In this document: piece after piece, positions 1-64,000 of the stretch | Numbering within the stretch: position 1 is the stretch's first letter | Layout: the number at the start of each line of letters is the position of its first letter | Assembly: GCF_017302275.1 (NCBI RefSeq) | Contig: NZ_JAFLDR010000013.1 | Coordinates: 48,362 to 112,361 of the forward strand | From: Sulfuritalea sp. | GTDB taxonomy: Bacteria; Pseudomonadota; Gammaproteobacteria; Burkholderiales; Rhodocyclaceae | Reading direction: 5' to 3' | DNA length: 64,000 bases | Program-made: the position numbers and the translations under genes | Notes under the pieces: generated by a model | Seen by the model: the letters and a program-made list of their open reading frames with translations, nothing else | What the model was told of the DNA's origin: nothing | Databases searched by the model: none

Positions 1-196
1 TGCGCTTGCCAGCCAGCCCGCCCGAGTTCTCCTGAACAAATCGCAGCGAGCTTTCGATATCGTATCGGCCGCCGCGAGGCAATGAGCCCGGGGCAACGAT
101 CCCAGGAAGTAGCTCCACGGAGTGATACCAAGAAACGGTACGGATGAGAGACTGAATCTCATCCTTGCTTAACGATGACGATTGAACGAGTGACAT
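1..196 (-). CDS. SAM-dependent methyltransferase, N-terminal part only
   Basis: This gene starts at the ATG at 194-196 on the minus strand and runs off the left edge of the window, so only about 65 codons are visible. The translation begins MSLVQSSSLSKDEIQS and contains WYHSVELLPGIVAPG. That WYH-x-(I/V)EL-x-PG block is typical of class I SAM methyltransferases related to tRNA-mo5U34 or polysaccharide-associated methyltransferases. The catalytic Rossmann motifs lie outside the window. It is 47 bp downstream of the sulfotransferase-like gene on the same strand, which fits a polysaccharide or glycolipid decorating pair. The family call is good; the substrate is unknown. Confidence 0.6.
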   Translation of the reverse strand, partial: MSLVQSSSLSKDEIQSLIRTVSWYHSVELLPGIVAPGSLPRGGRYDIESSLRFVQENSGGLAGKR

Positions 197-243
197 TGTC
201 CTGCTCCCAAAGGTTTTGTTCCAAATCGACAATATTGTCGCAA

Positions 244-909
244 TCATCGAATCGTGTTGCCGTCGGTTCGAACGAAATCGTAGAGTTCGTAATCTCGCCA
301 ATGCTTCCTTCGAAAATCTCTCCGCAGATCTGGGCAACTTTTCGCAGACAAACTCGAGTTTAAAAATGGCAACTCTCCAAACCTAACTCCAAACGTTGGC
401 TCAATTTCCTTGACGAATTCACTCAGATTGGAAGCTAGCCCAATGTGCAAAAATTTGCGAGTGTATTCGTCTATTCGCTCTGACTCCTCGATTGGGGGAA
501 GCGAGCCAAGTAGTGGCCCTTCATCTTGTTCAAGCCACCAATGCAAAAACCCGTCGATATCCAGTGTCTTAGCCCACTCAAAACCCATGGACAATCCGTA
601 GTAATAGGCAGATACGCAAATGTCGAATGGATCTCTCACAACCGCAATGAACTGATTGACATCGGGACAAATCTTCTCAACGCCTTGCCCCAAACGTCGA
701 ATAAAATGCCCGTGAATTATTGTTCTCGGACTGTTCCAGTCGCTCGGTAAGCTATACCCGACATCAGGATAGTAGCTGATGACTTTATATCCATATTGCG
801 TAGCACTAAAAAGGGCGTTGTGGAAACTGCTGCCAGCAGATTTAGGAACATGAAGAGAAACTACTGGCAGAAGATCGTTGTACTTAGCCGAATTGGTTTT
901 GAGAGGCAT
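244..909 (-). CDS. sulfotransferase family protein
   Basis: A 221-residue protein. Near its start is HVPKSAGSSFHNAL (about residues 20-33), the (H/F)-x-PK-(T/S)-x-GT/SS loop that binds the 5'-phosphosulfate of PAPS in sulfotransferases. Near residue 92 is RDPFDICVSAYY, matching the 3'-phosphate-binding RDP-x(3)-x-S block. The size fits a compact Sulfotransfer_2-type enzyme. It is probably cytoplasmic and would move a sulfate from PAPS to a sugar or lipid. It is transcribed away from the nucleotide-sugar genes starting at 1141 and is followed by a methyltransferase gene, so a role in decorating the surface glycan made by this locus is plausible. The acceptor cannot be inferred. Confidence 0.7.
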   Translation of the reverse strand: MPLKTNSAKYNDLLPVVSLHVPKSAGSSFHNALFSATQYGYKVISYYPDVGYSLPSDWNSPRTIIHGHFIRRLGQGVEKICPDVNQFIAVVRDPFDICVSAYYYGLSMGFEWAKTLDIDGFLHWWLEQDEGPLLGSLPPIEESERIDEYTRKFLHIGLASNLSEFVKEIEPTFGVRFGELPFLNSSLSAKSCPDLRRDFRRKHWRDYELYDFVRTDGNTIR

Positions 910-972
910 TTGAACTTCCGCACGAATTCTTGATGACTTTCACCATGAAGATCCAAAGCATTTCCAGTCAAA

Positions 973-1002
973 TTGAATTATGCCCTTAATCTCTTATATA
1001 AA
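973..1002 (+). promoter_or_regulatory. candidate sigma-70 promoter for the nucleotide-sugar operon
   Basis: In the 231-bp divergent intergenic region (910-1140), TTGAAT at 973-978 is followed after 16 bp by TATATA at 995-1000 (or TATAAA at 997-1002 with 18 bp spacing). The surrounding DNA is much richer in A+T than the flanking genes. The leader to the GTG at 1141 would be about 130 nt. I saw no JUMPstart or ops element in it. Confidence 0.45.
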
Positions 1003-1140
1003 GCCTCCGGGAGATCAAGCGATCTTTGCATGGTAATTCGCACGATAGGATCGCAGTCTTGCCCTTTGGTTCATGGGTAAGCCTGCTGGCCCCGATGGAA
1101 TTCGCTTTCCATGTTTTAAATCTCAAAGGCGACGAACGGC

Positions 1141-2172
1141 GTGAGGACAGCACTTATTACTGGCATCAGTGGACAGGATGGTTCCTTGCTTGCCGAGTTT
1201 TTGCTTGATAGGGGCTACAGGGTCTTCGGCTTTGCGCGGCGTGAAAGCTGGTATCGGCCAAACAGTGCAAGCCATCTGGAGGGGCGGATCGAGGTGCTGC
1301 TCGGCGATATGTCCGAGGGCGTGGATATTGCGTCAGCGATTCAGGATGCCCAGCCTGCCGAGATCTATAACCTGGCCTCCCAAGCTCGCCCGGGAGAATC
1401 CTGGGCGCGAGCCCCGGAGACCTTGCTGGTTAACGGTCTGGGGGCGCAGCGGCTATTCGAGGCGGTGCGCCATCAATGCCCGGCCTGCCGGGTGTATCAC
1501 GCCTCGTCGTCCGAAATGTTCGGCCGGGCAGAGATATCACCGCAGAATGAACAAACACCGTTCAATCCGGTAAACCCTTATGCGGCAACCAAAGTCTATG
1601 CGCATCAAATGGCAAGGATTTACCGCGAAGGCTATGGTTTGTACATTGCCAACGGGGTTTTGTTCAATCATGAGAGCGCGAGAAGGCCTTTGCACTTTTT
1701 GACTCAGAAAGTCGCTTACGGTGCTGCTTGCGCGGCATTGGGCATTGGGGATTCGCCCGCACTCAATGAACTGGGCAGGCCGATAGTGCAGCATGGCAAA
1801 TTGGCGCTTGGCAACCTCGAGATCGCCCGGGATTGGGGCTACGCCGGCGATTTTGTGCGGGCGATGTGGTTGATCCTGCAACAGGAGTGCCCGGATGATT
1901 ATGTGATCGGCACCGGCAAACTGCATACACTGAAGCAGTTGTGCGAAACCGCTTACGGTGCCGTTGGTAAAGACTGGCGGGATTTCGTGGTGAGCGACCC
2001 TGCGCTCGTGCGTCCCCTGGAAACGGGCCAATCCTTGGCGGATCCTTCAAAGGCCCGCCTGCAACTGGGTTGGGAACCAACGGTCAGCTTTGACGAGATG
2101 ATCGGTAACATGGTCAGGGCGCAACTGGAGCACTTGAGTGCCGTGATCACTGCTAATGCTGGCGGCAATTAA
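1141..2172 (+). CDS. GDP-mannose 4,6-dehydratase-like SDR (paralogue of the next gene)
   Basis: A 343-residue extended short-chain dehydrogenase. It has an N-terminal TGISGQDGSLLAEFLL nucleotide-binding motif, SSSEMFG near residue 125 and the catalytic Y-x(3)-K in NPYAATKVYAH, followed by NHES and RDWGYAGDFVRAMW, all as in GDP-mannose 4,6-dehydratases. The chosen start is the GTG at 1141, because the nucleotide-binding motif begins four codons later. Ribosome-binding sequence upstream is weak. It lies 33 bp before a canonical gmd and is clearly diverged from it: the RR-x-S-x-FNT-x-R-x-DHLY block of Gmd is replaced by RRESWYRPNSASHLEG. It may therefore act on another GDP-sugar or catalyse a different step. 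The family is certain; the substrate is not. Confidence 0.8.
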   Translation: MRTALITGISGQDGSLLAEFLLDRGYRVFGFARRESWYRPNSASHLEGRIEVLLGDMSEGVDIASAIQDAQPAEIYNLASQARPGESWARAPETLLVNGLGAQRLFEAVRHQCPACRVYHASSSEMFGRAEISPQNEQTPFNPVNPYAATKVYAHQMARIYREGYGLYIANGVLFNHESARRPLHFLTQKVAYGAACAALGIGDSPALNELGRPIVQHGKLALGNLEIARDWGYAGDFVRAMWLILQQECPDDYVIGTGKLHTLKQLCETAYGAVGKDWRDFVVSDPALVRPLETGQSLADPSKARLQLGWEPTVSFDEMIGNMVRAQLEHLSAVITANAGGN

Positions 2173-2205
2173 GATCAAAAATTTATCTCTCAGAATGGAT
2201 GGGCA

Positions 2206-3288
2206 ATGAAAACAGCTTTGATAACAGGCGTCACAGGTCAGGATGGTGCTTACCTGGCCGAGTTTCTGCTCAAGAAGGACTACATCGTTCACGGCATCAA
2301 GAGGCGTGCGTCATTGTTCAACACGGATCGCATCGATCACCTGTACCAGGATCCGCATGTCTCCCAGCGCAACTTCATCCTTCATTACGGCGACATGACT
2401 GATTCGTCGAGCCTGGTTCGCATCATTCAGCAAGTGCAGCCCGACGAAATCTACAACCTTGCCGCCCAGTCGCACGTCGCGGTCAGCTTCGAGGAGCCGG
2501 AATACACGGCGAACTCGGATGCTCTCGGCGCTTTGCGCATCCTCGAAGCGATCCGCATCCTCGGCCTCGAGAAAAAGGCCCGGTTCTACCAAGCGTCCAC
2601 CAGCGAACTCTACGGTCTGGTGCAGGAAACCCCGCAGAAGGAGACCACGCCGTTCTACCCGCGCAGCCCCTACGCGGTAGCCAAACTCTATGCCTACTGG
2701 ATCACGGTAAATTATCGTGAGGCCTATGGCATCTACGCCTGCAACGGCATCCTGTTCAACCACGAATCCCCCGTGCGCGGTGAGACCTTCGTCACGCGCA
2801 AGATCACCCGTGCCCTGGCGCGCATCAAGCTCGGGCTGCAAGATTGCCTTTTCCTCGGCAACATGGATTCATTGCGCGACTGGGGGCATGCCAGGGATTA
2901 CGTGGAGATGCAGTGGCTGATGTTGCAGCAGGAAAAGCCAGAAGACTTCGTCATCGCTACCGGCGTGCAATACAGTGTGCGAGACTTCGTCAATGCTGCC
3001 GCCGCGGAACTCGGCATTCGGATTACCTGGCAAGGGCAGGGTGTTGACGAAACCGGTACCGACCACAATGGCAAGATTATCGTCAAGGTCGATCCCCGCT
3101 ACTTCCGCCCGACCGAAGTCGAAACCCTGCTGGGCGACCCGACAAAAGCGAAGGAAAAGCTGGGCTGGACGCCGCAGACAAGTTTCGCCGAACTGGTCGC
3201 CGAGATGGTTCGGGAAGACCTGAAGAGCGCCGAGCGCGACGAGCTGGTCAAGAAGCATGGCTACGCAGCCTTTGATTACCACGAGTAA
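2206..3288 (+). CDS. gmd: GDP-mannose 4,6-dehydratase
   Basis: A 360-residue enzyme converting GDP-D-mannose to GDP-4-dehydro-6-deoxy-D-mannose, the first step to GDP-L-fucose and related deoxysugars. Diagnostic motifs are [39 protein letters not shown] (about residue 130), Y-x(3)-K in [26 protein letters not shown] and [14 protein letters not shown]. Length and motifs match the family. It is followed after 7 bp by the GDP-fucose synthase gene, so the two consecutive pathway steps are co-transcribed. The ATG start lies four codons before the glycine-rich motif. Confidence 0.95.
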
Positions 3289-3295
3289 GGCCGTG

Positions 3296-4273
3296 ATGGA
3301 TCAAGACGCCAAGATCTACATCGCGGGCCACCGTGGCCTGGTTGGTTCCGCTTTGGTGCGTAATCTTCGCGCGCGTGGCTATGACAATATCTTGACCCGC
3401 AGCCATGCCGAGCTCGACCTCACTAACAAGGAAGCCACCGAGGACCTTTTTGCCCGGGAAAAGCCCGACTACGTTTTTTTAGCGGCGGCAAGGGTCGGCG
3501 GAATATATGCCAACAATGCCTACCCGGCTGAGTTCATCCTTTCGAATCTTGCCATCCAGACCAACATCATCAACGCCGCCTATGAGAACCGGGTCGCGCG
3601 CCTGATATTCCTTGGTTCCAGCTGCATCTACCCCAAGCTTGCGCCACAACCGCTCAAGGAAGAGTCCCTACTCACCGGCCCGCTGGAACCTACCAACCGG
3701 GCCTACGCGCTGGCGAAGATCGCAGGCATTGAAATGTGCTGGAGCTACAACCGGCAATTCGGCACCAGGTTCCTGGCTGCCATGCCCACCAACCTCTATG
3801 GCCCTGGCGATAACTACAGCCTGATGGACTCCCACGTCATACCGGCGATGATCCGCAAGTTTCACGAAGCCAAATTGGCCAAGGCGCCCGCCGTTGTTGT
3901 ATGGGGCACGGGAACCCCGCGACGCGAGTTCATGTACAACGAAGATATGGCCGACGCCTGCATCCATCTCATGAACCTGCCGGATGAAATCTTTAATACC
4001 TTGCTGGGCAGCGACGAAGCCAGGACGGGAATCTTCATGCCACCGGTAGTCAATATTGGGGTGGGCGAGGACCTGACCATCAGAGAGTTGGCGGGAACGG
4101 TGAAAGATATCGTCGGTTACCAAGGCAGCATTAAATTCGATACTACCAAACCCGATGGCACCCCCCGCAAGCTGATGGATGTGTCACGGCTGCAGTCACT
4201 TGGATGGAAAGCGAAGACGGGGTTACGGGAAGGGCTAGCGATGGCTTATCGGGATTTTGTTGATAACCACTGA
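3296..4273 (+). CDS. fcl: GDP-L-fucose synthase
   Basis: A 325-residue bifunctional 3,5-epimerase/4-reductase that turns the Gmd product into GDP-L-fucose. Motifs: [15 protein letters not shown] (NADP-binding), [23 protein letters not shown] and the catalytic Y-x(3)-K in [15 protein letters not shown], then [11 protein letters not shown] and [17 protein letters not shown] start it at the ATG at 3296 rather than at upstream in-frame codons overlapping gmd, because [14 protein letters not shown] gives the family's usual N-terminus. Together with gmd it supplies GDP-fucose, implying a fucose-containing surface polysaccharide. Confidence 0.93.
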
Positions 4274-4294
4274 CTTCTGCTGCGCGTTGATCCC

Positions 4295-5395
4295 GTGATC
4301 TTCAGCCTTGCGGTTCCCGTTTTTCATCACGCCAATTTTCTGCCCTTCGCGTTGGAGAGCATTCGGGCTCAGCGTGCCGATATTCGGGTTGCCGTGATGG
4401 ATGCAACGCCCGACGAGAGCGTGCAGAAGGTATTGGAGCACTACGCCGATTTGCTGAGCTATCGGCGGCATGGCCCCGATTCCGGCCAGACGGCGGCAAT
4501 CCAGGAGGGATGGGACCACACGGACGGCGACATCGTTGCCTGGCTTTGCGCCGACGACTATTACTTTCCGAACGCTCTTGACTCGGTCGAGGAGGTTTTC
4601 ATCCGCCATCCGGAGGTGGACGTGGTCTATGGCGACGCAGTGTTTGTGGACGATAGCGACCAATTCATCGGCTATTTTCCGATTGGCCAATTTGGCACGT
4701 CATCGATAGAAAGGGAAGATTTCATCTGCCAGCCATCGTGTTTCGTGCGGCGCACGGCGCTGGCGAGGATCGGGCGCTTGAATCCGGATTTGCACTACAT
4801 CATGGATTGGGACTTGTGGACGCGGCTTTATCGTGCCGGCGCGAAGTTTCATTACCTTGATAAGCCATTGTCCGTGGTGAGAATGTATCGGGGTACGAAA
4901 ACGGCCAGCAGGTCATGGGCACGATTCAAGGAAATCGGCCGGCATGTCGCGCGAAATTCCTCCCCGATAGCGGCCCTCAGATCATTGTCGGGGTTTTACT
5001 ACCAGGACCTGAAAACCCTGGACGTCACCGGAATCGAGCGTGTTCTGCTGCGGATGATGGAGTTTTATAGCCGGCAAAAAAAGCGATTCAAGGGGCCCGG
5101 CCCGGGTGGCGATAAAAATGCCTACGGTCTTTCCCGGCACGGGAATGAAGTGGCTGGTGAAGCTGACGTTTTGCTGCCTTGGTATAAACCTTCGCCTCCT
5201 GTCGGGCTATGGGTACGAAGCGACCTGGATGTCGAGCCCGATGTCCATTTGAACGGCACGAGACTTTCATGCAAGTCCGGTACGGGCTTCTGCTACGACA
5301 TACCGGCGTTCAGTCTTTCGACACCCTTGCTGAGTTTGAAATTGTCCTGTGCCGCCCGGAAGTCGTGGGCGCTGTATGGGGTGGAGTTCTTTTAG
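4295..5395 (+). CDS. family 2 glycosyltransferase
   Basis: A 366-residue GT-A fold glycosyltransferase with a GTG start. It begins SLAVPVFHHANFLPFALESI, then has GPDSGQTAAIQEG and DGDIVAWLCADDYYFPNAL, where ADD is the metal-binding DxD-like motif, followed by VDVVYGDAVFVD and YIMDWDLWTRL. The GT2 domain occupies about residues 1-220. The last 100 or so residues are not typical of the family and I do not recognise them. It follows fcl by 21 bp and is the last gene of this transcription unit. It probably adds one sugar to the lipid-linked repeat unit in the cytoplasm. Donor and linkage are unknown. Confidence 0.85.
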   Translation: MIFSLAVPVFHHANFLPFALESIRAQRADIRVAVMDATPDESVQKVLEHYADLLSYRRHGPDSGQTAAIQEGWDHTDGDIVAWLCADDYYFPNALDSVEEVFIRHPEVDVVYGDAVFVDDSDQFIGYFPIGQFGTSSIEREDFICQPSCFVRRTALARIGRLNPDLHYIMDWDLWTRLYRAGAKFHYLDKPLSVVRMYRGTKTASRSWARFKEIGRHVARNSSPIAALRSLSGFYYQDLKTLDVTGIERVLLRMMEFYSRQKKRFKGPGPGGDKNAYGLSRHGNEVAGEADVLLPWYKPSPPVGLWVRSDLDVEPDVHLNGTRLSCKSGTGFCYDIPAFSLSTPLLSLKLSCAARKSWALYGVEFF

Positions 5396-6037
5396 GCGAG
5401 GGGTTGATCGCCGTCCCGCCAGCGCCGACTTCTTCATTCGCCGACTTGTTCGTGCGCAAGCTTGAGGCTTCTCCCATCAAGGGAGCGGGAGATCACGCCG
5501 ATTCGGATCGCCGCTTCAGCGAGGAGGCCCAGACCAATCTATGTGGGCGTCGTGTTGCCCAGCATCACATCGCCCAGGCCCAGCGACGCAAGCCACTCCT
5601 GCATGGCCGTAACCACGGCGGCAAGATGGCCGCCCGGTCGGAGTCGGAGTTCGCAGCGCTGAATGGCTTCGAGAAGATGGTGGCGAGCTATGGCGGCGTG
5701 TTTTCGGGCGCTTGCGGCAGCCAGCAACGCATGCGTCCGGGCACAAGCTGAGAAAGAGGCCGCGGAGTAAGCAGGCAACTGCAACGAATCCTGCGGAAAG
5801 GAGGGGAACCCGGACACTCGAAGCATCCCGCTCCGATATCGACGGAGGGGTACTGCCCACGATCCGCCCGATCGCATGAATGTCGGCGCTGGCAACACGG
5901 CGTGCGTCGCGCACTCGATGCTTTGCCGCCCCCATGGCCAGCAGTTCTCCCCTTTATCCATGGATTTGCCGCGCCCTAGCCTCGATAAACTTGCCGACGT
6001 CGACAACTCGCCGATTGGGAACAGGAGAAACGCGACC
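5396..6037. other. 642-bp region without a confident gene
   Basis: This stretch separates the glycosyltransferase gene from the proline-rich protein. It carries one good copy of the dispersed 24-bp motif (5410-5433) and a diverged copy in the opposite orientation (about 5879-5902). A minus-strand reading frame from an ATG at 5826 down to 5539 would encode 95 residues, rich in Ala and His, with a plausible GGAG-type sequence in front. It resembles nothing I know and I do not call it. A plus-strand frame at 5209-5751 overlaps the glycosyltransferase and looks like chance. Confidence 0.4.
5410..5433 (+). repeat. dispersed 24-bp motif, copy 1
   Basis: Fits GCCGT-N4-CC-A-GCGCCGACT-YYY exactly and lies between genes. 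A second partial CGCCGACTT follows about 10 bp later. Confidence 0.7.
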
Positions 6038-7909
6038 TTGAGCAGAATGCTGTTTGCCCTGGTGGCGCTGGCCGCCGGATTGATTGCCATTCCTCCGGCG
6101 GCGGACGCCGCGACCTGCAAGGGCAGCAAGCGCGCCGACAGCGCCGGCCGTTGCAAGGCCGCGCCCGCGAAGAAGACAGACGCGAAAGCCAAGGCGAAAG
6201 CGAAAAGGGGCAAGGCGGCCAAGGCCGCATCGGCAGCGCCGGACAAGGGTGCCTTGTACGTCTTCGTCGAATCCGGGGGATGCAGAATCCTGGCCACGGA
6301 ATCGGCAGTCCAGAGGATGCAGGAGATCGCCGTAGGCGGGTCGGTCACCTGGGATGGCAAGTGCACCGACGGCCTGATTTCCGGAACCGGCGTATTGCGG
6401 CAGGAGGGGGTGTTCATCGAAGGCGGGCGCAGCAAGCACTTTACCCATTACTACTCGGGCAGGGCCAACAACGGCGTCAGGCTGGGCCAATGGACTCGCG
6501 AGACGCTGGATCGCTTCGACGACGGCGTCAGCTCGTGGACCAGCCTGGCCCGAATGGAGTTCGTCGATGGCGTACCCAAAGGCCCGCCGAAACCGATTCC
6601 GGTGCGCGGTGCCGACCAGCACACGACCATTTTCAAGACCCGCGTTCTCGATCCCGAATCGAAGCGGGCCCATGCGGCCATGGAGATTTCGCCGGCATCG
6701 ACCGGCGTGGATGCGGTGAATCTCAAGGCGGCAAGCGCCGTTGCAAGTGTCGCCCCTGCCGTGGCGCCAGCGCCGACTCCTGCGCTTCCCGTCGTGGTGG
6801 CGGCACCCCAACCAGCTGTGCCCCCACCGGTCCCGACTGCGGCGACATCCGCCACACCGGAGCGGCCAAAACCCCAAGTGCCGACCGTCGCCACCTCCCC
6901 ACCACCGTCGCCGATAGCCGTGACACCGAGGGCAGGCACCGTCTTGCCTGCATTGCCGGCAACGACCCCTTCGGTGGCGCCTCCGCCACCGGTTTCCTCC
7001 GGTCCGGCAAAGCCGCCCACGGCCGATGCGCCGCCGCGGGTGGCCGTCACGCTCCCGGCGGCGACCCCCGCCGTTGCGCCAGCGCCGACTCCCGCGCCCG
7101 CCGTGGCGAAAGTGCCTTTGCCGCCAACTCCGGTAGCGCCGGCAGCAACGTCGCCGGTACCGCCCCAGCCTTTGGCAATGGCGATTGCCGCCGCCCCCGC
7201 CTCACCGCCGCCCGCCCCCAAAACGGAACCCGCCAAGGCACCCTCGACCAAGCCCGCACTGCCGGCAATCGTCCCTGCGCCGACTCCAACTCCACCGCCT
7301 GCAGATCGTTCCGGCACCCCAGTTCGCGGCGAGCCTGTCGAACCGCCTTCGCGGAAGATTCCCGCCGTTGCGCCGCCACCGACTCTTGCGCCAACAGGCT
7401 TGGCAAAGGTGGCTCAGCCACCCGCCGCGACCCCGCCCGCGCTTACCGCCCCGGTGGCCGCTCTTCCAACAGAGGCGTCCAAGCCGGTTGCAGTCAAATT
7501 GGCCACGACGATGCCCGACGGCATGGAAAAGCAGGCCTTCGGTTTCGGCACCGGATGCTACATGGATACGCTCGATGGCCAGTTGTGGGAGAACGCCGTG
7601 CTGACGGTCAAGGATCGCAAGTCGCTGCGGATCGACGGCTGGGCGGTCGACGACGAGGAAAGGGTCCTGGCGGAGGCCACCTACGTTCGACTGGAAGGCG
7701 CCAACGGCCGTCGCTACCACGCGGCCACGTCAGTGCAGGAACGCCCCGACGTGGCGCGACATTTCGGCATCCCCGCCTTCGTCAAGGCCGGATACCGCGC
7801 GGTGGTTTCCGCCGAAAGCCTGCCTCCCGGCGAATACGAGGTCACCGTCGTGATGAACTCGAAAGGTCGCAACGTGCTGTGCGGCAACGGGCGACGCCTG
7901 AAGTTGTAG
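6038..7909 (+). CDS. exported Pro/Ala-rich protein of the polysaccharide locus
   Basis: About 623 residues from the TTG at 6038, which is preceded by AGGAG at 6023-6027. An in-frame ATG lies three codons later. A signal peptide (MLFALVALAAGLIAIPPAADA) leads into a Lys/Ala-rich stretch, then a domain of about 140 residues with DGLISGTGVLRQEGVF and HYYSGRANNGVRLGQW, resembling MORN-type repeats. A low-complexity Pro/Ala linker of roughly 270 residues follows. The C-terminal domain of about 120 residues contains RIDGWAVDDEERV, RPDVARHFG and LPPGEYEV; similar domains occur in polysaccharide-biosynthesis proteins. The linker holds two full copies and one partial copy of the 24-bp motif (read VAPAPT) and an in-frame copy of the GTTCG repeat (read PVRGEPVEP). 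The function is unknown. It is probably periplasmic or surface-attached. Confidence 0.75.
   Translation: MSRMLFALVALAAGLIAIPPAADAATCKGSKRADSAGRCKAAPAKKTDAKAKAKAKRGKAAKAASAAPDKGALYVFVESGGCRILATESAVQRMQEIAVGGSVTWDGKCTDGLISGTGVLRQEGVFIEGGRSKHFTHYYSGRANNGVRLGQWTRETLDRFDDGVSSWTSLARMEFVDGVPKGPPKPIPVRGADQHTTIFKTRVLDPESKRAHAAMEISPASTGVDAVNLKAASAVASVAPAVAPAPTPALPVVVAAPQPAVPPPVPTAATSATPERPKPQVPTVATSPPPSPIAVTPRAGTVLPALPATTPSVAPPPPVSSGPAKPPTADAPPRVAVTLPAATPAVAPAPTPAPAVAKVPLPPTPVAPAATSPVPPQPLAMAIAAAPASPPPAPKTEPAKAPSTKPALPAIVPAPTPTPPPADRSGTPVRGEPVEPPSRKIPAVAPPPTLAPTGLAKVAQPPAATPPALTAPVAALPTEASKPVAVKLATTMPDGMEKQAFGFGTGCYMDTLDGQLWENAVLTVKDRKSLRIDGWAVDDEERVLAEATYVRLEGANGRRYHAATSVQERPDVARHFGIPAFVKAGYRAVVSAESLPPGEYEVTVVMNSKGRNVLCGNGRRLKL
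6758..6781 (+). repeat. dispersed 24-bp motif, copy 2 (in CDS)
   Basis: GCCGT-GGCG-CC-AGCGCCGACT followed by three pyrimidines, read in frame as AVAPAPT within the Pro/Ala linker. Confidence 0.75.
7070..7093 (+). repeat. dispersed 24-bp motif, copy 3 (in CDS)
   Basis: GCCGT-TGCG-CC-AGCGCCGACT followed by CCC, again read AVAPAPT in the linker. A further partial copy with only the GCGCCGACT core is at 7277-7285. Confidence 0.7.
7322..7344 (+). repeat. GTTCG...CGAAC dispersed repeat inserted in CDS
   Basis: GTTCGCGGCGAG followed by CCTGTCGAACC, an interrupted palindrome matching the copies at 54591-54613 and (inverted) 54638-54660. Here it is translated as VRGEPVEP in the linker of the proline-rich protein, a peptide I associate with this widespread repeat family in other proteobacterial proteins. 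Confidence 0.75.
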
Positions 7910-8029
7910 CGACTACCGACGGCGGCAAGCCATTCCCGGCTCACGACGATCCGTTTGATAAACGATGATGGGTGAATTATGATCGCGCCCTCTCTCCTGA
8001 CGGGTTGGCGCCACGGCGCCGGGCGGTAA

Positions 8030-9166
8030 ATGGCATTCATTCTTGCGGCACTTGCGGCGGCCCTGGTCGTGACGCTCTTCGTCATGCGTCGCAGCTTTGC
8101 CGACTCTCGCTTGCAACAGGGGATTCCGCCCGGAACCCGATTGACGGCATGGACCCGCGAGGCCAACCTCAAGGGCTGGGGGCGCGCGGGCGGACTGGGG
8201 GTGGCGGCAGGCCTTCTGCTCAGCCTTGCGCTGCGGCTGTTCGACGATTCGGCGATTGCGGGGACCAGCCTCTGGTTGCTGCTGGCGGCGACACCGGTGT
8301 TTGTCGCCGGCCTGGCGGACGATTTCACGCAGCGCGTGCGTCCCTCGCTGCGACTGGTGGCGGCATTCGTTTCGGCGCTGCTGGCCGGACTGTTCCTCGA
8401 CACCTGGGTGAATCGGATCGATGTGCCCGCACTCGACGTGGCTTTCGCCATTCCCGCCGTGGCCATCGCGTTCTCGTGCCTGATGGTGGCGGGCCTGGTC
8501 AATGCATTCAACATCATCGACGGCTTCAACGGGCTGGCCGGCGGCGTCGCCAGCCTGATCCTGGTCGGCATCGCCTACGTCGCCTTCAAGGTCGGCGATC
8601 TCGTGGTGCTGACGGCGTCGCTCACGGCGATCGGCGCCATCGCCGGCTTCATGCTCTTCAACTTTCCGCGCGGCCTGATCTACCTCGGCGACGGTGGCGC
8701 CTACCTGCTGGGGTTCTGGATCGGCGAACTGCTGATCATGCTGGTGGCGCGCAACCCGCAGGTATCGGCCTGGTTTCCGGCGCTGCTGTGTTCCTACCCG
8801 GTGTGCGAAATGCTGTTCTCGATCTACCGCCGCGCCTTTGTCCGCCGCTCCCATCCCGGCGCGCCGGACATCGCGCATTTGCACCACCTGATCTACAAGC
8901 GCCTGGTGCGCTGGCTGGCCGGCCCGAGCGGAATGCAGGTCAGGCACGAACATGGCAACGCGCTGACCTCGCCCTATCTCTGGATTCTCACGTCGATCGG
9001 CGTGGGGCCGGCGGTGGTCTTCTGGCAAAAGACGCTTGTCCTGCAGATCGGCTGCATCGTCTTTGCGGCAGCCTACGTGTATGCCTACGTGCGCATCGTG
9101 CGCTTCCGCTCGCCGCGCTGGTGGTCGCTGCGGCGTACGCCACCCGGACCCACGGAAAAACCCTGA
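8030..9166 (+). CDS. undecaprenyl-phosphate sugar-1-phosphate transferase (WecA/MraY family)
   Basis: A 378-residue polytopic membrane enzyme with about ten hydrophobic segments. Family motifs are AGLADDF (the Asp pair), NAFNIIDGFNGLAGG, LFNFPRGLIYLGDGGAYLLGF and, near residue 285, HLHHLIYKR, the conserved His-rich cytoplasmic loop. These proteins move HexNAc-1-phosphate from a UDP-sugar to undecaprenyl phosphate and so prime a lipid-linked glycan. In this locus it is the likely initiating enzyme. The start ATG follows a weak GGCGG sequence. The next gene begins 2 bp after the stop codon. The exact sugar is undetermined. Confidence 0.88.
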   Translation: MAFILAALAAALVVTLFVMRRSFADSRLQQGIPPGTRLTAWTREANLKGWGRAGGLGVAAGLLLSLALRLFDDSAIAGTSLWLLLAATPVFVAGLADDFTQRVRPSLRLVAAFVSALLAGLFLDTWVNRIDVPALDVAFAIPAVAIAFSCLMVAGLVNAFNIIDGFNGLAGGVASLILVGIAYVAFKVGDLVVLTASLTAIGAIAGFMLFNFPRGLIYLGDGGAYLLGFWIGELLIMLVARNPQVSAWFPALLCSYPVCEMLFSIYRRAFVRRSHPGAPDIAHLHHLIYKRLVRWLAGPSGMQVRHEHGNALTSPYLWILTSIGVGPAVVFWQKTLVLQIGCIVFAAAYVYAYVRIVRFRSPRWWSLRRTPPGPTEKP

Positions 9167-9168
9167 CG

Positions 9169-11910
9169 ATGCTGCGACACGCGACATTCTGGAACACCCT
9201 GGCAGGCACGCTCATCCTGGCAATCGTTTCCGCCACGCCGATCATGATGAGTTCGATCATGGACCGCGGTTACGAGGTCGCCAAGCTTGCACTCGCCGAG
9301 CCACTGGCATTGCTTGCCCTGGCGTCGATCCTGATGGCCAAAGGCTGGCGCCGGCAAGGCGCGGGGTCCGGCGAAGCGCGGGTGGCCACGCTGTGCTTCC
9401 TCGCATTCCTCCTCCTGGCGGGTATCTCGACCCTGCTCTCGGCGCAGCCGGCGGTAGCGTTTTTCGGCGGCTATTTCAGGCGCGAAGGGCTTCTCGCGTG
9501 GACCGCCTACGCCGCGTTCTTCATTGCGGTCCTGCGCTGGACTCCGGGCCGTTCCCGGTCTGGCGTCATCGAGATCGTGGAACTGCTCCTGCTTGCCAGC
9601 GTCATCCCTGCCGCCTATGCGATCCAGCAACGCCTGGGCCTGGATTTCTTTTTCGTAGGCAATCGCGATCCGGGGCGACCGAACGGGACGCTGGGCAACC
9701 CGGTGTTCCTAGGCGCGTATTTCGCAGTGCTGCTGCCGGTCGCGGTGGTCCGTTGCTGGCTTGGGCGTCACCGCCTGGCCGAGTTGGCCCTGTGGCTGCC
9801 GATCATCCTGCTCCAGGCCACCGGCCTGCTGATATCCCAAAGCCGCGGGCCGCTGCTGGCGCTGGTCCTGGGTTTGGGATTGCTGGCCGTCCTCGCGGCC
9901 GGATTCAGGCGGTCGCGAGGCACCTTCGTTGCCATCGGGGTCCTGTTGGTCGCGGTCATCGCCATGCTGGTGCTGATCAATGCCAATGTCACTGCCCAGC
10001 GCGTGGCCCGCGACCTTCCCGTGCTCGGACGGCTGATATACAACCTGGAAGGCAGCCAGCCGGGAACCGCGACCTCGCTGGCTTCGCGCAGCACGGCGGC
10101 ACGCCTTGGCATCTGGAAGGCTGCCACGGAAACCTATGTCGCGGCACCCACCTCCGCGAAACTGTTCGGATTCGGGCCGGAGTCCGCATACACCCACTAT
10201 TACCCGCACCTGCCGGACGAAGTGATGCAGGTCGACGGCTATTGGCAATCGAACTCCTACGACCGTTTCCACGCCGACACGCTGGACATCGCTCTTAACT
10301 ACGGGATTTTCGGCTGGCTTGCTTACTTCGGCCTGTTCAGCGCAGTCCTGATCGCGGCAGCGAGAGCCCTCTTCGGAGTCGGCGGCAGGTGGCTGTATCT
10401 GGCGTTCACGCTGATACCCCTCGCAGTCGCTGCGATAGCCGCCGGATTGGCCCGGTTCGTTGGCCTGCCATCGACGATGGTACCCGCCGTGGGGATCGGC
10501 GTCGGTGGTGGCTGGCTTCTCGTATTGGCGGCCTTCGCCTGGCGCGCCTCTCGCAATGGCTTGCCCGAAAGCCTCCGCTCGCGCCCGGAACTGTGGATGC
10601 TGCTGGCTGCGCTCACCTCGTCGCTACTGGTGTTCTGGATCGACGTCCAGGTGAATATTCCGACCCTGACCAGCCGATTGATTTCGTTCGGAATCGCCGC
10701 CCTGGTGCTTGCCGTGGCATCGGGCTTGTCGAACCCGGCCGGCGAGGAAAGCCCCGTGCTCGCGACCACCCCATCGTGGGCAGTGGTGTTCCCAATCATC
10801 GCCGCCTGCGCGAGTTTCCTGCCGGCGGTCGCCCTGGATGCGAGCATGCGCGCCCAGGAAACCGAGCGCTGGTGGCTGAGCGGGATTCCCATCGGATCGC
10901 TGCTGGCACTCGGCGCGCTCCACGCATGGATTCGAAGCGCGGCAGACAGTGGCCGTCCGGCTCACGTGTTGCGCTGGACCACGATCGTCACGGGATTCGC
11001 GGCCGCCTATGCGATGCTGCATTGGCTACTGGTCCCGAATGTCGGGCCGCTTGTCGATCCGCAAAATGTCGCCCGACTCACCGGTATCGCTGGCGTCGGC
11101 GGCCTGTTCATCCTCCTGATTTCCGTCGCCGCGGCGGTGACGGCCTGGCGGCAGGGTCGGATGACGGCAGAACCCAAGATTTCCATCCGTTCCATGTTCG
11201 TCGCACTTCCCGCATTCGTACTCGCCGGACTCGCCGGGTTCTTCGCCTTGACGGCACTCAAAGCCGACATCGGATCGACCGTCGGAAACTGGGCGGCAAA
11301 CAAGCAACCCGATGTCAGCGATCGGATCCTGCTGGCAACAATCGCTGCGATGCCCCACGAGCGTCACTACCAGCGGCAGCGAACCTTCGATTTGCTCGCC
11401 CGCGCCATGGAAGAAGTCAAGCATTCCAGCTCGGCCGAAAATTTCCCGAAAATTCGCGGCCTGCTGGATCAAGCCGAAGATCAGGCACGGGAGGCCATGC
11501 GCCGGTTCCCCGCGGACCCGTGGATCGTCCTTGCCGTTGCCAACGTGATGCAGATACGGGCACTTTCTGCCATTCGACCATTTGCGCCTGAAGATGGCGG
11601 AAAAGCCGCACTGGAGGCCGACGAGCTTTTTGCCCGAGCGTATGAAATATTCCCCAACCAGCCATTGCTGCTACGAAACTGGGCTCAGTTAAGGTTCAAT
11701 GAAGGGGACAATCGGAGCGCATTTCGCCTGCTTGACCACATGGAGGCCGCTATACCCAACGAGATCGAGCCGTATTCCGAGAGGGTGATTATGGCAAAAC
11801 AAATCAATGACATGGATACCGTTAACGAGACCATTGAGCGAGCCAGGCAGCGGCTCGACGAAAACGGAATTCAACGCCTGCTGGCTGTTGTCGGGATACA
11901 ACAAAAATAG
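9169..11910 (+). CDS. O-antigen ligase/polymerase-like membrane protein with C-terminal TPR region
   Basis: About 913 residues. The first 700 or so hold many transmembrane helices, with GNPVFLGAYFAVLLPVAVV, LLISQSRGPLLALVLG and a large periplasmic loop ending HADTLDIALNYGIFGWLAYFG, the pattern of Wzy_C/WaaL O-antigen ligases. The last 200 residues (LLDQAEDQAREAMRRFPADPW, ELFARAYEIFPNQPLLLRNWAQLRFNEGD) are helical TPR-like repeats. The start is the ATG at 9169, 2 bp after the priming transferase, so the two are co-translated. Likely role: polymerising the lipid-linked repeat unit, or ligating it to an acceptor (lipid or protein), on the periplasmic side. The TPR tail could bind the acceptor or a partner; that part is inference. 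Confidence 0.82.
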   Translation: MLRHATFWNTLAGTLILAIVSATPIMMSSIMDRGYEVAKLALAEPLALLALASILMAKGWRRQGAGSGEARVATLCFLAFLLLAGISTLLSAQPAVAFFGGYFRREGLLAWTAYAAFFIAVLRWTPGRSRSGVIEIVELLLLASVIPAAYAIQQRLGLDFFFVGNRDPGRPNGTLGNPVFLGAYFAVLLPVAVVRCWLGRHRLAELALWLPIILLQATGLLISQSRGPLLALVLGLGLLAVLAAGFRRSRGTFVAIGVLLVAVIAMLVLINANVTAQRVARDLPVLGRLIYNLEGSQPGTATSLASRSTAARLGIWKAATETYVAAPTSAKLFGFGPESAYTHYYPHLPDEVMQVDGYWQSNSYDRFHADTLDIALNYGIFGWLAYFGLFSAVLIAAARALFGVGGRWLYLAFTLIPLAVAAIAAGLARFVGLPSTMVPAVGIGVGGGWLLVLAAFAWRASRNGLPESLRSRPELWMLLAALTSSLLVFWIDVQVNIPTLTSRLISFGIAALVLAVASGLSNPAGEESPVLATTPSWAVVFPIIAACASFLPAVALDASMRAQETERWWLSGIPIGSLLALGALHAWIRSAADSGRPAHVLRWTTIVTGFAAAYAMLHWLLVPNVGPLVDPQNVARLTGIAGVGGLFILLISVAAAVTAWRQGRMTAEPKISIRSMFVALPAFVLAGLAGFFALTALKADIGSTVGNWAANKQPDVSDRILLATIAAMPHERHYQRQRTFDLLARAMEEVKHSSSAENFPKIRGLLDQAEDQAREAMRRFPADPWIVLAVANVMQIRALSAIRPFAPEDGGKAALEADELFARAYEIFPNQPLLLRNWAQLRFNEGDNRSAFRLLDHMEAAIPNEIEPYSERVIMAKQINDMDTVNETIERARQRLDENGIQRLLAVVGIQQK

Positions 11911-11969
11911 CTTCTGCATATTCATTGCGGACACGCTGGCGGCAAATCTGATAATATTGGTAGCTAGTA

Positions 11970-11989
11970 ACCCTGCCATATGGCAAGGT
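11970..11989. promoter_or_regulatory. 20-bp imperfect palindrome upstream of the barrel gene
   Basis: A perfect TGCCATATGGCA core at 11974-11985 extends with one mismatch per arm to ACC...GGT. It sits about 40 bp before the ATG at 12024, just after the A+T-rich TGATAATATT at 11949-11958 that could be a -10 region. It may be an operator; the binder is unknown. Confidence 0.35.
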
Positions 11990-12023
11990 ATTAAATCGAA
12001 AGCAATAAGGGGGCAATCGAGCC

Positions 12024-13100
12024 ATGCGGATTTCAACCAGCGTTTCAATCAAAACACTCATCGCCCTTGGGCTGGTCGGTGCAAGCGGCATTGCATCTGC
12101 CACTGCTTCCTCGACCCAGGCGGCAGCGGCAGCGGCAGCTCAACCCAGCAACAATCCCGGCCTGGTTGCCGGCCTTCTGACGACAACCGGCGCCGCGACG
12201 GCGGCAACCATCGGTAGCACGGTTGGCGCGATTGCTGGCAGCGCGGCTGCGGGTGGCGGTTTTGGCGGCGCCCAATCGGCACTCCCCGCCGGTGTTACCC
12301 GTTTGGCACTTCCAGGACAGGGCGGGACCGGTGCGGCTGCAGCCCCAGGTGGCAAGGCATGGAACGCGTGGTTTGCCGCTTCGCAGAATACTGTGTCCTA
12401 CGATTACGCTCCCCTGCAATCCAGCGGCAAAGTCCGTGTTGGCCTGATCGGTGTCGACTACACCTTCAGGAACAATATCGTGGCCGGTATGGCCATTGCT
12501 GCCGACAAGTCCGACATCAACCTGAACTTCGTCGGTGGCAAGCTGACCGGCAAGGGAACCACCTACTCGCCGTATGTCGGCATCCCGCTAAACAAGAACT
12601 GGTCGGCTGACATGTCGGTTGGCTGGGGCAAGACCACGGTTGATACGGAAGTCACCGGTATTACGGGTCGCATGACGGACAATCGCCGTACTGCCAGCTT
12701 GGGTATGTCGTATCGCCAGATGGCGGGCAACGACAACAAGTGGATGCTCACCGGGCGCGGTTCCTACCTCGCGGTCAGGGACAAGCTGGGCGCCTACACG
12801 ATGTCCAACGGTACTTTCGTGCCGGATGCCAGCGTCAGCCTGTCGCAACTGCGCTTTGGTGGTCAGGCGGCCTATAACGCCGGTGTGTTCGTCCCCTATG
12901 CGGGCCTGAATTACATCTATGACGTCAGCGCGCCGAGCCAGGCGGGTGCCGCCAATGACCGTGATGCCTTCCAGGCCGTGCTTGGCTTGAAGTTCAGCGT
13001 CCCGAGCGGCTTCTACGGCGGCCTGCAGTACTCGTCGGAGCTCAACCGCAGCCAGATCAAGAACAACCAGATCATGCTGAACCTGGGCGCACGCTTCTAA
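12024..13100 (+). CDS. outer-membrane beta-barrel protein, autotransporter-domain-like
   Basis: A 358-residue protein with a signal peptide (MRISTSVSIKTLIALGLVGASGIASA), an Ala/Gly-rich segment to about residue 110, and then about 240 residues of alternating short beta-strand patterns such as VGLIGVDYTFRNNIVAGMAIA and YSPYVGIPLNKNWSADMSVGW. It ends in LNLGARF, whose terminal Phe and alternating pattern are the usual signal for outer-membrane barrel assembly. The overall organisation resembles the autotransporter beta-domain. The Gly/Ala-rich N-terminal part is short, so there is no large passenger. It follows the polymerase gene by 113 bp and may be transcribed separately. Its role in the polysaccharide locus is unknown. 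Confidence 0.78.
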   Translation: MRISTSVSIKTLIALGLVGASGIASATASSTQAAAAAAAQPSNNPGLVAGLLTTTGAATAATIGSTVGAIAGSAAAGGGFGGAQSALPAGVTRLALPGQGGTGAAAAPGGKAWNAWFAASQNTVSYDYAPLQSSGKVRVGLIGVDYTFRNNIVAGMAIAADKSDINLNFVGGKLTGKGTTYSPYVGIPLNKNWSADMSVGWGKTTVDTEVTGITGRMTDNRRTASLGMSYRQMAGNDNKWMLTGRGSYLAVRDKLGAYTMSNGTFVPDASVSLSQLRFGGQAAYNAGVFVPYAGLNYIYDVSAPSQAGAANDRDAFQAVLGLKFSVPSGFYGGLQYSSELNRSQIKNNQIMLNLGARF

Positions 13101-13145
13101 GCAAGTTTGAACGGTCGGCAGTTCAGCGCCGACGTAACGCCTCAA

Positions 13146-13973
13146 ATGAAACTGCCGAATTGGGTCATTCCCGGTTCGGCAGTTTTGTTTCTGGGGGCTT
13201 GCGCCCTGCTTCAGGCACCCGCCGAACACGCCTTTGCCATTGCCACCGATGCCGGATTCTCATCGGTCGATCTTCCGGACACGCGGCTGAAGGGCTTCTT
13301 CAGGCTCAAATCCCCACCCGGCGTGGTTCAGACGCTTACGGTCTACATAGAAAGCGACGGCGCCCCCTGGCGAGTGCCGGATGAGCCGCCATTCGATCCG
13401 ACTCCACACAAACCGATGGTGCTGCAGATGGCGGCCGCCGACCCCGGCGGTGCCGTGGCTTACCTTGGTCGTCCGTGCCAGTACCTCACGCCGAGTGCGC
13501 TGGCCCAATGCGATCCGGCCTTGTGGATGCTCGGCCGCTTCAGCGAGGACGCGGTAAAGGCTACGAACGCCGCATTGAGCGCAATGAAGAGGCGTGCGCA
13601 AGCGTCCTCGATCAACCTCGTTGGATACTCTGGTGGCGGTGCGATGGCAGCCTTGGTCGCCGCGCGGCGCGACGACATCAATTGCCTCGTTACGATCGCC
13701 GCCCCGATGGACACCGATGCATGGACCTCGGCAATCGGGGTTTCGCGACTGAGCTATTCACTGAATCCGGCCGACCATGCGAAAAAACTCGGGCCGCTAA
13801 GGCAGACACATTTCCGCGGCCGCAAAGATACCCTGGTGCCGCCGGCAACTAGCCGCCGCTTTTTGACGCAGGTTCCGGGCGCACGGGTGGTTGACAAGGA
13901 GGACTACGACCACCAATGCTGCTGGAAGGAGGACTGGAAGGAGTTGCGAGTCCAGTCCTGCCTCACAAGATAG
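13146..13973 (+). CDS. alpha/beta-hydrolase-type lipoprotein
   Basis: About 275 residues from the ATG at 13146. The N-terminus MKLPNWVIPGSAVLFLGACA has a hydrophobic core and an LGAC lipobox, predicting a lipidated envelope protein. The nucleophile elbow GYSGGGA (about residue 160), an Asp in RGRKDTLVPP and a late His in DYDHQCCW complete a plausible Ser-Asp-His triad. An upstream in-frame TTG at 13107 would put 13 charged residues ahead of the signal peptide and is less likely. A strong terminator-like hairpin overlaps codons 2-14. The substrate is unknown; an esterase or deacylase acting on envelope glycans is only a guess. Confidence 0.72.
   Translation: MKLPNWVIPGSAVLFLGACALLQAPAEHAFAIATDAGFSSVDLPDTRLKGFFRLKSPPGVVQTLTVYIESDGAPWRVPDEPPFDPTPHKPMVLQMAAADPGGAVAYLGRPCQYLTPSALAQCDPALWMLGRFSEDAVKATNAALSAMKRRAQASSINLVGYSGGGAMAALVAARRDDINCLVTIAAPMDTDAWTSAIGVSRLSYSLNPADHAKKLGPLRQTHFRGRKDTLVPPATSRRFLTQVPGARVVDKEDYDHQCCWKEDWKELRVQSCLTR
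13149..13190 (+). terminator. terminator-like hairpin overlapping the hydrolase start
   Basis: AAACTGCCGAA (13149-13159) pairs perfectly with TTCGGCAGTTT (13175-13185). The 15-nt loop can itself pair GGG with CCC, and TGTTT follows. It lies about 50 bp after the barrel gene and begins right after the ATG at 13146. Confidence 0.6.
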
Positions 13974-13992
13974 CCGGGAGTTAGAAAACGGT

Positions 13993-14706
13993 TCAGCGGA
14001 ACGAGGGCATCTGGTGGATCACGTTTACCGGCTGCATCGTCAGGGACTGCATCAGCGAATCGAATCCGCCACCCTGTTGCAGGAATACCGGGGTCGAATC
14101 GAGGATGTACAGGGGCGCCTCGCCGGGCTTCGGCTTGTCGGGCGCAAATGCCGTCTGTTCCTTCTTCACGTCCAGCGCGGGACCCGCCGCCAGCTTGATG
14201 TTGGTGGCGCCGTCGTGGACATAGTCGTAAACGCCGGCGCGGGCGTCCGGGGTGTCCTCGGCGACGATGGCAACTTCGAAATCCGTGCCCCGAATACCCA
14301 CCGTGGCAGTGGCTGCAGTCACCTGGACGCGATCGCGTGACGTCTTGCCGATCAGGCCCGTCAGGAAGCGGGCGGCGCCCCTGAGCAGGGAAAACTGCGC
14401 GGTGTCCGTCGACTTCTTTTCGTACTTGAAGTCATCCAGCTTGAATTGTGTGTTCGGTCGCAATGCGACGACCGAATCATCGGCGAGTTTCAGAACAACT
14501 TCGCTCTTGGCCTGGGTGGCCACCGTATCGCCCGACTGGATTCTTTCGTTCGGCCCGGCCTTGCGCGATTGCTTGTCTGTCCCCGTTATCGTGACCTCGC
14601 CAGACAATTTGTCGATGGACCCTGACTCGGCCGCGAAAACCGCACCTGCAAGCGCGAGCAGGAGGATCGAAAAGCTGAGTTTCCTTGCTGAATGCAATGA
14701 CTTCAT
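13993..14706 (-). CDS. FecR-domain periplasmic protein
   Basis: A 237-residue exported protein with a signal peptide (MKSLHSARKLSFSILLLALAGAVFA). Its FecR domain has SGEVTITGTDKQSRKAGPNERIQSGDTVATQAKSEVVLKLADDSVVALRPNTQFKLDDF and ATVGIRGTDFEV. Stand-alone FecR-domain proteins lacking an anti-sigma N-terminal helix are common in betaproteobacteria and sit in the periplasm, sometimes with adhesins or cyclases. There is no sigma factor or TonB receptor gene beside it. It converges on the hydrolase gene with a 19-bp gap. The length of about 240 residues is normal for this type. The specific role is unknown. Confidence 0.8.
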   Translation of the reverse strand: MKSLHSARKLSFSILLLALAGAVFAAESGSIDKLSGEVTITGTDKQSRKAGPNERIQSGDTVATQAKSEVVLKLADDSVVALRPNTQFKLDDFKYEKKSTDTAQFSLLRGAARFLTGLIGKTSRDRVQVTAATATVGIRGTDFEVAIVAEDTPDARAGVYDYVHDGATNIKLAAGPALDVKKEQTAFAPDKPKPGEAPLYILDSTPVFLQQGGGFDSLMQSLTMQPVNVIHQMPSFR

Positions 14707-14876
14707 TGTGATTCTCTCCTGACGGGACGTCGTTATGACGCAACATTTTCAGATTAAACCATGAGGTTCGATCATTCAAGGAAATATGCCCGGCAACATG
14801 CCCGGAACAAGAGAATCGACCGGGCAAGAAAAGTCGCGGAAAACCGGCCTGCATGGCCTGCAGCACTTCAAGGATC

Positions 14877-14921
<45 letters not shown>

Positions 14922-15035
14922 TTTTTTAGGCTTGGCGAGAACATCGATTTTTCAACAGTTTCACGTAGCCGGCACCGCGCCGGGTTCTCAAGAAGTCGCA
15001 GAAATTCGGGCAATTCATCAGGAGGCAGTTACGAA

Positions 15036-15242
15036 ATGGTTACGCAGAACAAAGCGCAGCGGCGCAAGTCGAGCATGCATATTTCGGTAGATTCGGGATT
15101 GAAGGTGCGGCTGCAAAAAGTCGCAGAGCGTATGAATATCCCGGTGTCGCATTTGACCTCGTTAGCTTTGAGTCGGGCCGTTCGAGGCTTCGAGCTCGAG
15201 GTAGGGCTGGCCAATGTGGCGGCGGGTGGAGTAGAGCCATGA
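15036..15242 (+). CDS. putative ribbon-helix-helix DNA-binding protein
   Basis: 68 residues from the ATG at 15036, with GGAGG at 15021-15025 correctly placed. In-frame sequence upstream runs through the tRNA-derived attachment repeat, so it is not coding. MHISVDSGLKVRLQKVAERMNIPVSHLTSLALSRAVRGFELE has the short-strand, helix, helix pattern of Arc/CopG-like proteins. It is the first gene of the element and its TGA overlaps the next ATG (ATGA). A regulator of the element is the likely role; a function in copy number or excision control is inference. Confidence 0.6.
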   Translation: MVTQNKAQRRKSSMHISVDSGLKVRLQKVAERMNIPVSHLTSLALSRAVRGFELEVGLANVAAGGVEP

Positions 15243-15436
15243 GACTGCCTTGGGATCCCAACTTCGAGGAGTTGAGGCGGCGAAAGGGCTTTACTTATTT
15301 CTGGTGGTGGTACTTGTCCCTTGTGTTCGTCCTAGGGCCGACGATGGCGCTTGTAATCAAGTACCCGAGTTTCCGGTGGGTCGGTCACCTGGCGGCGAGC
15401 ATCACCGAACTGGAATTCAAACGTTGTGATCGTTGA
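15239..15436 (+). CDS. small membrane protein of the integrated element
   Basis: 65 residues, starting at the ATG that overlaps the stop of the ribbon-helix-helix gene. It has a charged N-terminus (MRLPWDPNFEELRRRKGF), one Trp/Tyr-rich hydrophobic segment TYFWWWYLSLVFVLGPTMALVI of about 22 residues, and a short polar tail. One membrane pass is predicted. No family is recognised. Size and position resemble small membrane proteins of filamentous phages or satellites, but there is no sequence evidence for that. Confidence 0.5.
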   Translation: MRLPWDPNFEELRRRKGFTYFWWWYLSLVFVLGPTMALVIKYPSFRWVGHLAASITELEFKRCDR

Positions 15437-16209
15437 AATCCTCGATCAGTGCGGTCGCCGGCACGCAGTGCCTGGGCGCGTAGCGCCCAGGAATGATGCG
15501 GGATGGCGAAGCGTGTGGCGGCGCGCAGCGCCGACGACACGCTTCGCCAGGGTCCCGCGTCGGCGCGGCGATCGCACGGCAGGGAATCGGGGGGGGCTAG
15601 CCGTCAATGCCAGTAAGGCCGCTATTCCGTCAAGGGCACCGTGGAATAAATGGGGGGACCCGCGTAGCGGGGGGAACCGTTTATGCCGCGAAAGGCCCTT
15701 GTACGGCCTCCAGCCCCGCAGGGAACGCTCTAGGGGTGGGATTGGGGGGAATTCTCTCTTCCCCCAATCCCATGCCGACAGAGGCGCGGATTCGCATGCC
15801 GAGGATTTGCCGGAGTCGGTTGCGGATCGCTTGCTAGCGGCGGTGTCAGTAGCGCTGATCGGCACGAGGAAATGCAGGCGCGTCGCTCGGCTGCCAGCCC
15901 CGCAAGGGGCGGCAGCCGAGGCGTCCGGCTGCGCCTCTCGGACGGTTGCTGCGGCCCTGAAATGTCACGGAAATCGAACCTGTGGCCGGATCGGAATTTC
16001 GTTTCGGCTTAGTAACACTTACGCCGGAGATTCTCATTTTGATAATTCTATGCTTTCTTTTCTCTGTGAGCGCTTGCGCTGCAAGGCTTTACAAGGATTT
16101 GCGATGTTTCTGCAGAACCGGCAAATCGGCTCGTTTGCGCGCAAATCGCAGTTTTTGCGGTGATTGGTTTCGCAAACAGTGCTTATTGCGGAAGATTGCG
16201 GGAGGGTAA
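15437..16209. other. 773-bp gene-free tract with five strong inverted repeats
   Basis: Stem-loops: 15471-15479 with 15483-15491 (9 bp, GTA loop); 15505-15516 with 15537-15548 (12 bp, inner GGCGC/GCGCC); 15659-15663 with 15667-15671, again with a GTA loop and surrounded by longer imperfect arms; 15737-15748 with 15761-15772 (12 bp); 15886-15895 with 15911-15920 (10 bp, with inner CCCC/GGGG). Farther right is the palindrome TTTGCGCGCAAA (16134-16145) and three copies of GCAAATC in both orientations (16096-16102, 16121-16127, 16141-16147). A long frame at 15426-16163 crosses all the hairpins and looks non-coding. A replication origin, packaging signal or structured RNA is possible. Confidence 0.6.
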
Positions 16210-16548
16210 ATGAAGCGGAAAATGGCTACTGGATTAAGGCTTAATCAGATGCGCGCCTTCATGAAGATTGGGCGTTGGCAATGGGCGGTCAGGTGTTGGG
16301 CGCATCATGGTCGATGGGTTCTTTCAGTTTCCCCCCGGGGGGATCGTGAGGTTCCTTACCACTACCTTAAGGCGGAGAAGTCAGGGCAACCCCGGTTACT
16401 TAAGTCTGAAACGGCGCTGGTAATCGCGCAGCAGTTGTCTGACGAGGGCGTTTATTTCGATCGCCGGTCGTTCGAGTCGGTCACTGCGCCAAAGCCTTGG
16501 CAATCGGTCGAGAATCTTAGCCTCGGACAGGATGTTCACCAGTCCTGA
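16210..16548 (+). CDS. uncharacterised protein of the integrated element
   Basis: 112 residues. ATG at 16210 follows GGAGGG at 16201-16206 with short spacing. The protein is basic at its N-terminus (MKRKMATGLRLNQMRAFMKIGRW) and contains WVLSVSPRGDREVPYHYLKAEKSGQPRLLKSETALVIAQQL, a sheet-then-helix pattern seen in small plasmid-maintenance proteins, though I cannot assign a family. It overlaps the next gene by 17 nt and lies just right of the palindrome and GCAAATC repeats, so those may control it. Confidence 0.55.
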   Translation: MKRKMATGLRLNQMRAFMKIGRWQWAVRCWAHHGRWVLSVSPRGDREVPYHYLKAEKSGQPRLLKSETALVIAQQLSDEGVYFDRRSFESVTAPKPWQSVENLSLGQDVHQS

Positions 16549-16846
16549 TGGTTGCGGTGATTGGGTGCTACCGCCTTGGGCCGGGAGGTTGGCAAATCTC
16601 TACTTCATGAAGCGGTGGTGTCGTCAGCATGACAACGCTTGCCGGCGAAGGGCGTGGCGTCGAATCGCAACAGAGAAAAAGCGGCTGCTCTCCCTGGGCG
16701 TGTCCTACATCGAGGTGCACCTGGTATGCCGAATCCTGACCAATCCGCGAAATCAAGCGGCGTTGTCACGATATCGGCGGTTTCTGGCGAATGAAAAGCA
16801 GTGGCTTGACATGAGTACACCAAAGAGTGACACTATAGGCACTTAA
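16532..16846 (+). CDS. uncharacterised basic protein of the integrated element
   Basis: 104 residues, strongly basic in the middle (MKRWCRQHDNACRRRAWRRIATEKKRLL) and followed by a helical LSLGVSYIEVHLVCRILTNP segment. The ATG at 16532 overlaps the end of the previous gene by 17 nt. The Arg-rich segment suggests nucleic-acid contact, but no known domain is visible. Its stop codon lies inside the tandem 11-bp repeats that precede the next gene. Confidence 0.45.
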   Translation: MFTSPDGCGDWVLPPWAGRLANLYFMKRWCRQHDNACRRRAWRRIATEKKRLLSLGVSYIEVHLVCRILTNPRNQAALSRYRRFLANEKQWLDMSTPKSDTIGT

Positions 16847-16857
16847 TAGACACTTAA
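16836..16857. promoter_or_regulatory. tandem 11-bp repeats, candidate operator
   Basis: TAGGCACTTAA followed directly by TAGACACTTAA (one mismatch), one helical turn apart, ending 10 bp before the ATG of a putative ribbon-helix-helix gene. Proteins of that fold often bind tandem sites of this kind in front of their own gene. TTGACA at 16807-16812 lies upstream and could be a -35 box. Confidence 0.4.
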
Positions 16858-16867
16858 AGAGGGCTAT

Positions 16868-17083
16868 ATGTCACGAGCTGAGCAAGCAGGAAAACGAACA
16901 GAGTCGATCAGGGTTCGCCTTGAACCGGACATGATGCAGCGTTTCGTTCGAGCGGCTGCGGTCTATGGATTGACACCTTCGACGATGGCGGCGGTTGTAC
17001 TTGGGGAATACGTGGTCAGACATGAGCGCGGGCAAGAAATCATGCGCGATGCCTCGGACGATCCTAAGGGACGCGGGGATTAG
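16868..17083 (+). CDS. putative ribbon-helix-helix regulator
   Basis: 71 residues, ATG at 16868 after AGAGGG. TESIRVRLEPDMMQRFVRAAAVYGLTPSTMAAVVLGEYVV shows the beta strand plus two-helix arrangement of MetJ/Arc proteins. It ends in TAG directly abutting the GTG of the helix-turn-helix gene. It probably controls the integrase module. It differs in sequence from the other ribbon-helix-helix candidate at 15036. Confidence 0.6.
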   Translation: MSRAEQAGKRTESIRVRLEPDMMQRFVRAAAVYGLTPSTMAAVVLGEYVVRHERGQEIMRDASDDPKGRGD

Positions 17084-17593
17084 GTGGCCAGCGTGACTGT
17101 GCCGACCGAAGAATATCCGCTATTGCTGACCCTCGAAGAAGCCGGCAAATGCCTCGGCGGTGTGTCCAAGAGTACGGTTCGCCGGTTGATCGAACGCGGC
17201 GAACTGGCCTCGTGTCGAGTCGGTCTGAGATTGCTGCGGATACCGGCCAGCTCGATCCGCGCCTATGTGCAGCGCACTGCTGTCGGCGGATACGGTTTCG
17301 CGTGCGAAACTCCGGTCGGCGTGTCGAAGTCTGTTGTCGTTGTGGCACAAGAAGCGGACAATCTGACACGCGCGGAGTCGGTTGCGTGTGAGGAGTCCAG
17401 CACATGGCATACCGACGTAAAGATTCGCCGTATTGGTGGATCAAATACACCGACGCAAACGGCAAAACAGCTTACGAAACTACTGGAACAGCTGACCGCA
17501 AGGAAGCGGAAGCCTTCGAAGCAAAGCGGCGTCTTGAAGTCCATCAGCAGCGGAAGTGGGGCATCCAGCCTGAACACACTTTCGACGAGTTGA
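17084..17593 (+). CDS. excisionase-like helix-turn-helix protein
   Basis: 169 residues from a GTG immediately after the preceding stop, with GGGGA just upstream. Residues 12-66 (LLTLEEAGKCLGGVSKSTVRRLIERGELASCRVGLRLLRIPASSIRAYV) are a MerR/Xis-type winged helix-turn-helix with the usual recognition helix and R-I-P-x-S wing. Beyond residue 107 the frame overlaps the integrase gene by 190 nt in the -1 frame, with a low-complexity Ser/Lys-rich tail. Either the overlap is real or the functional protein effectively ends with the DNA-binding domain. Probable role: recombination directionality factor. Confidence 0.65.
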   Translation: MASVTVPTEEYPLLLTLEEAGKCLGGVSKSTVRRLIERGELASCRVGLRLLRIPASSIRAYVQRTAVGGYGFACETPVGVSKSVVVVAQEADNLTRAESVACEESSTWHTDVKIRRIGGSNTPTQTAKQLTKLLEQLTARKRKPSKQSGVLKSISSGSGASSLNTLSTS

Positions 17594-18474
17594 TGGTTCG
17601 GTATCTCGAAGCCACGAACGACGAAGTCCGAAGTCCTGAGCGAACGGCTTTTGCAGTGAAGCGCCTGCAACCGTATTTCACTGGAAAGGTGTTGGAGCGT
17701 CTTAATCGCGCCGACATTTCCGGGTACATCGAAATGCGGAAGCGGGCGAAAGTAGGCCCGGCAACCATCAATCGTGAATTGGATATGTTGTCAGCAGCAA
17801 TCAACTACGCCAGGAAGCGTTGGGACTGGAACATCGGCAATCCTTGTTCAGGAATGTCGTTGCGTCAGCCGGAAGGCCGTTTGCGTTGGATCAGTCGTGC
17901 CGAGGCTGATGCGCTGATTTCGGAAGCGGAGCAGGACAGGAAATCGCCACATCTGGCGGATTTCATTCGAGCGGCTCTGAATACTGGATGTCGCAAAGGC
18001 GAGCTGCTGGAACTATCGTGGGATCGTGTCGATCTTCGAGAGGGATTGATATACCTCGAAGGCCATCACACGAAAAGCGGTAAGCGGCGAGTAGTACCGC
18101 TAAACGAGGAAGCGCGAAAGGCAATGTTGGGTCGTGCTCGTTTCCGGGCGCAATTTTGTCCGGCGTCTCCGTGGGTGTTCGCCCACCAGGACGGCGAACG
18201 CGTGAAGTTCATGCAGAAGGGTTTCCAGAGCGCCTGCAGGCGGGCCGGGATCGAGCAATTCAGGGTTCATGATCTCCGACATACCTGCGCGTCCTGGATG
18301 GTGCAGCAAGGGGCTTCGATGATGGAAGTACGCGACGTGCTCGGCCACTCGAGTATTGAGATGACCGAACGCTATGCGCACCTTGCACCGGAGAGGCTGA
18401 AATCCGCGGTCGGCGTGTTGGACCGGTTACGTTCCGGTTACGTCGAGCGGGAAAGAGGGCAAGGGCTGATGTAG
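17404..18474 (+). CDS. tyrosine-recombinase integrase
   Basis: 356 residues. An N-terminal AP2-like arm-binding segment (YRRKDSPYWWIKYTDANGKTAYETTGT) precedes a SAM-like core-binding domain (about 58-140) and a catalytic domain with R197 (NTGCRKGELLEL), H289-R292 (HDLRHTCASW), H315 (LGHSSIEMTERY) and nucleophile Y324. The full set of catalytic residues is present, so it is probably active. It is the last gene before the tRNA-Pro target and reads towards it. It would integrate the element at the 45-bp site. Confidence 0.93.
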   Translation: MAYRRKDSPYWWIKYTDANGKTAYETTGTADRKEAEAFEAKRRLEVHQQRKWGIQPEHTFDELMVRYLEATNDEVRSPERTAFAVKRLQPYFTGKVLERLNRADISGYIEMRKRAKVGPATINRELDMLSAAINYARKRWDWNIGNPCSGMSLRQPEGRLRWISRAEADALISEAEQDRKSPHLADFIRAALNTGCRKGELLELSWDRVDLREGLIYLEGHHTKSGKRRVVPLNEEARKAMLGRARFRAQFCPASPWVFAHQDGERVKFMQKGFQSACRRAGIEQFRVHDLRHTCASWMVQQGASMMEVRDVLGHSSIEMTERYAHLAPERLKSAVGVLDRLRSGYVERERGQGLM

Positions 18475-18489
18475 AAACCCTTGTAAATA

Positions 18490-18567
<78 letters not shown>

Positions 18568-18650
18568 ATGGTATTGGGTGGCACGGCATGACATGCGGGA
18601 TCGGGCGGAACGCTGCTGCCCGAGAGTCATCCTTGCGAACCTTGCGGCGA

Positions 18651-19664
18651 TCAAAACCTTCTTTGTACCGCGAAGTCCGCCAATTGTAGCAGCGTTTCCC
18701 TGAACTTTGAATCCGGCAATGCGGCAAGAGCCGCTTTTGCAAGTCCGGCTTCCGCCACTCCATGAGTGTGGGCCGCGGCCAGCGCGCCGCTGGCGCGCAC
18801 TGCCGCAAGCACCGCCACGAAATTCTCGCCGCTGGCGTTCTCGATCGCGTCCCGGACCAAGGCGGCCTGCTCCGGATTGCCATGCTGAATGACATGAATC
18901 AGCGGCAGCGTCGGCTTGCCCTCGGCCAGGTCGTCGCCCAGGTGCTTGCCGGTTTCCGCTTCCTGCCCGGAGTAATCGAGCACGTCATCGATCAGCTGGA
19001 ATGCAGTACCGATGTGCGTGCCGTAGGCTGCCAGTGCCTGTTCGACGCCATCACTGGCTTCGCCGAGGATTGCGCCGAGACGACCGGCGGCCTCGAACAG
19101 CTTGGCAGTCTTGTAGCGAATCACCTGCAGGTAGGCGCCGATTTCGATGTCGGCATTGCGGCAGTTCATCAGTTGCAACACCTCGCCTTCGGCGATCGTG
19201 TTGGTCGCATCGGCCAACACCTGCATCACCCGCATGCTGCCGACCCCGACCATGATCTGGAACGCGCGGGAATACAGGAAATCGCCGACCAGCACACTGG
19301 CGGGATTGCCGAATACTGCATTGGCGGTATCGCGGCCTCGACGCAGCGAGGATTCGTCGACGACGTCATCGTGCAGCAAGGTTGCGGTGTGGATGAACTC
19401 GACCACGGCCGCCAGTTCATGATGGCGGGTGCCGGAATAGCCGCAGGCACCGGCCGCCAGCAGGACAAGCGCGGGGCGCATGCGCTTGCCACCGGCGGAA
19501 ACGATGTATTCGGCGACCTGACGCACCAGCGCCACGTCGGAATGCAAACGAACTCGAACCACGGCGTCGACTGCACGCATGTCGGCGTCAATGGGGGCGT
19601 ACAGGCTGGAAAAGTCCACGGCGGATGTAGGAAGCTGAAGCGAAAGCGCGATGTTAGGCGGCAC
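18651..19664 (-). CDS. ispB: octaprenyl/polyprenyl diphosphate synthase
   Basis: About 337 residues. A trans-prenyltransferase with the two Asp-rich motifs LLHDDVVDESSLRRG and QLIDDVLDYSG, plus GGKRMRPALVLL near the N-terminus. It makes the ubiquinone side chain from IPP and FPP. I chose the GTG at 19664, since a longer frame to 19787 would pass through a plausible promoter (TTGATC, TATAAG) and give an atypical N-terminus. No clear Shine-Dalgarno supports any start. It lies downstream of no other gene on its strand and ends 84 bp before tRNA-Pro. Confidence 0.9.
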   Translation of the reverse strand: MPPNIALSLQLPTSAVDFSSLYAPIDADMRAVDAVVRVRLHSDVALVRQVAEYIVSAGGKRMRPALVLLAAGACGYSGTRHHELAAVVEFIHTATLLHDDVVDESSLRRGRDTANAVFGNPASVLVGDFLYSRAFQIMVGVGSMRVMQVLADATNTIAEGEVLQLMNCRNADIEIGAYLQVIRYKTAKLFEAAGRLGAILGEASDGVEQALAAYGTHIGTAFQLIDDVLDYSGQEAETGKHLGDDLAEGKPTLPLIHVIQHGNPEQAALVRDAIENASGENFVAVLAAVRASGALAAAHTHGVAEAGLAKAALAALPDSKFRETLLQLADFAVQRRF

Positions 19665-19868
19665 ATCGGTCGGCGTCAACGGAAGCCCTGCAGGCAGGAT
19701 GACAGGGGGTTTCCCCTTATACTTCGGGCTTGAACAGATCAACTTTCTCCTATGATTTTCCGGTGGTTTTGATTTCCGTCCCGACACCGGATGCCGGCTG
19801 ACCCGGTGCTGGCGCCGAGGAAATAACGTTCAACTGCACCGCTTGCCAGCCGCAATCGCATTCCCATC

Positions 19869-21272
19869 ATGAGCCAGCCGAAACCTCCCGCCTCCCCCAT
19901 TCCCCAGGCCGCCTGGTCCGGGCGGTTTTCCGAACCCGTTTCCGATCTGGTCAAGCGCTACACGGCATCAGTGTTTTTCGACCGTCGCATGTGGCGGCAG
20001 GATATCCGGGCCTCGCTGGCGCATGCGCGCATGCTGGCGCGCCAGGGCATCATCGCCGCCAGAGACCTGGCCGCGATCGAACAAGGCATGGCGACGATAA
20101 CCGACGAAGTCGAGGCCGGCAATTTCAACTGGAACCTCGATGACGAGGATGTGCACCTGAACATCGAGAAGCGCCTTACGGCACTTGTCGGCGATGCCGG
20201 CAAGCGCCTGCATACCGGCCGCTCGCGCAACGACCAGGTAGCCACCGACATCCGGCTGTGGCTGCGCGATACGATCGACGATATCGACATCCTGCTGCGC
20301 AACCTCCAGGTCGCCTTGCTCACAGCGGCCGAAACCCATGCCGAGACCCCGATGCCCGGTTTCACGCATCTCCAGGTGGCGCAGCCGGTCAGCTTCGGCC
20401 ACCACCTGCTGGCCTATTTCGAAATGCTGCGCCGTGATCGCGAGCGCTTTGCCGACTGTCGGCGCCGCACCAACCAGCTCCCTCTGGGCGCCGCCGCCCT
20501 GGCCGGCACCACCTTCCCCATCGACCGCGAATCGGTGGCGCGCGAACTTGGCTTCGAAGGCGTTTGCGAGAATTCCCTGGACGCGGTTTCCGATCGGGAC
20601 TTTGCGATCGAATTCTGTGCCGCCGCCTCGGTGTCGATGATGCACATGTCGCGCTTTTCCGAAGAGTTGGTGCTCTGGATGAGTCCGCGCGTCGGCTTCA
20701 TCGACCTCGCGGACCGGTTCTGTACCGGTTCTTCGATCATGCCGCAGAAGAAGAATCCCGACGTGCCTGAACTCGCGCGTGGCAAGACCGGCCGCGTCTT
20801 CGGCCACCTGATGGGCTTGCTGACGTTGATGAAGGGCCAGCCCCTGGCCTACAACAAGGACAACCAGGAAGACAAGGAGCCGCTGTTCGACACGGCCGAT
20901 ACCCTGATCGACACCCTGCGCATCTTTGCCGACCTGGTGCCTGGCATTCGCGTCAAGCCCGATGCCATGGCGGCCGCCCTGCGCCAGGGCTACGCCACGG
21001 CGACCGACCTCGCCGACTATCTGGTGAAGAAGGGCCTGCCCTTTCGCGACGCGCACGAAGTGGTCGCCCGCGCCGTGCGCACCTGCGAAGCACGCGGTTG
21101 CGACCTGCCGGACCTGACTCTGGACGAGCTGCGCGCGTTCTCGCCGCTGGTGGCGGACGATGCCTTCGCGGTGCTGACCGTCGCCGGATCGCTGGCCGCG
21201 CGCGACCATCTTGGCGGCACCGCGCCAGCACAGGTGCGCGCCGCGATAGCGCGATCGCGCGCACGACTTTGA
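19869..21272 (+). CDS. argH: argininosuccinate lyase
   Basis: 467 residues, the normal length. Cleaves argininosuccinate to arginine and fumarate in the cytoplasm. Visible family features are [42 protein letters not shown] and the fumarase/lyase signature [16 protein letters not shown]. It is followed after 3 bp by the Ser/Thr kinase gene, so both are likely on one transcript, although their functions are not obviously related. Divergent from ispB across a 204-bp spacer. Confidence 0.96.
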
Positions 21273-21275
21273 CCG

Positions 21276-22589
21276 ATGGCCATACCCCATCGGATAGGCA
21301 AGTACGAGATTCACCGCCAACTTGGGCAAGGCGCCACCTCCATCGTCTACCTCGGCTACGACCCCTTCGCCAAGCGCGAGGTCGCGGTCAAGGCCATCTT
21401 CCCGGAAGTCTTGCGCGACAAGGAACGCGGCAAGCTCTACCGCAACCTTCTGATGACCGAGGCATCCCTTGCCGGCAAATTGAACCATCCGCACATCGTG
21501 CAGATTTACGACGCCGTGGTGGCCGAGGAACAAAGCTACATCGTCATGGAATACGTCAAGGGCGGCACGCTGGAGGCTTTCTGCACGCCGAGCAGCCTGC
21601 TGCCCGTGGATCGACTGGTCGAGATGATCTTCAAGTGCACGCGGGCACTCGATTATGCCTTCCGCGCCGGCATCACCCACCGCGACATCAAGCCGGCAAA
21701 CATCCTGCTCGTCGATCCGGGCGACAGCCGCGAGCATGCCAGCGGCGATATCAAGATATCGGACTTCGGCGCGGCGATGATGAGCACCGGGGAGCAAAGC
21801 CGCACCCAGGTGTCTGGCGTCGGCTCCCCGGCCTACATGTCGCCGCAGCAGGTGCGCGACATGCCGCTGAACCACCAGACCGACATTTACTCGCTGGGCG
21901 TGGTGATGTACCAGTTGCTGACCGCGCGCCTGCCGTTCCAGTCGACCTCGAACTACGGGATGATCTACCAGATCTGCAATACCGATCCGCCGCCGCCGTC
22001 GACCTTTCGCACCGACATGCCGACCAGCCTCGATGCCGTGGTCGCGCGCGCCATGCAGAAGGACATCGAGGCGCGCTACCAGAGCTGGGAAGAGTTCTCC
22101 CATGACCTGGCGCAGTCCTTCCGCAACAAGCTGCTGGTATCCCAGCGGCAGGCCTTCCCGGACAGCGAGAAGTTCGAGAGCCTCCGCGGGCTGGCGTTCT
22201 TCCGCGAATTCACCGACGTCAATCTTTGGGAAGTGGTGCGCTTCTCGCGGTGGGACGAAGTGGCCGCCGGCACCGTGATCATGCGCGATGGCGAACGCGG
22301 GGATTTCTTCGCATTCCTGCTCGAGGGGGAATTGGCCGTTTCCAAGTGCGGCCATACCCTTGGAACGCTGGCGGCCGGAGAGTGCTTTGGCGAGATGGCC
22401 ATCATCCGTCGCGGCGAACACACACGTGGGGCCGACGTCGTGGCGCAGACCGCCACCAAGGTAGTCACGGTTTCCGCGCAGGCACTGCAGCACGCCTCCG
22501 ACGCCTGCCGGATGCACTTCTACCAGGGCTTCCTCGACGTCATCGCGGGGCGCCTGGCCGACGCCAACGCCAGACTCGCGGCGCTTTGA
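21276..22589 (+). CDS. Ser/Thr protein kinase with C-terminal cyclic-nucleotide-binding domain
   Basis: 437 residues. The kinase domain (about 8-280) has the glycine loop LGQGATSIVYLG, K39 in VAVKAIF, HRDIKPANILL with catalytic D137 and DFG at 163-165, then SPAYMSPQQ in the activation segment; all catalytic residues are present. Residues about 302-437 form a cNMP-binding fold (FREFTDVNLWEVV, GTVIMRDGERGDFFAFLLEGELAV, LGTLAAGECFGEMAIIRRGEHTRGADVVA). Its GECFGEMA resembles the phosphate-binding cassette, although the usual R-x-A is not clear. No membrane segment is seen. Kinase activity gated by cyclic nucleotide is the natural hypothesis. The next gene overlaps its stop. Confidence 0.9.
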   Translation: MAIPHRIGKYEIHRQLGQGATSIVYLGYDPFAKREVAVKAIFPEVLRDKERGKLYRNLLMTEASLAGKLNHPHIVQIYDAVVAEEQSYIVMEYVKGGTLEAFCTPSSLLPVDRLVEMIFKCTRALDYAFRAGITHRDIKPANILLVDPGDSREHASGDIKISDFGAAMMSTGEQSRTQVSGVGSPAYMSPQQVRDMPLNHQTDIYSLGVVMYQLLTARLPFQSTSNYGMIYQICNTDPPPPSTFRTDMPTSLDAVVARAMQKDIEARYQSWEEFSHDLAQSFRNKLLVSQRQAFPDSEKFESLRGLAFFREFTDVNLWEVVRFSRWDEVAAGTVIMRDGERGDFFAFLLEGELAVSKCGHTLGTLAAGECFGEMAIIRRGEHTRGADVVAQTATKVVTVSAQALQHASDACRMHFYQGFLDVIAGRLADANARLAAL

Positions 22590-23476
22590 CACCCGATTTC
22601 GGGCCCATTGCCGCAGCCATCGCGGCACACACGGGAATTCCCTTCAGCCCCCGTTCGATCCGTTCCGTCGCTGGCGGCTCGATTCATCGCGCCTGGCGCG
22701 TTGATGATGGTGAACGCCGATATTTCGTGAAGACCGGCGACACCGCCGCGGCCGCGATGTTTGCCGCCGAAGCATCCGGGTTGCGCGCACTGGCGGAAGC
22801 CGCCGTGGTACCGGCGCCGACTTTTGTGGCGATGGGTGACGTCGCGGCACTATCCTTTCTGGTGCTCGAACATCTCGACCTGGAAGCGCTGAACAACCAG
22901 GGCGGCGCTCGGCTGGGCAGCGCGCTGGCGGCATTGCATCGCGTCCAGGGCCCCGCCTTCGGCTGGACCGAAGATAACTTCATCGGCGCCACCTTCCAGC
23001 GCAATACCCTGCACACGGACTGGCCGCACTTCTTCGGCGAACACCGATTGCGGCCTCAGCTTGCACTGGCCCGACAAAACGGGATGGACCCGAAGCTCGT
23101 GGCCATGGGGCTCGGCGTTGTCGACTGCCTCGGTGGCCTGTTCATCGACTATCGCCCGTTGCCAAGCCTTGTGCATGGGGACTTGTGGTCGGGCAACGCC
23201 GCGCAAGACCGCTGCGGCCGTCCCCTGATATTTGATCCCGCCTGCTATTGGGGCGACCGCGAAACCGACCTCGCCATGGCGGAACTCTTCGGCGGTTTCC
23301 CCGAAAGCTTCCACGTTGCTTACCGCAGCGCTTGGCCGCTGGATCGCGGTTACGAAACACGCAAACCGCTGTACAACCTCTACCACATCCTCAACCACTT
23401 CAACCTGTTCGGTGGTGCCTACCTCGGGCAGGCGCAGCGCATGATCGAACGCCTGCTGGCCGACCTGCGGCGCTGA
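22586..23476 (+). CDS. fructosamine/ketosamine-3-kinase family protein
   Basis: About 296 residues from a TTG that overlaps the kinase stop (TTGA). There is no better start: the next ATG would remove the nucleotide-binding strands. Family features: SVAGGSIHRAWRVDDGERRYFVK (ATP loop and Lys), FLVLEHL, HTDWPHFFGEHRLRP, LVHGDLWSGNAA (catalytic loop) and LIFDPACYWGDRETDLAM. The family phosphorylates ketosamines on glycated proteins or free sugars, priming removal of the glycation. Coupled translation with a Ser/Thr kinase is unusual. It carries a 24-bp motif copy, read AVVPAPTF. Confidence 0.88.
   Translation: MTPDFGPIAAAIAAHTGIPFSPRSIRSVAGGSIHRAWRVDDGERRYFVKTGDTAAAAMFAAEASGLRALAEAAVVPAPTFVAMGDVAALSFLVLEHLDLEALNNQGGARLGSALAALHRVQGPAFGWTEDNFIGATFQRNTLHTDWPHFFGEHRLRPQLALARQNGMDPKLVAMGLGVVDCLGGLFIDYRPLPSLVHGDLWSGNAAQDRCGRPLIFDPACYWGDRETDLAMAELFGGFPESFHVAYRSAWPLDRGYETRKPLYNLYHILNHFNLFGGAYLGQAQRMIERLLADLRR
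22803..22826 (+). repeat. dispersed 24-bp motif, copy 4 (in CDS)
   Basis: GCCGT-GGTA-CC-GGCGCCGACT-TTT, within the fructosamine-kinase-like gene, in frame as AVVPAPTF. Confidence 0.7.
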
Positions 23477-23489
23477 CCACGGGGGTGCG

Positions 23490-23813
23490 TCAGGCGGACT
23501 TGACCACGGGTTCCAGTTGTTTCTGCAGTTCGCCCGACTGGTACATCTCGGTCATGATGTCGCTGCCGCCGACGAATTCGCCGTTGATGTAGAGTTGCGG
23601 CACGGTCGGCCAGTTGGCGTAATCCTTGACGCCCTGACGCACGTCGGGATCAGCCAGCACGTCGACACTGACGAAGTTCTTTACACCGCAGGCGTTGAGT
23701 ATCTGCACCGCGCGCGCCGAGAAGCCGCACTGCGGAAACTGCTGGGTTCCCTTCATGTACAAAACAACGGGATTGCCCGTCACGGTCTGGTGAATTTTTT
23801 CCTTGATGTCCAT
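23490..23813 (-). CDS. grxD: monothiol glutaredoxin, Grx4 type
   Basis: 107 residues from the ATG at 23813. The CGFS active site lies in KGTQQFPQCGFSARAVQIL, with NWPTVPQLYINGEFVGGSDIM after it, both diagnostic. These proteins bind a [2Fe-2S] cluster with glutathione and pass it on or help BolA-type partners. It converges on the fructosamine-kinase-like gene with a 13-bp gap. An IscR-like palindrome sits 15-40 bp upstream of the start, so control by iron-sulfur status is likely. Confidence 0.95.
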   Translation of the reverse strand: MDIKEKIHQTVTGNPVVLYMKGTQQFPQCGFSARAVQILNACGVKNFVSVDVLADPDVRQGVKDYANWPTVPQLYINGEFVGGSDIMTEMYQSGELQKQLEPVVKSA

Positions 23814-23827
23814 TGTGTGTTCCAATA

Positions 23828-23853
23828 ATAGTTGAGTAAATAACTCGGGATAT
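23828..23853. promoter_or_regulatory. IscR type-1-like operator upstream of grxD
   Basis: On the plus strand, ATAGTTGAGT, then AAATA, then ACTCGGGATAT: an interrupted palindrome (GAGT-N5-ACTC) with ATA/TAT ends. It closely follows the ATASYYGACTR...AGTCRRSTAT consensus of IscR type-1 sites. It lies within the expected promoter of grxD. Confidence 0.6.
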
Positions 23854-23962
23854 TCTAACGGCCAGAACGCCGTCAGGTCAACTGCATGAATCCAAAATCC
23901 TACGGAAATAGACGCGGGTTGGCCGTGGCGTCGCATATGGGCATGGCATGGGAGAAGCAGCC

Positions 23963-24613
23963 GTGAACCCTGCCCAGATCAAGGCACCGCTGTTTCTCGT
24001 CTGCCTGCTGCCGCTCGCATATTATCTCCGGGGCGCCTGGACCGATACCCTCGGGGAAGACCCGATCGACGCCCTGACTCGCGGTCTCGGCGGCTGGGCG
24101 CTGGCCTTCCTGCTGCTCACGCTGACGCTAACGCCATTGCGCAAGCACACGGCCTGGGCGTGGCTGGCGCGCCTGCGCCGCATGATCGGGCTTTACGCAT
24201 TCTTCTATGCATCCGCACACATGGCCTCCTATCTCGGCCTCGATCAGCAATTTGACTGGCTGGCAATCATCGCGGATGTAGTCAAACGTCCGTTCATGGT
24301 CGCCGGCATGCTCGGATTCGCGCTGCTGCTGCCACTGGCCATCACCTCGAATGACCTTGCCCTGCGCAAACTGGGCGGCCGGCGTTGGCAGAAACTGCAT
24401 CGCAGTGTGTACCTTGTCGGCCTGCTCGCGGTGCTGCATTATTCCTGGATGGTCAAGGCCGAAGTCGCCAAACCGGTAGCCTGCGCACTACTGCTGGCCA
24501 TCCTGCTCGGCTGGCGGCTATGGTGGCGGGTGCGGGAAGGAAGGCGGATCATCGCTACCGGCGCGGCGCGGAAGCCGGCGCGACGCGTGATACTGCTAAC
24601 GGTCAGGAAATAG
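23963..24613 (+). CDS. msrQ: MsrQ-type haem-binding membrane subunit
   Basis: About 216 residues, six predicted membrane helices. Conserved His are in YASAHMASYLG, KLHRSVYLVGLLAVLHYSW, and RRMIGLYAFF follows the second helix, as in the YedZ/MsrQ ferric-reductase-like family that passes electrons from quinones to periplasmic MsrP for methionine-sulfoxide repair. I prefer the GTG at 23963 because GGGAGA (23951-23956) is spaced correctly for it; an in-frame ATG at 23948 overlaps that sequence. The usual partner msrP is not adjacent in this window. Confidence 0.85.
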   Translation: MNPAQIKAPLFLVCLLPLAYYLRGAWTDTLGEDPIDALTRGLGGWALAFLLLTLTLTPLRKHTAWAWLARLRRMIGLYAFFYASAHMASYLGLDQQFDWLAIIADVVKRPFMVAGMLGFALLLPLAITSNDLALRKLGGRRWQKLHRSVYLVGLLAVLHYSWMVKAEVAKPVACALLLAILLGWRLWWRVREGRRIIATGAARKPARRVILLTVRK

Positions 24614-24643
24614 CGACGCGCGGCAGCCGGCGAGGAACCTGGC

Positions 24644-25027
24644 TCAGTGCAGGACGCGCGGCATCGACAAGACGAACTCGGCAATCCGCGCGTCGAACTG
24701 GATACCATCCTCGGCCGTCATCTGGTAGCTGCCCTTCATCGTCCCGACCGGGGTGGCGAGTTGGCAACCACTGGTGTACTCGAAGCTCTGGCCGGGTGCC
24801 AGCAAGGGCTGGTGGCCGACGACGCCAAGTCCGCGCACTTCCTGCACGTGGCCCTCGGCATCGGTGATGATCCAGTGGCGCGAGATCAACTGAGCCGGAA
24901 CGTTTCCGGTATTGGTGATGGTCACCGTGTAGGCGAACACGTGCCGGTTTATCGCCGGATCGGACTGCTCCGCAATATAGTGGGTCGCGACGGCAACCGT
25001 CACGTCGTATTTCTTCGATTCGGCCAT
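24644..25027 (-). CDS. apaG: ApaG protein
   Basis: 127 residues from the ATG at 25027. It contains YTVTITNTG, SRHWIITDAEGHVQEVRGLGVVGHQPLL, FEYTSGCQLATPVGTMKGSYQM and FDARIAEFVLS, the hallmark segments of the ApaG fibronectin-III-like fold. The biochemical role is unclear in the family. Usually it is near ksgA/apaH; here it stands between msrQ and an adenylate cyclase, transcribed opposite to both. Its frame continues upstream for about 70 codons, but those residues are not ApaG-like. Confidence 0.93.
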   Translation of the reverse strand: MAESKKYDVTVAVATHYIAEQSDPAINRHVFAYTVTITNTGNVPAQLISRHWIITDAEGHVQEVRGLGVVGHQPLLAPGQSFEYTSGCQLATPVGTMKGSYQMTAEDGIQFDARIAEFVLSMPRVLH

Positions 25028-25193
25028 GAGGGCCGCATTCAACACCAAAATCGCCGAACCGGCAAGAAATGCCCGGGCGCGATCATCCGCAAAGTGGAAC
25101 ACCAAGCATGATTCTTGACCAATTCGCCCGATTCCGCGACACTTCCGCCATGCGAACCGATTCGCCGCCGCCGCCCCAGCCCGAAGTCGTTTT

Positions 25194-26546
25194 ATGTCGC
25201 CCGCATTGCATGGGGAAACGGTATCCCAGAACATGATCACTTACGAAACAGGCTCAACTCCACAGCGCTTTCTGGCAAGACTGCAGAACGCCGGCATCGA
25301 ACCCGGTGACAGCGAAGAGCTGAGGCTCAACAAATCGTTGCTGATGCTGGCCACCGGCTTCGCCAGTGTCGCCATCATGATCTGGGTGGCAATCTACCTG
25401 ACGCTCGGGCCGCAGTTCTCGACCACCGCACCGTTGGTTTTCCAACTGCTGCTGGCCGGCAACATGCTGCTGTTCATCCGCACGCGCAATTTCGACTTCT
25501 TCCGCGTCACCCAACTGGGCCTGTTCCTTTTCCTGCCCTTCGTCGCGCAGTGGAGCGGCACCATCATTTCGACCAGCGGCGTGCTGCTGTGGGCCTTGCT
25601 TGGCCCCATCGGCGCCCTCCTCTGCATCGGCGTGCGCCAATCCGTCGGCTGGTTCATCGCCTGGGTCGTGCTCACCGCGCTTTCGGGCGCCGCCGACTGG
25701 TACCTGGCCGATACGGTGTTCGGCAAGAAGAGCAACGTCCCGGTGCGCACCACGATCGTGTTCTTCGCGCTCAACTTCATCGCGATCTCGACCATCATCT
25801 ACCTGCTGCTGCGCCGTTCGATCGCCGAGCGGCGGAAGACGCTCGACAGCCTGGAACTGGCCCACAAGCAGATCCAGATCGAGCAGGAGCGCTCGGAAAA
25901 GCTTTTGCTCAACATCCTGCCCGGGTCCATCGCTGATCGCCTGAAAACGTCTGACAAGACCATCGCCGACGGCTTCGCCGACGTCACCGTGATGTTCGCG
26001 GACATCGTCAACTTCACCCAGGTGGCGGCCAACATGTCGCCATCCCAAGTGTTCGCCATGCTCAACCGCATCTTCTCGGCCTTCGACGAACTGGCGGAAC
26101 AATACGGCCTGGAAAAGATCAAGACCATCGGCGATGCCTACATGGTCGCCGGCGGACTCGATGACAACGTCACCAATTATTCGGCGGCAATCGCCGACAT
26201 GGCCCTGGCTATGCGCGACCTGCTGCGTCGGGACTTCGCCATCAACTCATCCCATCTCGAAGTGCGTATCGGAATCGGCACCGGACCCATCGTTGCAGGC
26301 GTGCTGGGCAAGAAGAAATTCATCTACGACCTCTGGGGGGATACCGTCAACATTGCCAGCCGCATAACGTCGGAAGGCGTGCCAGGAATGATTCAGTGCG
26401 ACACCATGACCTACCACCGCCTCGCATCGAGTTTCGATTTCCACGAGCCGCAGACCATCTACCTCAAGGGCAAGGGCAACATGACCGTCTATCGCCTGGT
26501 CGGCCGCAAGGGAGCAGTTGCCGAAGACAGCGCCCCGTGGGCTTGA
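25194..26546 (+). CDS. class III adenylate/guanylate cyclase with membrane N-terminus
   Basis: Up to 450 residues. Five or six hydrophobic segments occupy about residues 45-210, then a short coiled coil (SLELAHKQIQIEQERSEKLLLNILP), then the cyclase domain (about 240-440): VTVMFADIVNFTQVA (first metal Asp), LEKIKTIGDAYMVAGG (Lys and second Asp) and DLWGDTVNIASRI (Asp, Asn, Arg). The Lys/Asp pair points to ATP rather than GTP, so cAMP is the expected product. An alternative start is the ATG at 25233. Two other proteins in this window have cNMP-binding domains and may read its signal. Confidence 0.9.
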   Translation: MSPALHGETVSQNMITYETGSTPQRFLARLQNAGIEPGDSEELRLNKSLLMLATGFASVAIMIWVAIYLTLGPQFSTTAPLVFQLLLAGNMLLFIRTRNFDFFRVTQLGLFLFLPFVAQWSGTIISTSGVLLWALLGPIGALLCIGVRQSVGWFIAWVVLTALSGAADWYLADTVFGKKSNVPVRTTIVFFALNFIAISTIIYLLLRRSIAERRKTLDSLELAHKQIQIEQERSEKLLLNILPGSIADRLKTSDKTIADGFADVTVMFADIVNFTQVAANMSPSQVFAMLNRIFSAFDELAEQYGLEKIKTIGDAYMVAGGLDDNVTNYSAAIADMALAMRDLLRRDFAINSSHLEVRIGIGTGPIVAGVLGKKKFIYDLWGDTVNIASRITSEGVPGMIQCDTMTYHRLASSFDFHEPQTIYLKGKGNMTVYRLVGRKGAVAEDSAPWA

Positions 26547-26583
26547 GGAATTGCCGCGCCGGGCAAGCCCGACATCATCCTGG

Positions 26584-28293
26584 TCAGGCTACCGCAAGGC
26601 GGAAGCAGACGCGCCCGGCACGGTTGCACGCAAGTTCCAGTCGGTAACCGGCAACCTGGGCATAGCGCGCCGCCTGGTATAGCCCGATCCCGTAACCACT
26701 GGCCGATGTCACCGGGCCCAGGAACAGGCTGGATGCCACCTCCTCCGGCATCGCCGAGCCGTTATCGCAGGCCATCAACTGGAAGCCGACAACGGTCATC
26801 GACAGTTCGATCTCGACACGCAGCGACGGCTCGCGCAGGTGCTTTTCCGCGGCGTTGCGAATCAGGTTATCGGCCACGCCGGAAAACACTTCGGCCGGCA
26901 GATCGCCTGTCAGCGGCGTCGCGGCGCGGAACTCGATCCATTGCAGCGCCGCCATGCGCTGACTGAGCTCACGCCACCAGTCGGCGGCGCCCACCCAGCG
27001 CGCCGATGCGATGTCCTGCGGCGCGTTGAGCTTGACCAGGGTTTCGGCCAGACGTTCGGTGATCGCCGGCAGTTGCCGCCGCAACAGCGATTGGTACTCC
27101 TGCGACGACTCGGCGCCCGGCTCGACGCCGGCCGAACACAGTGCATTGAGGGACTGCAGAAGGTTTTTCACGTCGTGGGTGAGCCGCGCCCCGGTTTCAT
27201 GGATAGCCTGCAAATAGGACAGTTGCTTGAGCTCGAGGGCACGCTGCTTGTCGGCGTGGAACTGCGCCAGCAACTGCGCCAGCAGGTTGTAATGCCAGAT
27301 CAGCGTCGGCGAGGGGGAGTGCAACGTATAGAACACGAGCACCATGCCGCCATGGCTGAACTCGGAGCGGCGGCCTTCCAGGGTGCCGAAACTGCCGCTG
27401 CTCCTGCCGGTGATCCACTCGCCACCGCGAACCCAGGGCAGGCGCTGCGCAATTTCCACGCAGGCCTGTTCGAGGAAGGCTTGCGGATCCTCTTCGCGCA
27501 GGGCCAGATTGGACAGGGCCTGCAACCACTGTTCCATGGGCAGGCCAATCGACATCATGTAGCGGGAGATCACGCTGCCGATGCCGGTGAATCCGGTACG
27601 CGGATTCGATACCAGGCCCAGCAACAGGAGTGTCAGGCCGGTCACCAGCAAAGTCTGCAGCATTGCCTCGATATAGCCGCTGCCCAGCAGCAACATGGCC
27701 GCCAGGCTGCCGAGCATCAGCACGGTAAGCAACAGGAATACGAAAAGGCTGGAAACAAAATCGACGACTTCGCGCGCTTTTTCCACCTCCTGCCCCGGCG
27801 GCAGCAGCGCCATCAGCATCAGCACCAGGGGCAGCCCGGTGAAGCCCAGCCAGAGGACTTCCGCCGGCGGCTTGGCGATGGGCACCGCCATCGGCGCCGC
27901 CATGATCATCAATGCGAGCAGGAGGAAGGCCAGTGCGAACAGGTAAAACAGGCGTGATGCCCGGCTTCCATAAAGCAGAACCTTGCCGCCGATGACGCCG
28001 GCCAGCATCATGATCCAGAGCACGATCATCCAGCCCTTCAGGTAGGCACCGGCCAGCAAGGCCGCGGCGACGACCGCCATCAGGGACGTCGGCGAAAGCC
28101 GCCGTTCTGTCTGCACGAAGGGTTGCCAGAGCATGAACAGCCCCAGATGGGCGATGAACAGGGTGCGCCCCAGAAGACTGTGGGGACCCTGCCACAAGAC
28201 GAGGTACAGGGCCGCCAGCAAGGCCAGCAACAAGCCGCGGCGCACCGCGATCAATCGCGCGGAAAGCGTTTCTGGAACGGGAAGGATCGCCAC
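26584..28293 (-). CDS. membrane sensor histidine kinase
   Basis: 569 residues. The first 230 or so hold seven or more hydrophobic segments. A GAF-like region follows (about 250-340: ACVEIAQRLPWVRGGEWITG). The H-box is near residue 370 in IHETGARLTHDVKNLLQSL; the ATPase part has NLIRNAAEKHLREPSLRVEIEL (N-box), DNGSAMPEEVASSLF and GYGIGLYQAARYA. No response regulator gene is adjacent, so it is an orphan. It diverges from the pilin gene across 230 bp, and that pilin has a sigma-54-like promoter. A connection to a PilR-like activator is possible but not shown. Confidence 0.85.
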   Translation of the reverse strand: MAILPVPETLSARLIAVRRGLLLALLAALYLVLWQGPHSLLGRTLFIAHLGLFMLWQPFVQTERRLSPTSLMAVVAAALLAGAYLKGWMIVLWIMMLAGVIGGKVLLYGSRASRLFYLFALAFLLLALMIMAAPMAVPIAKPPAEVLWLGFTGLPLVLMLMALLPPGQEVEKAREVVDFVSSLFVFLLLTVLMLGSLAAMLLLGSGYIEAMLQTLLVTGLTLLLLGLVSNPRTGFTGIGSVISRYMMSIGLPMEQWLQALSNLALREEDPQAFLEQACVEIAQRLPWVRGGEWITGRSSGSFGTLEGRRSEFSHGGMVLVFYTLHSPSPTLIWHYNLLAQLLAQFHADKQRALELKQLSYLQAIHETGARLTHDVKNLLQSLNALCSAGVEPGAESSQEYQSLLRRQLPAITERLAETLVKLNAPQDIASARWVGAADWWRELSQRMAALQWIEFRAATPLTGDLPAEVFSGVADNLIRNAAEKHLREPSLRVEIELSMTVVGFQLMACDNGSAMPEEVASSLFLGPVTSASGYGIGLYQAARYAQVAGYRLELACNRAGRVCFRLAVA

Positions 28294-28466
28294 GGAAAAT
28301 GCCGGATCTGAAAGGCAGAAAGCGCGAAGGATAGGCCGATTCTAGCCACCACGATGACCATCGGTCTGCCAAATAGCTGACGAACCTGTCCAATAATCGA
28401 CAGATGTGATTCGGACTTTGTTTAAGCGAATCACCTTTCCATTTGATTATTATAAATTAAATAGTC

Positions 28467-28482
28467 TGGCATGGACTATGCT
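28467..28482 (+). promoter_or_regulatory. sigma-54-type promoter for the prepilin gene
   Basis: TGGCATGGACTATGCT has GG (28468-28469) and GC (28480-28481) separated by exactly 10 bp, as required for the -24/-12 elements. It sits in an A+T-rich stretch 41 bp before the ATG at 28524. Confidence 0.6.
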
Positions 28483-28523
28483 TGTGTTTGGGCATCAACA
28501 ACCACCCCATAGGGGAGACGATC

Positions 28524-29270
28524 ATGAACAACAAACAATCCGGCTTTACCCTGATCGAAATCGCGATCGTGCTGGTCATCATCGGCCTGCTGCTGGGCGG
28601 CGTACTGAAAGGTCAGGAGCTGATCAATAGTGCGAAGGTCAAGAACTTCGCCACAGATTTCCGCAATATTCCGCTTCTGATCTACGGCTACCAGGACAAG
28701 TTCAAGGCCTTGCCCGGAGACGACGTTCAAGTCACCGGGGCCGCCGCCGGCAGATTCGGCACCTCCGGTACGAGTTGCACTCCAGACGCCGCTGGCATTT
28801 GCGCCAAAGGCAACGGCGTGATCAACGGTGTATGGACGGCCACCGCGATTACGGACGAAACCTTCACTTTCTGGCAACACGCTCGCCTGGCCGGTCTCGG
28901 CGCGGGACCGACGAACACCGCGGATGCCAACTACCTGCCACGCAATGCCGACGGCGGCCTGATCGGCATCGAGAGCGGCGGCGGCGCAACGGGTGGCGCG
29001 CTGATCCAGAACGGCGCGGTCGACGCGACCACGGGTGCCGTTACGGCCCTGGGAACCCCGACTACGTTCTCGCCGACCTATCTGATCTGCTCCGAAGGCA
29101 TCCTCGGCAAGTACGCCAAGCAACTCGATACCACGCTCGACGACGGCCAGACAGCAACCGGCAACATGCGCGTCCTTACCATGGCGAACCGCGCTACACG
29201 CAACAGCCTGCCTGTATCGACCCTGCTGACGGATGATGCGACATCCTACGTGGTCTGCATGGGTCTCTGA
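28524..29270 (+). CDS. type IV prepilin-like protein
   Basis: 248 residues from the ATG at 28524 with GGGGAG upstream. The class III signal is QSGFTLIEIAIVLVIIGLLLGGVLKGQELI: a short basic leader, G-F cleavage site, Glu5 and a hydrophobic helix. After the helix comes KFKALPGDD, a pattern shared by many secretin-associated and minor-pilin-like proteins, then a Gly/Thr-rich domain, with Cys pairs (SGTSCTPDAAGIC, YLICSEG, YVVCMG) that may form disulfides. It is longer than a typical major pilin (about 150). It stands alone with its own sigma-54-like promoter and terminator. Confidence 0.87.
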   Translation: MNNKQSGFTLIEIAIVLVIIGLLLGGVLKGQELINSAKVKNFATDFRNIPLLIYGYQDKFKALPGDDVQVTGAAAGRFGTSGTSCTPDAAGICAKGNGVINGVWTATAITDETFTFWQHARLAGLGAGPTNTADANYLPRNADGGLIGIESGGGATGGALIQNGAVDATTGAVTALGTPTTFSPTYLICSEGILGKYAKQLDTTLDDGQTATGNMRVLTMANRATRNSLPVSTLLTDDATSYVVCMGL

Positions 29271-29293
29271 TCGGGACTCGCGTCACATCCTGA

Positions 29294-29317
29294 AAGCCCG
29301 CTTCGGCGGGCTTTTTT
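29294..29317 (+). terminator. bidirectional rho-independent terminator
   Basis: AAGCCCGC, a TTCG loop, GCGGGCTT and a run of T. It ends the prepilin transcript and overlaps the stop codon of the convergent antiporter gene. Confidence 0.9.
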
Positions 29318-31289
29318 ATTTCCCGCGCAGCAACAGTTCCTCCCCCGCCGTCACCGCCGCGGCGGTGCCGATCAGTACCACCACGTCGCCTTCGATCAGC
29401 TCCAGCGCGGGTTCCAGCTTGATCGCGCGCTGCGTGCGACGGCGGATTGCCGTGGCGCCAGCGCCGACTTTTTCCAGGTCGAGCGTACCGACCGCGCGGC
29501 CGATGGCCCAGGCGCCTGGCGTCAGCGTCACCGCGTGGAGGCGCGGCTGGTCGGCGTCTGCCAGGTGCGCGCCGGTGTCGGTGGCGCCATGGAAGAAGCC
29601 GCGCAACAGCGCATAGTGCTGCTCGCGCATTTCGCGCAGGCGCTTGATCACCTTGTGCATCGGGATCCCCGACAAGGCAAGCGCATGGGTGGCAAGCATC
29701 ACGCTCGATTCCAGGGCTTCCGGCACGACTTCGGCGGCGCCCGCCTCGTAGAGCTTTTCACCATCGTCCTGTTCCGGCGCACGGGCGACGATGGCGACAT
29801 CCGGCCGCAGTTCACGCACGCGGTGGATCACGCGCAGCGCGGCATCGACATCGGCAAAAGTGATGATCACCACGCTGGCGCGCGAGAGGCCGGCCGCCAG
29901 CAGGGTTTCCTTCTTCGAAGAATCGCCGTAGGAAACCGCCTCGGCCGCAATGCTGGCTTCGCGCACGCGTTCCGGATCGAGGTCGAGCGCCATGAAGGAA
30001 ACCCCTTCGGCTTCGAGGAAGCGCGCCAGATGCTGGCCGGTGCGGCCGTAGCCACAGATGATGGCGTGCTTGTCGGAGGAAAGCGACTGCGCCGCCAGTT
30101 GCGTCAACTGCATCGAGCGCAACAGCCATTCCGACGCCACGAAACGGAACACCAGGCGTTCGGAGAAATGCACGATCAGCGGCGCCAGCAACAGCGACAG
30201 CACCATGGCGGCCAGCACCGGCTGCAACGTGGCCGCGTCCAGCAGGCTGACATCTTCGCCCCGGGCAAGGATGACGAAACCGAACTCGCCGCCGGCGCAA
30301 AGCCACAGGCCGCTGCGCAGCGCGGTGCCCGGCGTACTGCCCAGCAGCCTCGAGGCAACGCCGACCACCACCAGCTTTACCGTCATCAGCGCGACCAGCA
30401 GGCCGGTGACCAACAGCCATTGATCGACGATCTGCAGCACGTTCAGGCGCATGCCGATGGCGACGAAGAACAGCCCGAGCAGGACGTCACGGAAGGGCTT
30501 GATGTCTTCTTCGACCTGATAGCGGTATTCGGTTTCGCCGATCAGCATGCCGGCGGTGAAGGCGCCCAGTGCCAGCGACAGTCCGGCCAGCTCGGTCAGC
30601 CAGGCCAGCCCGAGCGTGATCAGCAGCACATTGAGCATGAAGAGTTCGGCGGAGCGGCGGCGCGCAACAAGGTAGAACCATGCGGAAAGCACGCGCTGGC
30701 CGATAAACAGGACCAACGAGAGCAGCACCGCGGCCTTTATGCCCGCCCAAAGCAGCGCCTCGGCCATCACCTCGAGCGGCTGCGACAGGGCCGGGATCAG
30801 CACCAGCAGCGGTACCACCGCGATGTCCTGGAACAGCAGCACGCCGATCACCTCGCGGCCATGCGGTGCGTCGAGCTCGCCGCGCTCGGTCAGCATCTTG
30901 GACAGCATCGCCGTCGACGACATCGCCAAGGCGCCACCCAACGCCAGCCCGGCCAACCAGGGTATGCCCGCCACGCGCGCCAGCACGGTAGCGACCAGTG
31001 CGCTGCCCAGCACTTGGGCCGCGCCCAGACCGAACACGATGCGCTTCATGCTGTACAGCCGCGACAGCGAGAATTCCAGACCGATGCTGAACATCAGGAA
31101 AACGACGCCGAACTCGGCAAGGTGCCGCGTCTGCTCGGTATCGGGCACCCAGCCCGCGGCATGCGGCCCGAGCCCGGCGCCGACCAGCAGGTAGCCCATG
31201 ATAGGCGGCAATCCGAGCATGCGGAAGATCGCCACGACGACCACGGCAGCGGCCAGCAGCAGCAGGATCAGCGGCAGTGTTTCGGTCAT
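29316..31289 (-). CDS. CPA2-family cation:proton antiporter with TrkA-N/RCK domains
   Basis: About 657 residues from the ATG at 31289. Residues 1-380: twelve or so helices of a KefB/KefC-type antiporter (LGLPPIMGYLLVGAGLGPHA, MSSTAMLSKML, ALGAFTAGMLIGETEY). Residues about 400-520: Rossmann fold with HAIICGYGRTGQHLARFLEAEG and VSYGDSSKKETL. Residues about 560-657: RCK_C domain. Such proteins control K+ efflux, gated by nucleotides or glutathione adducts. A 24-bp motif copy lies in the RCK_C part and is read KVGAGATAI. It diverges from kdsD. Confidence 0.92.
   Translation of the reverse strand: MTETLPLILLLLAAAVVVVAIFRMLGLPPIMGYLLVGAGLGPHAAGWVPDTEQTRHLAEFGVVFLMFSIGLEFSLSRLYSMKRIVFGLGAAQVLGSALVATVLARVAGIPWLAGLALGGALAMSSTAMLSKMLTERGELDAPHGREVIGVLLFQDIAVVPLLVLIPALSQPLEVMAEALLWAGIKAAVLLSLVLFIGQRVLSAWFYLVARRRSAELFMLNVLLITLGLAWLTELAGLSLALGAFTAGMLIGETEYRYQVEEDIKPFRDVLLGLFFVAIGMRLNVLQIVDQWLLVTGLLVALMTVKLVVVGVASRLLGSTPGTALRSGLWLCAGGEFGFVILARGEDVSLLDAATLQPVLAAMVLSLLLAPLIVHFSERLVFRFVASEWLLRSMQLTQLAAQSLSSDKHAIICGYGRTGQHLARFLEAEGVSFMALDLDPERVREASIAAEAVSYGDSSKKETLLAAGLSRASVVIITFADVDAALRVIHRVRELRPDVAIVARAPEQDDGEKLYEAGAAEVVPEALESSVMLATHALALSGIPMHKVIKRLREMREQHYALLRGFFHGATDTGAHLADADQPRLHAVTLTPGAWAIGRAVGTLDLEKVGAGATAIRRRTQRAIKLEPALELIEGDVVVLIGTAAAVTAGEELLLRGK
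29449..29472 (+). repeat. dispersed 24-bp motif, copy 5 (in CDS, antisense)
   Basis: GCCGT-GGCG-CC-AGCGCCGACT-TTT. It lies in the antiporter gene on the opposite strand, so the protein reads KVGAGATA. Confidence 0.8.
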
Positions 31290-31342
31290 CGGGCGGTCGC
31301 AGGCAGGGGCAAAAGAAGAAAAAGGCCGCGCAACGCGGTTGC

Positions 31343-31348
31343 TATAAT
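31343..31348 (+). promoter_or_regulatory. -10 element for the kds-lpt operon
   Basis: A perfect TATAAT 28 bp before the kdsD ATG, preceded by TTGC. I see no good -35 box. The divergent spacer to the antiporter gene is 87 bp. Confidence 0.5.
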
Positions 31349-31376
31349 TTGGCTCCATCATAAACGTCAGCCCGAG

Positions 31377-32378
31377 ATGAACCAAGCCATTCCGCCGACC
31401 GCCGGAACCAGGAACGACGGCGATCGCGCCGTCACCATGGGCCGGCAGGTGCTGGAAATCGAGGCCGCCGCGGTGGCTGCGCTGGCACGCCGGCTGGGCC
31501 CCGAATTCAGCGCCGCAGTCAGGCTGATCCTGGACAGCCGCGGCCGCGTCGTGGTCAGCGGCATCGGCAAGTCGGGCCACATCGCCAGGAAACTGGCCGC
31601 CACCTTCGCCAGCACCGGCACGCCAGCCTATTTCGTCCATGCCGCCGAAGCCGTGCACGGCGACCTCGGCATGATCACGCGCGACGACGTGCTGATCGCG
31701 ATTTCCAATTCCGGTGAGAACGACGAACTGCTGACCATCGTGCCGCTGGTCAAGCGCCTTGGCGGCAAGCTGATCGCCATCACCGGCAACGAGACCTCCT
31801 CGCTGGCCCAGGAAGCCGACATCCACCTCGATGCCCGCGTCGATCAGGAAGCCTGCCCGCTGAATCTGGCGCCCACCGCCAGCACGACCGCGGCGCTGGC
31901 GCTCGGTGACGCGCTGGCCGTCGCCCTGCTCGATGCGCGCGGGTTCGGCGCCGATGATTTCGCCCGCTCCCACCCCGGCGGAGCGCTCGGTCGCAAACTG
32001 CTCACCCATGTCGGCGACGTGATGCGATCGGAGGTGCCGACGCTCGCCGAGGACACGCCCGTGCCGGCGGCGCTGGCGGCGATGACCCTGGGCGGCATGG
32101 GCATGGCCGTGGTGCTCGACGCCGGAAGGAAGATCACCGGCATCTTTACCGACGGCGACCTGCGGCGCGCCCTGGAACGCCTCGGCGACCTGCGCGCCAC
32201 CCCGGTGTCGGCGGTCATGACGCGCCACCCGCGCGGCATAGGCCCGCGCCGACTGGCGGTGGAAGCGGTGGAGATGATGGAAGCCAACAAGATCAACCAG
32301 CTGCTGGTGACTGACGACGCAGGCGCCCTGCTCGGCGCGCTGAACATGCACGACCTGTTCCGGGCGAAGGTGGTCTGA
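31377..32378 (+). CDS. kdsD: D-arabinose-5-phosphate isomerase
   Basis: 333 residues. A SIS domain (VVVSGIGKSGHIARKLAATFASTGTPAYFVHAAEAVHGDLGMI, ISNSGENDELL) followed by two CBS domains (about 205-333). It converts ribulose-5-phosphate to arabinose-5-phosphate, the first step in Kdo synthesis for lipopolysaccharide. The SHPGGALGRKLL linker is diagnostic. First gene of a five-gene operon whose members overlap by one to four bases; its TGA overlaps the ATG of kdsC. Confidence 0.95.
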   Translation: MNQAIPPTAGTRNDGDRAVTMGRQVLEIEAAAVAALARRLGPEFSAAVRLILDSRGRVVVSGIGKSGHIARKLAATFASTGTPAYFVHAAEAVHGDLGMITRDDVLIAISNSGENDELLTIVPLVKRLGGKLIAITGNETSSLAQEADIHLDARVDQEACPLNLAPTASTTAALALGDALAVALLDARGFGADDFARSHPGGALGRKLLTHVGDVMRSEVPTLAEDTPVPAALAAMTLGGMGMAVVLDAGRKITGIFTDGDLRRALERLGDLRATPVSAVMTRHPRGIGPRRLAVEAVEMMEANKINQLLVTDDAGALLGALNMHDLFRAKVV

Positions 32379-32914
32379 TGGCCGGCGGGGCGACCAGCGC
32401 CATGACCAAGGCCGGTCAGGTGGTCCTGATGGGGTTCGACGTCGACGGCGTACTGACCGACGGCACCCTCTATTTCAGCGCCCAGGGCGATGCGATGAAG
32501 GCCTTTTCCAGCCTCGACGGCCATGGCCTGAAGATGCTGCAGCGTGGTGGCGTCGAAGTCGCCATCATCAGCGGCCGCAGTTCCGCCGCACTGGAACTGC
32601 GGGCGGCGAACCTCGGCATCACGGAGTTGCACATGGGCATCGACGACAAGCGCGCCGTGATGGGAGAACTCCTCGCGCGGCGCGCGATTGGTTTCGCCCA
32701 GGCCGGGTACATGGGCGATGACGTGGTCGACCTGCCGCTGCTGCGCGCCTGCGGCTTTTCCGCCGCGGTGGCCGATGCCCACGAGGAGGTACTCGGCCGC
32801 GTCGATTACGTGGCCGGCAAGAAAGGCGGCAGCGGCGCCGTACGCGAAGTGTGCGACCTGATCCTGCGCGCCCGGGGCAAGTGGGACGACGCCATGGCGG
32901 AGTATCTCGCTTGA
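32378..32914 (+). CDS. kdsC: Kdo-8-phosphate phosphatase
   Basis: 178 residues of the HAD type C0 family: MGFDVDGVLTDGTLYFS (nucleophile Asp), ISGRSSAALELRAANLGI, and GYMGDDVVDLPLLRACGFSAAVADA. It removes the phosphate from Kdo-8-P in the cytoplasm. An alternative ATG lies eight codons later. The start overlaps kdsD by one base; the stop overlaps the TTG of lptC. Confidence 0.95.
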   Translation: MAGGATSAMTKAGQVVLMGFDVDGVLTDGTLYFSAQGDAMKAFSSLDGHGLKMLQRGGVEVAIISGRSSAALELRAANLGITELHMGIDDKRAVMGELLARRAIGFAQAGYMGDDVVDLPLLRACGFSAAVADAHEEVLGRVDYVAGKKGGSGAVREVCDLILRARGKWDDAMAEYLA

Positions 32915-33486
32915 AGAACCGCGGCGCCTCGCTGTTCCCGCTGGCCATGCTGGTGCTGCTCGCGGCCCTGACCTTCTGGCTCAATCGGGTGATCGAGGGC
33001 GACAAGCCGCGCGGCCCGCAACGGCACGATCCCGATTACTGGGTCGAAAACTTCGAGGTGCGCCGGTTCGACATGGACGGGAAACTGCAGCACACCCTGG
33101 TCGCCGAGAAGCTGCTGCATTACCCGGATGACGACACCACCATCGTCACGGCGCCGCAACTCACCTACCACCAGGGGGCGCCGGCGGAAATTTCGGCGCG
33201 CATGGCCTACGTCGGCACCGATGGCAAGGAGATCGACCTCGTCGGTGACGTTCGCATAGTGCGCCGGGGCGCGGCGGGCGACGTGCCGCCGACCGTGCTG
33301 GAAACCCGGGTGCTGAAGATCTTTCCCGATGCCGAAACGGGACGCACCGGCGCGCCGGTAGCGATCACCCAGGGCAGGAGCGTCCTGCGCGGCAGCGGGC
33401 TCGAGTTCGACAACAAAACCGGCGTGACGGTCCTGCGCGGACGCGTCACCGGCACCCTCCACAGCAACCGGACAGAAAAACCATGA
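32911..33486 (+). CDS. lptC: LPS export periplasmic protein LptC
   Basis: About 191 residues starting at the TTG that overlaps the kdsC stop (TTGA). One N-terminal membrane anchor (LFPLAMLVLLAALTFWLNRVI), then YWVENFEVRRFDMDGKLQHTLVAEKLLHYPDDDTT and the beta-jellyroll repeats of LptC. It links the inner-membrane LptBFG machine to LptA. Its stop overlaps the lptA start (ATGA). Confidence 0.9.
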   Translation: MKNRGASLFPLAMLVLLAALTFWLNRVIEGDKPRGPQRHDPDYWVENFEVRRFDMDGKLQHTLVAEKLLHYPDDDTTIVTAPQLTYHQGAPAEISARMAYVGTDGKEIDLVGDVRIVRRGAAGDVPPTVLETRVLKIFPDAETGRTGAPVAITQGRSVLRGSGLEFDNKTGVTVLRGRVTGTLHSNRTEKP

Positions 33487-34112
33487 ACGCATTCCTACGC
33501 TACGCCGCGCTGGCCGGCATCGCCGGCAGCTTCCTGGCCCCAACCGTCGCCAGGGCGGAAAAGGCCGACCGCGACAAGCCGGTGAACATCGAGGCGGATC
33601 GGGTCAGTGTCGACGACGTGAAGAAGGTGCAGGCCTTCGAAGGCAACGTGCAGTTGTCCAAGGGCACGCTGGTGATCCGCGCCGAACGCATCGTCGTGAT
33701 CCAGGACGATGATGGCTACCAGCGCGGCGTCGCCACCGGCAGCGGCGGCGCGCTGCCCAGCTTCCGCCAGAAGCGCGAGGCCCAGGATGGCTACATCGAA
33801 GGCGAAGCGGAGCGCATCGAACACGACGCCAGGGCGGAGAAAACCCTGTTCTTCAACCGGGCGCGGGTGAAGAGCGGGCTCGACGAAGTGCGCGGCCAGT
33901 TCATTTCCTACGATGCGCTCTCGGAACAGTATTTCGTCACCAGCGGCCCCAACGGCACCCGCGCCCAGGCGGGCAGCGGCGAGCGCGTGCGCGCCGTGAT
34001 CCAGCCCAAGACCCCGGCAACCGGCGCGGCATCGTCGCCACCGGCGGCCACCCTCGTGCCGGCGCTCAAGGGCGCCGTGGATATCACCCCCCGTCAGGAG
34101 GCAAGCAAGTGA
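33483..34112 (+). CDS. lptA: LPS transport periplasmic protein LptA
   Basis: 209 residues. Signal peptide ([25 protein letters not shown]), then [69 protein letters not shown] and a Pro/Ala-rich tail. It forms the periplasmic bridge for LPS. Its TGA overlaps the GTG of an enoyl-CoA hydratase gene instead of lptB. Confidence 0.93.
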
Positions 34113-34885
34113 GCTACGAAAACATCATCGTCGAAACACGCGGCAAGGTCGGGCTGATCACGCTCAATCGGCCCAAGGCGCTCAATGCACTGAACGACAA
34201 GCTGATCGACGAGCTCGGCGCCGCGCTCGACGCCTTCGAGGCCGACGACGGCATCGGCTGCATCGTGCTCACCGGATCGGACAAGGCCTTTGCCGCCGGC
34301 GCGGACATCGGCGCCATGTCCGAATGGAATTTCATGGACGTCTACAAGGCCAACTACATCAGCCGCAACTGGGACCGCATCACCCGCTGCCGCAAGCCGC
34401 TGATCGCGGCCGTGGCCGGCTTCGCCCTGGGCGGCGGCTGCGAACTGGCGATGATGTGCGACATGATCTACGCCGCCGATACCGCGAAATTCGGCCAGCC
34501 AGAAATCAAGCTGGGCATCCTGCCCGGCGCGGGCGGCACCCAGCGCCTGCCGCGCGCCGTGAGCAAGGCCAAAGCCATGGACATGTGCCTCACCGCACGC
34601 TTCGTCGATGCCCAGGAAGCGGAGCGCGGCGGCCTCGTGGCCCGCATCATCCCGGCCGACAAGCTGCTCGAGGAAACCATGGCCGCGGCGACGACCATCG
34701 CCGGATTCTCGCTGCCCGTGGTGATGATGATCAAGGAGTCGGTCAACCGCTCCTATGAATCGGGCCTGCAGGAAGGCCTGCTATTCGAGCGCCGTACCTT
34801 CCACTCGGCCTTCGCCCTGGCCGACCAGAAGGAAGGCATGAAGGCCTTCGTCGAAAAGCGCAAGCCAGTCTTCCGCGATTGCTGA
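34109..34885 (+). CDS. enoyl-CoA hydratase
   Basis: 258 residues, starting at the GTG overlapping the lptA stop. Both catalytic glutamates are present: E112 in [16 protein letters not shown] and E132 in [32 protein letters not shown] supplies the oxyanion hole. The sequence is very close to the mitochondrial-type short-chain hydratase, so it hydrates trans-2-enoyl-CoA in beta-oxidation. Its place as the last gene of an LPS operon, where lptB and rpoN are normally found, is odd. A terminator follows 60 bp later. Confidence 0.93.
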
Positions 34886-34945
34886 CACGCGAGCCCGGGA
34901 GTCCCCCCGGCATTCCCTGCGAATATCCTTCTGCGTCGCACCATT

Positions 34946-34966
34946 AAAGGCCCTACGGGGCCTTTT
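34946..34966 (+). terminator. rho-independent terminator of the kds-lpt operon
   Basis: AAAGGCCC, a TACG loop and GGGCCTTTT. It ends the operon after the enoyl-CoA hydratase gene. Confidence 0.85.
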
Positions 34967-35041
34967 CTGCATTTTCAATACACTGTTTTATATAAATTTC
35001 TATTCTCAAAAAAATAAATGTTGCGTTGCACCAAAAAGTTC

Positions 35042-35069
35042 TTGACAGAGCGGTTCTCATCCCTATAAT
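35042..35069 (+). promoter_or_regulatory. near-consensus sigma-70 promoter of the phasin gene
   Basis: TTGACA at 35042-35047 and TATAAT at 35064-35069, spaced 16 bp: both hexamers are perfect. The start would lie about 90 nt before the ATG. TGTTGCGTTGCA (35020-35031) just upstream might be a PhaR-type operator; that is speculative. Confidence 0.85.
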
Positions 35070-35166
35070 ACGAATCATGATGCACCGCAACATCGACCCG
35101 GAACAGAGGGGCGAGCGATACAAAACCAACTTTCAGAATCTTTTGAATCCAATCCAGGAGAACATC

Positions 35167-35730
35167 ATGAACGCCACCACCGAACAATTCGCCAGCGCCA
35201 ACAAAGCCAACGTCGAGACCCTGCTGACCATCGCCAACACCGCCTTCGCCAGCGCCGAGCGCCTTGCCGCCCTGAACCTGAACACCGCCCGCGCCATGCT
35301 GGAAGACAGCGTTGCCAGCGCCAAGGCCCTGCTCGCCGTCAAGGACGTTCAGCAGTTCATCGCGATGCAGACCACGCTGGCCCAGCCCGCTGTTGAAAAA
35401 GCGGTCGCCTACTCGCGTAGCGTGTATGAGATCGCCACCCAGACCCAGGAAGAGCTGTCGAAGGTCGTCGAAGGCCAGTTCTCGGAAATCAACAAGAACG
35501 TCGCCACCGCCCTCGACAAGGCCGCCAAGAACGCCCCGGCCGGCTCCGACGTCGCCGTCGCCGCCGTCAAGTCCGCGATCGCCGCCGCCAACTCGGCCTA
35601 CGACAGCATGACCAAGGCTGCCAAGCAAGTCGCCGAGATCGCCGAAGCCAATGTGGCTGCCGCGACCTCCGCCACCGTCAAGGCTGTCGGCACCGGCGCC
35701 GCCGCTCCGAAGGCCAAGAAGGCCGCCTGA
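35167..35730 (+). CDS. phasin family protein (PHA granule-associated)
   Basis: 187 residues from the ATG at 35167 with AGGAG upstream. Almost wholly helical and Ala-rich: NVETLLTIANTAFASAERLAALNLNTARAML, LAQPAVEKAVAYSRSVYEIATQTQEELSKVVE, then an Ala/Lys tail ending PKAKKAA. This is the PhaP/phasin pattern; it coats polyhydroxyalkanoate granules. The strong promoter and terminator predict a highly expressed single-gene unit. It suggests the organism stores PHA. Confidence 0.92.
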   Translation: MNATTEQFASANKANVETLLTIANTAFASAERLAALNLNTARAMLEDSVASAKALLAVKDVQQFIAMQTTLAQPAVEKAVAYSRSVYEIATQTQEELSKVVEGQFSEINKNVATALDKAAKNAPAGSDVAVAAVKSAIAAANSAYDSMTKAAKQVAEIAEANVAAATSATVKAVGTGAAAPKAKKAA

Positions 35731-35778
35731 GCAACACCGCAACGTCTCCTCCTCCGGCCCCGCAAAGGGGCTGGTTTC

Positions 35779-35811
35779 AGACCCGATGCCGCAACGCATC
35801 GGGTCTTTTTT
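35779..35811 (+). terminator. rho-independent terminator after the phasin gene
   Basis: AGACCCGATGC pairs perfectly with GCATCGGGTCT over 11 bp with a six-base loop, followed by six T residues. Confidence 0.93.
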
Positions 35812-35905
35812 ATGTACCTGCGAAATGCAGGGACGGTATCCCCCTGTCGGATATGTCTGCTCTGGAAGAGCGGACCGTATGGCGGTCATCCTGCCAGCAC
35901 GCCCC

Positions 35906-35929
35906 GAAAGTCGGCGCTGGCGCCACGGC
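35906..35929 (-). repeat. dispersed 24-bp motif, copy 6 (intergenic, reversed)
   Basis: On the minus strand GCCGT-GGCG-CC-AGCGCCGACT-TTC, a perfect consensus copy between the phasin terminator and the convergent aminotransferase gene. Confidence 0.8.
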
Positions 35930-35938
35930 GCGCAGCGC

Positions 35939-37111
35939 CTAAAGCTTCCTCAACCGCTCCCCCGCCGCCGCCAGCGTGGCTTCGTTCTTGGCGAAACAAA
36001 AGCGGATCACGCGCCGGTCTTCGCCGTCGGGATTGAAGACGGACACAGGAATCGCGGCGACGCCGTGCTCGCGGGTCAGGCGCTGGACGAACTGCGTGTC
36101 CGGCTCGTCACTGATCGCGGAATAGGTCGCGAGTTGGAAGTAGGTGCCGGCACAGGGCAGCAGGACGAAGCGCGAACCGTCGAGCTGGCGCCGGAAGAAG
36201 TCCCGCCGCGCCTGGTAGAAGGCCGCCAGCTTGTCCGCGAACTCGGGCTGGGCGCGCATGAAATCGGCCAGCGCGAGTTGCGACGGATGATGCACCGTGA
36301 AGACGATGAACTGGTGCGCCTTGCGGAATTCGCTGGTCAGCGCGCGCGGCGCCAGGCAGTAGGCCACCTTCCAGCCGGTCACGTGGTATGTCTTGCCGAA
36401 ACTGGAAACGACAAAGCTGCGCTCGCGCAGGCCCGGATAGCGGCTCACGCTTTCGTGCCGCCGCGCGGTCGGGGCGCCACCGTCGGCGGTGAACACCACA
36501 TGCTCGTAAACCTCGTCGCTGACCACCACGATCTTGGTGTTGCGCACCAGGGTTTCCAGCATCGCCATGTCATCGGTCGACCACACCGAACCGCTGGGAT
36601 TGTGGGGCGAATTGATGATGATCATTCGCGTGCGCGGCGTGATCAGCGCGCGCACCTCGTCCCAGTCGGGGCGGTAGCCGGGAAAGCGCAGGTGCGCATA
36701 CACGGCGCGGCCGCCGTTGAGTTCGATGCCGGGAACATAGGAGTCATACACGGGGGCGAAGACGATGACCTCGTCGCCGGACCGGACGCAGGCCGCGATC
36801 GCGGTGTAGATCGCCTGCGTGGCGCCCGCCGTCACCGTGATTTCGCTTTCCGGGTCATAGCTGGCAAGGTAGAGGCGCGCCACCTTTTCCGCGATGGCTT
36901 CGCGCAGCGCCGCCACCCCGGCCATCGGCGGGTACTGGTTGGCGCCTGCCGCCATGTGGTGCGTGACGCGCTCCAGCAACAGCGGCGAAGGCGAAAAATC
37001 AGGGAAGCCTTGCGACAGGTTGATCGCGCCGTGCTCGACGGCAAGGCGCGACATGACGGTGAAGATGGTGGTGCCGACGTTGGGCAGGCGCGACGGAAAG
37101 TACAGGCTCAT
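35939..37111 (-). CDS. PLP-dependent aminotransferase, methionine aminotransferase-like
   Basis: 390 residues of fold-type I: NLSQGFPDFSPSPLL, the SPHNPSG motif (IIINSPHNPSGSVW), SDEVYEHVVF and the Schiff-base Lys in SSFGKTYHVTGWKVAY. It is closest to the YbdL/kynurenine-aminotransferase group, which prefers methionine or aromatic amino acids. A stand-alone gene with a 77-bp gap to the FKBP gene upstream on the same strand. Substrate preference is inferred. Confidence 0.88.
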   Translation of the reverse strand: MSLYFPSRLPNVGTTIFTVMSRLAVEHGAINLSQGFPDFSPSPLLLERVTHHMAAGANQYPPMAGVAALREAIAEKVARLYLASYDPESEITVTAGATQAIYTAIAACVRSGDEVIVFAPVYDSYVPGIELNGGRAVYAHLRFPGYRPDWDEVRALITPRTRMIIINSPHNPSGSVWSTDDMAMLETLVRNTKIVVVSDEVYEHVVFTADGGAPTARRHESVSRYPGLRERSFVVSSFGKTYHVTGWKVAYCLAPRALTSEFRKAHQFIVFTVHHPSQLALADFMRAQPEFADKLAAFYQARRDFFRRQLDGSRFVLLPCAGTYFQLATYSAISDEPDTQFVQRLTREHGVAAIPVSVFNPDGEDRRVIRFCFAKNEATLAAAGERLRKL

Positions 37112-37188
37112 GGCGGGGGGCGCTCCGGGGCCGGCGCGCCGGCGCCGTTAGGCGCGGCCACGCGGTCATGCAGATCGGCGGGTAAGGC

Positions 37189-37533
37189 TCAGGACAGTCC
37201 GAGCAGTTCCACCTCGAACACCAGCGTCGCGTTGGGCGGAATCACGCCGCCCGCGCCGCGCGCGCCGTATCCCAGTTCCGGCGGAATGGTGAGCTTGCGC
37301 GTGCCGCCGATCTTCATGCCCTGGACACCCTCATCCCAGCCGGCGATGACGTGCCGCGCGCCCAGCGCGAACTCGAAGGGATCGTTGCGGTCCTTGCTTG
37401 AATCGAACTTCTTGCCGTTGGTCAGCCAGCCCGTGTAATGCACGGATACCTGCTGCCCTGCCGTGGCTTCGGCGCCATCGCCGACTACCAGTTCTTCGAT
37501 GATCAGGCCGCTGGCCGTGGTGACTTGTGTCAT
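37189..37533 (-). CDS. FKBP-type peptidyl-prolyl isomerase
   Basis: 114 residues, a single FKBP domain: [83 protein letters not shown]. The active-site Y, F, D, W, I/V and F/Y positions are conserved. There is no signal peptide, so it acts in the cytoplasm as a folding helper. Confidence 0.95.
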
Positions 37534-37569
37534 TGCATTGCTCCGTGAAGGGGTGGTTGGACGCGGGAA

Positions 37570-40137
37570 TTATGCCTGAGTGACCGCCGGCAACCGGGGC
37601 CGGAAGATATCGTCGGCGTTGATCGGCGGCTGCGGCCGCGCGAACAGGTAGCCCTGGAACTTCTCGCAACCGAGACCGAGCAGGGCATCAAGCTGCGCCC
37701 GCGTCTCGACGCCCTCGGCCACGATGTCGAGCGCCAGGCTCCGTGCCAGACCGATGATCGCGGTGACGATCGCCGCGTCTTCCGGGTCGTGCGTCAGTTC
37801 GCGCACGAAGCCCTGGTCGACCTTCAGCTTGTGCACCGGGAAGCGCTTGAGATAGGCAAGGCTCGAATAGCCGGTGCCGAAATCGTCGATCACCAGCCGC
37901 ACGCCCATGGCAGCGATCTCCTGCAGGCGCGCCTGGGTCTCCTCGATGTCGTGCATCAGGGTGCTCTCGGTGATTTCCAGTTCCAGCAAGCGCGCCGGCT
38001 GCCCGGTGTCGGCCAGGATGCGGCGCAGGGTGCCGACCAGGTCCTTCTGGCGGAACTGGCGCGGCGAAAGGTTGACCGAGACGGGCAGCAGGGGCCGCCC
38101 ATGCTGCTGCCAGAGCCGGTTCTGGCGCAGCGCGGCGGCCAACACCCATTCGCCGACCGGCACGATGAGGCCGGTCTCCTCGGCAATGGGAACGAAATCG
38201 GCCGGCGCGATCAATCCGTCTTCGGCATCCTTCCAGCGCGCCAGGGCTTCCATGCCGCACACCGCGCGGCGCGGCCAGTCGATCAGCGGCTGGTAGTGCA
38301 GCAGCAGCGCGCCGCTGTCGATGGCGTGGCGCAGGCGGCTCTCCAGCTTGAAGAAGTGCGCCGCCTGCTCGTTCATCTTGCGCGCGAAGAACTGGTAGTT
38401 GTTACGTCCGGCAGCCTTGGCGTGGTACATCGCGGTGTCGGCGTTCTTCATCAGCGCGAACACTTCGTCGCCGTCGTCCGGGTAGATGCTGATCCCGATC
38501 GAGGGCGTGGCACGCAAGGGGTGGCCGCCGATGTTCACTTCAGGCGAGAGGGCGTCGAGGATCTTTTCCGCGACCTGCGCCACGTCATCGGACGAGCTTG
38601 CTTCGTGCAGCACGATCACGAACTCGTCGCCGCCCAGGCGCGATACCGTGTCCACCGCGCGCACCACCCCGGTCAGTCGCGCCGCGACGTATTTCAGCAG
38701 TTCGTCGCCGACGGCATGGCCCAGCGTGTCGTTCACCGACTTGAAGCGATCGAGGTCGAGGAACATCACCGCGACGCGATTGCGGCTGCGCTGCGCCTTG
38801 GCCAGCGCCTGCTCCAGCCGGTCGTGCAGCAGCGCGCGGTTGGGCAACCCGGTCAGGCTGTCGTGGTGGGCCACCTGCCAGATGCGCTGCTCGGCCTGCA
38901 TGCGCTCGAAGACTTCCTCCTGCAACTGCGTGTTGGCGCTGGCGAGTTCCGCGGTGCGTTCGACCACGCGCTGCTCGAGTTCGTCGTGGGCGCGCAGCAG
39001 CGCCTCCTCGGCCTGGTGGCGCTCGGTGACATCCTCGAAGATCCAGATCAGGTCGACACTGTCGTTGGTCCCGGCAACCTGTCGTCCGGTGACGCGTACC
39101 CAGAACGCGTGGCCGTCCTTGTGGCGGACGCGGGTCTCCGCGACGTGCGTGCCGCCGGCCAGGATCGGCGGAAAGGCGACCGCTCCATGGTTCTGGTAGT
39201 CCTCCTCGCCAAGAAAAAACACCCGCGTCGAACGCCCGGCAAGTTCCTCCGGCTCGTAGCCGAAAATCTCTGCGAGGCGCCGATTGCATCGCCTCACCAT
39301 GCGATCGCTGGCGAACAGGATGCCCACCGCCGCGTTGTCGAAGATGATCTGCTGCTCGTCGTAGGCCTGGCGCGCGCGCGCCTCCGCCGCGCGCGTCGCG
39401 GTAACATCCTCGGTCAGCCAGACCGAACCGGCGTGCGGGGTGGTCGCATCGAAGACGCTGCCGCTGACCCGCAGCCACGACAATCCGCCGTCACTGCGCC
39501 GGTGCAGCTGCTCGCGGTGATGGACCCGCCCGGCGGCGAACTCGGCATAGACCTGCTGGCCGATGCGCTCGTATTCCTCGTCGCTGTCAAACAGCACCCG
39601 CGCCGAGCTCCCCACCAGCGAGCCCGCCTCGAGGTCGAACAATTCCTCGAAGCGCCGGTTGCAGCGCACGAACTCGCGGTTGCGCACCACGGCAATGCCG
39701 ATCGAGGCGGTATCGAGGATCGCCGTCAGCTCCCGGGTGCTGCGTTCCAGCGCCTCGAGCATGCGGTGGTCATCGGTCATGTCCTCGATGATCCACAGCG
39801 TGCCATCGCGCGGCCGCTCGGGATCGACCGCCTTGGCCGAAACGCGGCACCAGAACAGACTGCCGTCGCGGCGTTTGAGCTGGACCTCGGCGCGGAAGGG
39901 CTTGCCCTCGGAGAGCACCGGCCCCGCCACGCGGCCGAGCGCGGAATACGCCTCGTCGTCCGCATACAGGATCAGTGCCGACTGGCCGAGGAACTCGTCC
40001 AGTTCATAGCCGAACATCCCGGCGCACAGGCGGTTGGCCTGCGTCAGCCGCCGATGTTTGGTGAACAGGATGCCGACCGTCGCGTTCTCGAAGATCGCGT
40101 TGAGTTCGAGGACTGCCTTCTTCGGCGCCTGCACCAT
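37570..40137 (-). CDS. PAS-PAS-PAS-GGDEF-EAL cyclic-di-GMP protein
   Basis: 855 residues from the ATG at 40137; sequence farther upstream in the frame is antisense to nothing conserved. Three PAS domains (about 15-125, 135-250, 265-385), a coiled coil, then GGDEF (about 420-580, intact RLGGDEFVIVL) and EAL (about 600-845, with GMEALARW, NLSPRQF, LELEITESTLM, IDDFGTGYSSLAYL, KVDQGFV). Catalytic residues of both are present. No membrane segment, so a soluble sensor, possibly of redox state or small ligands. Confidence 0.93.
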   Translation of the reverse strand: MVQAPKKAVLELNAIFENATVGILFTKHRRLTQANRLCAGMFGYELDEFLGQSALILYADDEAYSALGRVAGPVLSEGKPFRAEVQLKRRDGSLFWCRVSAKAVDPERPRDGTLWIIEDMTDDHRMLEALERSTRELTAILDTASIGIAVVRNREFVRCNRRFEELFDLEAGSLVGSSARVLFDSDEEYERIGQQVYAEFAAGRVHHREQLHRRSDGGLSWLRVSGSVFDATTPHAGSVWLTEDVTATRAAEARARQAYDEQQIIFDNAAVGILFASDRMVRRCNRRLAEIFGYEPEELAGRSTRVFFLGEEDYQNHGAVAFPPILAGGTHVAETRVRHKDGHAFWVRVTGRQVAGTNDSVDLIWIFEDVTERHQAEEALLRAHDELEQRVVERTAELASANTQLQEEVFERMQAEQRIWQVAHHDSLTGLPNRALLHDRLEQALAKAQRSRNRVAVMFLDLDRFKSVNDTLGHAVGDELLKYVAARLTGVVRAVDTVSRLGGDEFVIVLHEASSSDDVAQVAEKILDALSPEVNIGGHPLRATPSIGISIYPDDGDEVFALMKNADTAMYHAKAAGRNNYQFFARKMNEQAAHFFKLESRLRHAIDSGALLLHYQPLIDWPRRAVCGMEALARWKDAEDGLIAPADFVPIAEETGLIVPVGEWVLAAALRQNRLWQQHGRPLLPVSVNLSPRQFRQKDLVGTLRRILADTGQPARLLELEITESTLMHDIEETQARLQEIAAMGVRLVIDDFGTGYSSLAYLKRFPVHKLKVDQGFVRELTHDPEDAAIVTAIIGLARSLALDIVAEGVETRAQLDALLGLGCEKFQGYLFARPQPPINADDIFRPRLPAVTQA

Positions 40138-40151
40138 CTTTCGACCGCCCC

Positions 40152-41024
40152 TCAGTCCGTATGCCGGCCCGTCGCGCCCTCGAGCACGCGCAGCAGCGAA
40201 GACGTGTCCCGCGTCCCCAGGCCCTGCGCCATGAGCGCGTTGAGCTGCTGCCAGACCGCCGCCGCGATCGGCAGCGGCGCGCCGACGCGTGCCGCCTCGT
40301 CCATCAGCAGCGCGTAGTCCTTGTGGTGCAGGCGGGCCTCGACGCCGGCGCCGAAGTCGCGTATCGCCATGCGTCCGCCGAAGACGTCCAGCGCGCGCGA
40401 GCCGGCGGAACCGCCGAGCATCGCCTCCCTCACCAGCCTGAAATCGAGGCCGGCCGCGGCGGCCAGCGCGGCGGCTTCGGCGCAGGCCTGAATCAGGTTG
40501 ACCAGGATCATCTGGTTGCAGGCCTTGGCCACCTGGCCGGCGCCGGCCTCGCCGATGCGCACCGCGCTCTTGCCCAGCACCGAAAAGATCGGCGCCAGAC
40601 GCGGCGCGAGTTCCTCGCGCCCGCCCCACATGATGGCCAGCGAGGCATTGCGTGCGCCGACGCCGCCGCCCGACACCGGCGCATCGACGAACTCCACGCC
40701 GACGGCGGCGTGTTTCGCCGCGATCGCGCGCGCCGCGCCCGGTGCGATGGTGGAAAAATCGATATGGATCGCGCCCGGCGCAAGGCCCGGCCGTAGCGCG
40801 TCGGCCAAACCCGCCACGTCGGCGCTGCCGGTGAGGTTGGTGCAGACGATCTCGCTGCCCATCGCCAGCTCATGCACCCAGTCGCAACGCAGCGCGCCCA
40901 GTGCCACCAAGGAGTCGGCGCTGGCGACACGGCGGCTCCAGACGCGCAGCGCGTGCCCGGCCTTGATGAGGTGTTCGGCCATGGACAGGCCCATGGTGCC
41001 GAAGCCGATGAAGCCAATGTTCAT
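40152..41024 (-). CDS. 3-hydroxyisobutyrate dehydrogenase-family oxidoreductase, paralogue A
   Basis: 290 residues. GFIGFGTMGLSMAEHLIKAGH (NADP fold), FVDAPVSGGGVGARNASLAIMWGG and GAGQVAKACNQMILVNLIQACAEAAAL, with the catalytic Lys in QVAKACNQ. The family reduces or oxidises short beta-hydroxyacids, including tartronate semialdehyde. Its ATG overlaps the stop of paralogue B by four bases, so the two are co-translated. Substrate unknown. Confidence 0.88.
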   Translation of the reverse strand: MNIGFIGFGTMGLSMAEHLIKAGHALRVWSRRVASADSLVALGALRCDWVHELAMGSEIVCTNLTGSADVAGLADALRPGLAPGAIHIDFSTIAPGAARAIAAKHAAVGVEFVDAPVSGGGVGARNASLAIMWGGREELAPRLAPIFSVLGKSAVRIGEAGAGQVAKACNQMILVNLIQACAEAAALAAAAGLDFRLVREAMLGGSAGSRALDVFGGRMAIRDFGAGVEARLHHKDYALLMDEAARVGAPLPIAAAVWQQLNALMAQGLGTRDTSSLLRVLEGATGRHTD

Positions 41025-41899
41025 GCTTCGGGCGTGCTCATCTTCTCCAGCAGTTGCAGGGCGGTTATCGAATCGTTCTCGCCCATGCCGCTGCCGACGA
41101 TGGCGTTGAAGACCTGCGCCGTAGCCGCCGCCGAGGGCAGCATCAGGCCCATGCGGTGCGCCTCTTCCATGACGATGCGCAAGTCCTTCTGATGCATCCA
41201 GGCCTTGAAGCCGGGCTTGAAGTTGCGGTCGAGCATGCGCTGGCCGTGGTTCTCCAGGACTTTCGAGTAAGCAAAGCCGCCGAGCAGGGCCTCGCGCACC
41301 TTCGCCGCGTCAACGCCGCTCTTGGCCGCGAAATTGAAGGCCTCTGCCACGGCCATGACGCCAACCCCGGTGAGTATCTGGTTGCAGGCCTTGGCCACCT
41401 GGCCGGCGCCCGAGCCGCCGATCAATGTCACCGACTTGCCCATCTTTTCGAGCAGCGGCTTGACCTTCTCGAAGGCCGCCGGCGTGCCGCCGACCATGAT
41501 GGTCAGCGCGGCGTTGATCGCGCCCGTCTCGCCACCCGAGACCGGGGCGTCGACGAACTCGATGCCTTTCTCGGCCAGGCGCTGGCCTATGCTGCGCGCG
41601 GCATTGGGGTTGATGGTGGACATGTCGACCACGATCAGCCCGGGCTTGCCAGCGGCGGCCAAGCCGTCGGCGCCGAGGCAAACATTCTCGACATCCGGGG
41701 CGTCGGCCACCATGGTGATCACGACATCCGCATTGGCCGCCACCTGTGCCGGCGTCGCGTAAGTCTTGGCATTGACGCTGGCAAACGGCGCCAGCGACTC
41801 GGGGCGACGCGCCCACAGGTGCAGGGCATGTCCGGCCTTTTCCAGGTGCAGGGCCATCGGGCGGCCCATCAGACCCAGGCCTATGAATCCGACGTTCAT
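41021..41899 (-). CDS. 3-hydroxyisobutyrate dehydrogenase-family oxidoreductase, paralogue B (GarR/GlxR-like)
   Basis: 292 residues from the ATG at 41899. GFIGLGLMGRPMALHLEKAGH, FVDAPVSGGETGAINAALTIMVGG, GAGQVAKACNQILTGVGVMAVAEAFNFA and MLDRNFKPGFKAWMHQKDLRIVMEEAHRMG. The last segment is typical of 2-hydroxy-3-oxopropionate (tartronate semialdehyde) reductases. It precedes paralogue A and follows the DUF4202 gene, each with a four-base overlap. The pair looks like an old tandem duplication. Confidence 0.9.
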   Translation of the reverse strand: MNVGFIGLGLMGRPMALHLEKAGHALHLWARRPESLAPFASVNAKTYATPAQVAANADVVITMVADAPDVENVCLGADGLAAAGKPGLIVVDMSTINPNAARSIGQRLAEKGIEFVDAPVSGGETGAINAALTIMVGGTPAAFEKVKPLLEKMGKSVTLIGGSGAGQVAKACNQILTGVGVMAVAEAFNFAAKSGVDAAKVREALLGGFAYSKVLENHGQRMLDRNFKPGFKAWMHQKDLRIVMEEAHRMGLMLPSAAATAQVFNAIVGSGMGENDSITALQLLEKMSTPEA

Positions 41900-42501
41900 T
41901 TTTTTTCCTCCGAGACGGCTTTCAGTATCAGTGGTACCAGGGGCTCCGGCAGTTTGATGCCGCCGCCGGTGGCGAAAGCGTGGGCGCGATCCGACATTTT
42001 TTTCCAGGTCTTGCGGATGATGTCCAGCCATTTCTCCTCGCTGTAGTCCGCGTGCTGGCCGGCAAAGCCGAGCAGGTAGTGTTCGATGAAAACGAGATCG
42101 GTGACATCCTCCATCATCTGCGTGTCGGCGTTCAGCTTGAGCTGGCGCTTGCCGACCGCCATCATCACCTTGGCTATCATCTCCTGGTCATAGCCGGCCT
42201 GACGCATCAGTTCGCCCGCCGTCTCGGCGTGGAACCTGTAGAGTCCCGTGCGCCAGGCGTGGTAGCCCTCCCGAGTCATCGGCTGGCTGTTGCGCGGCAC
42301 CGTCCAGCGCTTGATGTGCTGGGCGCGCACGGCAAGCTGCGCCGCCTCGCTGGCGTCCGGTGCATAGCGACCGATCATGTCCGTCATGCGCCTGGCGTAG
42401 AGCAGTTCCTTGGGCTGGCCTTCGTCCTGGTTCGGATCTTCCGCGTTTGCCGCGTCAAAAAGGGTAATGGCCCGCTCGAAGCGGACCGGGTCCACGATCA
42501 T
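41896..42501 (-). CDS. DUF4202 family protein
   Basis: About 201 residues. I start it at the second of two close ATGs (42501), since AGGAGG directly abuts the first and is six bases from the second. DPVRFERAITLFDAANAEDPNQD at the N-terminus, then AQHIKRWTVPRNSQPMTREGYHAWR and a His/Glu-bearing helical domain (YRFHAETAGELM, EDVTDLVFIEHYL) fit the DUF4202 family, which looks HD-domain-like. The molecular role is not known. The operon link with the two dehydrogenases suggests a metabolic function. Confidence 0.82.
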   Translation of the reverse strand: MIVDPVRFERAITLFDAANAEDPNQDEGQPKELLYARRMTDMIGRYAPDASEAAQLAVRAQHIKRWTVPRNSQPMTREGYHAWRTGLYRFHAETAGELMRQAGYDQEMIAKVMMAVGKRQLKLNADTQMMEDVTDLVFIEHYLLGFAGQHADYSEEKWLDIIRKTWKKMSDRAHAFATGGGIKLPEPLVPLILKAVSEEKK

Positions 42502-42566
42502 GGACATCCTCCTGCTTTCTTGTAATTGCAAAGCCCGCTATGGTACCCGCTGGGCGACCCGCCGGC

Positions 42567-43187
42567 TCAAGTAAAGCGTTTCGCCTCCTCGCTTCGCAGG
42601 TATTTCCACGGCAGGGGCAGCAGACCGGGCACGCGCTCCTGGTAGCGGCGGTAGGTGTCGCCGTGGATGGCGATCAGCTTCCTTTCCTCCAGCCAGGAAC
42701 CGGCGACGAAATAGATCGTGATCGCCAGCGCCGAAACCAGCATCGCCGCGTTCATGTCGCGGGTCCAGACGATGACCAGGCCGAAGCTGTACCAGGGATG
42801 GCGCACGAAACGATGCGGGGTGGAGAGCCGGAATACGTCGCGTTCGATCGCCTTGTCGCCATCCAGCACGCCGAGACCGAGGAAATCGTTCATGGCGTAG
42901 GCCTGCGACGACTGCAGAGCACCGAACAGCGCGGCGGCGGCAAGGCCGTTGGCCAGCCAGGCCCAGGCGCCGTTCCAGGCCCACAGCTCCGCGCCCGGCA
43001 CGGCACGCATCAGCCAGATCAACGGCAGGACCGCGAGCAGCGCCACGCCGTTGTAGGCCAGCCGGTACCACGCGGCGAATCCCGGGAAACGGGAGGTCAC
43101 CGCGGCCTTGACGCGCAGGTCGGCCAGCAGCGAATGCAGCGCGGCGTAGAGCACCCAGCCGATGGCCAGCGGCAGTTGGTCCATCAT
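42567..43187 (-). CDS. membrane methyltransferase of the isoprenylcysteine/phospholipid type (NnrU-like)
   Basis: 206 residues with five or six hydrophobic segments. The C-terminal part has STPHRFVRHPWYSFGLVIVWTRDMN and EERKLIAIHGDTYRRYQERVPGLLPLPW. These R-HP-x-Y and E-x(3)-L-x(4)-G-x-x-Y-x-x-Y motifs bind SAM in the ICMT/PEMT-like family. The substrate (lipid or isoprenoid thiol) is unknown. It ends 66 bp before the DUF4202 gene and follows argJ by 10 bp on the same strand. Confidence 0.78.
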   Translation of the reverse strand: MMDQLPLAIGWVLYAALHSLLADLRVKAAVTSRFPGFAAWYRLAYNGVALLAVLPLIWLMRAVPGAELWAWNGAWAWLANGLAAAALFGALQSSQAYAMNDFLGLGVLDGDKAIERDVFRLSTPHRFVRHPWYSFGLVIVWTRDMNAAMLVSALAITIYFVAGSWLEERKLIAIHGDTYRRYQERVPGLLPLPWKYLRSEEAKRFT

Positions 43188-43197
43188 CGGAGCGCGA

Positions 43198-44433
43198 TCA
43201 ACTCCGGTAGTCGGCGTTGATCTTCACGTAATCGTAAGAGAAGTCGCAGGTCCACACGGTTGCGGTGGCCGAGCCGCGGCCGAGGTCGACGCTCACCGTG
43301 ATCTCGGCGTTCTTCATGATGCGCGAGCCGTCTTCCTCGCGGTAGCTGGCGGCACGCCCGCCGTTCTCGGAAACCAGCACCTCCTCGCTGCCCGAACCCA
43401 GCCAGACGCGCACGCCGGCGGCATCGAGGTCGGCTATGCCGGCATAGCCGATCGCGGCCAGTATCCGTCCGAGGTTGGGGTCGGAAGCGAAGAAGGCCGT
43501 CTTCACCAGTGGCGAATGGCCGATGGCATAGGCCACCTGGCGGCATTCTTCCGCCGTGGCGCCAGCGCCGACTTTCACCGTGATGAACTTGGTCGCGCCC
43601 TCGCCATCGCGCACGATGGCCTGCGCCAGCTCCTGCGCCACGCCGATCACCGCGTCGCGGAGCGCCGGCCAGTGCGGAGAGGCGGCATCGACCTCCAGCC
43701 CCGCGGCGCCCGTACTGATGACGACGAAGGAATCGTTGGTCGAGGTATCACCGTCAACCGTGATGCAGTTGAAGCTCTGGTCCGCCGCGTCCTTGGCCAG
43801 TTGGGCCAGCAGGCCGGCGGCAATCCCGGCATCGGTGGCGACGAAGCCGAGCATGGTCGCCATGTTGGGCCGGATCATGCCCGCGCCCTTGCTGATGCCG
43901 GTGACGGTGATGGTCTTGCCGCCCAGTTCGATGCGCCGCGAGGCGGCCTTGGCCACGGTGTCGGTGGTCATGATGGCGTGCGCGGACGCGTGCCAGTGGT
44001 CGGCCGCGAGATCCGCCTTCGCGGCCGGCAGCCCGGCGATCAGGCGCTCGACCGGCAGGTGTTCGAGGATCACGCCGGTGGAAAATGGCAGGACTTCGCG
44101 CGGCGCGCAGCCGAGCAGACCGGCCACGGCATCGCAGGTCGCACTCGCCGCGCGCATGCCTTGCTCGCCGGTGGCGGCATTGGCGATGCCGGTGTTGATC
44201 ACCAGCGCGCGCAGGCTACCATCGCCCGCCAGGTGCTCGCGGCAAAGCGTCACCGGCGCCGCACAGCAGCGATTCTGGGTGAACACCCCGGCGGCACGGC
44301 TGCCCGGCGCCAGTTCGACTAGCGTCAGGTCGCGCCTGTCCTTCTTGCGGATGCCGGCCTCGGCGGTGCCGAGGCGCACGCCGGCGACGGGGAACAGGGC
44401 TTCTGGGGCGGGAGTGGCGTAGTTGACGGGCAT
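43198..44433 (-). CDS. argJ: glutamate N-acetyltransferase / amino-acid acetyltransferase
   Basis: 411 residues from the ATG at 44433. The self-cleavage site is in [16 protein letters not shown], where the Thr of ATML becomes the new N-terminal nucleophile. [29 protein letters not shown] and [15 protein letters not shown] are conserved. It recycles acetyl groups in arginine synthesis, functionally linked to argH at 19869. A perfect 24-bp motif copy, read [11 protein letters not shown], replaces a usually variable loop. Confidence 0.95.
43553..43576 (+). repeat. dispersed 24-bp motif, copy 7 (in argJ, antisense)
   Basis: GCCGT-GGCG-CC-AGCGCCGACT-TTC, a perfect consensus copy on the strand opposite to argJ. 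Confidence 0.8.
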
Positions 44434-44501
44434 GGTGGCGGCCTGCGGAGTGGGTTCAAAGGAAAGCAGGCAGTTTAGCCGGCAACACCCTGCCAAGCAT
44501 C

Positions 44502-44525
44502 AAGAGTCGGCGCTGGAAGGACGGC
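44502..44525 (-). repeat. dispersed 24-bp motif, copy 8 (intergenic, reversed)
   Basis: On the minus strand GCCGT-CCTT-CC-AGCGCCGACT-CTT, between vapC and argJ. Confidence 0.7.
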
Positions 44526-44570
44526 GAATCCGGGCCGGAGATGCGGCCATCCCGCCAAATCCCGCAGCCC

Positions 44571-44987
44571 TTAACCCGGCGCCGACACTCGGGGGTCCAG
44601 CCCAAGACGGCGCGCGGTTTTGACAAAGCGCGCATCGAAGGTAGCGAGTCCGCTGCACAGACCGGACTGGGCAAGGTGCAAGGCGTCGGAGAAATCCAGT
44701 CCCTGTCGATACCAGACCAGTGCCTGGCCGACGGCGGCGGCGCGGTCGACGGTCAGGTTCTCGACCGCAAGCATGTCTTCGAACACGGCGGCGATATCGT
44801 CCGGCGGCATGCCGTAAGCGCCGCGCAGCACCCACTCGAGTTCCTCGATCACCGTCACCGGCACGAACAACCGGCTTCCCGACGACAGCAAGGCCTGGGC
44901 GCGCTTTCTTTGTGCTTTGGTCGCCGTGTCGGCATCGATTTCGACCGCAATGGCGCGTGCAAGGACATTGGTGTCCAGCGCGATCAT
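44571..44987 (-). CDS. PIN-domain ribonuclease toxin (VapC-like)
   Basis: 138 residues. The metal-binding acidic residues are at ALDTNVLARAI (Asp5), VIEELEWVLRG (Glu), DFSDALHLA (Asp) and ATFDARF (Asp), the complete PIN set. VapC toxins cut tRNA or rRNA. Its start overlaps the antitoxin stop by four bases (ATGA), the normal toxin-antitoxin arrangement. A diverged piece of the 24-bp motif core lies in its last codons. Confidence 0.88.
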   Translation of the reverse strand: MIALDTNVLARAIAVEIDADTATKAQRKRAQALLSSGSRLFVPVTVIEELEWVLRGAYGMPPDDIAAVFEDMLAVENLTVDRAAAVGQALVWYRQGLDFSDALHLAQSGLCSGLATFDARFVKTARRLGLDPRVSAPG

Positions 44988-45241
44988 GGCTTGCCCTGCT
45001 TCTTCGCCACCGCCAGGCCCTGCAAGTCTTCGACTGCCAGCGGCTTGCCGCGACGCTCGACGCGATCGAACAGGACCGAGGCCGGCTTTGTTTCCCCGGC
45101 ACTGGCGGAGCGCACCAGAATCCCTTCTCCATTCGGCGCCAGCTCAACGCGAACACGGGTACCCGGCGCAAGCGAGACCTGCCGGCAAAGCTCGGCGGGC
45201 AACACAACTTGCCGCTTGCCCGAAAGAATCATGGTGGTCAT
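44984..45241 (-). CDS. AbrB/MazE-type antitoxin (VapB-like)
   Basis: 85 residues from the ATG at 45241 with GGGAGG ideally placed. The N-terminal swapped-hairpin segment is MILSGKRQVVLPAELCRQVSLAPGTRVRVEL; the C-terminal tail is flexible and basic and would bind the toxin. It is expected to repress its own promoter, whose -35 region holds a direct repeat. Confidence 0.85.
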   Translation of the reverse strand: MTTMILSGKRQVVLPAELCRQVSLAPGTRVRVELAPNGEGILVRSASAGETKPASVLFDRVERRGKPLAVEDLQGLAVAKKQGKP

Positions 45242-45269
45242 GGCCGCCTCCCGATGAACGAATCGAGGC

Positions 45270-45310
45270 AGTATAGGCCAAACACCACTGCAGTTCAACG
45301 GCGTTCAACG
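45270..45310 (-). promoter_or_regulatory. vapBC promoter with direct repeats
   Basis: On the minus strand TTGAAC (45293-45298) and TATACT (45270-45275), spaced 17 bp. GTTCAACG occurs at 45293-45300 and again at 45303-45310 (plus-strand reading), overlapping the -35 box, and could be the antitoxin operator. Confidence 0.6.
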
Positions 45311-45422
45311 ACGGGCACGCCGTTGCCAAAACAACCGCGACCCTGACATCTTTCTACTGGCGGTGCGGCGATTGGACGATCTCTTCGCCGTCGGGACGGC
45401 CGGAGCACCGCCCCCCAACCGA

Positions 45423-48116
45423 CTAGGAATCGCCGAACACCAGCCGCCATAATTCCCGCACCGCCGTGACGCGGGCGCCGACTTCTTCCGGTGCGACGCG
45501 CGCCTTGGTGCCGTTCAGGCGCAACCCATGCTGCATGCGACGGTAATCGCGGTAGGCGTTGCGCACCGTCTCGGCCAGTTCGACCGGGATCAGGCCGGCA
45601 TCGGCGGCCATTTTCAGCAGCGCGATGTTGCCCTTGTTGCCGGTGAGCTCGTGGTGGGCGTGCGAATGGCCGAGCACCAGGTACTGGACGATGAATTCGA
45701 CATCGACCAGGCCGCCGGGGTCGTGCTTGAGGTCGAACACGGTGTCGCGCAGGTCACCGCGCGTGGCGTGGCTGTCCATCATCTTCTGCCGCATCTCGAC
45801 GATGTCCGCGCGCAGCTTGGCCTGGTCGCGCTGCTGACACAGCACCTCGCAGCGGATCTTTTCGAAAGCCTCGCCCACCGCCGGATCGCCGGCAGAGAAG
45901 CGGGCGCGCGTCAGCGCCTGGTGTTCCCAGACCCAGGCGGATTCGAGCTGGTACTTGCGGAAGGATTCCATGGAACTGACGACCAGACCCGATTCTCCGT
46001 TGGGCCGCAGCCGCAGGTCGGTTTCGAACAACTGGCCGGCCGCGGTCTGCGCCGAGAGCCAGGTGTTGAGCCGGGTGCCGAGCCGGCCGTAGTTCTCGCC
46101 GGCCTCCGGCGCCGGATCGTCGTAGAGGAAGACCAGGTCGAGGTCGGAAGCGAAGCCGAGTTCCTTGCCGCCCAGCTTGCCGTAGCTGATGACGGCGAAC
46201 TTGGGCTGCTCGACATGGCGCTTCAACATCTTCAGCCAGGCGCGCGCGAGTGCGGCATCGAGCAGGATATCGGCGAGTTCCGAGAGGTGGTCGGCGAGCC
46301 GCTCCACGGTATAGAGGCCTGCCACATCCTGTGCCAGCAGGCGGAATACCTGGGCATGGTGCGTCTCGCGCAACAGGTCCATCTGCCGTTCGGTGTCCGG
46401 CTCCAGTTCTTCCAGTTTCACCGCGAGCTGCCGGCGCACGCCGCTCCAGTCGGGCAGCACGTCGAGCAGGCGCGGGTCGAGCAGCTCGTCGAGCAGGATC
46501 GGGTGGCGTTGCAGGTACTCGGCGGCCCAACTGGAACTGCTGACCAGCTCCGCCACTTTCCTGAGTGCCTGCGGATACTGCTGCAGCAGGGCGAGGTAGG
46601 CGGCGCGGCGCGAGATGGATTCGAGCAGGTCAAGGCTGCGCGAGAGCGTGGCGTCCGGGTTGGGCATTTCCGCCGCCGCCTGGATCAACTGCGGTACCAG
46701 TGCGTCAAAGCGGTCGCGGATGCTGGCGGCTAGCTGCTGGTAGCGCGGCCCTTCGCGCAGCGCGGCGACGCGTGTCGCGGCTTCGCGCGGATTCCTGTAG
46801 CCAAGATTGGCGAACTCCTCGCCCTGGTCCTCTCCGCCCGCGCCGCGCCACATGCCGGCCAGCTTGTGCTCGCCGCGATTGGGGTCGGCGAACACCGCCT
46901 CGAAGTGGCGCGCGACGTTGGCGCGATGGTCGTCCAGTTCGACCAGCAGGCCCGCGAAGGAACCATAGCCCATGGCGCGCGCGACGCGCGCACGGTCGTC
47001 GGCGGCGGTGGGCAGCATGTGCGTCTGCGCATCGTCGATGTATTGCAGCCGGTGTTCGACGCGGCGCAGGAATTCGTAGGCGGCGGTCAGCTCGCCCACC
47101 GTCTCCGTGGCCAGCGTCGCACTTTCGGCCAGCAGCCGCAGCACGGAAAGAGTCGGCTTGATTTGCAGCGCCGGGTCGCGCCCGCCGCGAATCAGCTGGA
47201 ACACCTGGGCGATGAATTCGATCTCGCGGATGCCGCCTGGGCCGAGCTTGACGTTGTCGGCCTTGTCCTTCTTCGCCACTTCCTGGCGGATCTGCGCGTG
47301 CAGTTCGCGCATGGCGTTGATGGTGCCGAAGTCGAGGTACTTGCGGAAGACGAAGGGGCGGCGGATCGCCTCCAGCTCGTCCCAGCGCGAGTTTTCGCCA
47401 TTGCCCGCGCCCTCGCCCGTAAGCGGCCGCGCCTTGATCCAGGCATAGCGCTCCCATTCGCGGCCCTGGGTGACGAAATAGTTTTCCAGCATCTCGAAGG
47501 AACACACCAGCGGCCCGGAATCACCGTTGGGCCGCAGCCGCATGTCGACGCGGAACACCTGGCCGTCGGAGGTCGAGTCGGCGATGGCATTGATCAGCGC
47601 GCGGCCCAAGCGGGTGAAAAATTCGAAGTTGGAAATCGATCTGGCGCCATCGGTGTCGCCGTCTTCCGGATAGACGAAGATCAGGTCGATGTCCGAGGAC
47701 ACGTTGAGTTCCCGTCCGCCCAGCTTGCCCATGCCGACCACGATCAACTCCTGCGTCCGGCCGTCGGTGCCGCGCGGCGTGCCGTAGCGCTCGACCAGGC
47801 CCTGGGTGAGCACCCGCGTCGCCGCAGAAACCGCCAGTTCGGCGATCAGGGTCATGCCTTCGACCACCTCGCCCAGCGGCGCCAGGCCGCACAGGTCGCG
47901 CGTGGCGATGCGCGCGTAGGCGCGCTGCTTCAACTGGCGCAATACCGGCTTGAGGTTGGTTTCAGTCAGGGCTTGCTCGGCCAGCCAGGCCGACAGCTCG
48001 TCGGCGCTCACCGCCTGCTCCAGCGAGGCGTCGATTTCGGCGGCCAGCGCGGGCTTCGCGGCCAGCAGTCGTGCAAAGTAAGGGGATGTTTCGGCGATAA
48101 CGGCGCGTGAGGGCAT
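45423..48116 (-). CDS. glnE: bifunctional glutamine synthetase adenylyltransferase/deadenylylase
   Basis: 897 residues. Two nucleotidyltransferase domains: VVGMGKLGGRELNVSSDIDLIFVYPEDGDTDG (about 145-180) and VISYGKLGGKELGFASDLDLVFLYDDPAPEAG (about 640-670), each with G-S/A-D-x-D-L metal-binding Asp pairs. Each is followed by a helical regulatory segment. It modifies GlnA according to PII state. The length is slightly below the E. coli enzyme. A 24-bp motif copy lies near the C-terminus, read EEVGARVTAV. It diverges from the YhdP-like gene with a 71-bp spacer. Confidence 0.96.
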   Translation of the reverse strand: MPSRAVIAETSPYFARLLAAKPALAAEIDASLEQAVSADELSAWLAEQALTETNLKPVLRQLKQRAYARIATRDLCGLAPLGEVVEGMTLIAELAVSAATRVLTQGLVERYGTPRGTDGRTQELIVVGMGKLGGRELNVSSDIDLIFVYPEDGDTDGARSISNFEFFTRLGRALINAIADSTSDGQVFRVDMRLRPNGDSGPLVCSFEMLENYFVTQGREWERYAWIKARPLTGEGAGNGENSRWDELEAIRRPFVFRKYLDFGTINAMRELHAQIRQEVAKKDKADNVKLGPGGIREIEFIAQVFQLIRGGRDPALQIKPTLSVLRLLAESATLATETVGELTAAYEFLRRVEHRLQYIDDAQTHMLPTAADDRARVARAMGYGSFAGLLVELDDHRANVARHFEAVFADPNRGEHKLAGMWRGAGGEDQGEEFANLGYRNPREAATRVAALREGPRYQQLAASIRDRFDALVPQLIQAAAEMPNPDATLSRSLDLLESISRRAAYLALLQQYPQALRKVAELVSSSSWAAEYLQRHPILLDELLDPRLLDVLPDWSGVRRQLAVKLEELEPDTERQMDLLRETHHAQVFRLLAQDVAGLYTVERLADHLSELADILLDAALARAWLKMLKRHVEQPKFAVISYGKLGGKELGFASDLDLVFLYDDPAPEAGENYGRLGTRLNTWLSAQTAAGQLFETDLRLRPNGESGLVVSSMESFRKYQLESAWVWEHQALTRARFSAGDPAVGEAFEKIRCEVLCQQRDQAKLRADIVEMRQKMMDSHATRGDLRDTVFDLKHDPGGLVDVEFIVQYLVLGHSHAHHELTGNKGNIALLKMAADAGLIPVELAETVRNAYRDYRRMQHGLRLNGTKARVAPEEVGARVTAVRELWRLVFGDS
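45463..45486 (+). repeat. dispersed 24-bp motif, copy 9 (in glnE, antisense)
   Basis: GCCGT-GACG-CG-GGCGCCGACT-TCT, on the strand opposite to glnE. Confidence 0.65.
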
Positions 48117-48187
48117 CGGTTAGAATTTGTACATGCTGAACGCTGTGACCGCCCCATTCTAGCTCGGGCGAGGGCGCAGCCCCTTCC

Positions 48188-51100
48188 ATGTCCGCTTCCA
48201 GAGCCGCCACGTCCATCATTTCGCACCCGTTGTCCCGCCTGCGCCGCGCCGCAAACGCCCATCCCCGGCTGGCGGTCGCGGCGCGCGTGCTGATGTGGGC
48301 GCTGACTCTGTCCTATTTCGCCTTCGCGCTGCTGCTGCTGGCGCTGCGCTACGCGATCCTGCCGCAGATCGAAAGCTACCGCGGCGACGTCGAACGGATG
48401 ATCTCGACCTCCATCAACCGCCCGGTCGGAATACGCAGGATCGAGGCGCACTGGGCCGGCCTCAGACCGGCGCTGAGCCTGGAGGGCTTCGAAATCCGCG
48501 ACGCGCAGGGGCGGGCAGCGCTGGGCTTCGACCAGGTGGACGCCGAACTGTCGTGGAGCTCCCTGTGGCATCTGGAACTGCGCCTGGCGCTGCTCGAACT
48601 CGATGCGCCCAACCTGCTGCTGCGCCGCGACCGTGACGGACGGCTGTTCGCTGCCGGCCTGGAAATCACCCCGCAGCCGGGCGACGAGGAAGGCTTCGCC
48701 GACTGGCTGCTGACGCAGGAGCGCGTAGTGATCCGCGACGCCGGCATCACCTGGCTCGATGAACTGCGCGGCGCACCACCGCTGGAATTGAAGCACCTCA
48801 ATTTCCAGCTCGACAACAGCGGCAGCCGACACCGCTTCGGCCTTACCGCCGATCCGCCCCGCCAGCTTGCGGCGCGCGTCGACATCCGCGGCGATTTCCG
48901 CGGCCGCGACCTCGACCAGTTCCAGGCCTGGAAGGGCGATGCCTACGCCGAGCTGGACTATGCCGACCTCGCCGGCTGGCGTGCCTGGGTCGATTACCCG
49001 CTGGCGCTGCCGCAAGGCAGCGGCGCACTGCGACTGTGGCTGGGCTTCGCCAGCAAGCAACTGACCTCGGCCACGGCCGACGTGCGCCTGGCCGATGTGC
49101 GCCTGCGACTGCGCCCCGACCTGCCCGAACTCGACCTTGTGCTGCTCGACGGACGCTTCGGCGGACGCCGGCTCGACGGCGGCTTCGAAGCCGAACTCAA
49201 ACACCTGGCGCTGGCCACCCGAGACGGCCTGACGCTGCAGCCGACCGACCTCAAGCTGACCTGGCAGGAGGCGGCCGCCAACCGTCCTTCGCGCGGCGCG
49301 GCGACGGCCAATGGGCTGGATCTGGACGCGCTGGCCCGCCTTGCCTCGCACCTGCCGCTGAGCGACGTGAATCGCGCCCGCCTGGCTCGCCACGCGCCGC
49401 GCGGACGCGTGTTCGACCTCAAGCTGGATTGGCAGGGCACGCCGGAAAACGTCGGTGCCCCTGAAAAGTGGAGCGTCAAGAGCCGTTTCGAAGGCCTCGG
49501 CATGACCGCGCTGGGCCCGGTGCCCGGCATCTCCGGCGTCAATGGCCGCGTCGAGGGCGACGAAAAGGGCGGTCGGCTGACGCTGGACGGGCAGAAGGCC
49601 CTGTTCGAACTGCCCGCCGTGTTCGCCGAACCCAAGCTGGAGCTGGAAGCCTTTTCCGCCGAGCTCGACTGGAAAGCGGCCGCGGGCGACCTGCGGGTGC
49701 GTTTGCAGAAGGCCGCCTTCCACAACAAGGATGCCGCCGGTGAAGCCAGCGGCGAGTGGCACGCGCTACCCGCCGGCCCCGGCCGCATCGACCTCGGCGC
49801 AAAACTCACGCGCGGCAGCGGCGAAGCAGTCTGGCGCTACATGCCGCTGGGCGTCGGCAAGGATGTGCGCGAATGGCTCCATGGCGCCATCATCGGCGGC
49901 AAGGCCAACGACGTGACGCTCAAGCTGAAGGGCGATCTTGTCCACTTCCCCTTCCGCGACGGCATGCAGGGACTGTTCGAAGTACGCGGCAGGTTCATCG
50001 ACGCCGGCCTGCGCTATGCCGGGAGCTGGCCGGTGATCGACGGCATCGAAGGCGAACTGCTGTTTTCCGGCCAGCGCATGCTGATCACCGGCAAGCGCGG
50101 CCGCATCTTCGGCGTCGCCCTGCGCGAGGTCCGCGCCGAGATCGCCGACCTCGAAGAGCAGGATGAACTGCTGACCGTCACGGGCAAGGCGAACGGCCCC
50201 ACCGCCGACTTCCTTCGTTTCATCGAGGCCAGCCCGGTCGGCGAACGCATCGACCATTTCACCGAGGACATGAAGGCAGAAGGCAACGGCGAACTTGACC
50301 TCAAGCTTGGCCTGCGCCTGCGCAGGCTGGACAGCTCCAAGGTCGAGGGCAGCTACCGCTTCGACGGCAACCGCCTGACCGTGGACAGCGACCTGCCACC
50401 GCTGGGCGAAGTGCGTGGCTCGCTGAAGTTTTCCGCCGACCATCTCGAGGCGCGCGGCATCCGCGGCACCCTGCTCGACTCGCCGCTGAGCGTGGACCTG
50501 CGAACGACGGGCGACGGCAACGTGCAGGTCAATGCCGCCGGCGAGATCAACGTCGCGACCCTGCGCCGCCGGTTTCCGCACCCGGTATTCGATGACCTCG
50601 CGGGCGGCAGCAAGTGGACCGGCAGCGTGCGTGTGCGCAAGAAGTCGGCCGAAGTGAAGCTGATGTCGAACCTGGTCGGATTGTCCTCCAGCCTCCCCCC
50701 GCCCTTCAACAAGCCGGCCACCGACGCCATGCCGATCAGCTTCGAGCGCAAGGCGGCGCCGGAATCATCGGCGCGTCCCGCAGGGCGACCGGCCGCCGTG
50801 CCGCGGGCGCCGACTTCCAGGGACACCGGCCCTGCCCCGGCTGCAAGCGCGCCAGCCCCGACCCAGGACCTGCTGGAACTCAATCTCGCCCGCGCGCTGC
50901 GCGTGCAAATTGTGCGCCGCCATGACAGCAGCCCGCCCGCGATCGTGCGCGGCGTGGTCGCCGTCGGCGACAGCGGCGCCAGCCTGCCGGATCGCAACCT
51001 GCTGGTCGCCGTCAACCTGCCGCGCATCGACGCGGATTTCTGGCGGCGCCTGCTGACCGCGCCGAAGAACGGCAACGGCGCCGCCGAGTCACCATTGCCA

Positions 51101-52186
51101 GCCTTGCCCGCGCTGCAGTTCGACTTGCGCACATCCGAACTGAATGTCCATGACAAGGCATTTAATGACGTACGCATCGCCGGCGGCCGGGCCGACGACG
51201 CCGCCAGCACCCGCTTCGAGCTGAGGAGCCGCGAACTGGCGGGCAATTTCGAATGGAACAGCGCCGGCGAAGGCAAGCTGACGGGCCGCATCGCCCAGCT
51301 CGCGGTACCGGAATCAATCGCCAATCCGGCGACGCTGCAAGCCAGGACCAGCGAGGTGATCGACCACATTCCGGCGCTCGACATCACGGTCGACCAGCTT
51401 TCCTACAAGGACCGCGCGCTAGGCACGGTGCGCGTCGCGGCGGAAAACAGGGACGACGGCTGGAACGCCCGGATCGAGATGAAAAATGACGATGGCACGC
51501 TGGATGCCAGCGGCCGCTGGCGGCGCAGCCCCACGCTGCCCGACACCCGCGTCGACTTCAAGTTCGCGGCGAAGAGCATCGAGAAACTGCTGGCGCGCAT
51601 CGGCCACCCGGACGCCGTGCGGCGCGGCAACGCCAGCCTGGCGGGGAACCTGTCGTGGAACGGCACGCCGTTCACCATCGACTACCCCTCGCTCGGCGGC
51701 AACCTCAAGCTCGACGCCGCCAACGGCCAGTTCGTCAAGCTCGAACCCGGCGTCGGCCGGCTGCTGGGCGTGCTCAGCCTGCAATCGCTGCCGCGCCGGA
51801 TCACGCTGGATTTCCGCGACATCTTCAGCGAGGGTTTCGCCTTCGACAGCATCGGCGGCCAGTTCGCCGTCGCGCGCGGCGTGATGGAAACGAAGGACTT
51901 GCAGATCCAGGGCCCCTCGGCGAAGGTGCTGATGAGCGGCACGGTCAACCTGGGCAAGGAGACACAGGACCTCAAGGTGCGCGTGCAACCCGCCGTGGGC
52001 GAGACGATCGCGGTCGGTGCCATGCTCGCCAACCCGATCGCCGGCGCCGTGGTCTGGGCGGCGCAGAAGATATTCAAGGACCCGCTCGACCAGGCCTTCG
52101 CCTTCGAGTATGGGGTGACCGGCAGTTGGGTGGATCCCAAGGTCGAGAAACTCGGCCAGCAGAAACCCGCGGAGGAAGGCAAATGA
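48188..52186 (+). CDS. YhdP-family AsmA-like giant envelope protein
   Basis: 1332 residues. One N-terminal membrane segment (VLMWALTLSYFAFALLLLALRYAIL) and a long beta-rich periplasmic body with VGIRRIEAHWAGLRPALSLEGFEI at the front (DUF3971/AsmA-like) and GGNLKLDAANGQFVKLEPGVGRLLGVLSLQSLPRRITLDFRDIFSEGFAFDSIGG near the end, the hallmark of the YhdP family. Such proteins bridge the periplasm and help move phospholipids to the outer membrane. A Pro/Ala-rich segment at about 860-895 contains a 24-bp motif copy, read AVPRAPTS. Normal size for the family. Confidence 0.92.
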   Translation: MSASRAATSIISHPLSRLRRAANAHPRLAVAARVLMWALTLSYFAFALLLLALRYAILPQIESYRGDVERMISTSINRPVGIRRIEAHWAGLRPALSLEGFEIRDAQGRAALGFDQVDAELSWSSLWHLELRLALLELDAPNLLLRRDRDGRLFAAGLEITPQPGDEEGFADWLLTQERVVIRDAGITWLDELRGAPPLELKHLNFQLDNSGSRHRFGLTADPPRQLAARVDIRGDFRGRDLDQFQAWKGDAYAELDYADLAGWRAWVDYPLALPQGSGALRLWLGFASKQLTSATADVRLADVRLRLRPDLPELDLVLLDGRFGGRRLDGGFEAELKHLALATRDGLTLQPTDLKLTWQEAAANRPSRGAATANGLDLDALARLASHLPLSDVNRARLARHAPRGRVFDLKLDWQGTPENVGAPEKWSVKSRFEGLGMTALGPVPGISGVNGRVEGDEKGGRLTLDGQKALFELPAVFAEPKLELEAFSAELDWKAAAGDLRVRLQKAAFHNKDAAGEASGEWHALPAGPGRIDLGAKLTRGSGEAVWRYMPLGVGKDVREWLHGAIIGGKANDVTLKLKGDLVHFPFRDGMQGLFEVRGRFIDAGLRYAGSWPVIDGIEGELLFSGQRMLITGKRGRIFGVALREVRAEIADLEEQDELLTVTGKANGPTADFLRFIEASPVGERIDHFTEDMKAEGNGELDLKLGLRLRRLDSSKVEGSYRFDGNRLTVDSDLPPLGEVRGSLKFSADHLEARGIRGTLLDSPLSVDLRTTGDGNVQVNAAGEINVATLRRRFPHPVFDDLAGGSKWTGSVRVRKKSAEVKLMSNLVGLSSSLPPPFNKPATDAMPISFERKAAPESSARPAGRPAAVPRAPTSRDTGPAPAASAPAPTQDLLELNLARALRVQIVRRHDSSPPAIVRGVVAVGDSGASLPDRNLLVAVNLPRIDADFWRRLLTAPKNGNGAAESPLPALPALQFDLRTSELNVHDKAFNDVRIAGGRADDAASTRFELRSRELAGNFEWNSAGEGKLTGRIAQLAVPESIANPATLQARTSEVIDHIPALDITVDQLSYKDRALGTVRVAAENRDDGWNARIEMKNDDGTLDASGRWRRSPTLPDTRVDFKFAAKSIEKLLARIGHPDAVRRGNASLAGNLSWNGTPFTIDYPSLGGNLKLDAANGQFVKLEPGVGRLLGVLSLQSLPRRITLDFRDIFSEGFAFDSIGGQFAVARGVMETKDLQIQGPSAKVLMSGTVNLGKETQDLKVRVQPAVGETIAVGAMLANPIAGAVVWAAQKIFKDPLDQAFAFEYGVTGSWVDPKVEKLGQQKPAEEGK
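50795..50818 (+). repeat. dispersed 24-bp motif, copy 10 (in CDS)
   Basis: GCCGT-GCCG-CG-GGCGCCGACT-TCC, in frame as AVPRAPTS in a disordered stretch of the YhdP-like protein. Confidence 0.65.
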
Positions 52187-52189
52187 ACG

Positions 52190-52283
52190 ACTTGTCCCCC
52201 AACCCCTTTTCCAGGCATGGGGGTGAGCGCGACGCGCCGTGCTCGCAGGCCCCTGGAGTGCCTGCCTTGGGGCGGTCCGGCGG
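52190..52283. repeat. C/G-rich dispersed repeat, intergenic copy
   Basis: About 95 bp: CCCCCAACCCCTTTTCCAGG, then GGGGGTGAGCG, and at the far end GCCTTGGGGCGG followed by CCGGCGG. The reverse complement of 59287-59380 inside hrpA has the same order of blocks at similar spacing. It fills the spacer between the YhdP-like gene and the amidase gene. Confidence 0.65.
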
Positions 52284-52289
52284 CAAGCC

Positions 52290-53084
52290 ATGAAGCTGGC
52301 TGCCGTGCAAATGATCTCGGGGCCCGACGTGGCACCCAACCTGGAAACCGCCGGCCGCTTGATCGCCGAAGCGGCGACGGCGGGCGCGCGACTGGTGGCG
52401 CTGCCCGAGTACTTTCCGCTGATCGGCGCGAGCGACGCAGACCGCCTTGCCGCGCGCGAGCGCGACGGCAGTGGCCCGATCCAGGATTTCCTCGCCGCGG
52501 CGGCGCAGAAGCACGGGTTGTGGCTGGTCGGCGGTTCGATCCCCCTGCTGGCCGACGATCCGGCGAAGCTGCGCAACTCCTGCCTGGTGTACGACCCCGC
52601 AGGCCGGCGCGTCGCGCGCTACGACAAGATCCACTTGTTCGGCTTCCGCAAGGGCGCGGAAGCCTACGACGAGGCGGCGACCATCGAGCGCGGCAACCAG
52701 GTCGTGGCCTTCGATACGCCACTCGGGCGCGTTGGCCTGGCCATCTGCTACGACCTGCGCTTTCCCGAGCTGTTCCGCGCCCTGGGTACCCTTGATCTGC
52801 TGGTGCTGCCCGCCGCCTTCACCGAGACCACCGGCCGCGCCCACTGGGAAATGCTGCTGCGCGCGCGCGCCGTCGAGAACCAGTGCTACGTGCTGGCCGC
52901 GGCGCAAGGCGGGCTGCACCCCACGGGGCGCATGACGCACGGCAATTCCATGGTGGTCGATCCCTGGGGCGAGGTGGTCGCACGCATGGACAAGGGCGAG
53001 GGCATCGTCGTCGCCGACTTCGACCCGCAGCGCATCAGTGACACCCGCGCCAGCCTGCCGGCGCTGAAACATCGCATACTGTAG
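52290..53084 (+). CDS. nitrilase-superfamily carbon-nitrogen hydrolase
   Basis: 264 residues from the ATG at 52290. The Glu-Lys-Cys triad is visible: ALPEYFPL (Glu), [10 protein letters not shown] (Lys) and [15 protein letters not shown] (Cys). The sequence resembles the Nit1/YafV-NIT branch (omega-amidase or deaminated-glutathione amidase), which repairs by-products of transaminases acting on glutathione or glutamine. A weak ribosome-binding sequence precedes the ATG. It is followed by tldD after 20 bp, a frequent pairing in betaproteobacteria. Confidence 0.9.
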
Positions 53085-53104
53085 ATACTTTCCGGGACCA
53101 GACC

Positions 53105-54562
53105 ATGAACGCCATCGCCAACCCCATCCCCCACTTCGAAATCGCCGAACAGACCCTGCTCGAGCCGCACGGGCTGGCGCCGCACCAGCTGGAGCGCGTC
53201 TTCGGCCAGCTGTTCGGCAACCACGTCGACTACGCCGACCTGTATTTCCAGTACGCCCGCTCCGAGGCCTGGAGCCTCGAAGAGGGCATCGTCAAATCGG
53301 GCAGCTTCAACATCGAACAGGGCGTCGGCGTGCGTGCGCTGTCCGGCGAGAAGACCGCGTTCGCCTATTCCGACGACATCAGCATGGCCGCGCTGCAGGC
53401 CGCCGCCGGCGCCACGCGCGCCATCGCCGCCTCCGGCGCCCAGCGCCTGGCGCCGATGCTGAAGCGCAGCAGGCAGCCCGCCGCACTCTATGCCGACAAC
53501 GATCCGATCGCCTCGCTCGACGACACCGCCAAGGTCAAGCTGCTGGAACGCATCGAAGCCATGGCGCGCGCCGCCGACCCGCGCGTCAAGGAAGTCATGG
53601 CCCACATCGCCGGCACCTGGGAAGTGGTGCTGGTGGCACGCTCCGACGGCCAGATGGCGGCCGACGTGCGCCCGCTGGTGCGCGTCTCGATCACGGTGAT
53701 CATGGAACAGCACGGCCGGCGCGAGCAGGGTTCGTCGGGCGGTGGCGGCCGCTTCGATTACGGCTATTTCAGCGATGCGGTGCTTAAGGACTACGCCGAA
53801 CGCGCGGTGCACCAGGCCAGCGTCAACCTCGCCGCCAAGCCCGCCCCGGCCGGCGAGATGACCGTGGTGCTGGGCCCCGGCTGGCCCGGCATCCTGCTGC
53901 ACGAAGCGGTCGGCCACGGCCTCGAAGGCGATTTCAACCGCAAGGGCAGTTCCACCTTCGCCGGCCGTATCGGCAGCCGCGTCGCGTCGAAGGGCGTCAC
54001 CGTGGTCGATGACGGCACCATCGCCGACCGCCGCGGCTCGCTGACCATCGACGACGAAGGCAATCCGACGCAGCGCACGGTGCTGATCGAGGACGGCATC
54101 CTGGTCGGCTACCTGCAGGACACGCTCAATGCGCGCCTGATGGGCGTCCCGGTCACCGGCAACGGCCGCCGCGAATCCTTCGCCCACCTGCCGCTGCCGC
54201 GCATGACCAACACCGCCATGCTCAACGGCGGGCACGACCCGCAGGAAATCATCAAGTCGGTGAAGAAGGGGCTCTACGCCGCCAACTTCGGCGGCGGCCA
54301 GGTGGACATCACCAGCGGCAAGTTCGTGTTCTCCACCGCCGAGGCCTACCTGATCGAGAACGGGAAAATCACCAAGCCAGTCAAGGGCGCGACGCTGATC
54401 GGCAGCGGTCCGGATGCGATGAACCGCGTTTCGATGATAGGCACCGACATGGCGCTCGATTCCGGTGTGGGCACCTGCGGCAAGGAAGGCCAGAGCGTGC
54501 CGGTCGGCGTCGGCCAGCCGACGGTGCGCATCGATGGACTGACGGTCGGCGGGACGGGTTAG
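53105..54562 (+). CDS. tldD: TldD metalloprotease
   Basis: 485 residues. The zinc site is [11 protein letters not shown] (HExxxH) at about residue 264, with the distal Cys in [22 protein letters not shown]. TldD with TldE degrades unfolded or leader peptides, as in microcin B17 maturation. The partner tldE/pmbA is not in the window. Length and motifs are normal. Confidence 0.95.
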
Positions 54563-54590
54563 CGTAGTCAATTCAACCAGTCCGGTTACC

Positions 54591-54660
54591 GTTCGCGGTG
54601 AGCTTGTCGAACCGCTAGCTCGGCAACAACGCTGGCCTTCGACAAGCTCAGGCCGAACGG
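54591..54660. repeat. inverted pair of the GTTCG...CGAAC repeat
   Basis: GTTCGCGGTGAG followed by CTTGTCGAACC (54591-54613) and, inverted, TTCGACAAGCTC followed by AGGCCGAACGG (54638-54660), separated by 24 bp. The pair can fold into a long stem-loop between tldD and the convergent cNMP-GGDEF gene and may act as a terminator. The same unit is embedded in a coding sequence at 7322. Confidence 0.8.
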
Positions 54661-54689
54661 GTTTTGCAATCGTTGTACGGAACGATCTA

Positions 54690-55631
54690 CTAGTCGGCAG
54701 CCTCGACGCGGTCGCGGCCGTTGTCCTTGGCACGGCGCATTGCCGCCTCGGTGCGCGCCAGCAGCAGGTCCAGGGGCTCGCCCGGCTTCATCTGGCCGAC
54801 GCCGCAGCTCAGGGTCACGCCTTCGCCGGTCTTGAGACCGCTGCCGATGGCGACCAGTTCGCGCAGGCGCTCGGCGATCGGCACCGCCTCGTCCAGTGTG
54901 GAATACGGCAGCAGGATGAGGAAGGCCTCGCCACCGTAGCGGACGATCAGGTCCTGTGCGCGCAGCCCGTCCGCCAGCCGCCGTGCCATGCGCTTCAATA
55001 CGGTGTCGCCGGAAAGGTAGCCGAAGCGCTCGTTGAAATGCCGGAAGTTGTCGATGTCCGCAACCACCAGGCAGACCGGCTCGCCGTCATGCTCGCAGCG
55101 TGCCATGGCGCGCGGAAAGGCACTACGCAGCCAATGCCGGCTGTGGATTCCGGTCAGCGCATCGACGCTGGCGGCATCGTCGAACTCCAGGCTGCGTTCC
55201 TGCAGAACCACCAGCGCGCGGTTGCTGTCCCGCATGCGGCCGGAAATAACCGCCAGCAGGTTGCGCGCGATGGCGTGCGAGCAATCCACCAGCGACCAGA
55301 GCACCTCGTGCGGGATCGCCACCAGCTTGCTGTCGCGCGCCGCGAGTACCAGAGCGGAAGCTACCTGGCCATCGAGCAGCGACATTTCGCCTACGCATTC
55401 GCCGGGTCCGAGCACGGCCTGCGGCGGCAGGGTTCGGTCGCTCAGATAGACGCGCAACTCGCCTTCGAGGACGATGTAAAGGTGGCAGTTGGCGGCACCC
55501 GGTTCGAGCAGGCGCTCGCCGCGTTCCAGCGTCCGGTCTTCGCAGTGCTCGAACAGATACTCGACGCTTTCCTGACCGACGTTGACGAACAGTGGAGTGC
55601 TCCGCAACTGCTGCCGTTTCAGTTCATCCAT
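54690..55631 (-). CDS. cNMP-binding domain fused to a GGDEF-like domain
   Basis: About 313 residues from the ATG at 55631 (a GTG three codons earlier is possible). Residues 10-130: cyclic-nucleotide-binding fold (LYIVLEGELRVYLSD, LGPGECVGEMSLLDGQVASALVLAA). Residues 155-310: GGDEF fold, with D-x-D-x-F as VADIDNFRHFNERFGY. The signature is GGEAF (VRYGGEAFLILLP) instead of GG(D/E)EF, so the fourth position, normally a metal-binding Glu, is Ala. It may be a catalytically poor or inactive synthase acting as a receptor. No membrane segment. Confidence 0.85.
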   Translation of the reverse strand: MDELKRQQLRSTPLFVNVGQESVEYLFEHCEDRTLERGERLLEPGAANCHLYIVLEGELRVYLSDRTLPPQAVLGPGECVGEMSLLDGQVASALVLAARDSKLVAIPHEVLWSLVDCSHAIARNLLAVISGRMRDSNRALVVLQERSLEFDDAASVDALTGIHSRHWLRSAFPRAMARCEHDGEPVCLVVADIDNFRHFNERFGYLSGDTVLKRMARRLADGLRAQDLIVRYGGEAFLILLPYSTLDEAVPIAERLRELVAIGSGLKTGEGVTLSCGVGQMKPGEPLDLLLARTEAAMRRAKDNGRDRVEAAD

Positions 55632-55671
55632 CGGTGCCACCCATGTCGTAAACGGGAAAGACCATCATAAA

Positions 55672-56457
55672 TCACTTCGCCGGCGCGGACTTTTCGTCCC
55701 AGGCGTAGCCCAGCGCGGCGACTTCGCGCCGCAGCAGGTCCATTGCCGCCGGCACCTGCTCCGGGGCACCGCGCACGCCGAGTTCGATGTTGCGCCGGAC
55801 CTCGGCCGAACCGAGGAAAGGCAGGCTGAACACCTTGAGCCCGGGAAATTCCGCCTCGATGCGGACCATCAGCGGCGTCAGAACGCTTTCCAGGCCTTCC
55901 CAAACCACGATCGCCGCATCGGCCGAGGGATTGCGGTTGAAGCAATCGGCATATTGATGGTCGAGCACCCATTCGATCATCGGCCAGGCCATCTGCGGGA
56001 AGCCGGGCACGAAGTGATGGTCGGCCAGGGAAAACCCGGCGATCCGATTCACCGGGTTGGGAATGATGCGGCTGCCGGCCGGGAAGCGCCCCATGTCGAG
56101 CGCATACGGCGTGACCTCGCGACCGGTCTCGGCATAGCGGGCGCGAATCTCGCGTTCGGCATCCGGGTGCAGCACCAGTTCGACGCCTGCCGCCGCGGCC
56201 GCCGCCTGCCGAGTATGGTCGTCCGGCGTGTTGCCGATGCCGCCGCAACTGAAGACGATGTCGCCGCCGGCCAGGGTGCGGCGCAGGGTGTCCGTCAGCC
56301 GCGCCCGGTCGTCGCCGGCGTAGAGCGCCCAGGCCAGGGTGAGGCCGCGCGCGGCGAGGATGTCGACGATGCGCGCGAAATGCTTGTCCTGGCGGCGACC
56401 GAGGATGATCTCGTCGCCGATGATGATGGCGCCGATGCCCTTGCCTTGGCTTGTCAC
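55672..56457 (-). CDS. CinA-like molybdopterin-binding-domain protein
   Basis: 261 residues, GTG start overlapping the stop of the upstream gene (GTGA). GIGAIIIGDEIILGRRQDKHFARIVDILAARGLTL and VFSCGGIGNTPDDHTRQAAAAAAG are the MoCF/CinA N-terminal motifs; VPGFPQMAWPMIEWVL follows. It lacks the C-terminal CinA deamidase domain. In this family roles include nucleotide pyrophosphatase-type repair; here it is simply unassigned. Confidence 0.85.
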   Translation of the reverse strand: MTSQGKGIGAIIIGDEIILGRRQDKHFARIVDILAARGLTLAWALYAGDDRARLTDTLRRTLAGGDIVFSCGGIGNTPDDHTRQAAAAAAGVELVLHPDAEREIRARYAETGREVTPYALDMGRFPAGSRIIPNPVNRIAGFSLADHHFVPGFPQMAWPMIEWVLDHQYADCFNRNPSADAAIVVWEGLESVLTPLMVRIEAEFPGLKVFSLPFLGSAEVRRNIELGVRGAPEQVPAAMDLLRREVAALGYAWDEKSAPAK

Positions 56458-57167
56458 AGTTCGATACCCCCGTTCTGGCGCTGGCGGCGCAGTGCCGCCA
56501 GGCCGAGATGGACGAAAACCAGCGCCGTGAAGGCCGGCACCAGCAGGTTGACCAGCGGCAGGTGCGCCGCCGCCGCGGTGGCAAGCCCGGCCGCGTAGAA
56601 GCTGCGGCGGTTCTCGCGCGCCAGGCGGCGCATCTCGGTCGCCGTCGCATGCTCGGCCAGCGCATCGAAGCGGAAGGTGCGCTGGTTGAGCCAGGCGCCC
56701 CAAAACAGCGGCAGCACCAGCAGCATGCCGGGGATCAGCAGCAGCGGCAGCAGGATCAGGCTGCCGAGGACGAAGATGGCGCCGGCGGTCAGGGTATTGG
56801 CCAGGCTGCCCCAGAACACGTTCTCGCCGTGGCGGCCGAGTTCGGGATAGTCGCGCGCGGCGACCAGGCCGATCAGGCGCGGCAGGGCGAAGATTGCCAC
56901 CAGCATGGTCGCCGTGATGTAGATCAGGGCGGCCAGCGCGGCCAGCATGAGGAAGCCGGCGGCCCAGCGCGCGAACCATTCCCAGCCGGTCCACGGCAGT
57001 TGCGGCAGGATGCGTGCCATCAGCATCTGGCCCTCGGACCAGAAGGTATAGCCCGCCGTCAGCCACAGCGCGAGCGAGGCCAGTGGCGGCCACAGTGCGT
57101 GCCACAGGATCTCGCCGCGACCGAGGTCGCGCAGCGAACGGGTAAAGGCAGCCAGCAGTTCCGTCAT
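56454..57167 (-). CDS. EI24/CysZ-like membrane protein
   Basis: 237 residues from the ATG at 57167. Four or more hydrophobic segments, with LPWTGWEWFARWAAGFLMLAALAALIYITATMLVAIFALPRLIGLVAARDYPEL and RRLARENRRSFYAAGLATAAAAHLPLVNLLVPAFTALVFVHL. This is the EI24 (PF07264) pattern found in CysZ sulfate transporters and related proteins. No cys gene is near, so sulfate transport is uncertain. It overlaps the CinA-like gene and follows hrpA by 22 bp. Confidence 0.83.
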   Translation of the reverse strand: MTELLAAFTRSLRDLGRGEILWHALWPPLASLALWLTAGYTFWSEGQMLMARILPQLPWTGWEWFARWAAGFLMLAALAALIYITATMLVAIFALPRLIGLVAARDYPELGRHGENVFWGSLANTLTAGAIFVLGSLILLPLLLIPGMLLVLPLFWGAWLNQRTFRFDALAEHATATEMRRLARENRRSFYAAGLATAAAAHLPLVNLLVPAFTALVFVHLGLAALRRQRQNGGIEL

Positions 57168-57189
57168 GGTGTGTCCTTGTCGCGTCGAA

Positions 57190-60100
57190 TCAACGTCGTT
57201 CGCGACTATCCCACATCTTCTGCAGTCGCTTGACGGAGACCGGTGACGAGGTCTTGAGTTCCTGCGCGAACAGCGCGACGCGCAGCTCTTCGAGCAGCCA
57301 GCGGAACTCGTCGAGGAAGCCATCCTGCTGCTGGCCGGATTTCTGCATGGCGTTGCGCTCGCGTTCCCAGGGTTTGCCCAAGCCCTGCCAGTCGGCCATC
57401 AGGCGCGCGTCGCGTGCCGGGTCGCTGCGTGCCTTGTCCAGGCGCAGGGCGATGGCCTTGAGGTAGCGAGGATAGTGTTGCAGGCGCTCGAAAGGCGTGG
57501 CCAGGATGAATTTCTTCGGCATCAGCTCGGCAAGCTGCGCGGCGATGTCGGCAGCGGCCTGCGGAAAGGCCTTCTGCATGGACGCGAGCTTTTTCGTCAG
57601 CGCCGCGTACTCGGTGAGCACGGCCGCGACCAGGCGCAGGATCTCTTGCGCCACCAGCAGGATGCGCCCGCGCGCCGCTTCGCGCCGTGTGGCGAACGCC
57701 GACTCTTCGGCGGGCAGCGGGTCCATCAGGCAGGTGCGCTCCAGCGTGACCGCGACCAGTTGCTCGCGCAGATCCTTCTCGGTGCCCGCATTTGGCCCCA
57801 TCGCCATGAACTGCAGCGCGAGCTCGCGCAGGCCCGGCAGCTTTTCGACGGCCTTGACCTGCGCCGCCAGCTGCAGCGCGAACAGGCGCGCAAGGCCCTT
57901 GCGGTGTTCGACGTGGGCCTTTTCCTCGGTGTCGAAGGCGGTGAGGCGCACGCTTTCGCCGAGGTCCACCAGCGCGGGAAAACCGACCGTAGTGCCAGCG
58001 CCGACTTTCAGTTCCATCAGTTCGGGCAAGGGGCCGAAGGTCCAGGCGGTGTATCCCGGCGCATCGCTGGCGGCGGCCTCGTGGCTGATCTCAGCGTCGG
58101 CGTAGGCCTGCTCGACGCGCCCGCGATACTCGGCGCGCAGTTCGCCGAGGTTGCGCGATATCGCCAGCGTGCCGCCGTGCTCGTCGACCAGGCGGAAATT
58201 CATGAACAGGTGCGGCCGCAGTTCGCCCGTGCGGAAGGCGTCGAGCGGCAGCTTCATGGCCAGGTGTTCCTCGGCGGCACGGGTCAGCGCACGCACCAGC
58301 GGCTCGTCGAGGTCATGTTCGGCATCGCAGAAGTTCGTCGCGAACTCGTCCAGCGGCTGCAAGCGGTGGCGATACTTCTGCTGCACCGTCCTCAGCAGGG
58401 CCACCACCTTTTCCTTGAGCAGGCCCGGCACCAGCCACTCGCAACGGTTGGCCGGCAACTGGTTGAGCGCCGCCAACGGCAGGGTCAGCGTCACGCCGTC
58501 ATCGGCCGCGCCGGGGTCGTGGTGGTAGGCGAGCTTGTAGCCGCGGCCGCGATGGATGAGCTCGGGCGGGAAGGCATCGGTGGTGATGCCGGCTGCCTCG
58601 TGGCGCATCAGCTGCTCTTTTTCAAGGCAGAGCAGTTTGGGATCGGCGGCTTCGGCCTCGCGCCGCCAGTGATCGAAGGCGGCCAGGGTGATGATGCCCG
58701 GCGGAAGCTTGGCGTCGTAGAACGCGTAAATCAATTCGTCATCGACCAGCACGTCGGGGCGGCGCGACTTGTGCTCCAGTGTTTCGATCTCCTTCTTCAA
58801 CTTCGCGTTGTGCTGGAAAAAGCGCCACTTGCGCGCCCAGTCCTCCCCGACCTGGCCTTCGACCAGGGCCTCGCGGATCAGGATCTCGCGCGCCAGCTTC
58901 GGATCGCTCGGGCCGTAATGCACGCGCCGCTTGGCATGCAGCATCAGGCCGTGCAGCGTGACGCGCTCCCAGGCCACAACCTGGCCCGGCCCCTTCTCCC
59001 AGTGCGGCTCGTAGACATGCTTGCGGATCAGGTGGGCGCCGACCTGTTCCAGCCATTCCGGCTCTATCTTCGCGATGCAGCGCGCGAACAGGCGCGAAGT
59101 CTCGACCAGTTCTGCGGCGACGATCCAGCGTCCGGCCTTCTTCAACAGCGACGATCCGGGATGGATGAAGAAGCGGATGCCGCGCGCACCGAGGTAGTTC
59201 TTGTCCTCTTCGCTGATCAAGCCGATGTGGCCGAGCAGGCCGGTGAGCAGCGCCTTGTGGATCGCCTCGTAGGCGGCATCGCCCCCGCCGCCGGGCCGCC
59301 CCAAGGCGGGGGCAGCGTTCAAACCCGGAGCGAAGCGAACCCCGGTCACCCCCTCCCTGGGGGAAGGGGCAGGGGGGTAGGCGCTTGTAATTTTCCAGCC
59401 GTGCTCGTGGCACAGCGTCATCAACTGGCCATGCACGTCGCGCCACTCGCGCAGCCGCAGCCAGGAAATGAAATTGTGTCGGCACCACTGGCGCTGCTTG
59501 TTGCTGGTCTCGTGCTTCCAGACCTCGTCCGCCGCGGCCCACAGCTTCAGGTAGGAAAGGAACTCGGACTTCTCGTCCTTCCATTTGGCATGGGCCTGGT
59601 CGGCCGAGCCGGCGGCCTCGGCGGGCCTGTCGCGCGGGTCCTGGGTGCCCAGCGCCGAGGCGATGATCAGCACCTCGCGCAGGCAGCCGTGTTCGCGCGC
59701 GGCGAGGATCATCCTGCCTATCTTGGGATCGAGGGGAAGCTTGGCCAACTCGTGCCCGACCGGCGTCAGCTCCTTGCTGGCCTCGTCCAGCGCGCCGAGT
59801 TCTGCCAACAGGTTATAGCCGTCCGCGATCATGCGCGGCGCCGGCGCTTCGAGGAAGGGGAAGTCTTCGACATCGCCCAGGTGCAGCGACTTCATGCGCA
59901 GGATCACGCCGGCCAGGCTGGAGCGCAGGATTTCCGGCTCGGTGTAGGGCGGACGTTTGTTGTAGTCCTCTTCGTCGTAGAGCTTGAAGCAGATGCCGGC
60001 CGAGACGCGGCCGCAACGCCCGGCGCGCTGGCTGGCCGCGGCGCGCGAGATCGGCTCGACCTGCAACTGCTCGACCTTGTTGCGATGCGAATAGCGCTTG

Positions 60101-61047
60101 ACCCGCGCCAGGCCCGAATCGATCACGTAGCGGATGCCGGGCACCGTCAGCGAGGTCTCGGCGACGTTGGTCGCCAGCACCACGCGCCGACCCTGGTGCG
60201 CGGCGAACACGCGGCCCTGCTCCACCGCCGTCTGGCGCGCGAACAGTGGCAGCACTTCAAGGCCCGGTGGGTGGTGTTTGCGCAGCGCCTCGGCCGCCTC
60301 GCGGATCTCGCGCTCGCCGGGCAGGAACGCCAGCACGTCGCCCGGTCCCTCGCGGTGGGCCTCGTCGACGGCATCGACGATGGCATCATTGAGGTCGCCC
60401 TCCTTGTTGTCCTGCCACGGGCGGAAACGCGTCTCGATCGGAAACAGGCGCCCCGACACCTCGATCACCGGGGCCGGCCTGCCGCCGATGCTGAAGTGCC
60501 TGCTGAAGCGCTCCGCATCCAGCGTCGCCGAGGTCACGATGACCTTCATGTCGCTTCGCCGCGGCAGCAGTTGCTTGAGGTAGCCGAGCAGGAAATCGAT
60601 GTTGAGGCTGCGCTCGTGCGCCTCGTCGATCAGGATCGTGTCGTACTGGCGCAGTAACGGATCGGTCTGCGTCTCGGCGAGCAGGATGCCGTCGGTCATC
60701 AGCTTGATGTAGGAGCCAGGCGTCACCTTGTCGGTGAAGCGGATCTTGAAGCCGACGTGGCGGCCCAGTTCAGACTTGAGTTCCTGCGCAATCCGCGTCG
60801 CCGTGGCGCGCGCGGCGATGCGCCGCGGCTGGGTGTGGCCGATCATGCCGTTTAGGCCGCGGCCGATCTCGAGGCATATCTTCGGCAGCTGCGTGGTCTT
60901 GCCCGAACCGGTCTCACCGCATATGACCACCACCTGGTGCCGGAGTATCGTCTCTCCGATCTCCGCGCGCAGCACATTGACCGGCAGCGCCTCGTCATAG
61001 GTCAGCGCCGGCCGCGCCGCCCGCCGCGCCTCGGGATCGAATTTCAC
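57190..61047 (-). CDS. hrpA: ATP-dependent RNA helicase HrpA
   Basis: About 1285 residues from the GTG at 61047, chosen because sequence upstream is a 24-bp motif copy and non-conserved; the start is uncertain. DEAH-box motifs: GETGSGKTTQLPK (Walker A), DEAHERS, SATLDAERF, TNVAETSLTVPG and QRAGRCGR. The OB-fold and DUF3418 tail follow (LVDDELIYAFYDAKLPPGI). About 35 residues near position 570 (YPPAPSPREGVTGVRFAPGL and onward) derive from a dispersed DNA repeat. It unwinds RNA and helps resolve collided ribosomes. Another motif copy, LKVGAGTTV, lies in the tail. Confidence 0.93.
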   Translation of the reverse strand: MKFDPEARRAARPALTYDEALPVNVLRAEIGETILRHQVVVICGETGSGKTTQLPKICLEIGRGLNGMIGHTQPRRIAARATATRIAQELKSELGRHVGFKIRFTDKVTPGSYIKLMTDGILLAETQTDPLLRQYDTILIDEAHERSLNIDFLLGYLKQLLPRRSDMKVIVTSATLDAERFSRHFSIGGRPAPVIEVSGRLFPIETRFRPWQDNKEGDLNDAIVDAVDEAHREGPGDVLAFLPGEREIREAAEALRKHHPPGLEVLPLFARQTAVEQGRVFAAHQGRRVVLATNVAETSLTVPGIRYVIDSGLARVKRYSHRNKVEQLQVEPISRAAASQRAGRCGRVSAGICFKLYDEEDYNKRPPYTEPEILRSSLAGVILRMKSLHLGDVEDFPFLEAPAPRMIADGYNLLAELGALDEASKELTPVGHELAKLPLDPKIGRMILAAREHGCLREVLIIASALGTQDPRDRPAEAAGSADQAHAKWKDEKSEFLSYLKLWAAADEVWKHETSNKQRQWCRHNFISWLRLREWRDVHGQLMTLCHEHGWKITSAYPPAPSPREGVTGVRFAPGLNAAPALGRPGGGGDAAYEAIHKALLTGLLGHIGLISEEDKNYLGARGIRFFIHPGSSLLKKAGRWIVAAELVETSRLFARCIAKIEPEWLEQVGAHLIRKHVYEPHWEKGPGQVVAWERVTLHGLMLHAKRRVHYGPSDPKLAREILIREALVEGQVGEDWARKWRFFQHNAKLKKEIETLEHKSRRPDVLVDDELIYAFYDAKLPPGIITLAAFDHWRREAEAADPKLLCLEKEQLMRHEAAGITTDAFPPELIHRGRGYKLAYHHDPGAADDGVTLTLPLAALNQLPANRCEWLVPGLLKEKVVALLRTVQQKYRHRLQPLDEFATNFCDAEHDLDEPLVRALTRAAEEHLAMKLPLDAFRTGELRPHLFMNFRLVDEHGGTLAISRNLGELRAEYRGRVEQAYADAEISHEAAASDAPGYTAWTFGPLPELMELKVGAGTTVGFPALVDLGESVRLTAFDTEEKAHVEHRKGLARLFALQLAAQVKAVEKLPGLRELALQFMAMGPNAGTEKDLREQLVAVTLERTCLMDPLPAEESAFATRREAARGRILLVAQEILRLVAAVLTEYAALTKKLASMQKAFPQAAADIAAQLAELMPKKFILATPFERLQHYPRYLKAIALRLDKARSDPARDARLMADWQGLGKPWERERNAMQKSGQQQDGFLDEFRWLLEELRVALFAQELKTSSPVSVKRLQKMWDSRERR
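57986..58009 (+). repeat. dispersed 24-bp motif, copy 11 (in hrpA, antisense)
   Basis: ACCGT-AGTG-CC-AGCGCCGACT-TTC, on the strand opposite to hrpA; the helicase reads LKVGAGTTV. Confidence 0.7.
59287..59380 (-). repeat. C/G-rich dispersed repeat inserted in frame in hrpA
   Basis: On the minus strand CCCCCCTGCCCCTTCCCCC, then AGGGAGGGGGTGACC, and GCCTTGGGGCGGCCCGGCGG at the far end; same block order as 52190-52283. It is translated as about 33 residues (PPAPSPREGVTGVRF... to GRPGGGGDA) that interrupt the conserved HGWKI-(x)-YEAIHKALLTGLLGH region. Confidence 0.7.
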
Positions 61048-61056
61048 TGGCCGGCC

Positions 61057-61080
61057 GCCGTACTGCCAGCGCCGACTCTT
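61057..61080 (+). repeat. dispersed 24-bp motif, copy 12 (just upstream of hrpA)
   Basis: GCCGT-ACTG-CC-AGCGCCGACT-CTT. It lies in the 231-bp spacer between tilS and the chosen hrpA start, in which I see no other gene. Confidence 0.7.
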
Positions 61081-61278
61081 GGAACTGGATTCATCGGGCC
61101 GTTCCAATGCAATTGACAGGGGCGACGGCAGCACGAGACATTCTGGCGGCGGGACTCTCCAGCACAATCCGCGTCTTTGCGAACCAGGGAAGTGCGAGCA
61201 ATCCATACGGATGTCCGCATCGATGTCCTCCGCTGTAGAGCGGTACCCGCATGCCGGGCGCCGCAGGCAAGCAGTCGG

Positions 61279-62283
61279 TCACGATGACGGCTCGCAAGGT
61301 CGCGCAAGCCGCCTGACCTTGCGTTGGAAGTGCAAGCTGCCCGACTCGCACCAAAGTAGATAGTCGCGCAACTCGATTCGTGGGCGTCGATCGTTTCCGG
61401 CCGTTCGCAATTGACGAACGAATTCCGCCAGCCGTGGCTCGTCGGGCGCTTGAACTAGCTGCCACCCAAGAAGAGCCCTCAAGAGGTTGCGTGCCCGGGC
61501 GTCCTGCAGTTCCCGAAACAGGTATAGCGGTAGCGGAAATTGCGGAGACCGTTCGCCAAGGTCGATCAAGGCAAGCTGACCTAGCAAGCACTCCGCTTCG
61601 CCGAAGCGACGTGCCGCCGACGCAAGCCGGTGACTGACCTGCGGAAATCGGTCGGCAATGACGGGCAGTACGCGAGTCCGCAGGAAGTTTCGCGTATGGC
61701 GTGGGTCGGCGTTGCTTTCGTCCTCTATCCAGGACAGGCATCTGGTCCGCGCATACTCCTGCAAATCACTGCGCGCCAAGGCGAGCAGAGGCCGCAACAG
61801 GCGTCCGTTCGCTGCGGGCATCGCTGCGGCGCCACGCACTCCCGTTCCTCGAAAGAGGTTGTGCAAAAGCGTTTCGGCTTGATCGTCTGCATGGTGTGCA
61901 AGCAGGATCCAATCGGCCGGATGGTCCGCCAACGCAGCGTGACGCAAGCGGCGGGCTGCAGCTTCCAGGCCCTCTTCTTTGTGGTTTGCGATGTTCACCC
62001 GAACCACATCGAGCGGGACGCCGAGAGCCGCGCAAAACCGAACGCAGGATTCGGCCCAGGCATCCGCCTGGCCGCTCAAACCATGATGGACATGACGAGC
62101 CGCGATCCGGTAGCTGCCACCCCTGGCGAGGTGGTGCAACGCGTGCAGCAAAACCGTGGAATCGAGGCCACCGGAATAACCGACAAGAAGAACCGAGCCG
62201 GCCTGGGTCACCTGTCCGGAAAGGGCGGACGCGACAGCCCGAAGCACGGGCTCAGTGAATCGATTGTTCCTTGAAGCGACCAT
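61279..62283 (-). CDS. tilS: tRNA(Ile)-lysidine synthase, short form
   Basis: 334 residues. The N-type ATP-pyrophosphatase motif is [16 protein letters not shown] (SGGxDS); [22 protein letters not shown] and [20 protein letters not shown] are TilS-specific. It changes the wobble C of tRNA-Ile(CAU) to lysidine, an essential step. Many proteobacterial TilS proteins are about 430 residues with a C-terminal TilS_C domain; here the protein stops just after the central domain. It overlaps accA by 32 bp on the same strand. Confidence 0.9.
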
Positions 62284-63220
62284 AACTCATCAGCCGCTCG
62301 AAGCGGCGCTCGATGAGCTCGCTGGATGACAAGCAGGAAAGCTGCTTGAGTGCTTCCTGCAAGGATTTTTTGACGTTCTGCGCCATGAGGCGATAGTCGC
62401 GATGGGCGCCCCCGACCGGCTCATTGATGATGCGGTCAACCAGTCCGAGGGATTTCAGTCGTGGGGCGGTGATTCCCATTGTCTCGGCCGCGTCGCCGGC
62501 CCGTTCAGCACTTTTCCAGAGGATGGACGCACATCCCTCCGGAGAGATCACGGAATAGGTCGAGTACTGCAGCATTGCAACAACGTCCGCGACCGCGATC
62601 GCCAACGCACCGCCCGACCCCCCCTCGCCGATCACGGTAGCGATCACCGGGACCTTGATTTCGGTCATGACGGCAAGATTGCGTCCGATGGCCTCGGATT
62701 GACCGCGCTCCTCCGCGTCGATTCCAGGGTAGGCGCCGGGCGTGTCGACGAAGGTAAAAATCGGCAGTCCGAACTTCTCTGCCAAACGCATCAGTCGCAG
62801 AGCCTTTCGGTAACCTTCCGGGCGCGGCATGCCGAAGTTGCGGTGGATCTTCTCTTTGGTGTCACGACCCTTCTGATGACCTATCACCATGCACGACTGC
62901 CCGTTGAACCGCGCCAGGCCACCAACTATCGCATGGTCGTCGGCATAGCTCCGATCACCGTGCAACTCCTGAAAATCCGTAAACACCAGCTCCAGATAGT
63001 CCAGCGTGTAGGGACGTTGCGGATGGCGCGCGACCATCGCGCATTGCCAGGGCGTGAGTTTCGCGTAGATGTCTTTCGTCAGGCTTTGGCTTTTCGCGTC
63101 AAGTCGAGATATCTCCTCCGAGATATCGACGGCAGAATCGTCCTGAACAAACCGCAACTGCTCGATCTTCGCTTCTAGTTCAGCGATGGGTTGTTCGAAT
63201 TCGAGAAAACTGGTTTTCAT
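62252..63220 (-). CDS. accA: acetyl-CoA carboxylase carboxyltransferase subunit alpha
   Basis: 322 residues, the normal size. [18 protein letters not shown] at the N-terminus, then [70 protein letters not shown] and [15 protein letters not shown]. With AccD it transfers carboxyl from biotin to acetyl-CoA to make malonyl-CoA. Its last 10 codons overlap the start of tilS. Confidence 0.97.
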
Positions 63221-63305
63221 TTGGCGATTTTACCAGTGCTGAGTGTTATGAAATCCACGGAAAATCATCAGAGCCAAGGTTCCCGACACGGCGGCGCCAA
63301 TACAA

Positions 63306-63345
63306 ACAAAAACCCCCGACCCGACAATTCGGGAGGGGGGTTTTG
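63306..63345 (-). terminator. rRNA operon terminator
   Basis: On the minus strand ACCCCCC...TCCCGA pairs with TCGGG...GGGGGTT, followed by TTTGTTTGT. It lies just downstream of 5S rRNA. Confidence 0.85.
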
Positions 63346-63352
63346 AGGGGGA

Positions 63353-63468
63353 GTCTGGCGTTGACCTACTTTCGCACACGGTGAAGTGCACTATCATCGG
63401 CGCGGTCTCGTTTCACGGTCCTGTTCGGGATGGGAAGGGGTGGTACCAAGACGCTATGGACACCAGAC
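63353..63468 (-). rRNA. rrf: 5S ribosomal RNA
   Basis: 116 nt. On the minus strand it begins GTCTGGTGTCCATAGCG and ends AGTAGGTCAACGCCAGAC, with the terminal helix closed by complementary ends. The middle contains GAACCAC-type loop A and C sequences typical of proteobacterial 5S. Confidence 0.95.
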
Positions 63469-63604
63469 TGAAAGGGGGTGCTCCGGGATGGCGCGGTGAG
63501 GCGTTGGGCCGGAGCACATGATTCGAAAGAAGTAAGGGGATTGGGTGGTGATTGTGCTGTCTTTGGTTGTTTCGCTACACAGGAACTGAAGTTCACTGTT
63601 ATAG

Positions 63605-64000
<396 letters not shown>

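What the first reader, a model, noticed from the sequence alone, without database searches (positions are those of the whole stretch)
5410..61080. A 24-bp sequence with fixed internal spacing is scattered 12 times through the window
Copies at 5410, 6758, 7070, 22803, 29449, 43553, 45463, 50795, 57986 and 61057 (plus strand) and 35906 and 44502 (minus strand) all fit (G/A)CCGT-N4-C(C/G)-(A/G)-GCGCCGACT-YYY. Nine core bases are invariant, CCGT is always exactly seven bases before them, and the last three are always pyrimidines. A random 9-mer would appear about 0.5 times in 64 kb over both strands with equal base frequencies. Copies sit between genes and inside unrelated genes, both sense (AVAPAPT, AVVPAPTF) and antisense (KVGAGATA). 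In argJ, the antiporter and hrpA they occupy positions where the families usually vary. This is how DNA-uptake sequences, Chi-like or chromosome-orienting motifs behave, rather than a protein motif or ordinary mobile repeat. I know no such element by this sequence.
Basis: partly seen in the sequence, partly recalled or inferred. Interest (0 to 1): 0.88.

Follow-up and report, generated by a model that had tools for sequence, protein, structure and literature searches.

The report
Candidate new bacterial DNA-uptake signal
A 24-base DNA word, repeated hundreds of times in the genomes of a group of environmental bacteria, behaves like the short 'self' signals by which Neisseria and Haemophilus choose which DNA to take up; uptake itself has not been tested here.

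Summary
All 31 genomes of the genus carry it (8-462 copies); it is abundant in five other genera of the family and has 0-4 copies in 386 genomes of other families. It holds about 33 bits where 13.5 would suffice, shows no replication polarity (13 of 25 on the leading strand) and appears by substitution in place: 505 of 569 orthologue pairs have no net length change. One well-supported clade has switched a core base at many loci (41 of 56 sites), a 'dialect'. Some inverted pairs form terminator-like hairpins. DNA-uptake sequences behave so; I found no report of this one. Against: no canonical ComEA found in nine genus members; the known receptor's pilin family does not separate carriers from non-carriers; phage genes carry the motif; uptake is untested. 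Best reading: uptake-type signal (0.7).

The parts
5410..5433 (+). motif copy, 14 bases after the end of a glycosyltransferase ORF (4295-5395)
6758..6781 (+). motif copy, sense and in frame 0 (AVAPAPTP) in ORF 5876-7909 (no Pfam match)
7070..7093 (+). motif copy, sense and in frame 0 in ORF 5876-7909
22802..22825 (+). motif copy, sense (AVVPAPTF) in ORF 22226-23476 (family not tested); reader gave 22803
29449..29472 (+). motif copy, antisense in the Na+/H+ exchanger-TrkA ORF 29316-32351(-)
35906..35929 (-). motif copy, 9 bases beyond the end of an aminotransferase ORF (35939-37111, -)
43553..43576 (+). motif copy, antisense in argJ (43198-44496, -); orthologues show replacement without length change and clade variants
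44502..44525 (-). motif copy, just upstream of argJ, probably intergenic (the overlapping ORF has no Pfam match)
45463..45486 (+). motif copy, antisense in the GlnE-type adenylyltransferase ORF (45423-48116, -)
50795..50818 (+). motif copy, sense and in frame 0 (AVPRAPTS) in the YhdP ORF (48188-52186, +)
57986..58009 (+). motif copy, antisense in the HrpA-type helicase ORF (57190-61206, -)
61057..61080 (+). motif copy, antisense in the HrpA-type helicase ORF (57190-61206, -)

Best explanation
The 24-25 bp word, C-(G/A)CCGT-NN-CGCC(A/G)-GCGCCGACT-YYY, is a self-recognition signal of the DNA-uptake type in a genus of Sulfuritalea-like betaproteobacteria and in some sister genera. Proposed working: a surface DNA receptor, probably a type IV minor pilin, binds the word on free DNA; DNA that carries it is pulled in preferentially and recombined into the chromosome, so copies spread and are kept by this bias at sites where the gene product tolerates them. 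When the receptor's specificity shifts in a lineage the copies follow, and a dialect appears. Shown: abundance, two-strand placement without polarity, replacement in place, conservation above the flanks, a clade dialect, presence of ComEC and type IV minor pilin genes. Inferred: the receptor, uptake itself, and the recombination.
For: 462 genomic copies, 0 for the reversed pattern. CCAGCGCCGACT is the top-ranked 12-mer in samples of two genomes: 42 against 0.74 expected in 464 kb, 40 against 0.61 in 400 kb. Information about 33 bits against 13.5 needed. No polarity: 13 of 25. Interval CV 0.93 over 85 intervals. Copies in genes on either strand and between genes. No net length change in 505 of 569 orthologue pairs; 195 of the 505 keep all 14 fixed bases, 42 expected from flank identity. 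Dialect at one core base: G001 19/27, G016 11/13, G027 11/16, sister G022 0/7, G000 0/72, G002 0/80; the three form a clade with 100/99 support. Outward inverted pairs, some forming hairpins at ORF ends. 2 copies on a 256 kb contig, about 27 expected; three of its four sampled stretches have GC 0.58. ComEC over the cut-off in 29 of 31 genus members; pilins of the GspH/FimT family in 30 of 32 and of the ComP_DUS family in 32 of 32 chosen genomes. Neisserial uptake sequences are reported to share these traits: more conserved than flanks, absent from recent acquisitions, new copies too diverged from homologues to be point mutations, dialects, terminator pairs (PMC2397512 and PMC3630211, passages).
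Against: ComEA: nothing over the cut-off by TIGR00426 in 31 genus members. By PF12836, of nine genus members two have no match, and the strong match of the other seven is one domain in an ORF of about 800-940 aa; only motif-poor G017 has further hits over the cut-off (32-37 bits, ORFs of 181-314 aa). Small ComEA-like ORFs are in 5 of 10 motif-free or nearly motif-free relatives, but in 2 of 13 motif-rich genomes of other genera. The ComP_DUS pilin family is in carriers and non-carriers alike. Motif-poor G017 keeps ComEC and pilins. Terminator pairs are rare: 3 exact pairs among 462 copies in G000, and most sampled copies have no inverted partner. Phage genes carry the motif. No competence or uptake data were found.
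Confidence: 0.7

Rival explanations
1. The motif is the binding site of an intracellular DNA-binding protein, for example one that organises or marks the chromosome or tells self from foreign DNA inside the cell.
For: A two-part word of about two helical turns fits a protein site; chromosome-wide spread, near absence from one contig of mostly low GC and presence in phage genes fit a mark read inside the cell; a dialect could follow a changed binding protein; canonical ComEA was not found in the genus.
Against: About 20 bits more than needed to find that many sites, unusual for ordinary protein sites (inference); whole 24-mers replace unrelated sequence in place; random spacing and no polarity.
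Confidence: 0.17
2. The motif is a mobile or amplifying repeat (REP/BIME-like, or the relic of a small element).
For: In genus g43 (G072, G132) inverted motif halves build arrays, in L418 with a 54-base period, which look like REP/BIME elements (recalled).
Against: In the window's genus most copies are single, without conserved flanks, and 505 of 569 orthologue pairs show no net length change; only 3 of 569 differ by exactly 24 in that direction.
Confidence: 0.05
3. The motif orients the chromosome or recombination (KOPS- or Chi-like).
For: Hundreds of copies around the chromosome.
Against: Leading-strand share 13 of 25 in G002, whose GC skew gives an origin and a terminus; length and information are far from those classes (recalled).
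Confidence: 0.03
4. A compositional or codon artefact, or a repeated peptide motif (APAPT).
For: GC-rich genome; among coding copies of G000 one antisense frame dominates (17 of 19 antisense copies).
Against: No copies in shuffles or in the reversed control of 61 genomes (one in one of 199 genomes, G177); copies sense, antisense and between genes; most relatives have none.
Confidence: 0.01

Closest known systems
DNA uptake sequence (DUS) of Neisseriaceae, 12-mer AT-GCCGTCTGAA and its dialects (PMC3630211, passages)
   Same: Many copies on both strands, intragenic and intergenic, inverted terminator pairs, lineage dialects, conservation above the flanks; also betaproteobacterial.
   Different: Sequence different (only a GCCGT start in common, likely chance); 24-25 bp in two parts instead of 12; about one copy per 9.5 kb; terminator pairs rare; receptor and uptake unproven; canonical ComEA not found in the genus.
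Uptake signal sequence (USS) of Pasteurellaceae, core AAGTGCGGT (consensus as quoted in PMC13020248, passages)
   Same: Asymmetric word with a strict core; use in terminators; dialects (PMC12616744, passages).
   Different: Unrelated sequence and host group; here the second block is CCGT seven bases before the core, not AT-rich tracts (USS layout recalled).
REP/BIME repeats (recalled)
   Same: Inverted arrays in genus g43 resemble them.
   Different: In the window's genus most copies are single, not palindromic and often inside genes.
KOPS / Chi / matS (recalled)
   Same: Chromosome-wide oligonucleotides read by a protein.
   Different: No polarity found; far longer and sharper.

Membership tests
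DNA-uptake sequences (DUS/USS) as a functional kind | DNA carrying the word is taken up preferentially | not testable with these tools
   needs an uptake or transformation assay
DNA-uptake sequences (DUS/USS) as a functional kind | extreme genomic over-representation on both strands without replication polarity | tested here: met
DNA-uptake sequences (DUS/USS) as a functional kind | present in place, not inserted, and more conserved than flanks | tested here: met
   505 of 569 pairs no net length change; 195 of 505 keep all 14 fixed bases, 42 expected; pairs share sites and ancestry and are not independent
DNA-uptake sequences (DUS/USS) as a functional kind | lineage dialects | tested here: met
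   position 17 G to A in one clade, in samples of 88-105 kb per genome
DNA-uptake sequences (DUS/USS) as a functional kind | frequent inverted pairs used as terminators | tested here: inconclusive
   such pairs exist at ORF ends but only 3 in G000; most sampled copies have no partner
DNA-uptake sequences (DUS/USS) as a functional kind | rare in recently acquired DNA | tested here: inconclusive
   2 copies on a 256 kb contig of mostly low GC, but copies in phage genes
DNA-uptake sequences (DUS/USS) as a functional kind | competence machinery: ComEC channel | tested here: met
   over the cut-off in 29 of 31; G021 has a fragment, G030 only a weak short hit
DNA-uptake sequences (DUS/USS) as a functional kind | competence machinery: small ComEA-type periplasmic DNA receptor | tested here: not met
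   as told under evidence against. A usual part of the machinery (recalled), not what defines the signal; a substitute is possible, so I claim 'works like', not membership
Neisseriaceae DUS proper | the neisserial 10/12-mer | tested here: not met
   logos against the sequences printed; the neisserial word itself was not counted in this genome
Neisseriaceae DUS proper | ComP minor pilin receptor | tested here: inconclusive
   PF16732 in 32 of 32 chosen family genomes, motif-rich and motif-free; the G000 protein's 17 solved-structure matches are named as pilins, pseudopilins or similar, none as ComP
REP/BIME or other mobile repeat | insertion of the element at new sites | tested here: not met
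   for the window's genus
KOPS/Chi-like orienting sites | bias to the leading strand | tested here: not met
   13 of 25 copies

The most novel reading that the evidence does not exclude
A third, independently evolved bacterial 'uptake language': a long bipartite 25-bp self-signal in Sulfuritalea-like betaproteobacteria and sister genera, with at least two dialects, read by an unknown receptor in a lineage without canonical ComEA, and carried by phages in their own structural genes.
Probability: 0.55. Interest if true: 0.9.

Novelty: new variant of a known kind. Interest (0 to 1): 0.82.

Why it matters
Abundant self-specific uptake words are known to me from two families, Neisseriaceae and Pasteurellaceae (named as the two examples in PMC13020248 and PMC7811141, passages and abstract start; that there are no others is recalled). 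A third case in environmental bacteria would show that such languages evolve repeatedly, would make the receptor question testable by comparing carriers, non-carriers and the dialect clade, and predicts natural transformation in lineages where I found no report of it (no paper). The clade-wide switch of one core base is a natural experiment on co-evolution of signal and reader.

Tried and rejected
Polarity (KOPS/Chi): tested on 20 evenly spaced 20-kb stretches of the complete relative G002 and rejected. The two stretches nearest the origin, L299 (0 forward, 3 reverse) and L318 (1, 1), were left out of the 13 of 25.

Insertion of a small element: my first pairwise alignments put a gap in the motif segment in 163 of 577 pairs; I judged these to come from weak gap penalties at diverged segments and repeated the test with MAFFT and a net-length measure: 505 of 569 net zero, 64 not. 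The 64 spread over many lengths from -48 to +48.

A different signal in motif-poor G017: its top words trace to one gene with repeated TGCCACAAC (CxxCH-like units) and to CTCTGCGCCT runs in a few contigs, not to a scattered signal.

Automatic gene calls misplace some window sites (22802 and 40910 are coding, called intergenic), so I do not quote its intergenic fraction.

ComP_DUS and GspH pilin families as markers of carriers do not discriminate. A paper search with stretches of the word gave 92 papers, 20 listed, none of whose titles concerns such a repeat; the other 72 were not seen.

The G021 samples were chosen around canonical copies and are not used for rates.

Full report
What was checked. 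The pattern RCCGTNNNNCSRGCGCCGACTYYY has 13 exact matches in the window and none in 100 dinucleotide shuffles. The nine-base core occurs 15 times, 1.9 expected. The window's genome (G000, 4,409,354 bases, 88 contigs) holds 462 copies, 240 forward and 222 reverse; the pattern read backwards has none.

Who has it. In the genus, 31 of 31 genomes carry it, from 8 (G017) to 462 copies. In 199 genomes of the family, 21 have 45 or more copies: six of the genus and 15 in five other genera (g32, g43, g62, g70, g88), which is every sampled member of those five; 37 more have 1-11 copies and 141 none; the reversed control gave one match, in G177. Of 399 genomes of the order, 386 are of other families: 14 have 1-4 copies and 372 none. 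No call names the window's own genus.

What the word is. An estimate that admits up to three mismatches (72 sites in 464 kb of G000, 80 in 420 kb of G002) gives C-(G/A)CCGT-NN-CGCC(A/G)-GCGCCGACT-YYY with little conserved beyond it, 32.9 and 33.5 bits, while 13.7 and 13.4 bits would suffice to locate that many sites. CCAGCGCCGACT ranks first among 12-mers in both samples: 42 against 0.74 expected in 464 kb, 40 against 0.61 in 400 kb.

How it lies. In the complete relative G002 the GC skew of 20 stretches puts an origin near 0 and a terminus near 1.85 Mb; 13 of 25 sampled copies lie on the leading strand (two stretches near the origin, with five copies, left out). The 85 intervals in eight contigs of G000 have a coefficient of variation of 0.93, as for random placement (positions). 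Copies occur sense, antisense and between genes (window details). A 256-kb contig of G000, with GC 0.58 in three of four sampled stretches, has 2 copies where about 27 would be expected.

How it arises. I took the 47 copies in the argJ neighbourhood of 21 genomes (16 of them have a copy there) and aligned each with its orthologues. Of 569 pairs, 505 have no net length change from 40 bases before to 40 after. Among these 505, 162 partners have the full motif, 123 have one mismatch and 152 have 7-14, so whole 24-mers stand in place of unrelated sequence. All 14 fixed bases are kept in 195 of 505 pairs, 42 expected from flank identity. The pairs share sites and ancestry, pairs that both have the motif are counted both ways, and each site was chosen because one genome has the motif, so these are not independent counts. 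One search shows two of the sites base by base.

Dialect. Genomes with few exact copies are not all losing the word. In G001, G016 and G027 the base at position 17 is mostly A instead of G: 19 of 27, 11 of 13 and 11 of 16 sites within three mismatches, together 41 of 56; in G022 0 of 7, in G000 0 of 72 and in G002 0 of 80. A ComEC tree of 23 genomes groups G001, G016 and G027 with 100/99 support, with G022 next to them (97/95). So one lineage changed the same base at many loci, which points to a trans-acting reader (inference). G017, with 8 copies, falls among motif-rich genomes in that tree and its sample holds only a few near-matches above control: probably a loss. G025, G021 and others with lower counts were not explained.

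Terminators. Outward inverted pairs of the core, 18-48 bases apart, number 61 in 28 genomes against 8 inward ones; without genus g43, whose arrays dominate, 18 against 6. Nine of the 18, by eye, have motif arms on both sides; those I looked at (L314, L417, L425, L426, L428) are hairpins that appear to follow the end of an ORF, most with a run of T after the stem. They are rare: 3 pairs in G000.

Machinery. ComEC is over the cut-off in 29 of 31 genus members; G021 has a fragment at a contig end and G030 only a weak short hit. GspH/FimT-family pilins are in 30 of 32 and ComP_DUS-family pilins in 32 of 32 chosen genomes, with and without the motif; in G000 the two lie side by side. ComEA: nothing over the cut-off by TIGR00426 in 31. 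By PF12836, of nine genus members two have no match and seven a strong match inside an ORF of about 800-940 aa (probably Tex, recalled); only G017 has further hits over the cut-off, in ORFs of 181-314 aa. Small ORFs with the domain are in 5 of 10 motif-free or nearly motif-free relatives (G034, G066, G071, G089, G115) and in 2 of 13 motif-rich genomes of other genera (G117, G199). This is the main point against a canonical uptake machine.

Phages. Of 139 copies in the 120 viral loci, 112 lie inside ORFs by a simple longest-ORF rule. I scanned 16 of these ORFs, picked among the longest: 12 match phage protein families, among them terminase, portal, tail fibre J and baseplate hub, and 4 match none. 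Copies beyond the first per locus: 0.017 per kb, against 0.040 in the genome loci and 0.105 for all copies in G000. Prophages recombining with host DNA could explain this, or phages profiting from uptake, or an intracellular role of the word.

Judgement. The traits match those reported for neisserial uptake sequences (PMC2397512 and PMC3630211, passages; terminators also PMC13020248 and PMC5217627, passages). It works like an uptake sequence; membership in the kind is not established, because uptake was not tested and ComEA was not found in the genus. I found no paper on such a word in this group (open-licence PMC papers only, long listings seen in part).

Noticed in passing
L418:1470-1706 (G072:C1:566161-566397), L421, L419: In genus g43, inverted halves of the motif build arrays with variable loops, in L418 with a 54-base period; G072 and G132 have 19 outward core pairs each, nearly all of this type. 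They look like REP/BIME elements grown from the motif.
   Followed up: partly
L073:231-5929 and L193:882-2238: Clusters of motif copies: nine on one strand within 6 kb in a Sulfuritalea MAG contig, and five on one strand, three of the four steps exactly 316 bases, in a viral contig.
   Followed up: no
G135:C1:1461266-1502267: A genome of another genus of the family has its only five copies, all on the plus strand, within 41 kb: perhaps an island from a motif-bearing donor.
   Followed up: no
L256, L165, L173, L228, L181, L194, L160, L207, L234: Phage core genes (terminase, portal, tail fibre, baseplate hub) in viral contigs contain the 24-mer.
   Followed up: partly
G000:C1 (256 kb): Contig with GC 0.58 in three of four sampled stretches and 2 motif copies instead of about 27: perhaps acquired DNA or a separate replicon.
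   Followed up: no
L350, minus strand, about 17800-19870 (G017): Repeated TGCCACAAC words, reading as CHN in a row of CxxCH-like units: a multihaem-cytochrome-like repeat gene.
   Followed up: no
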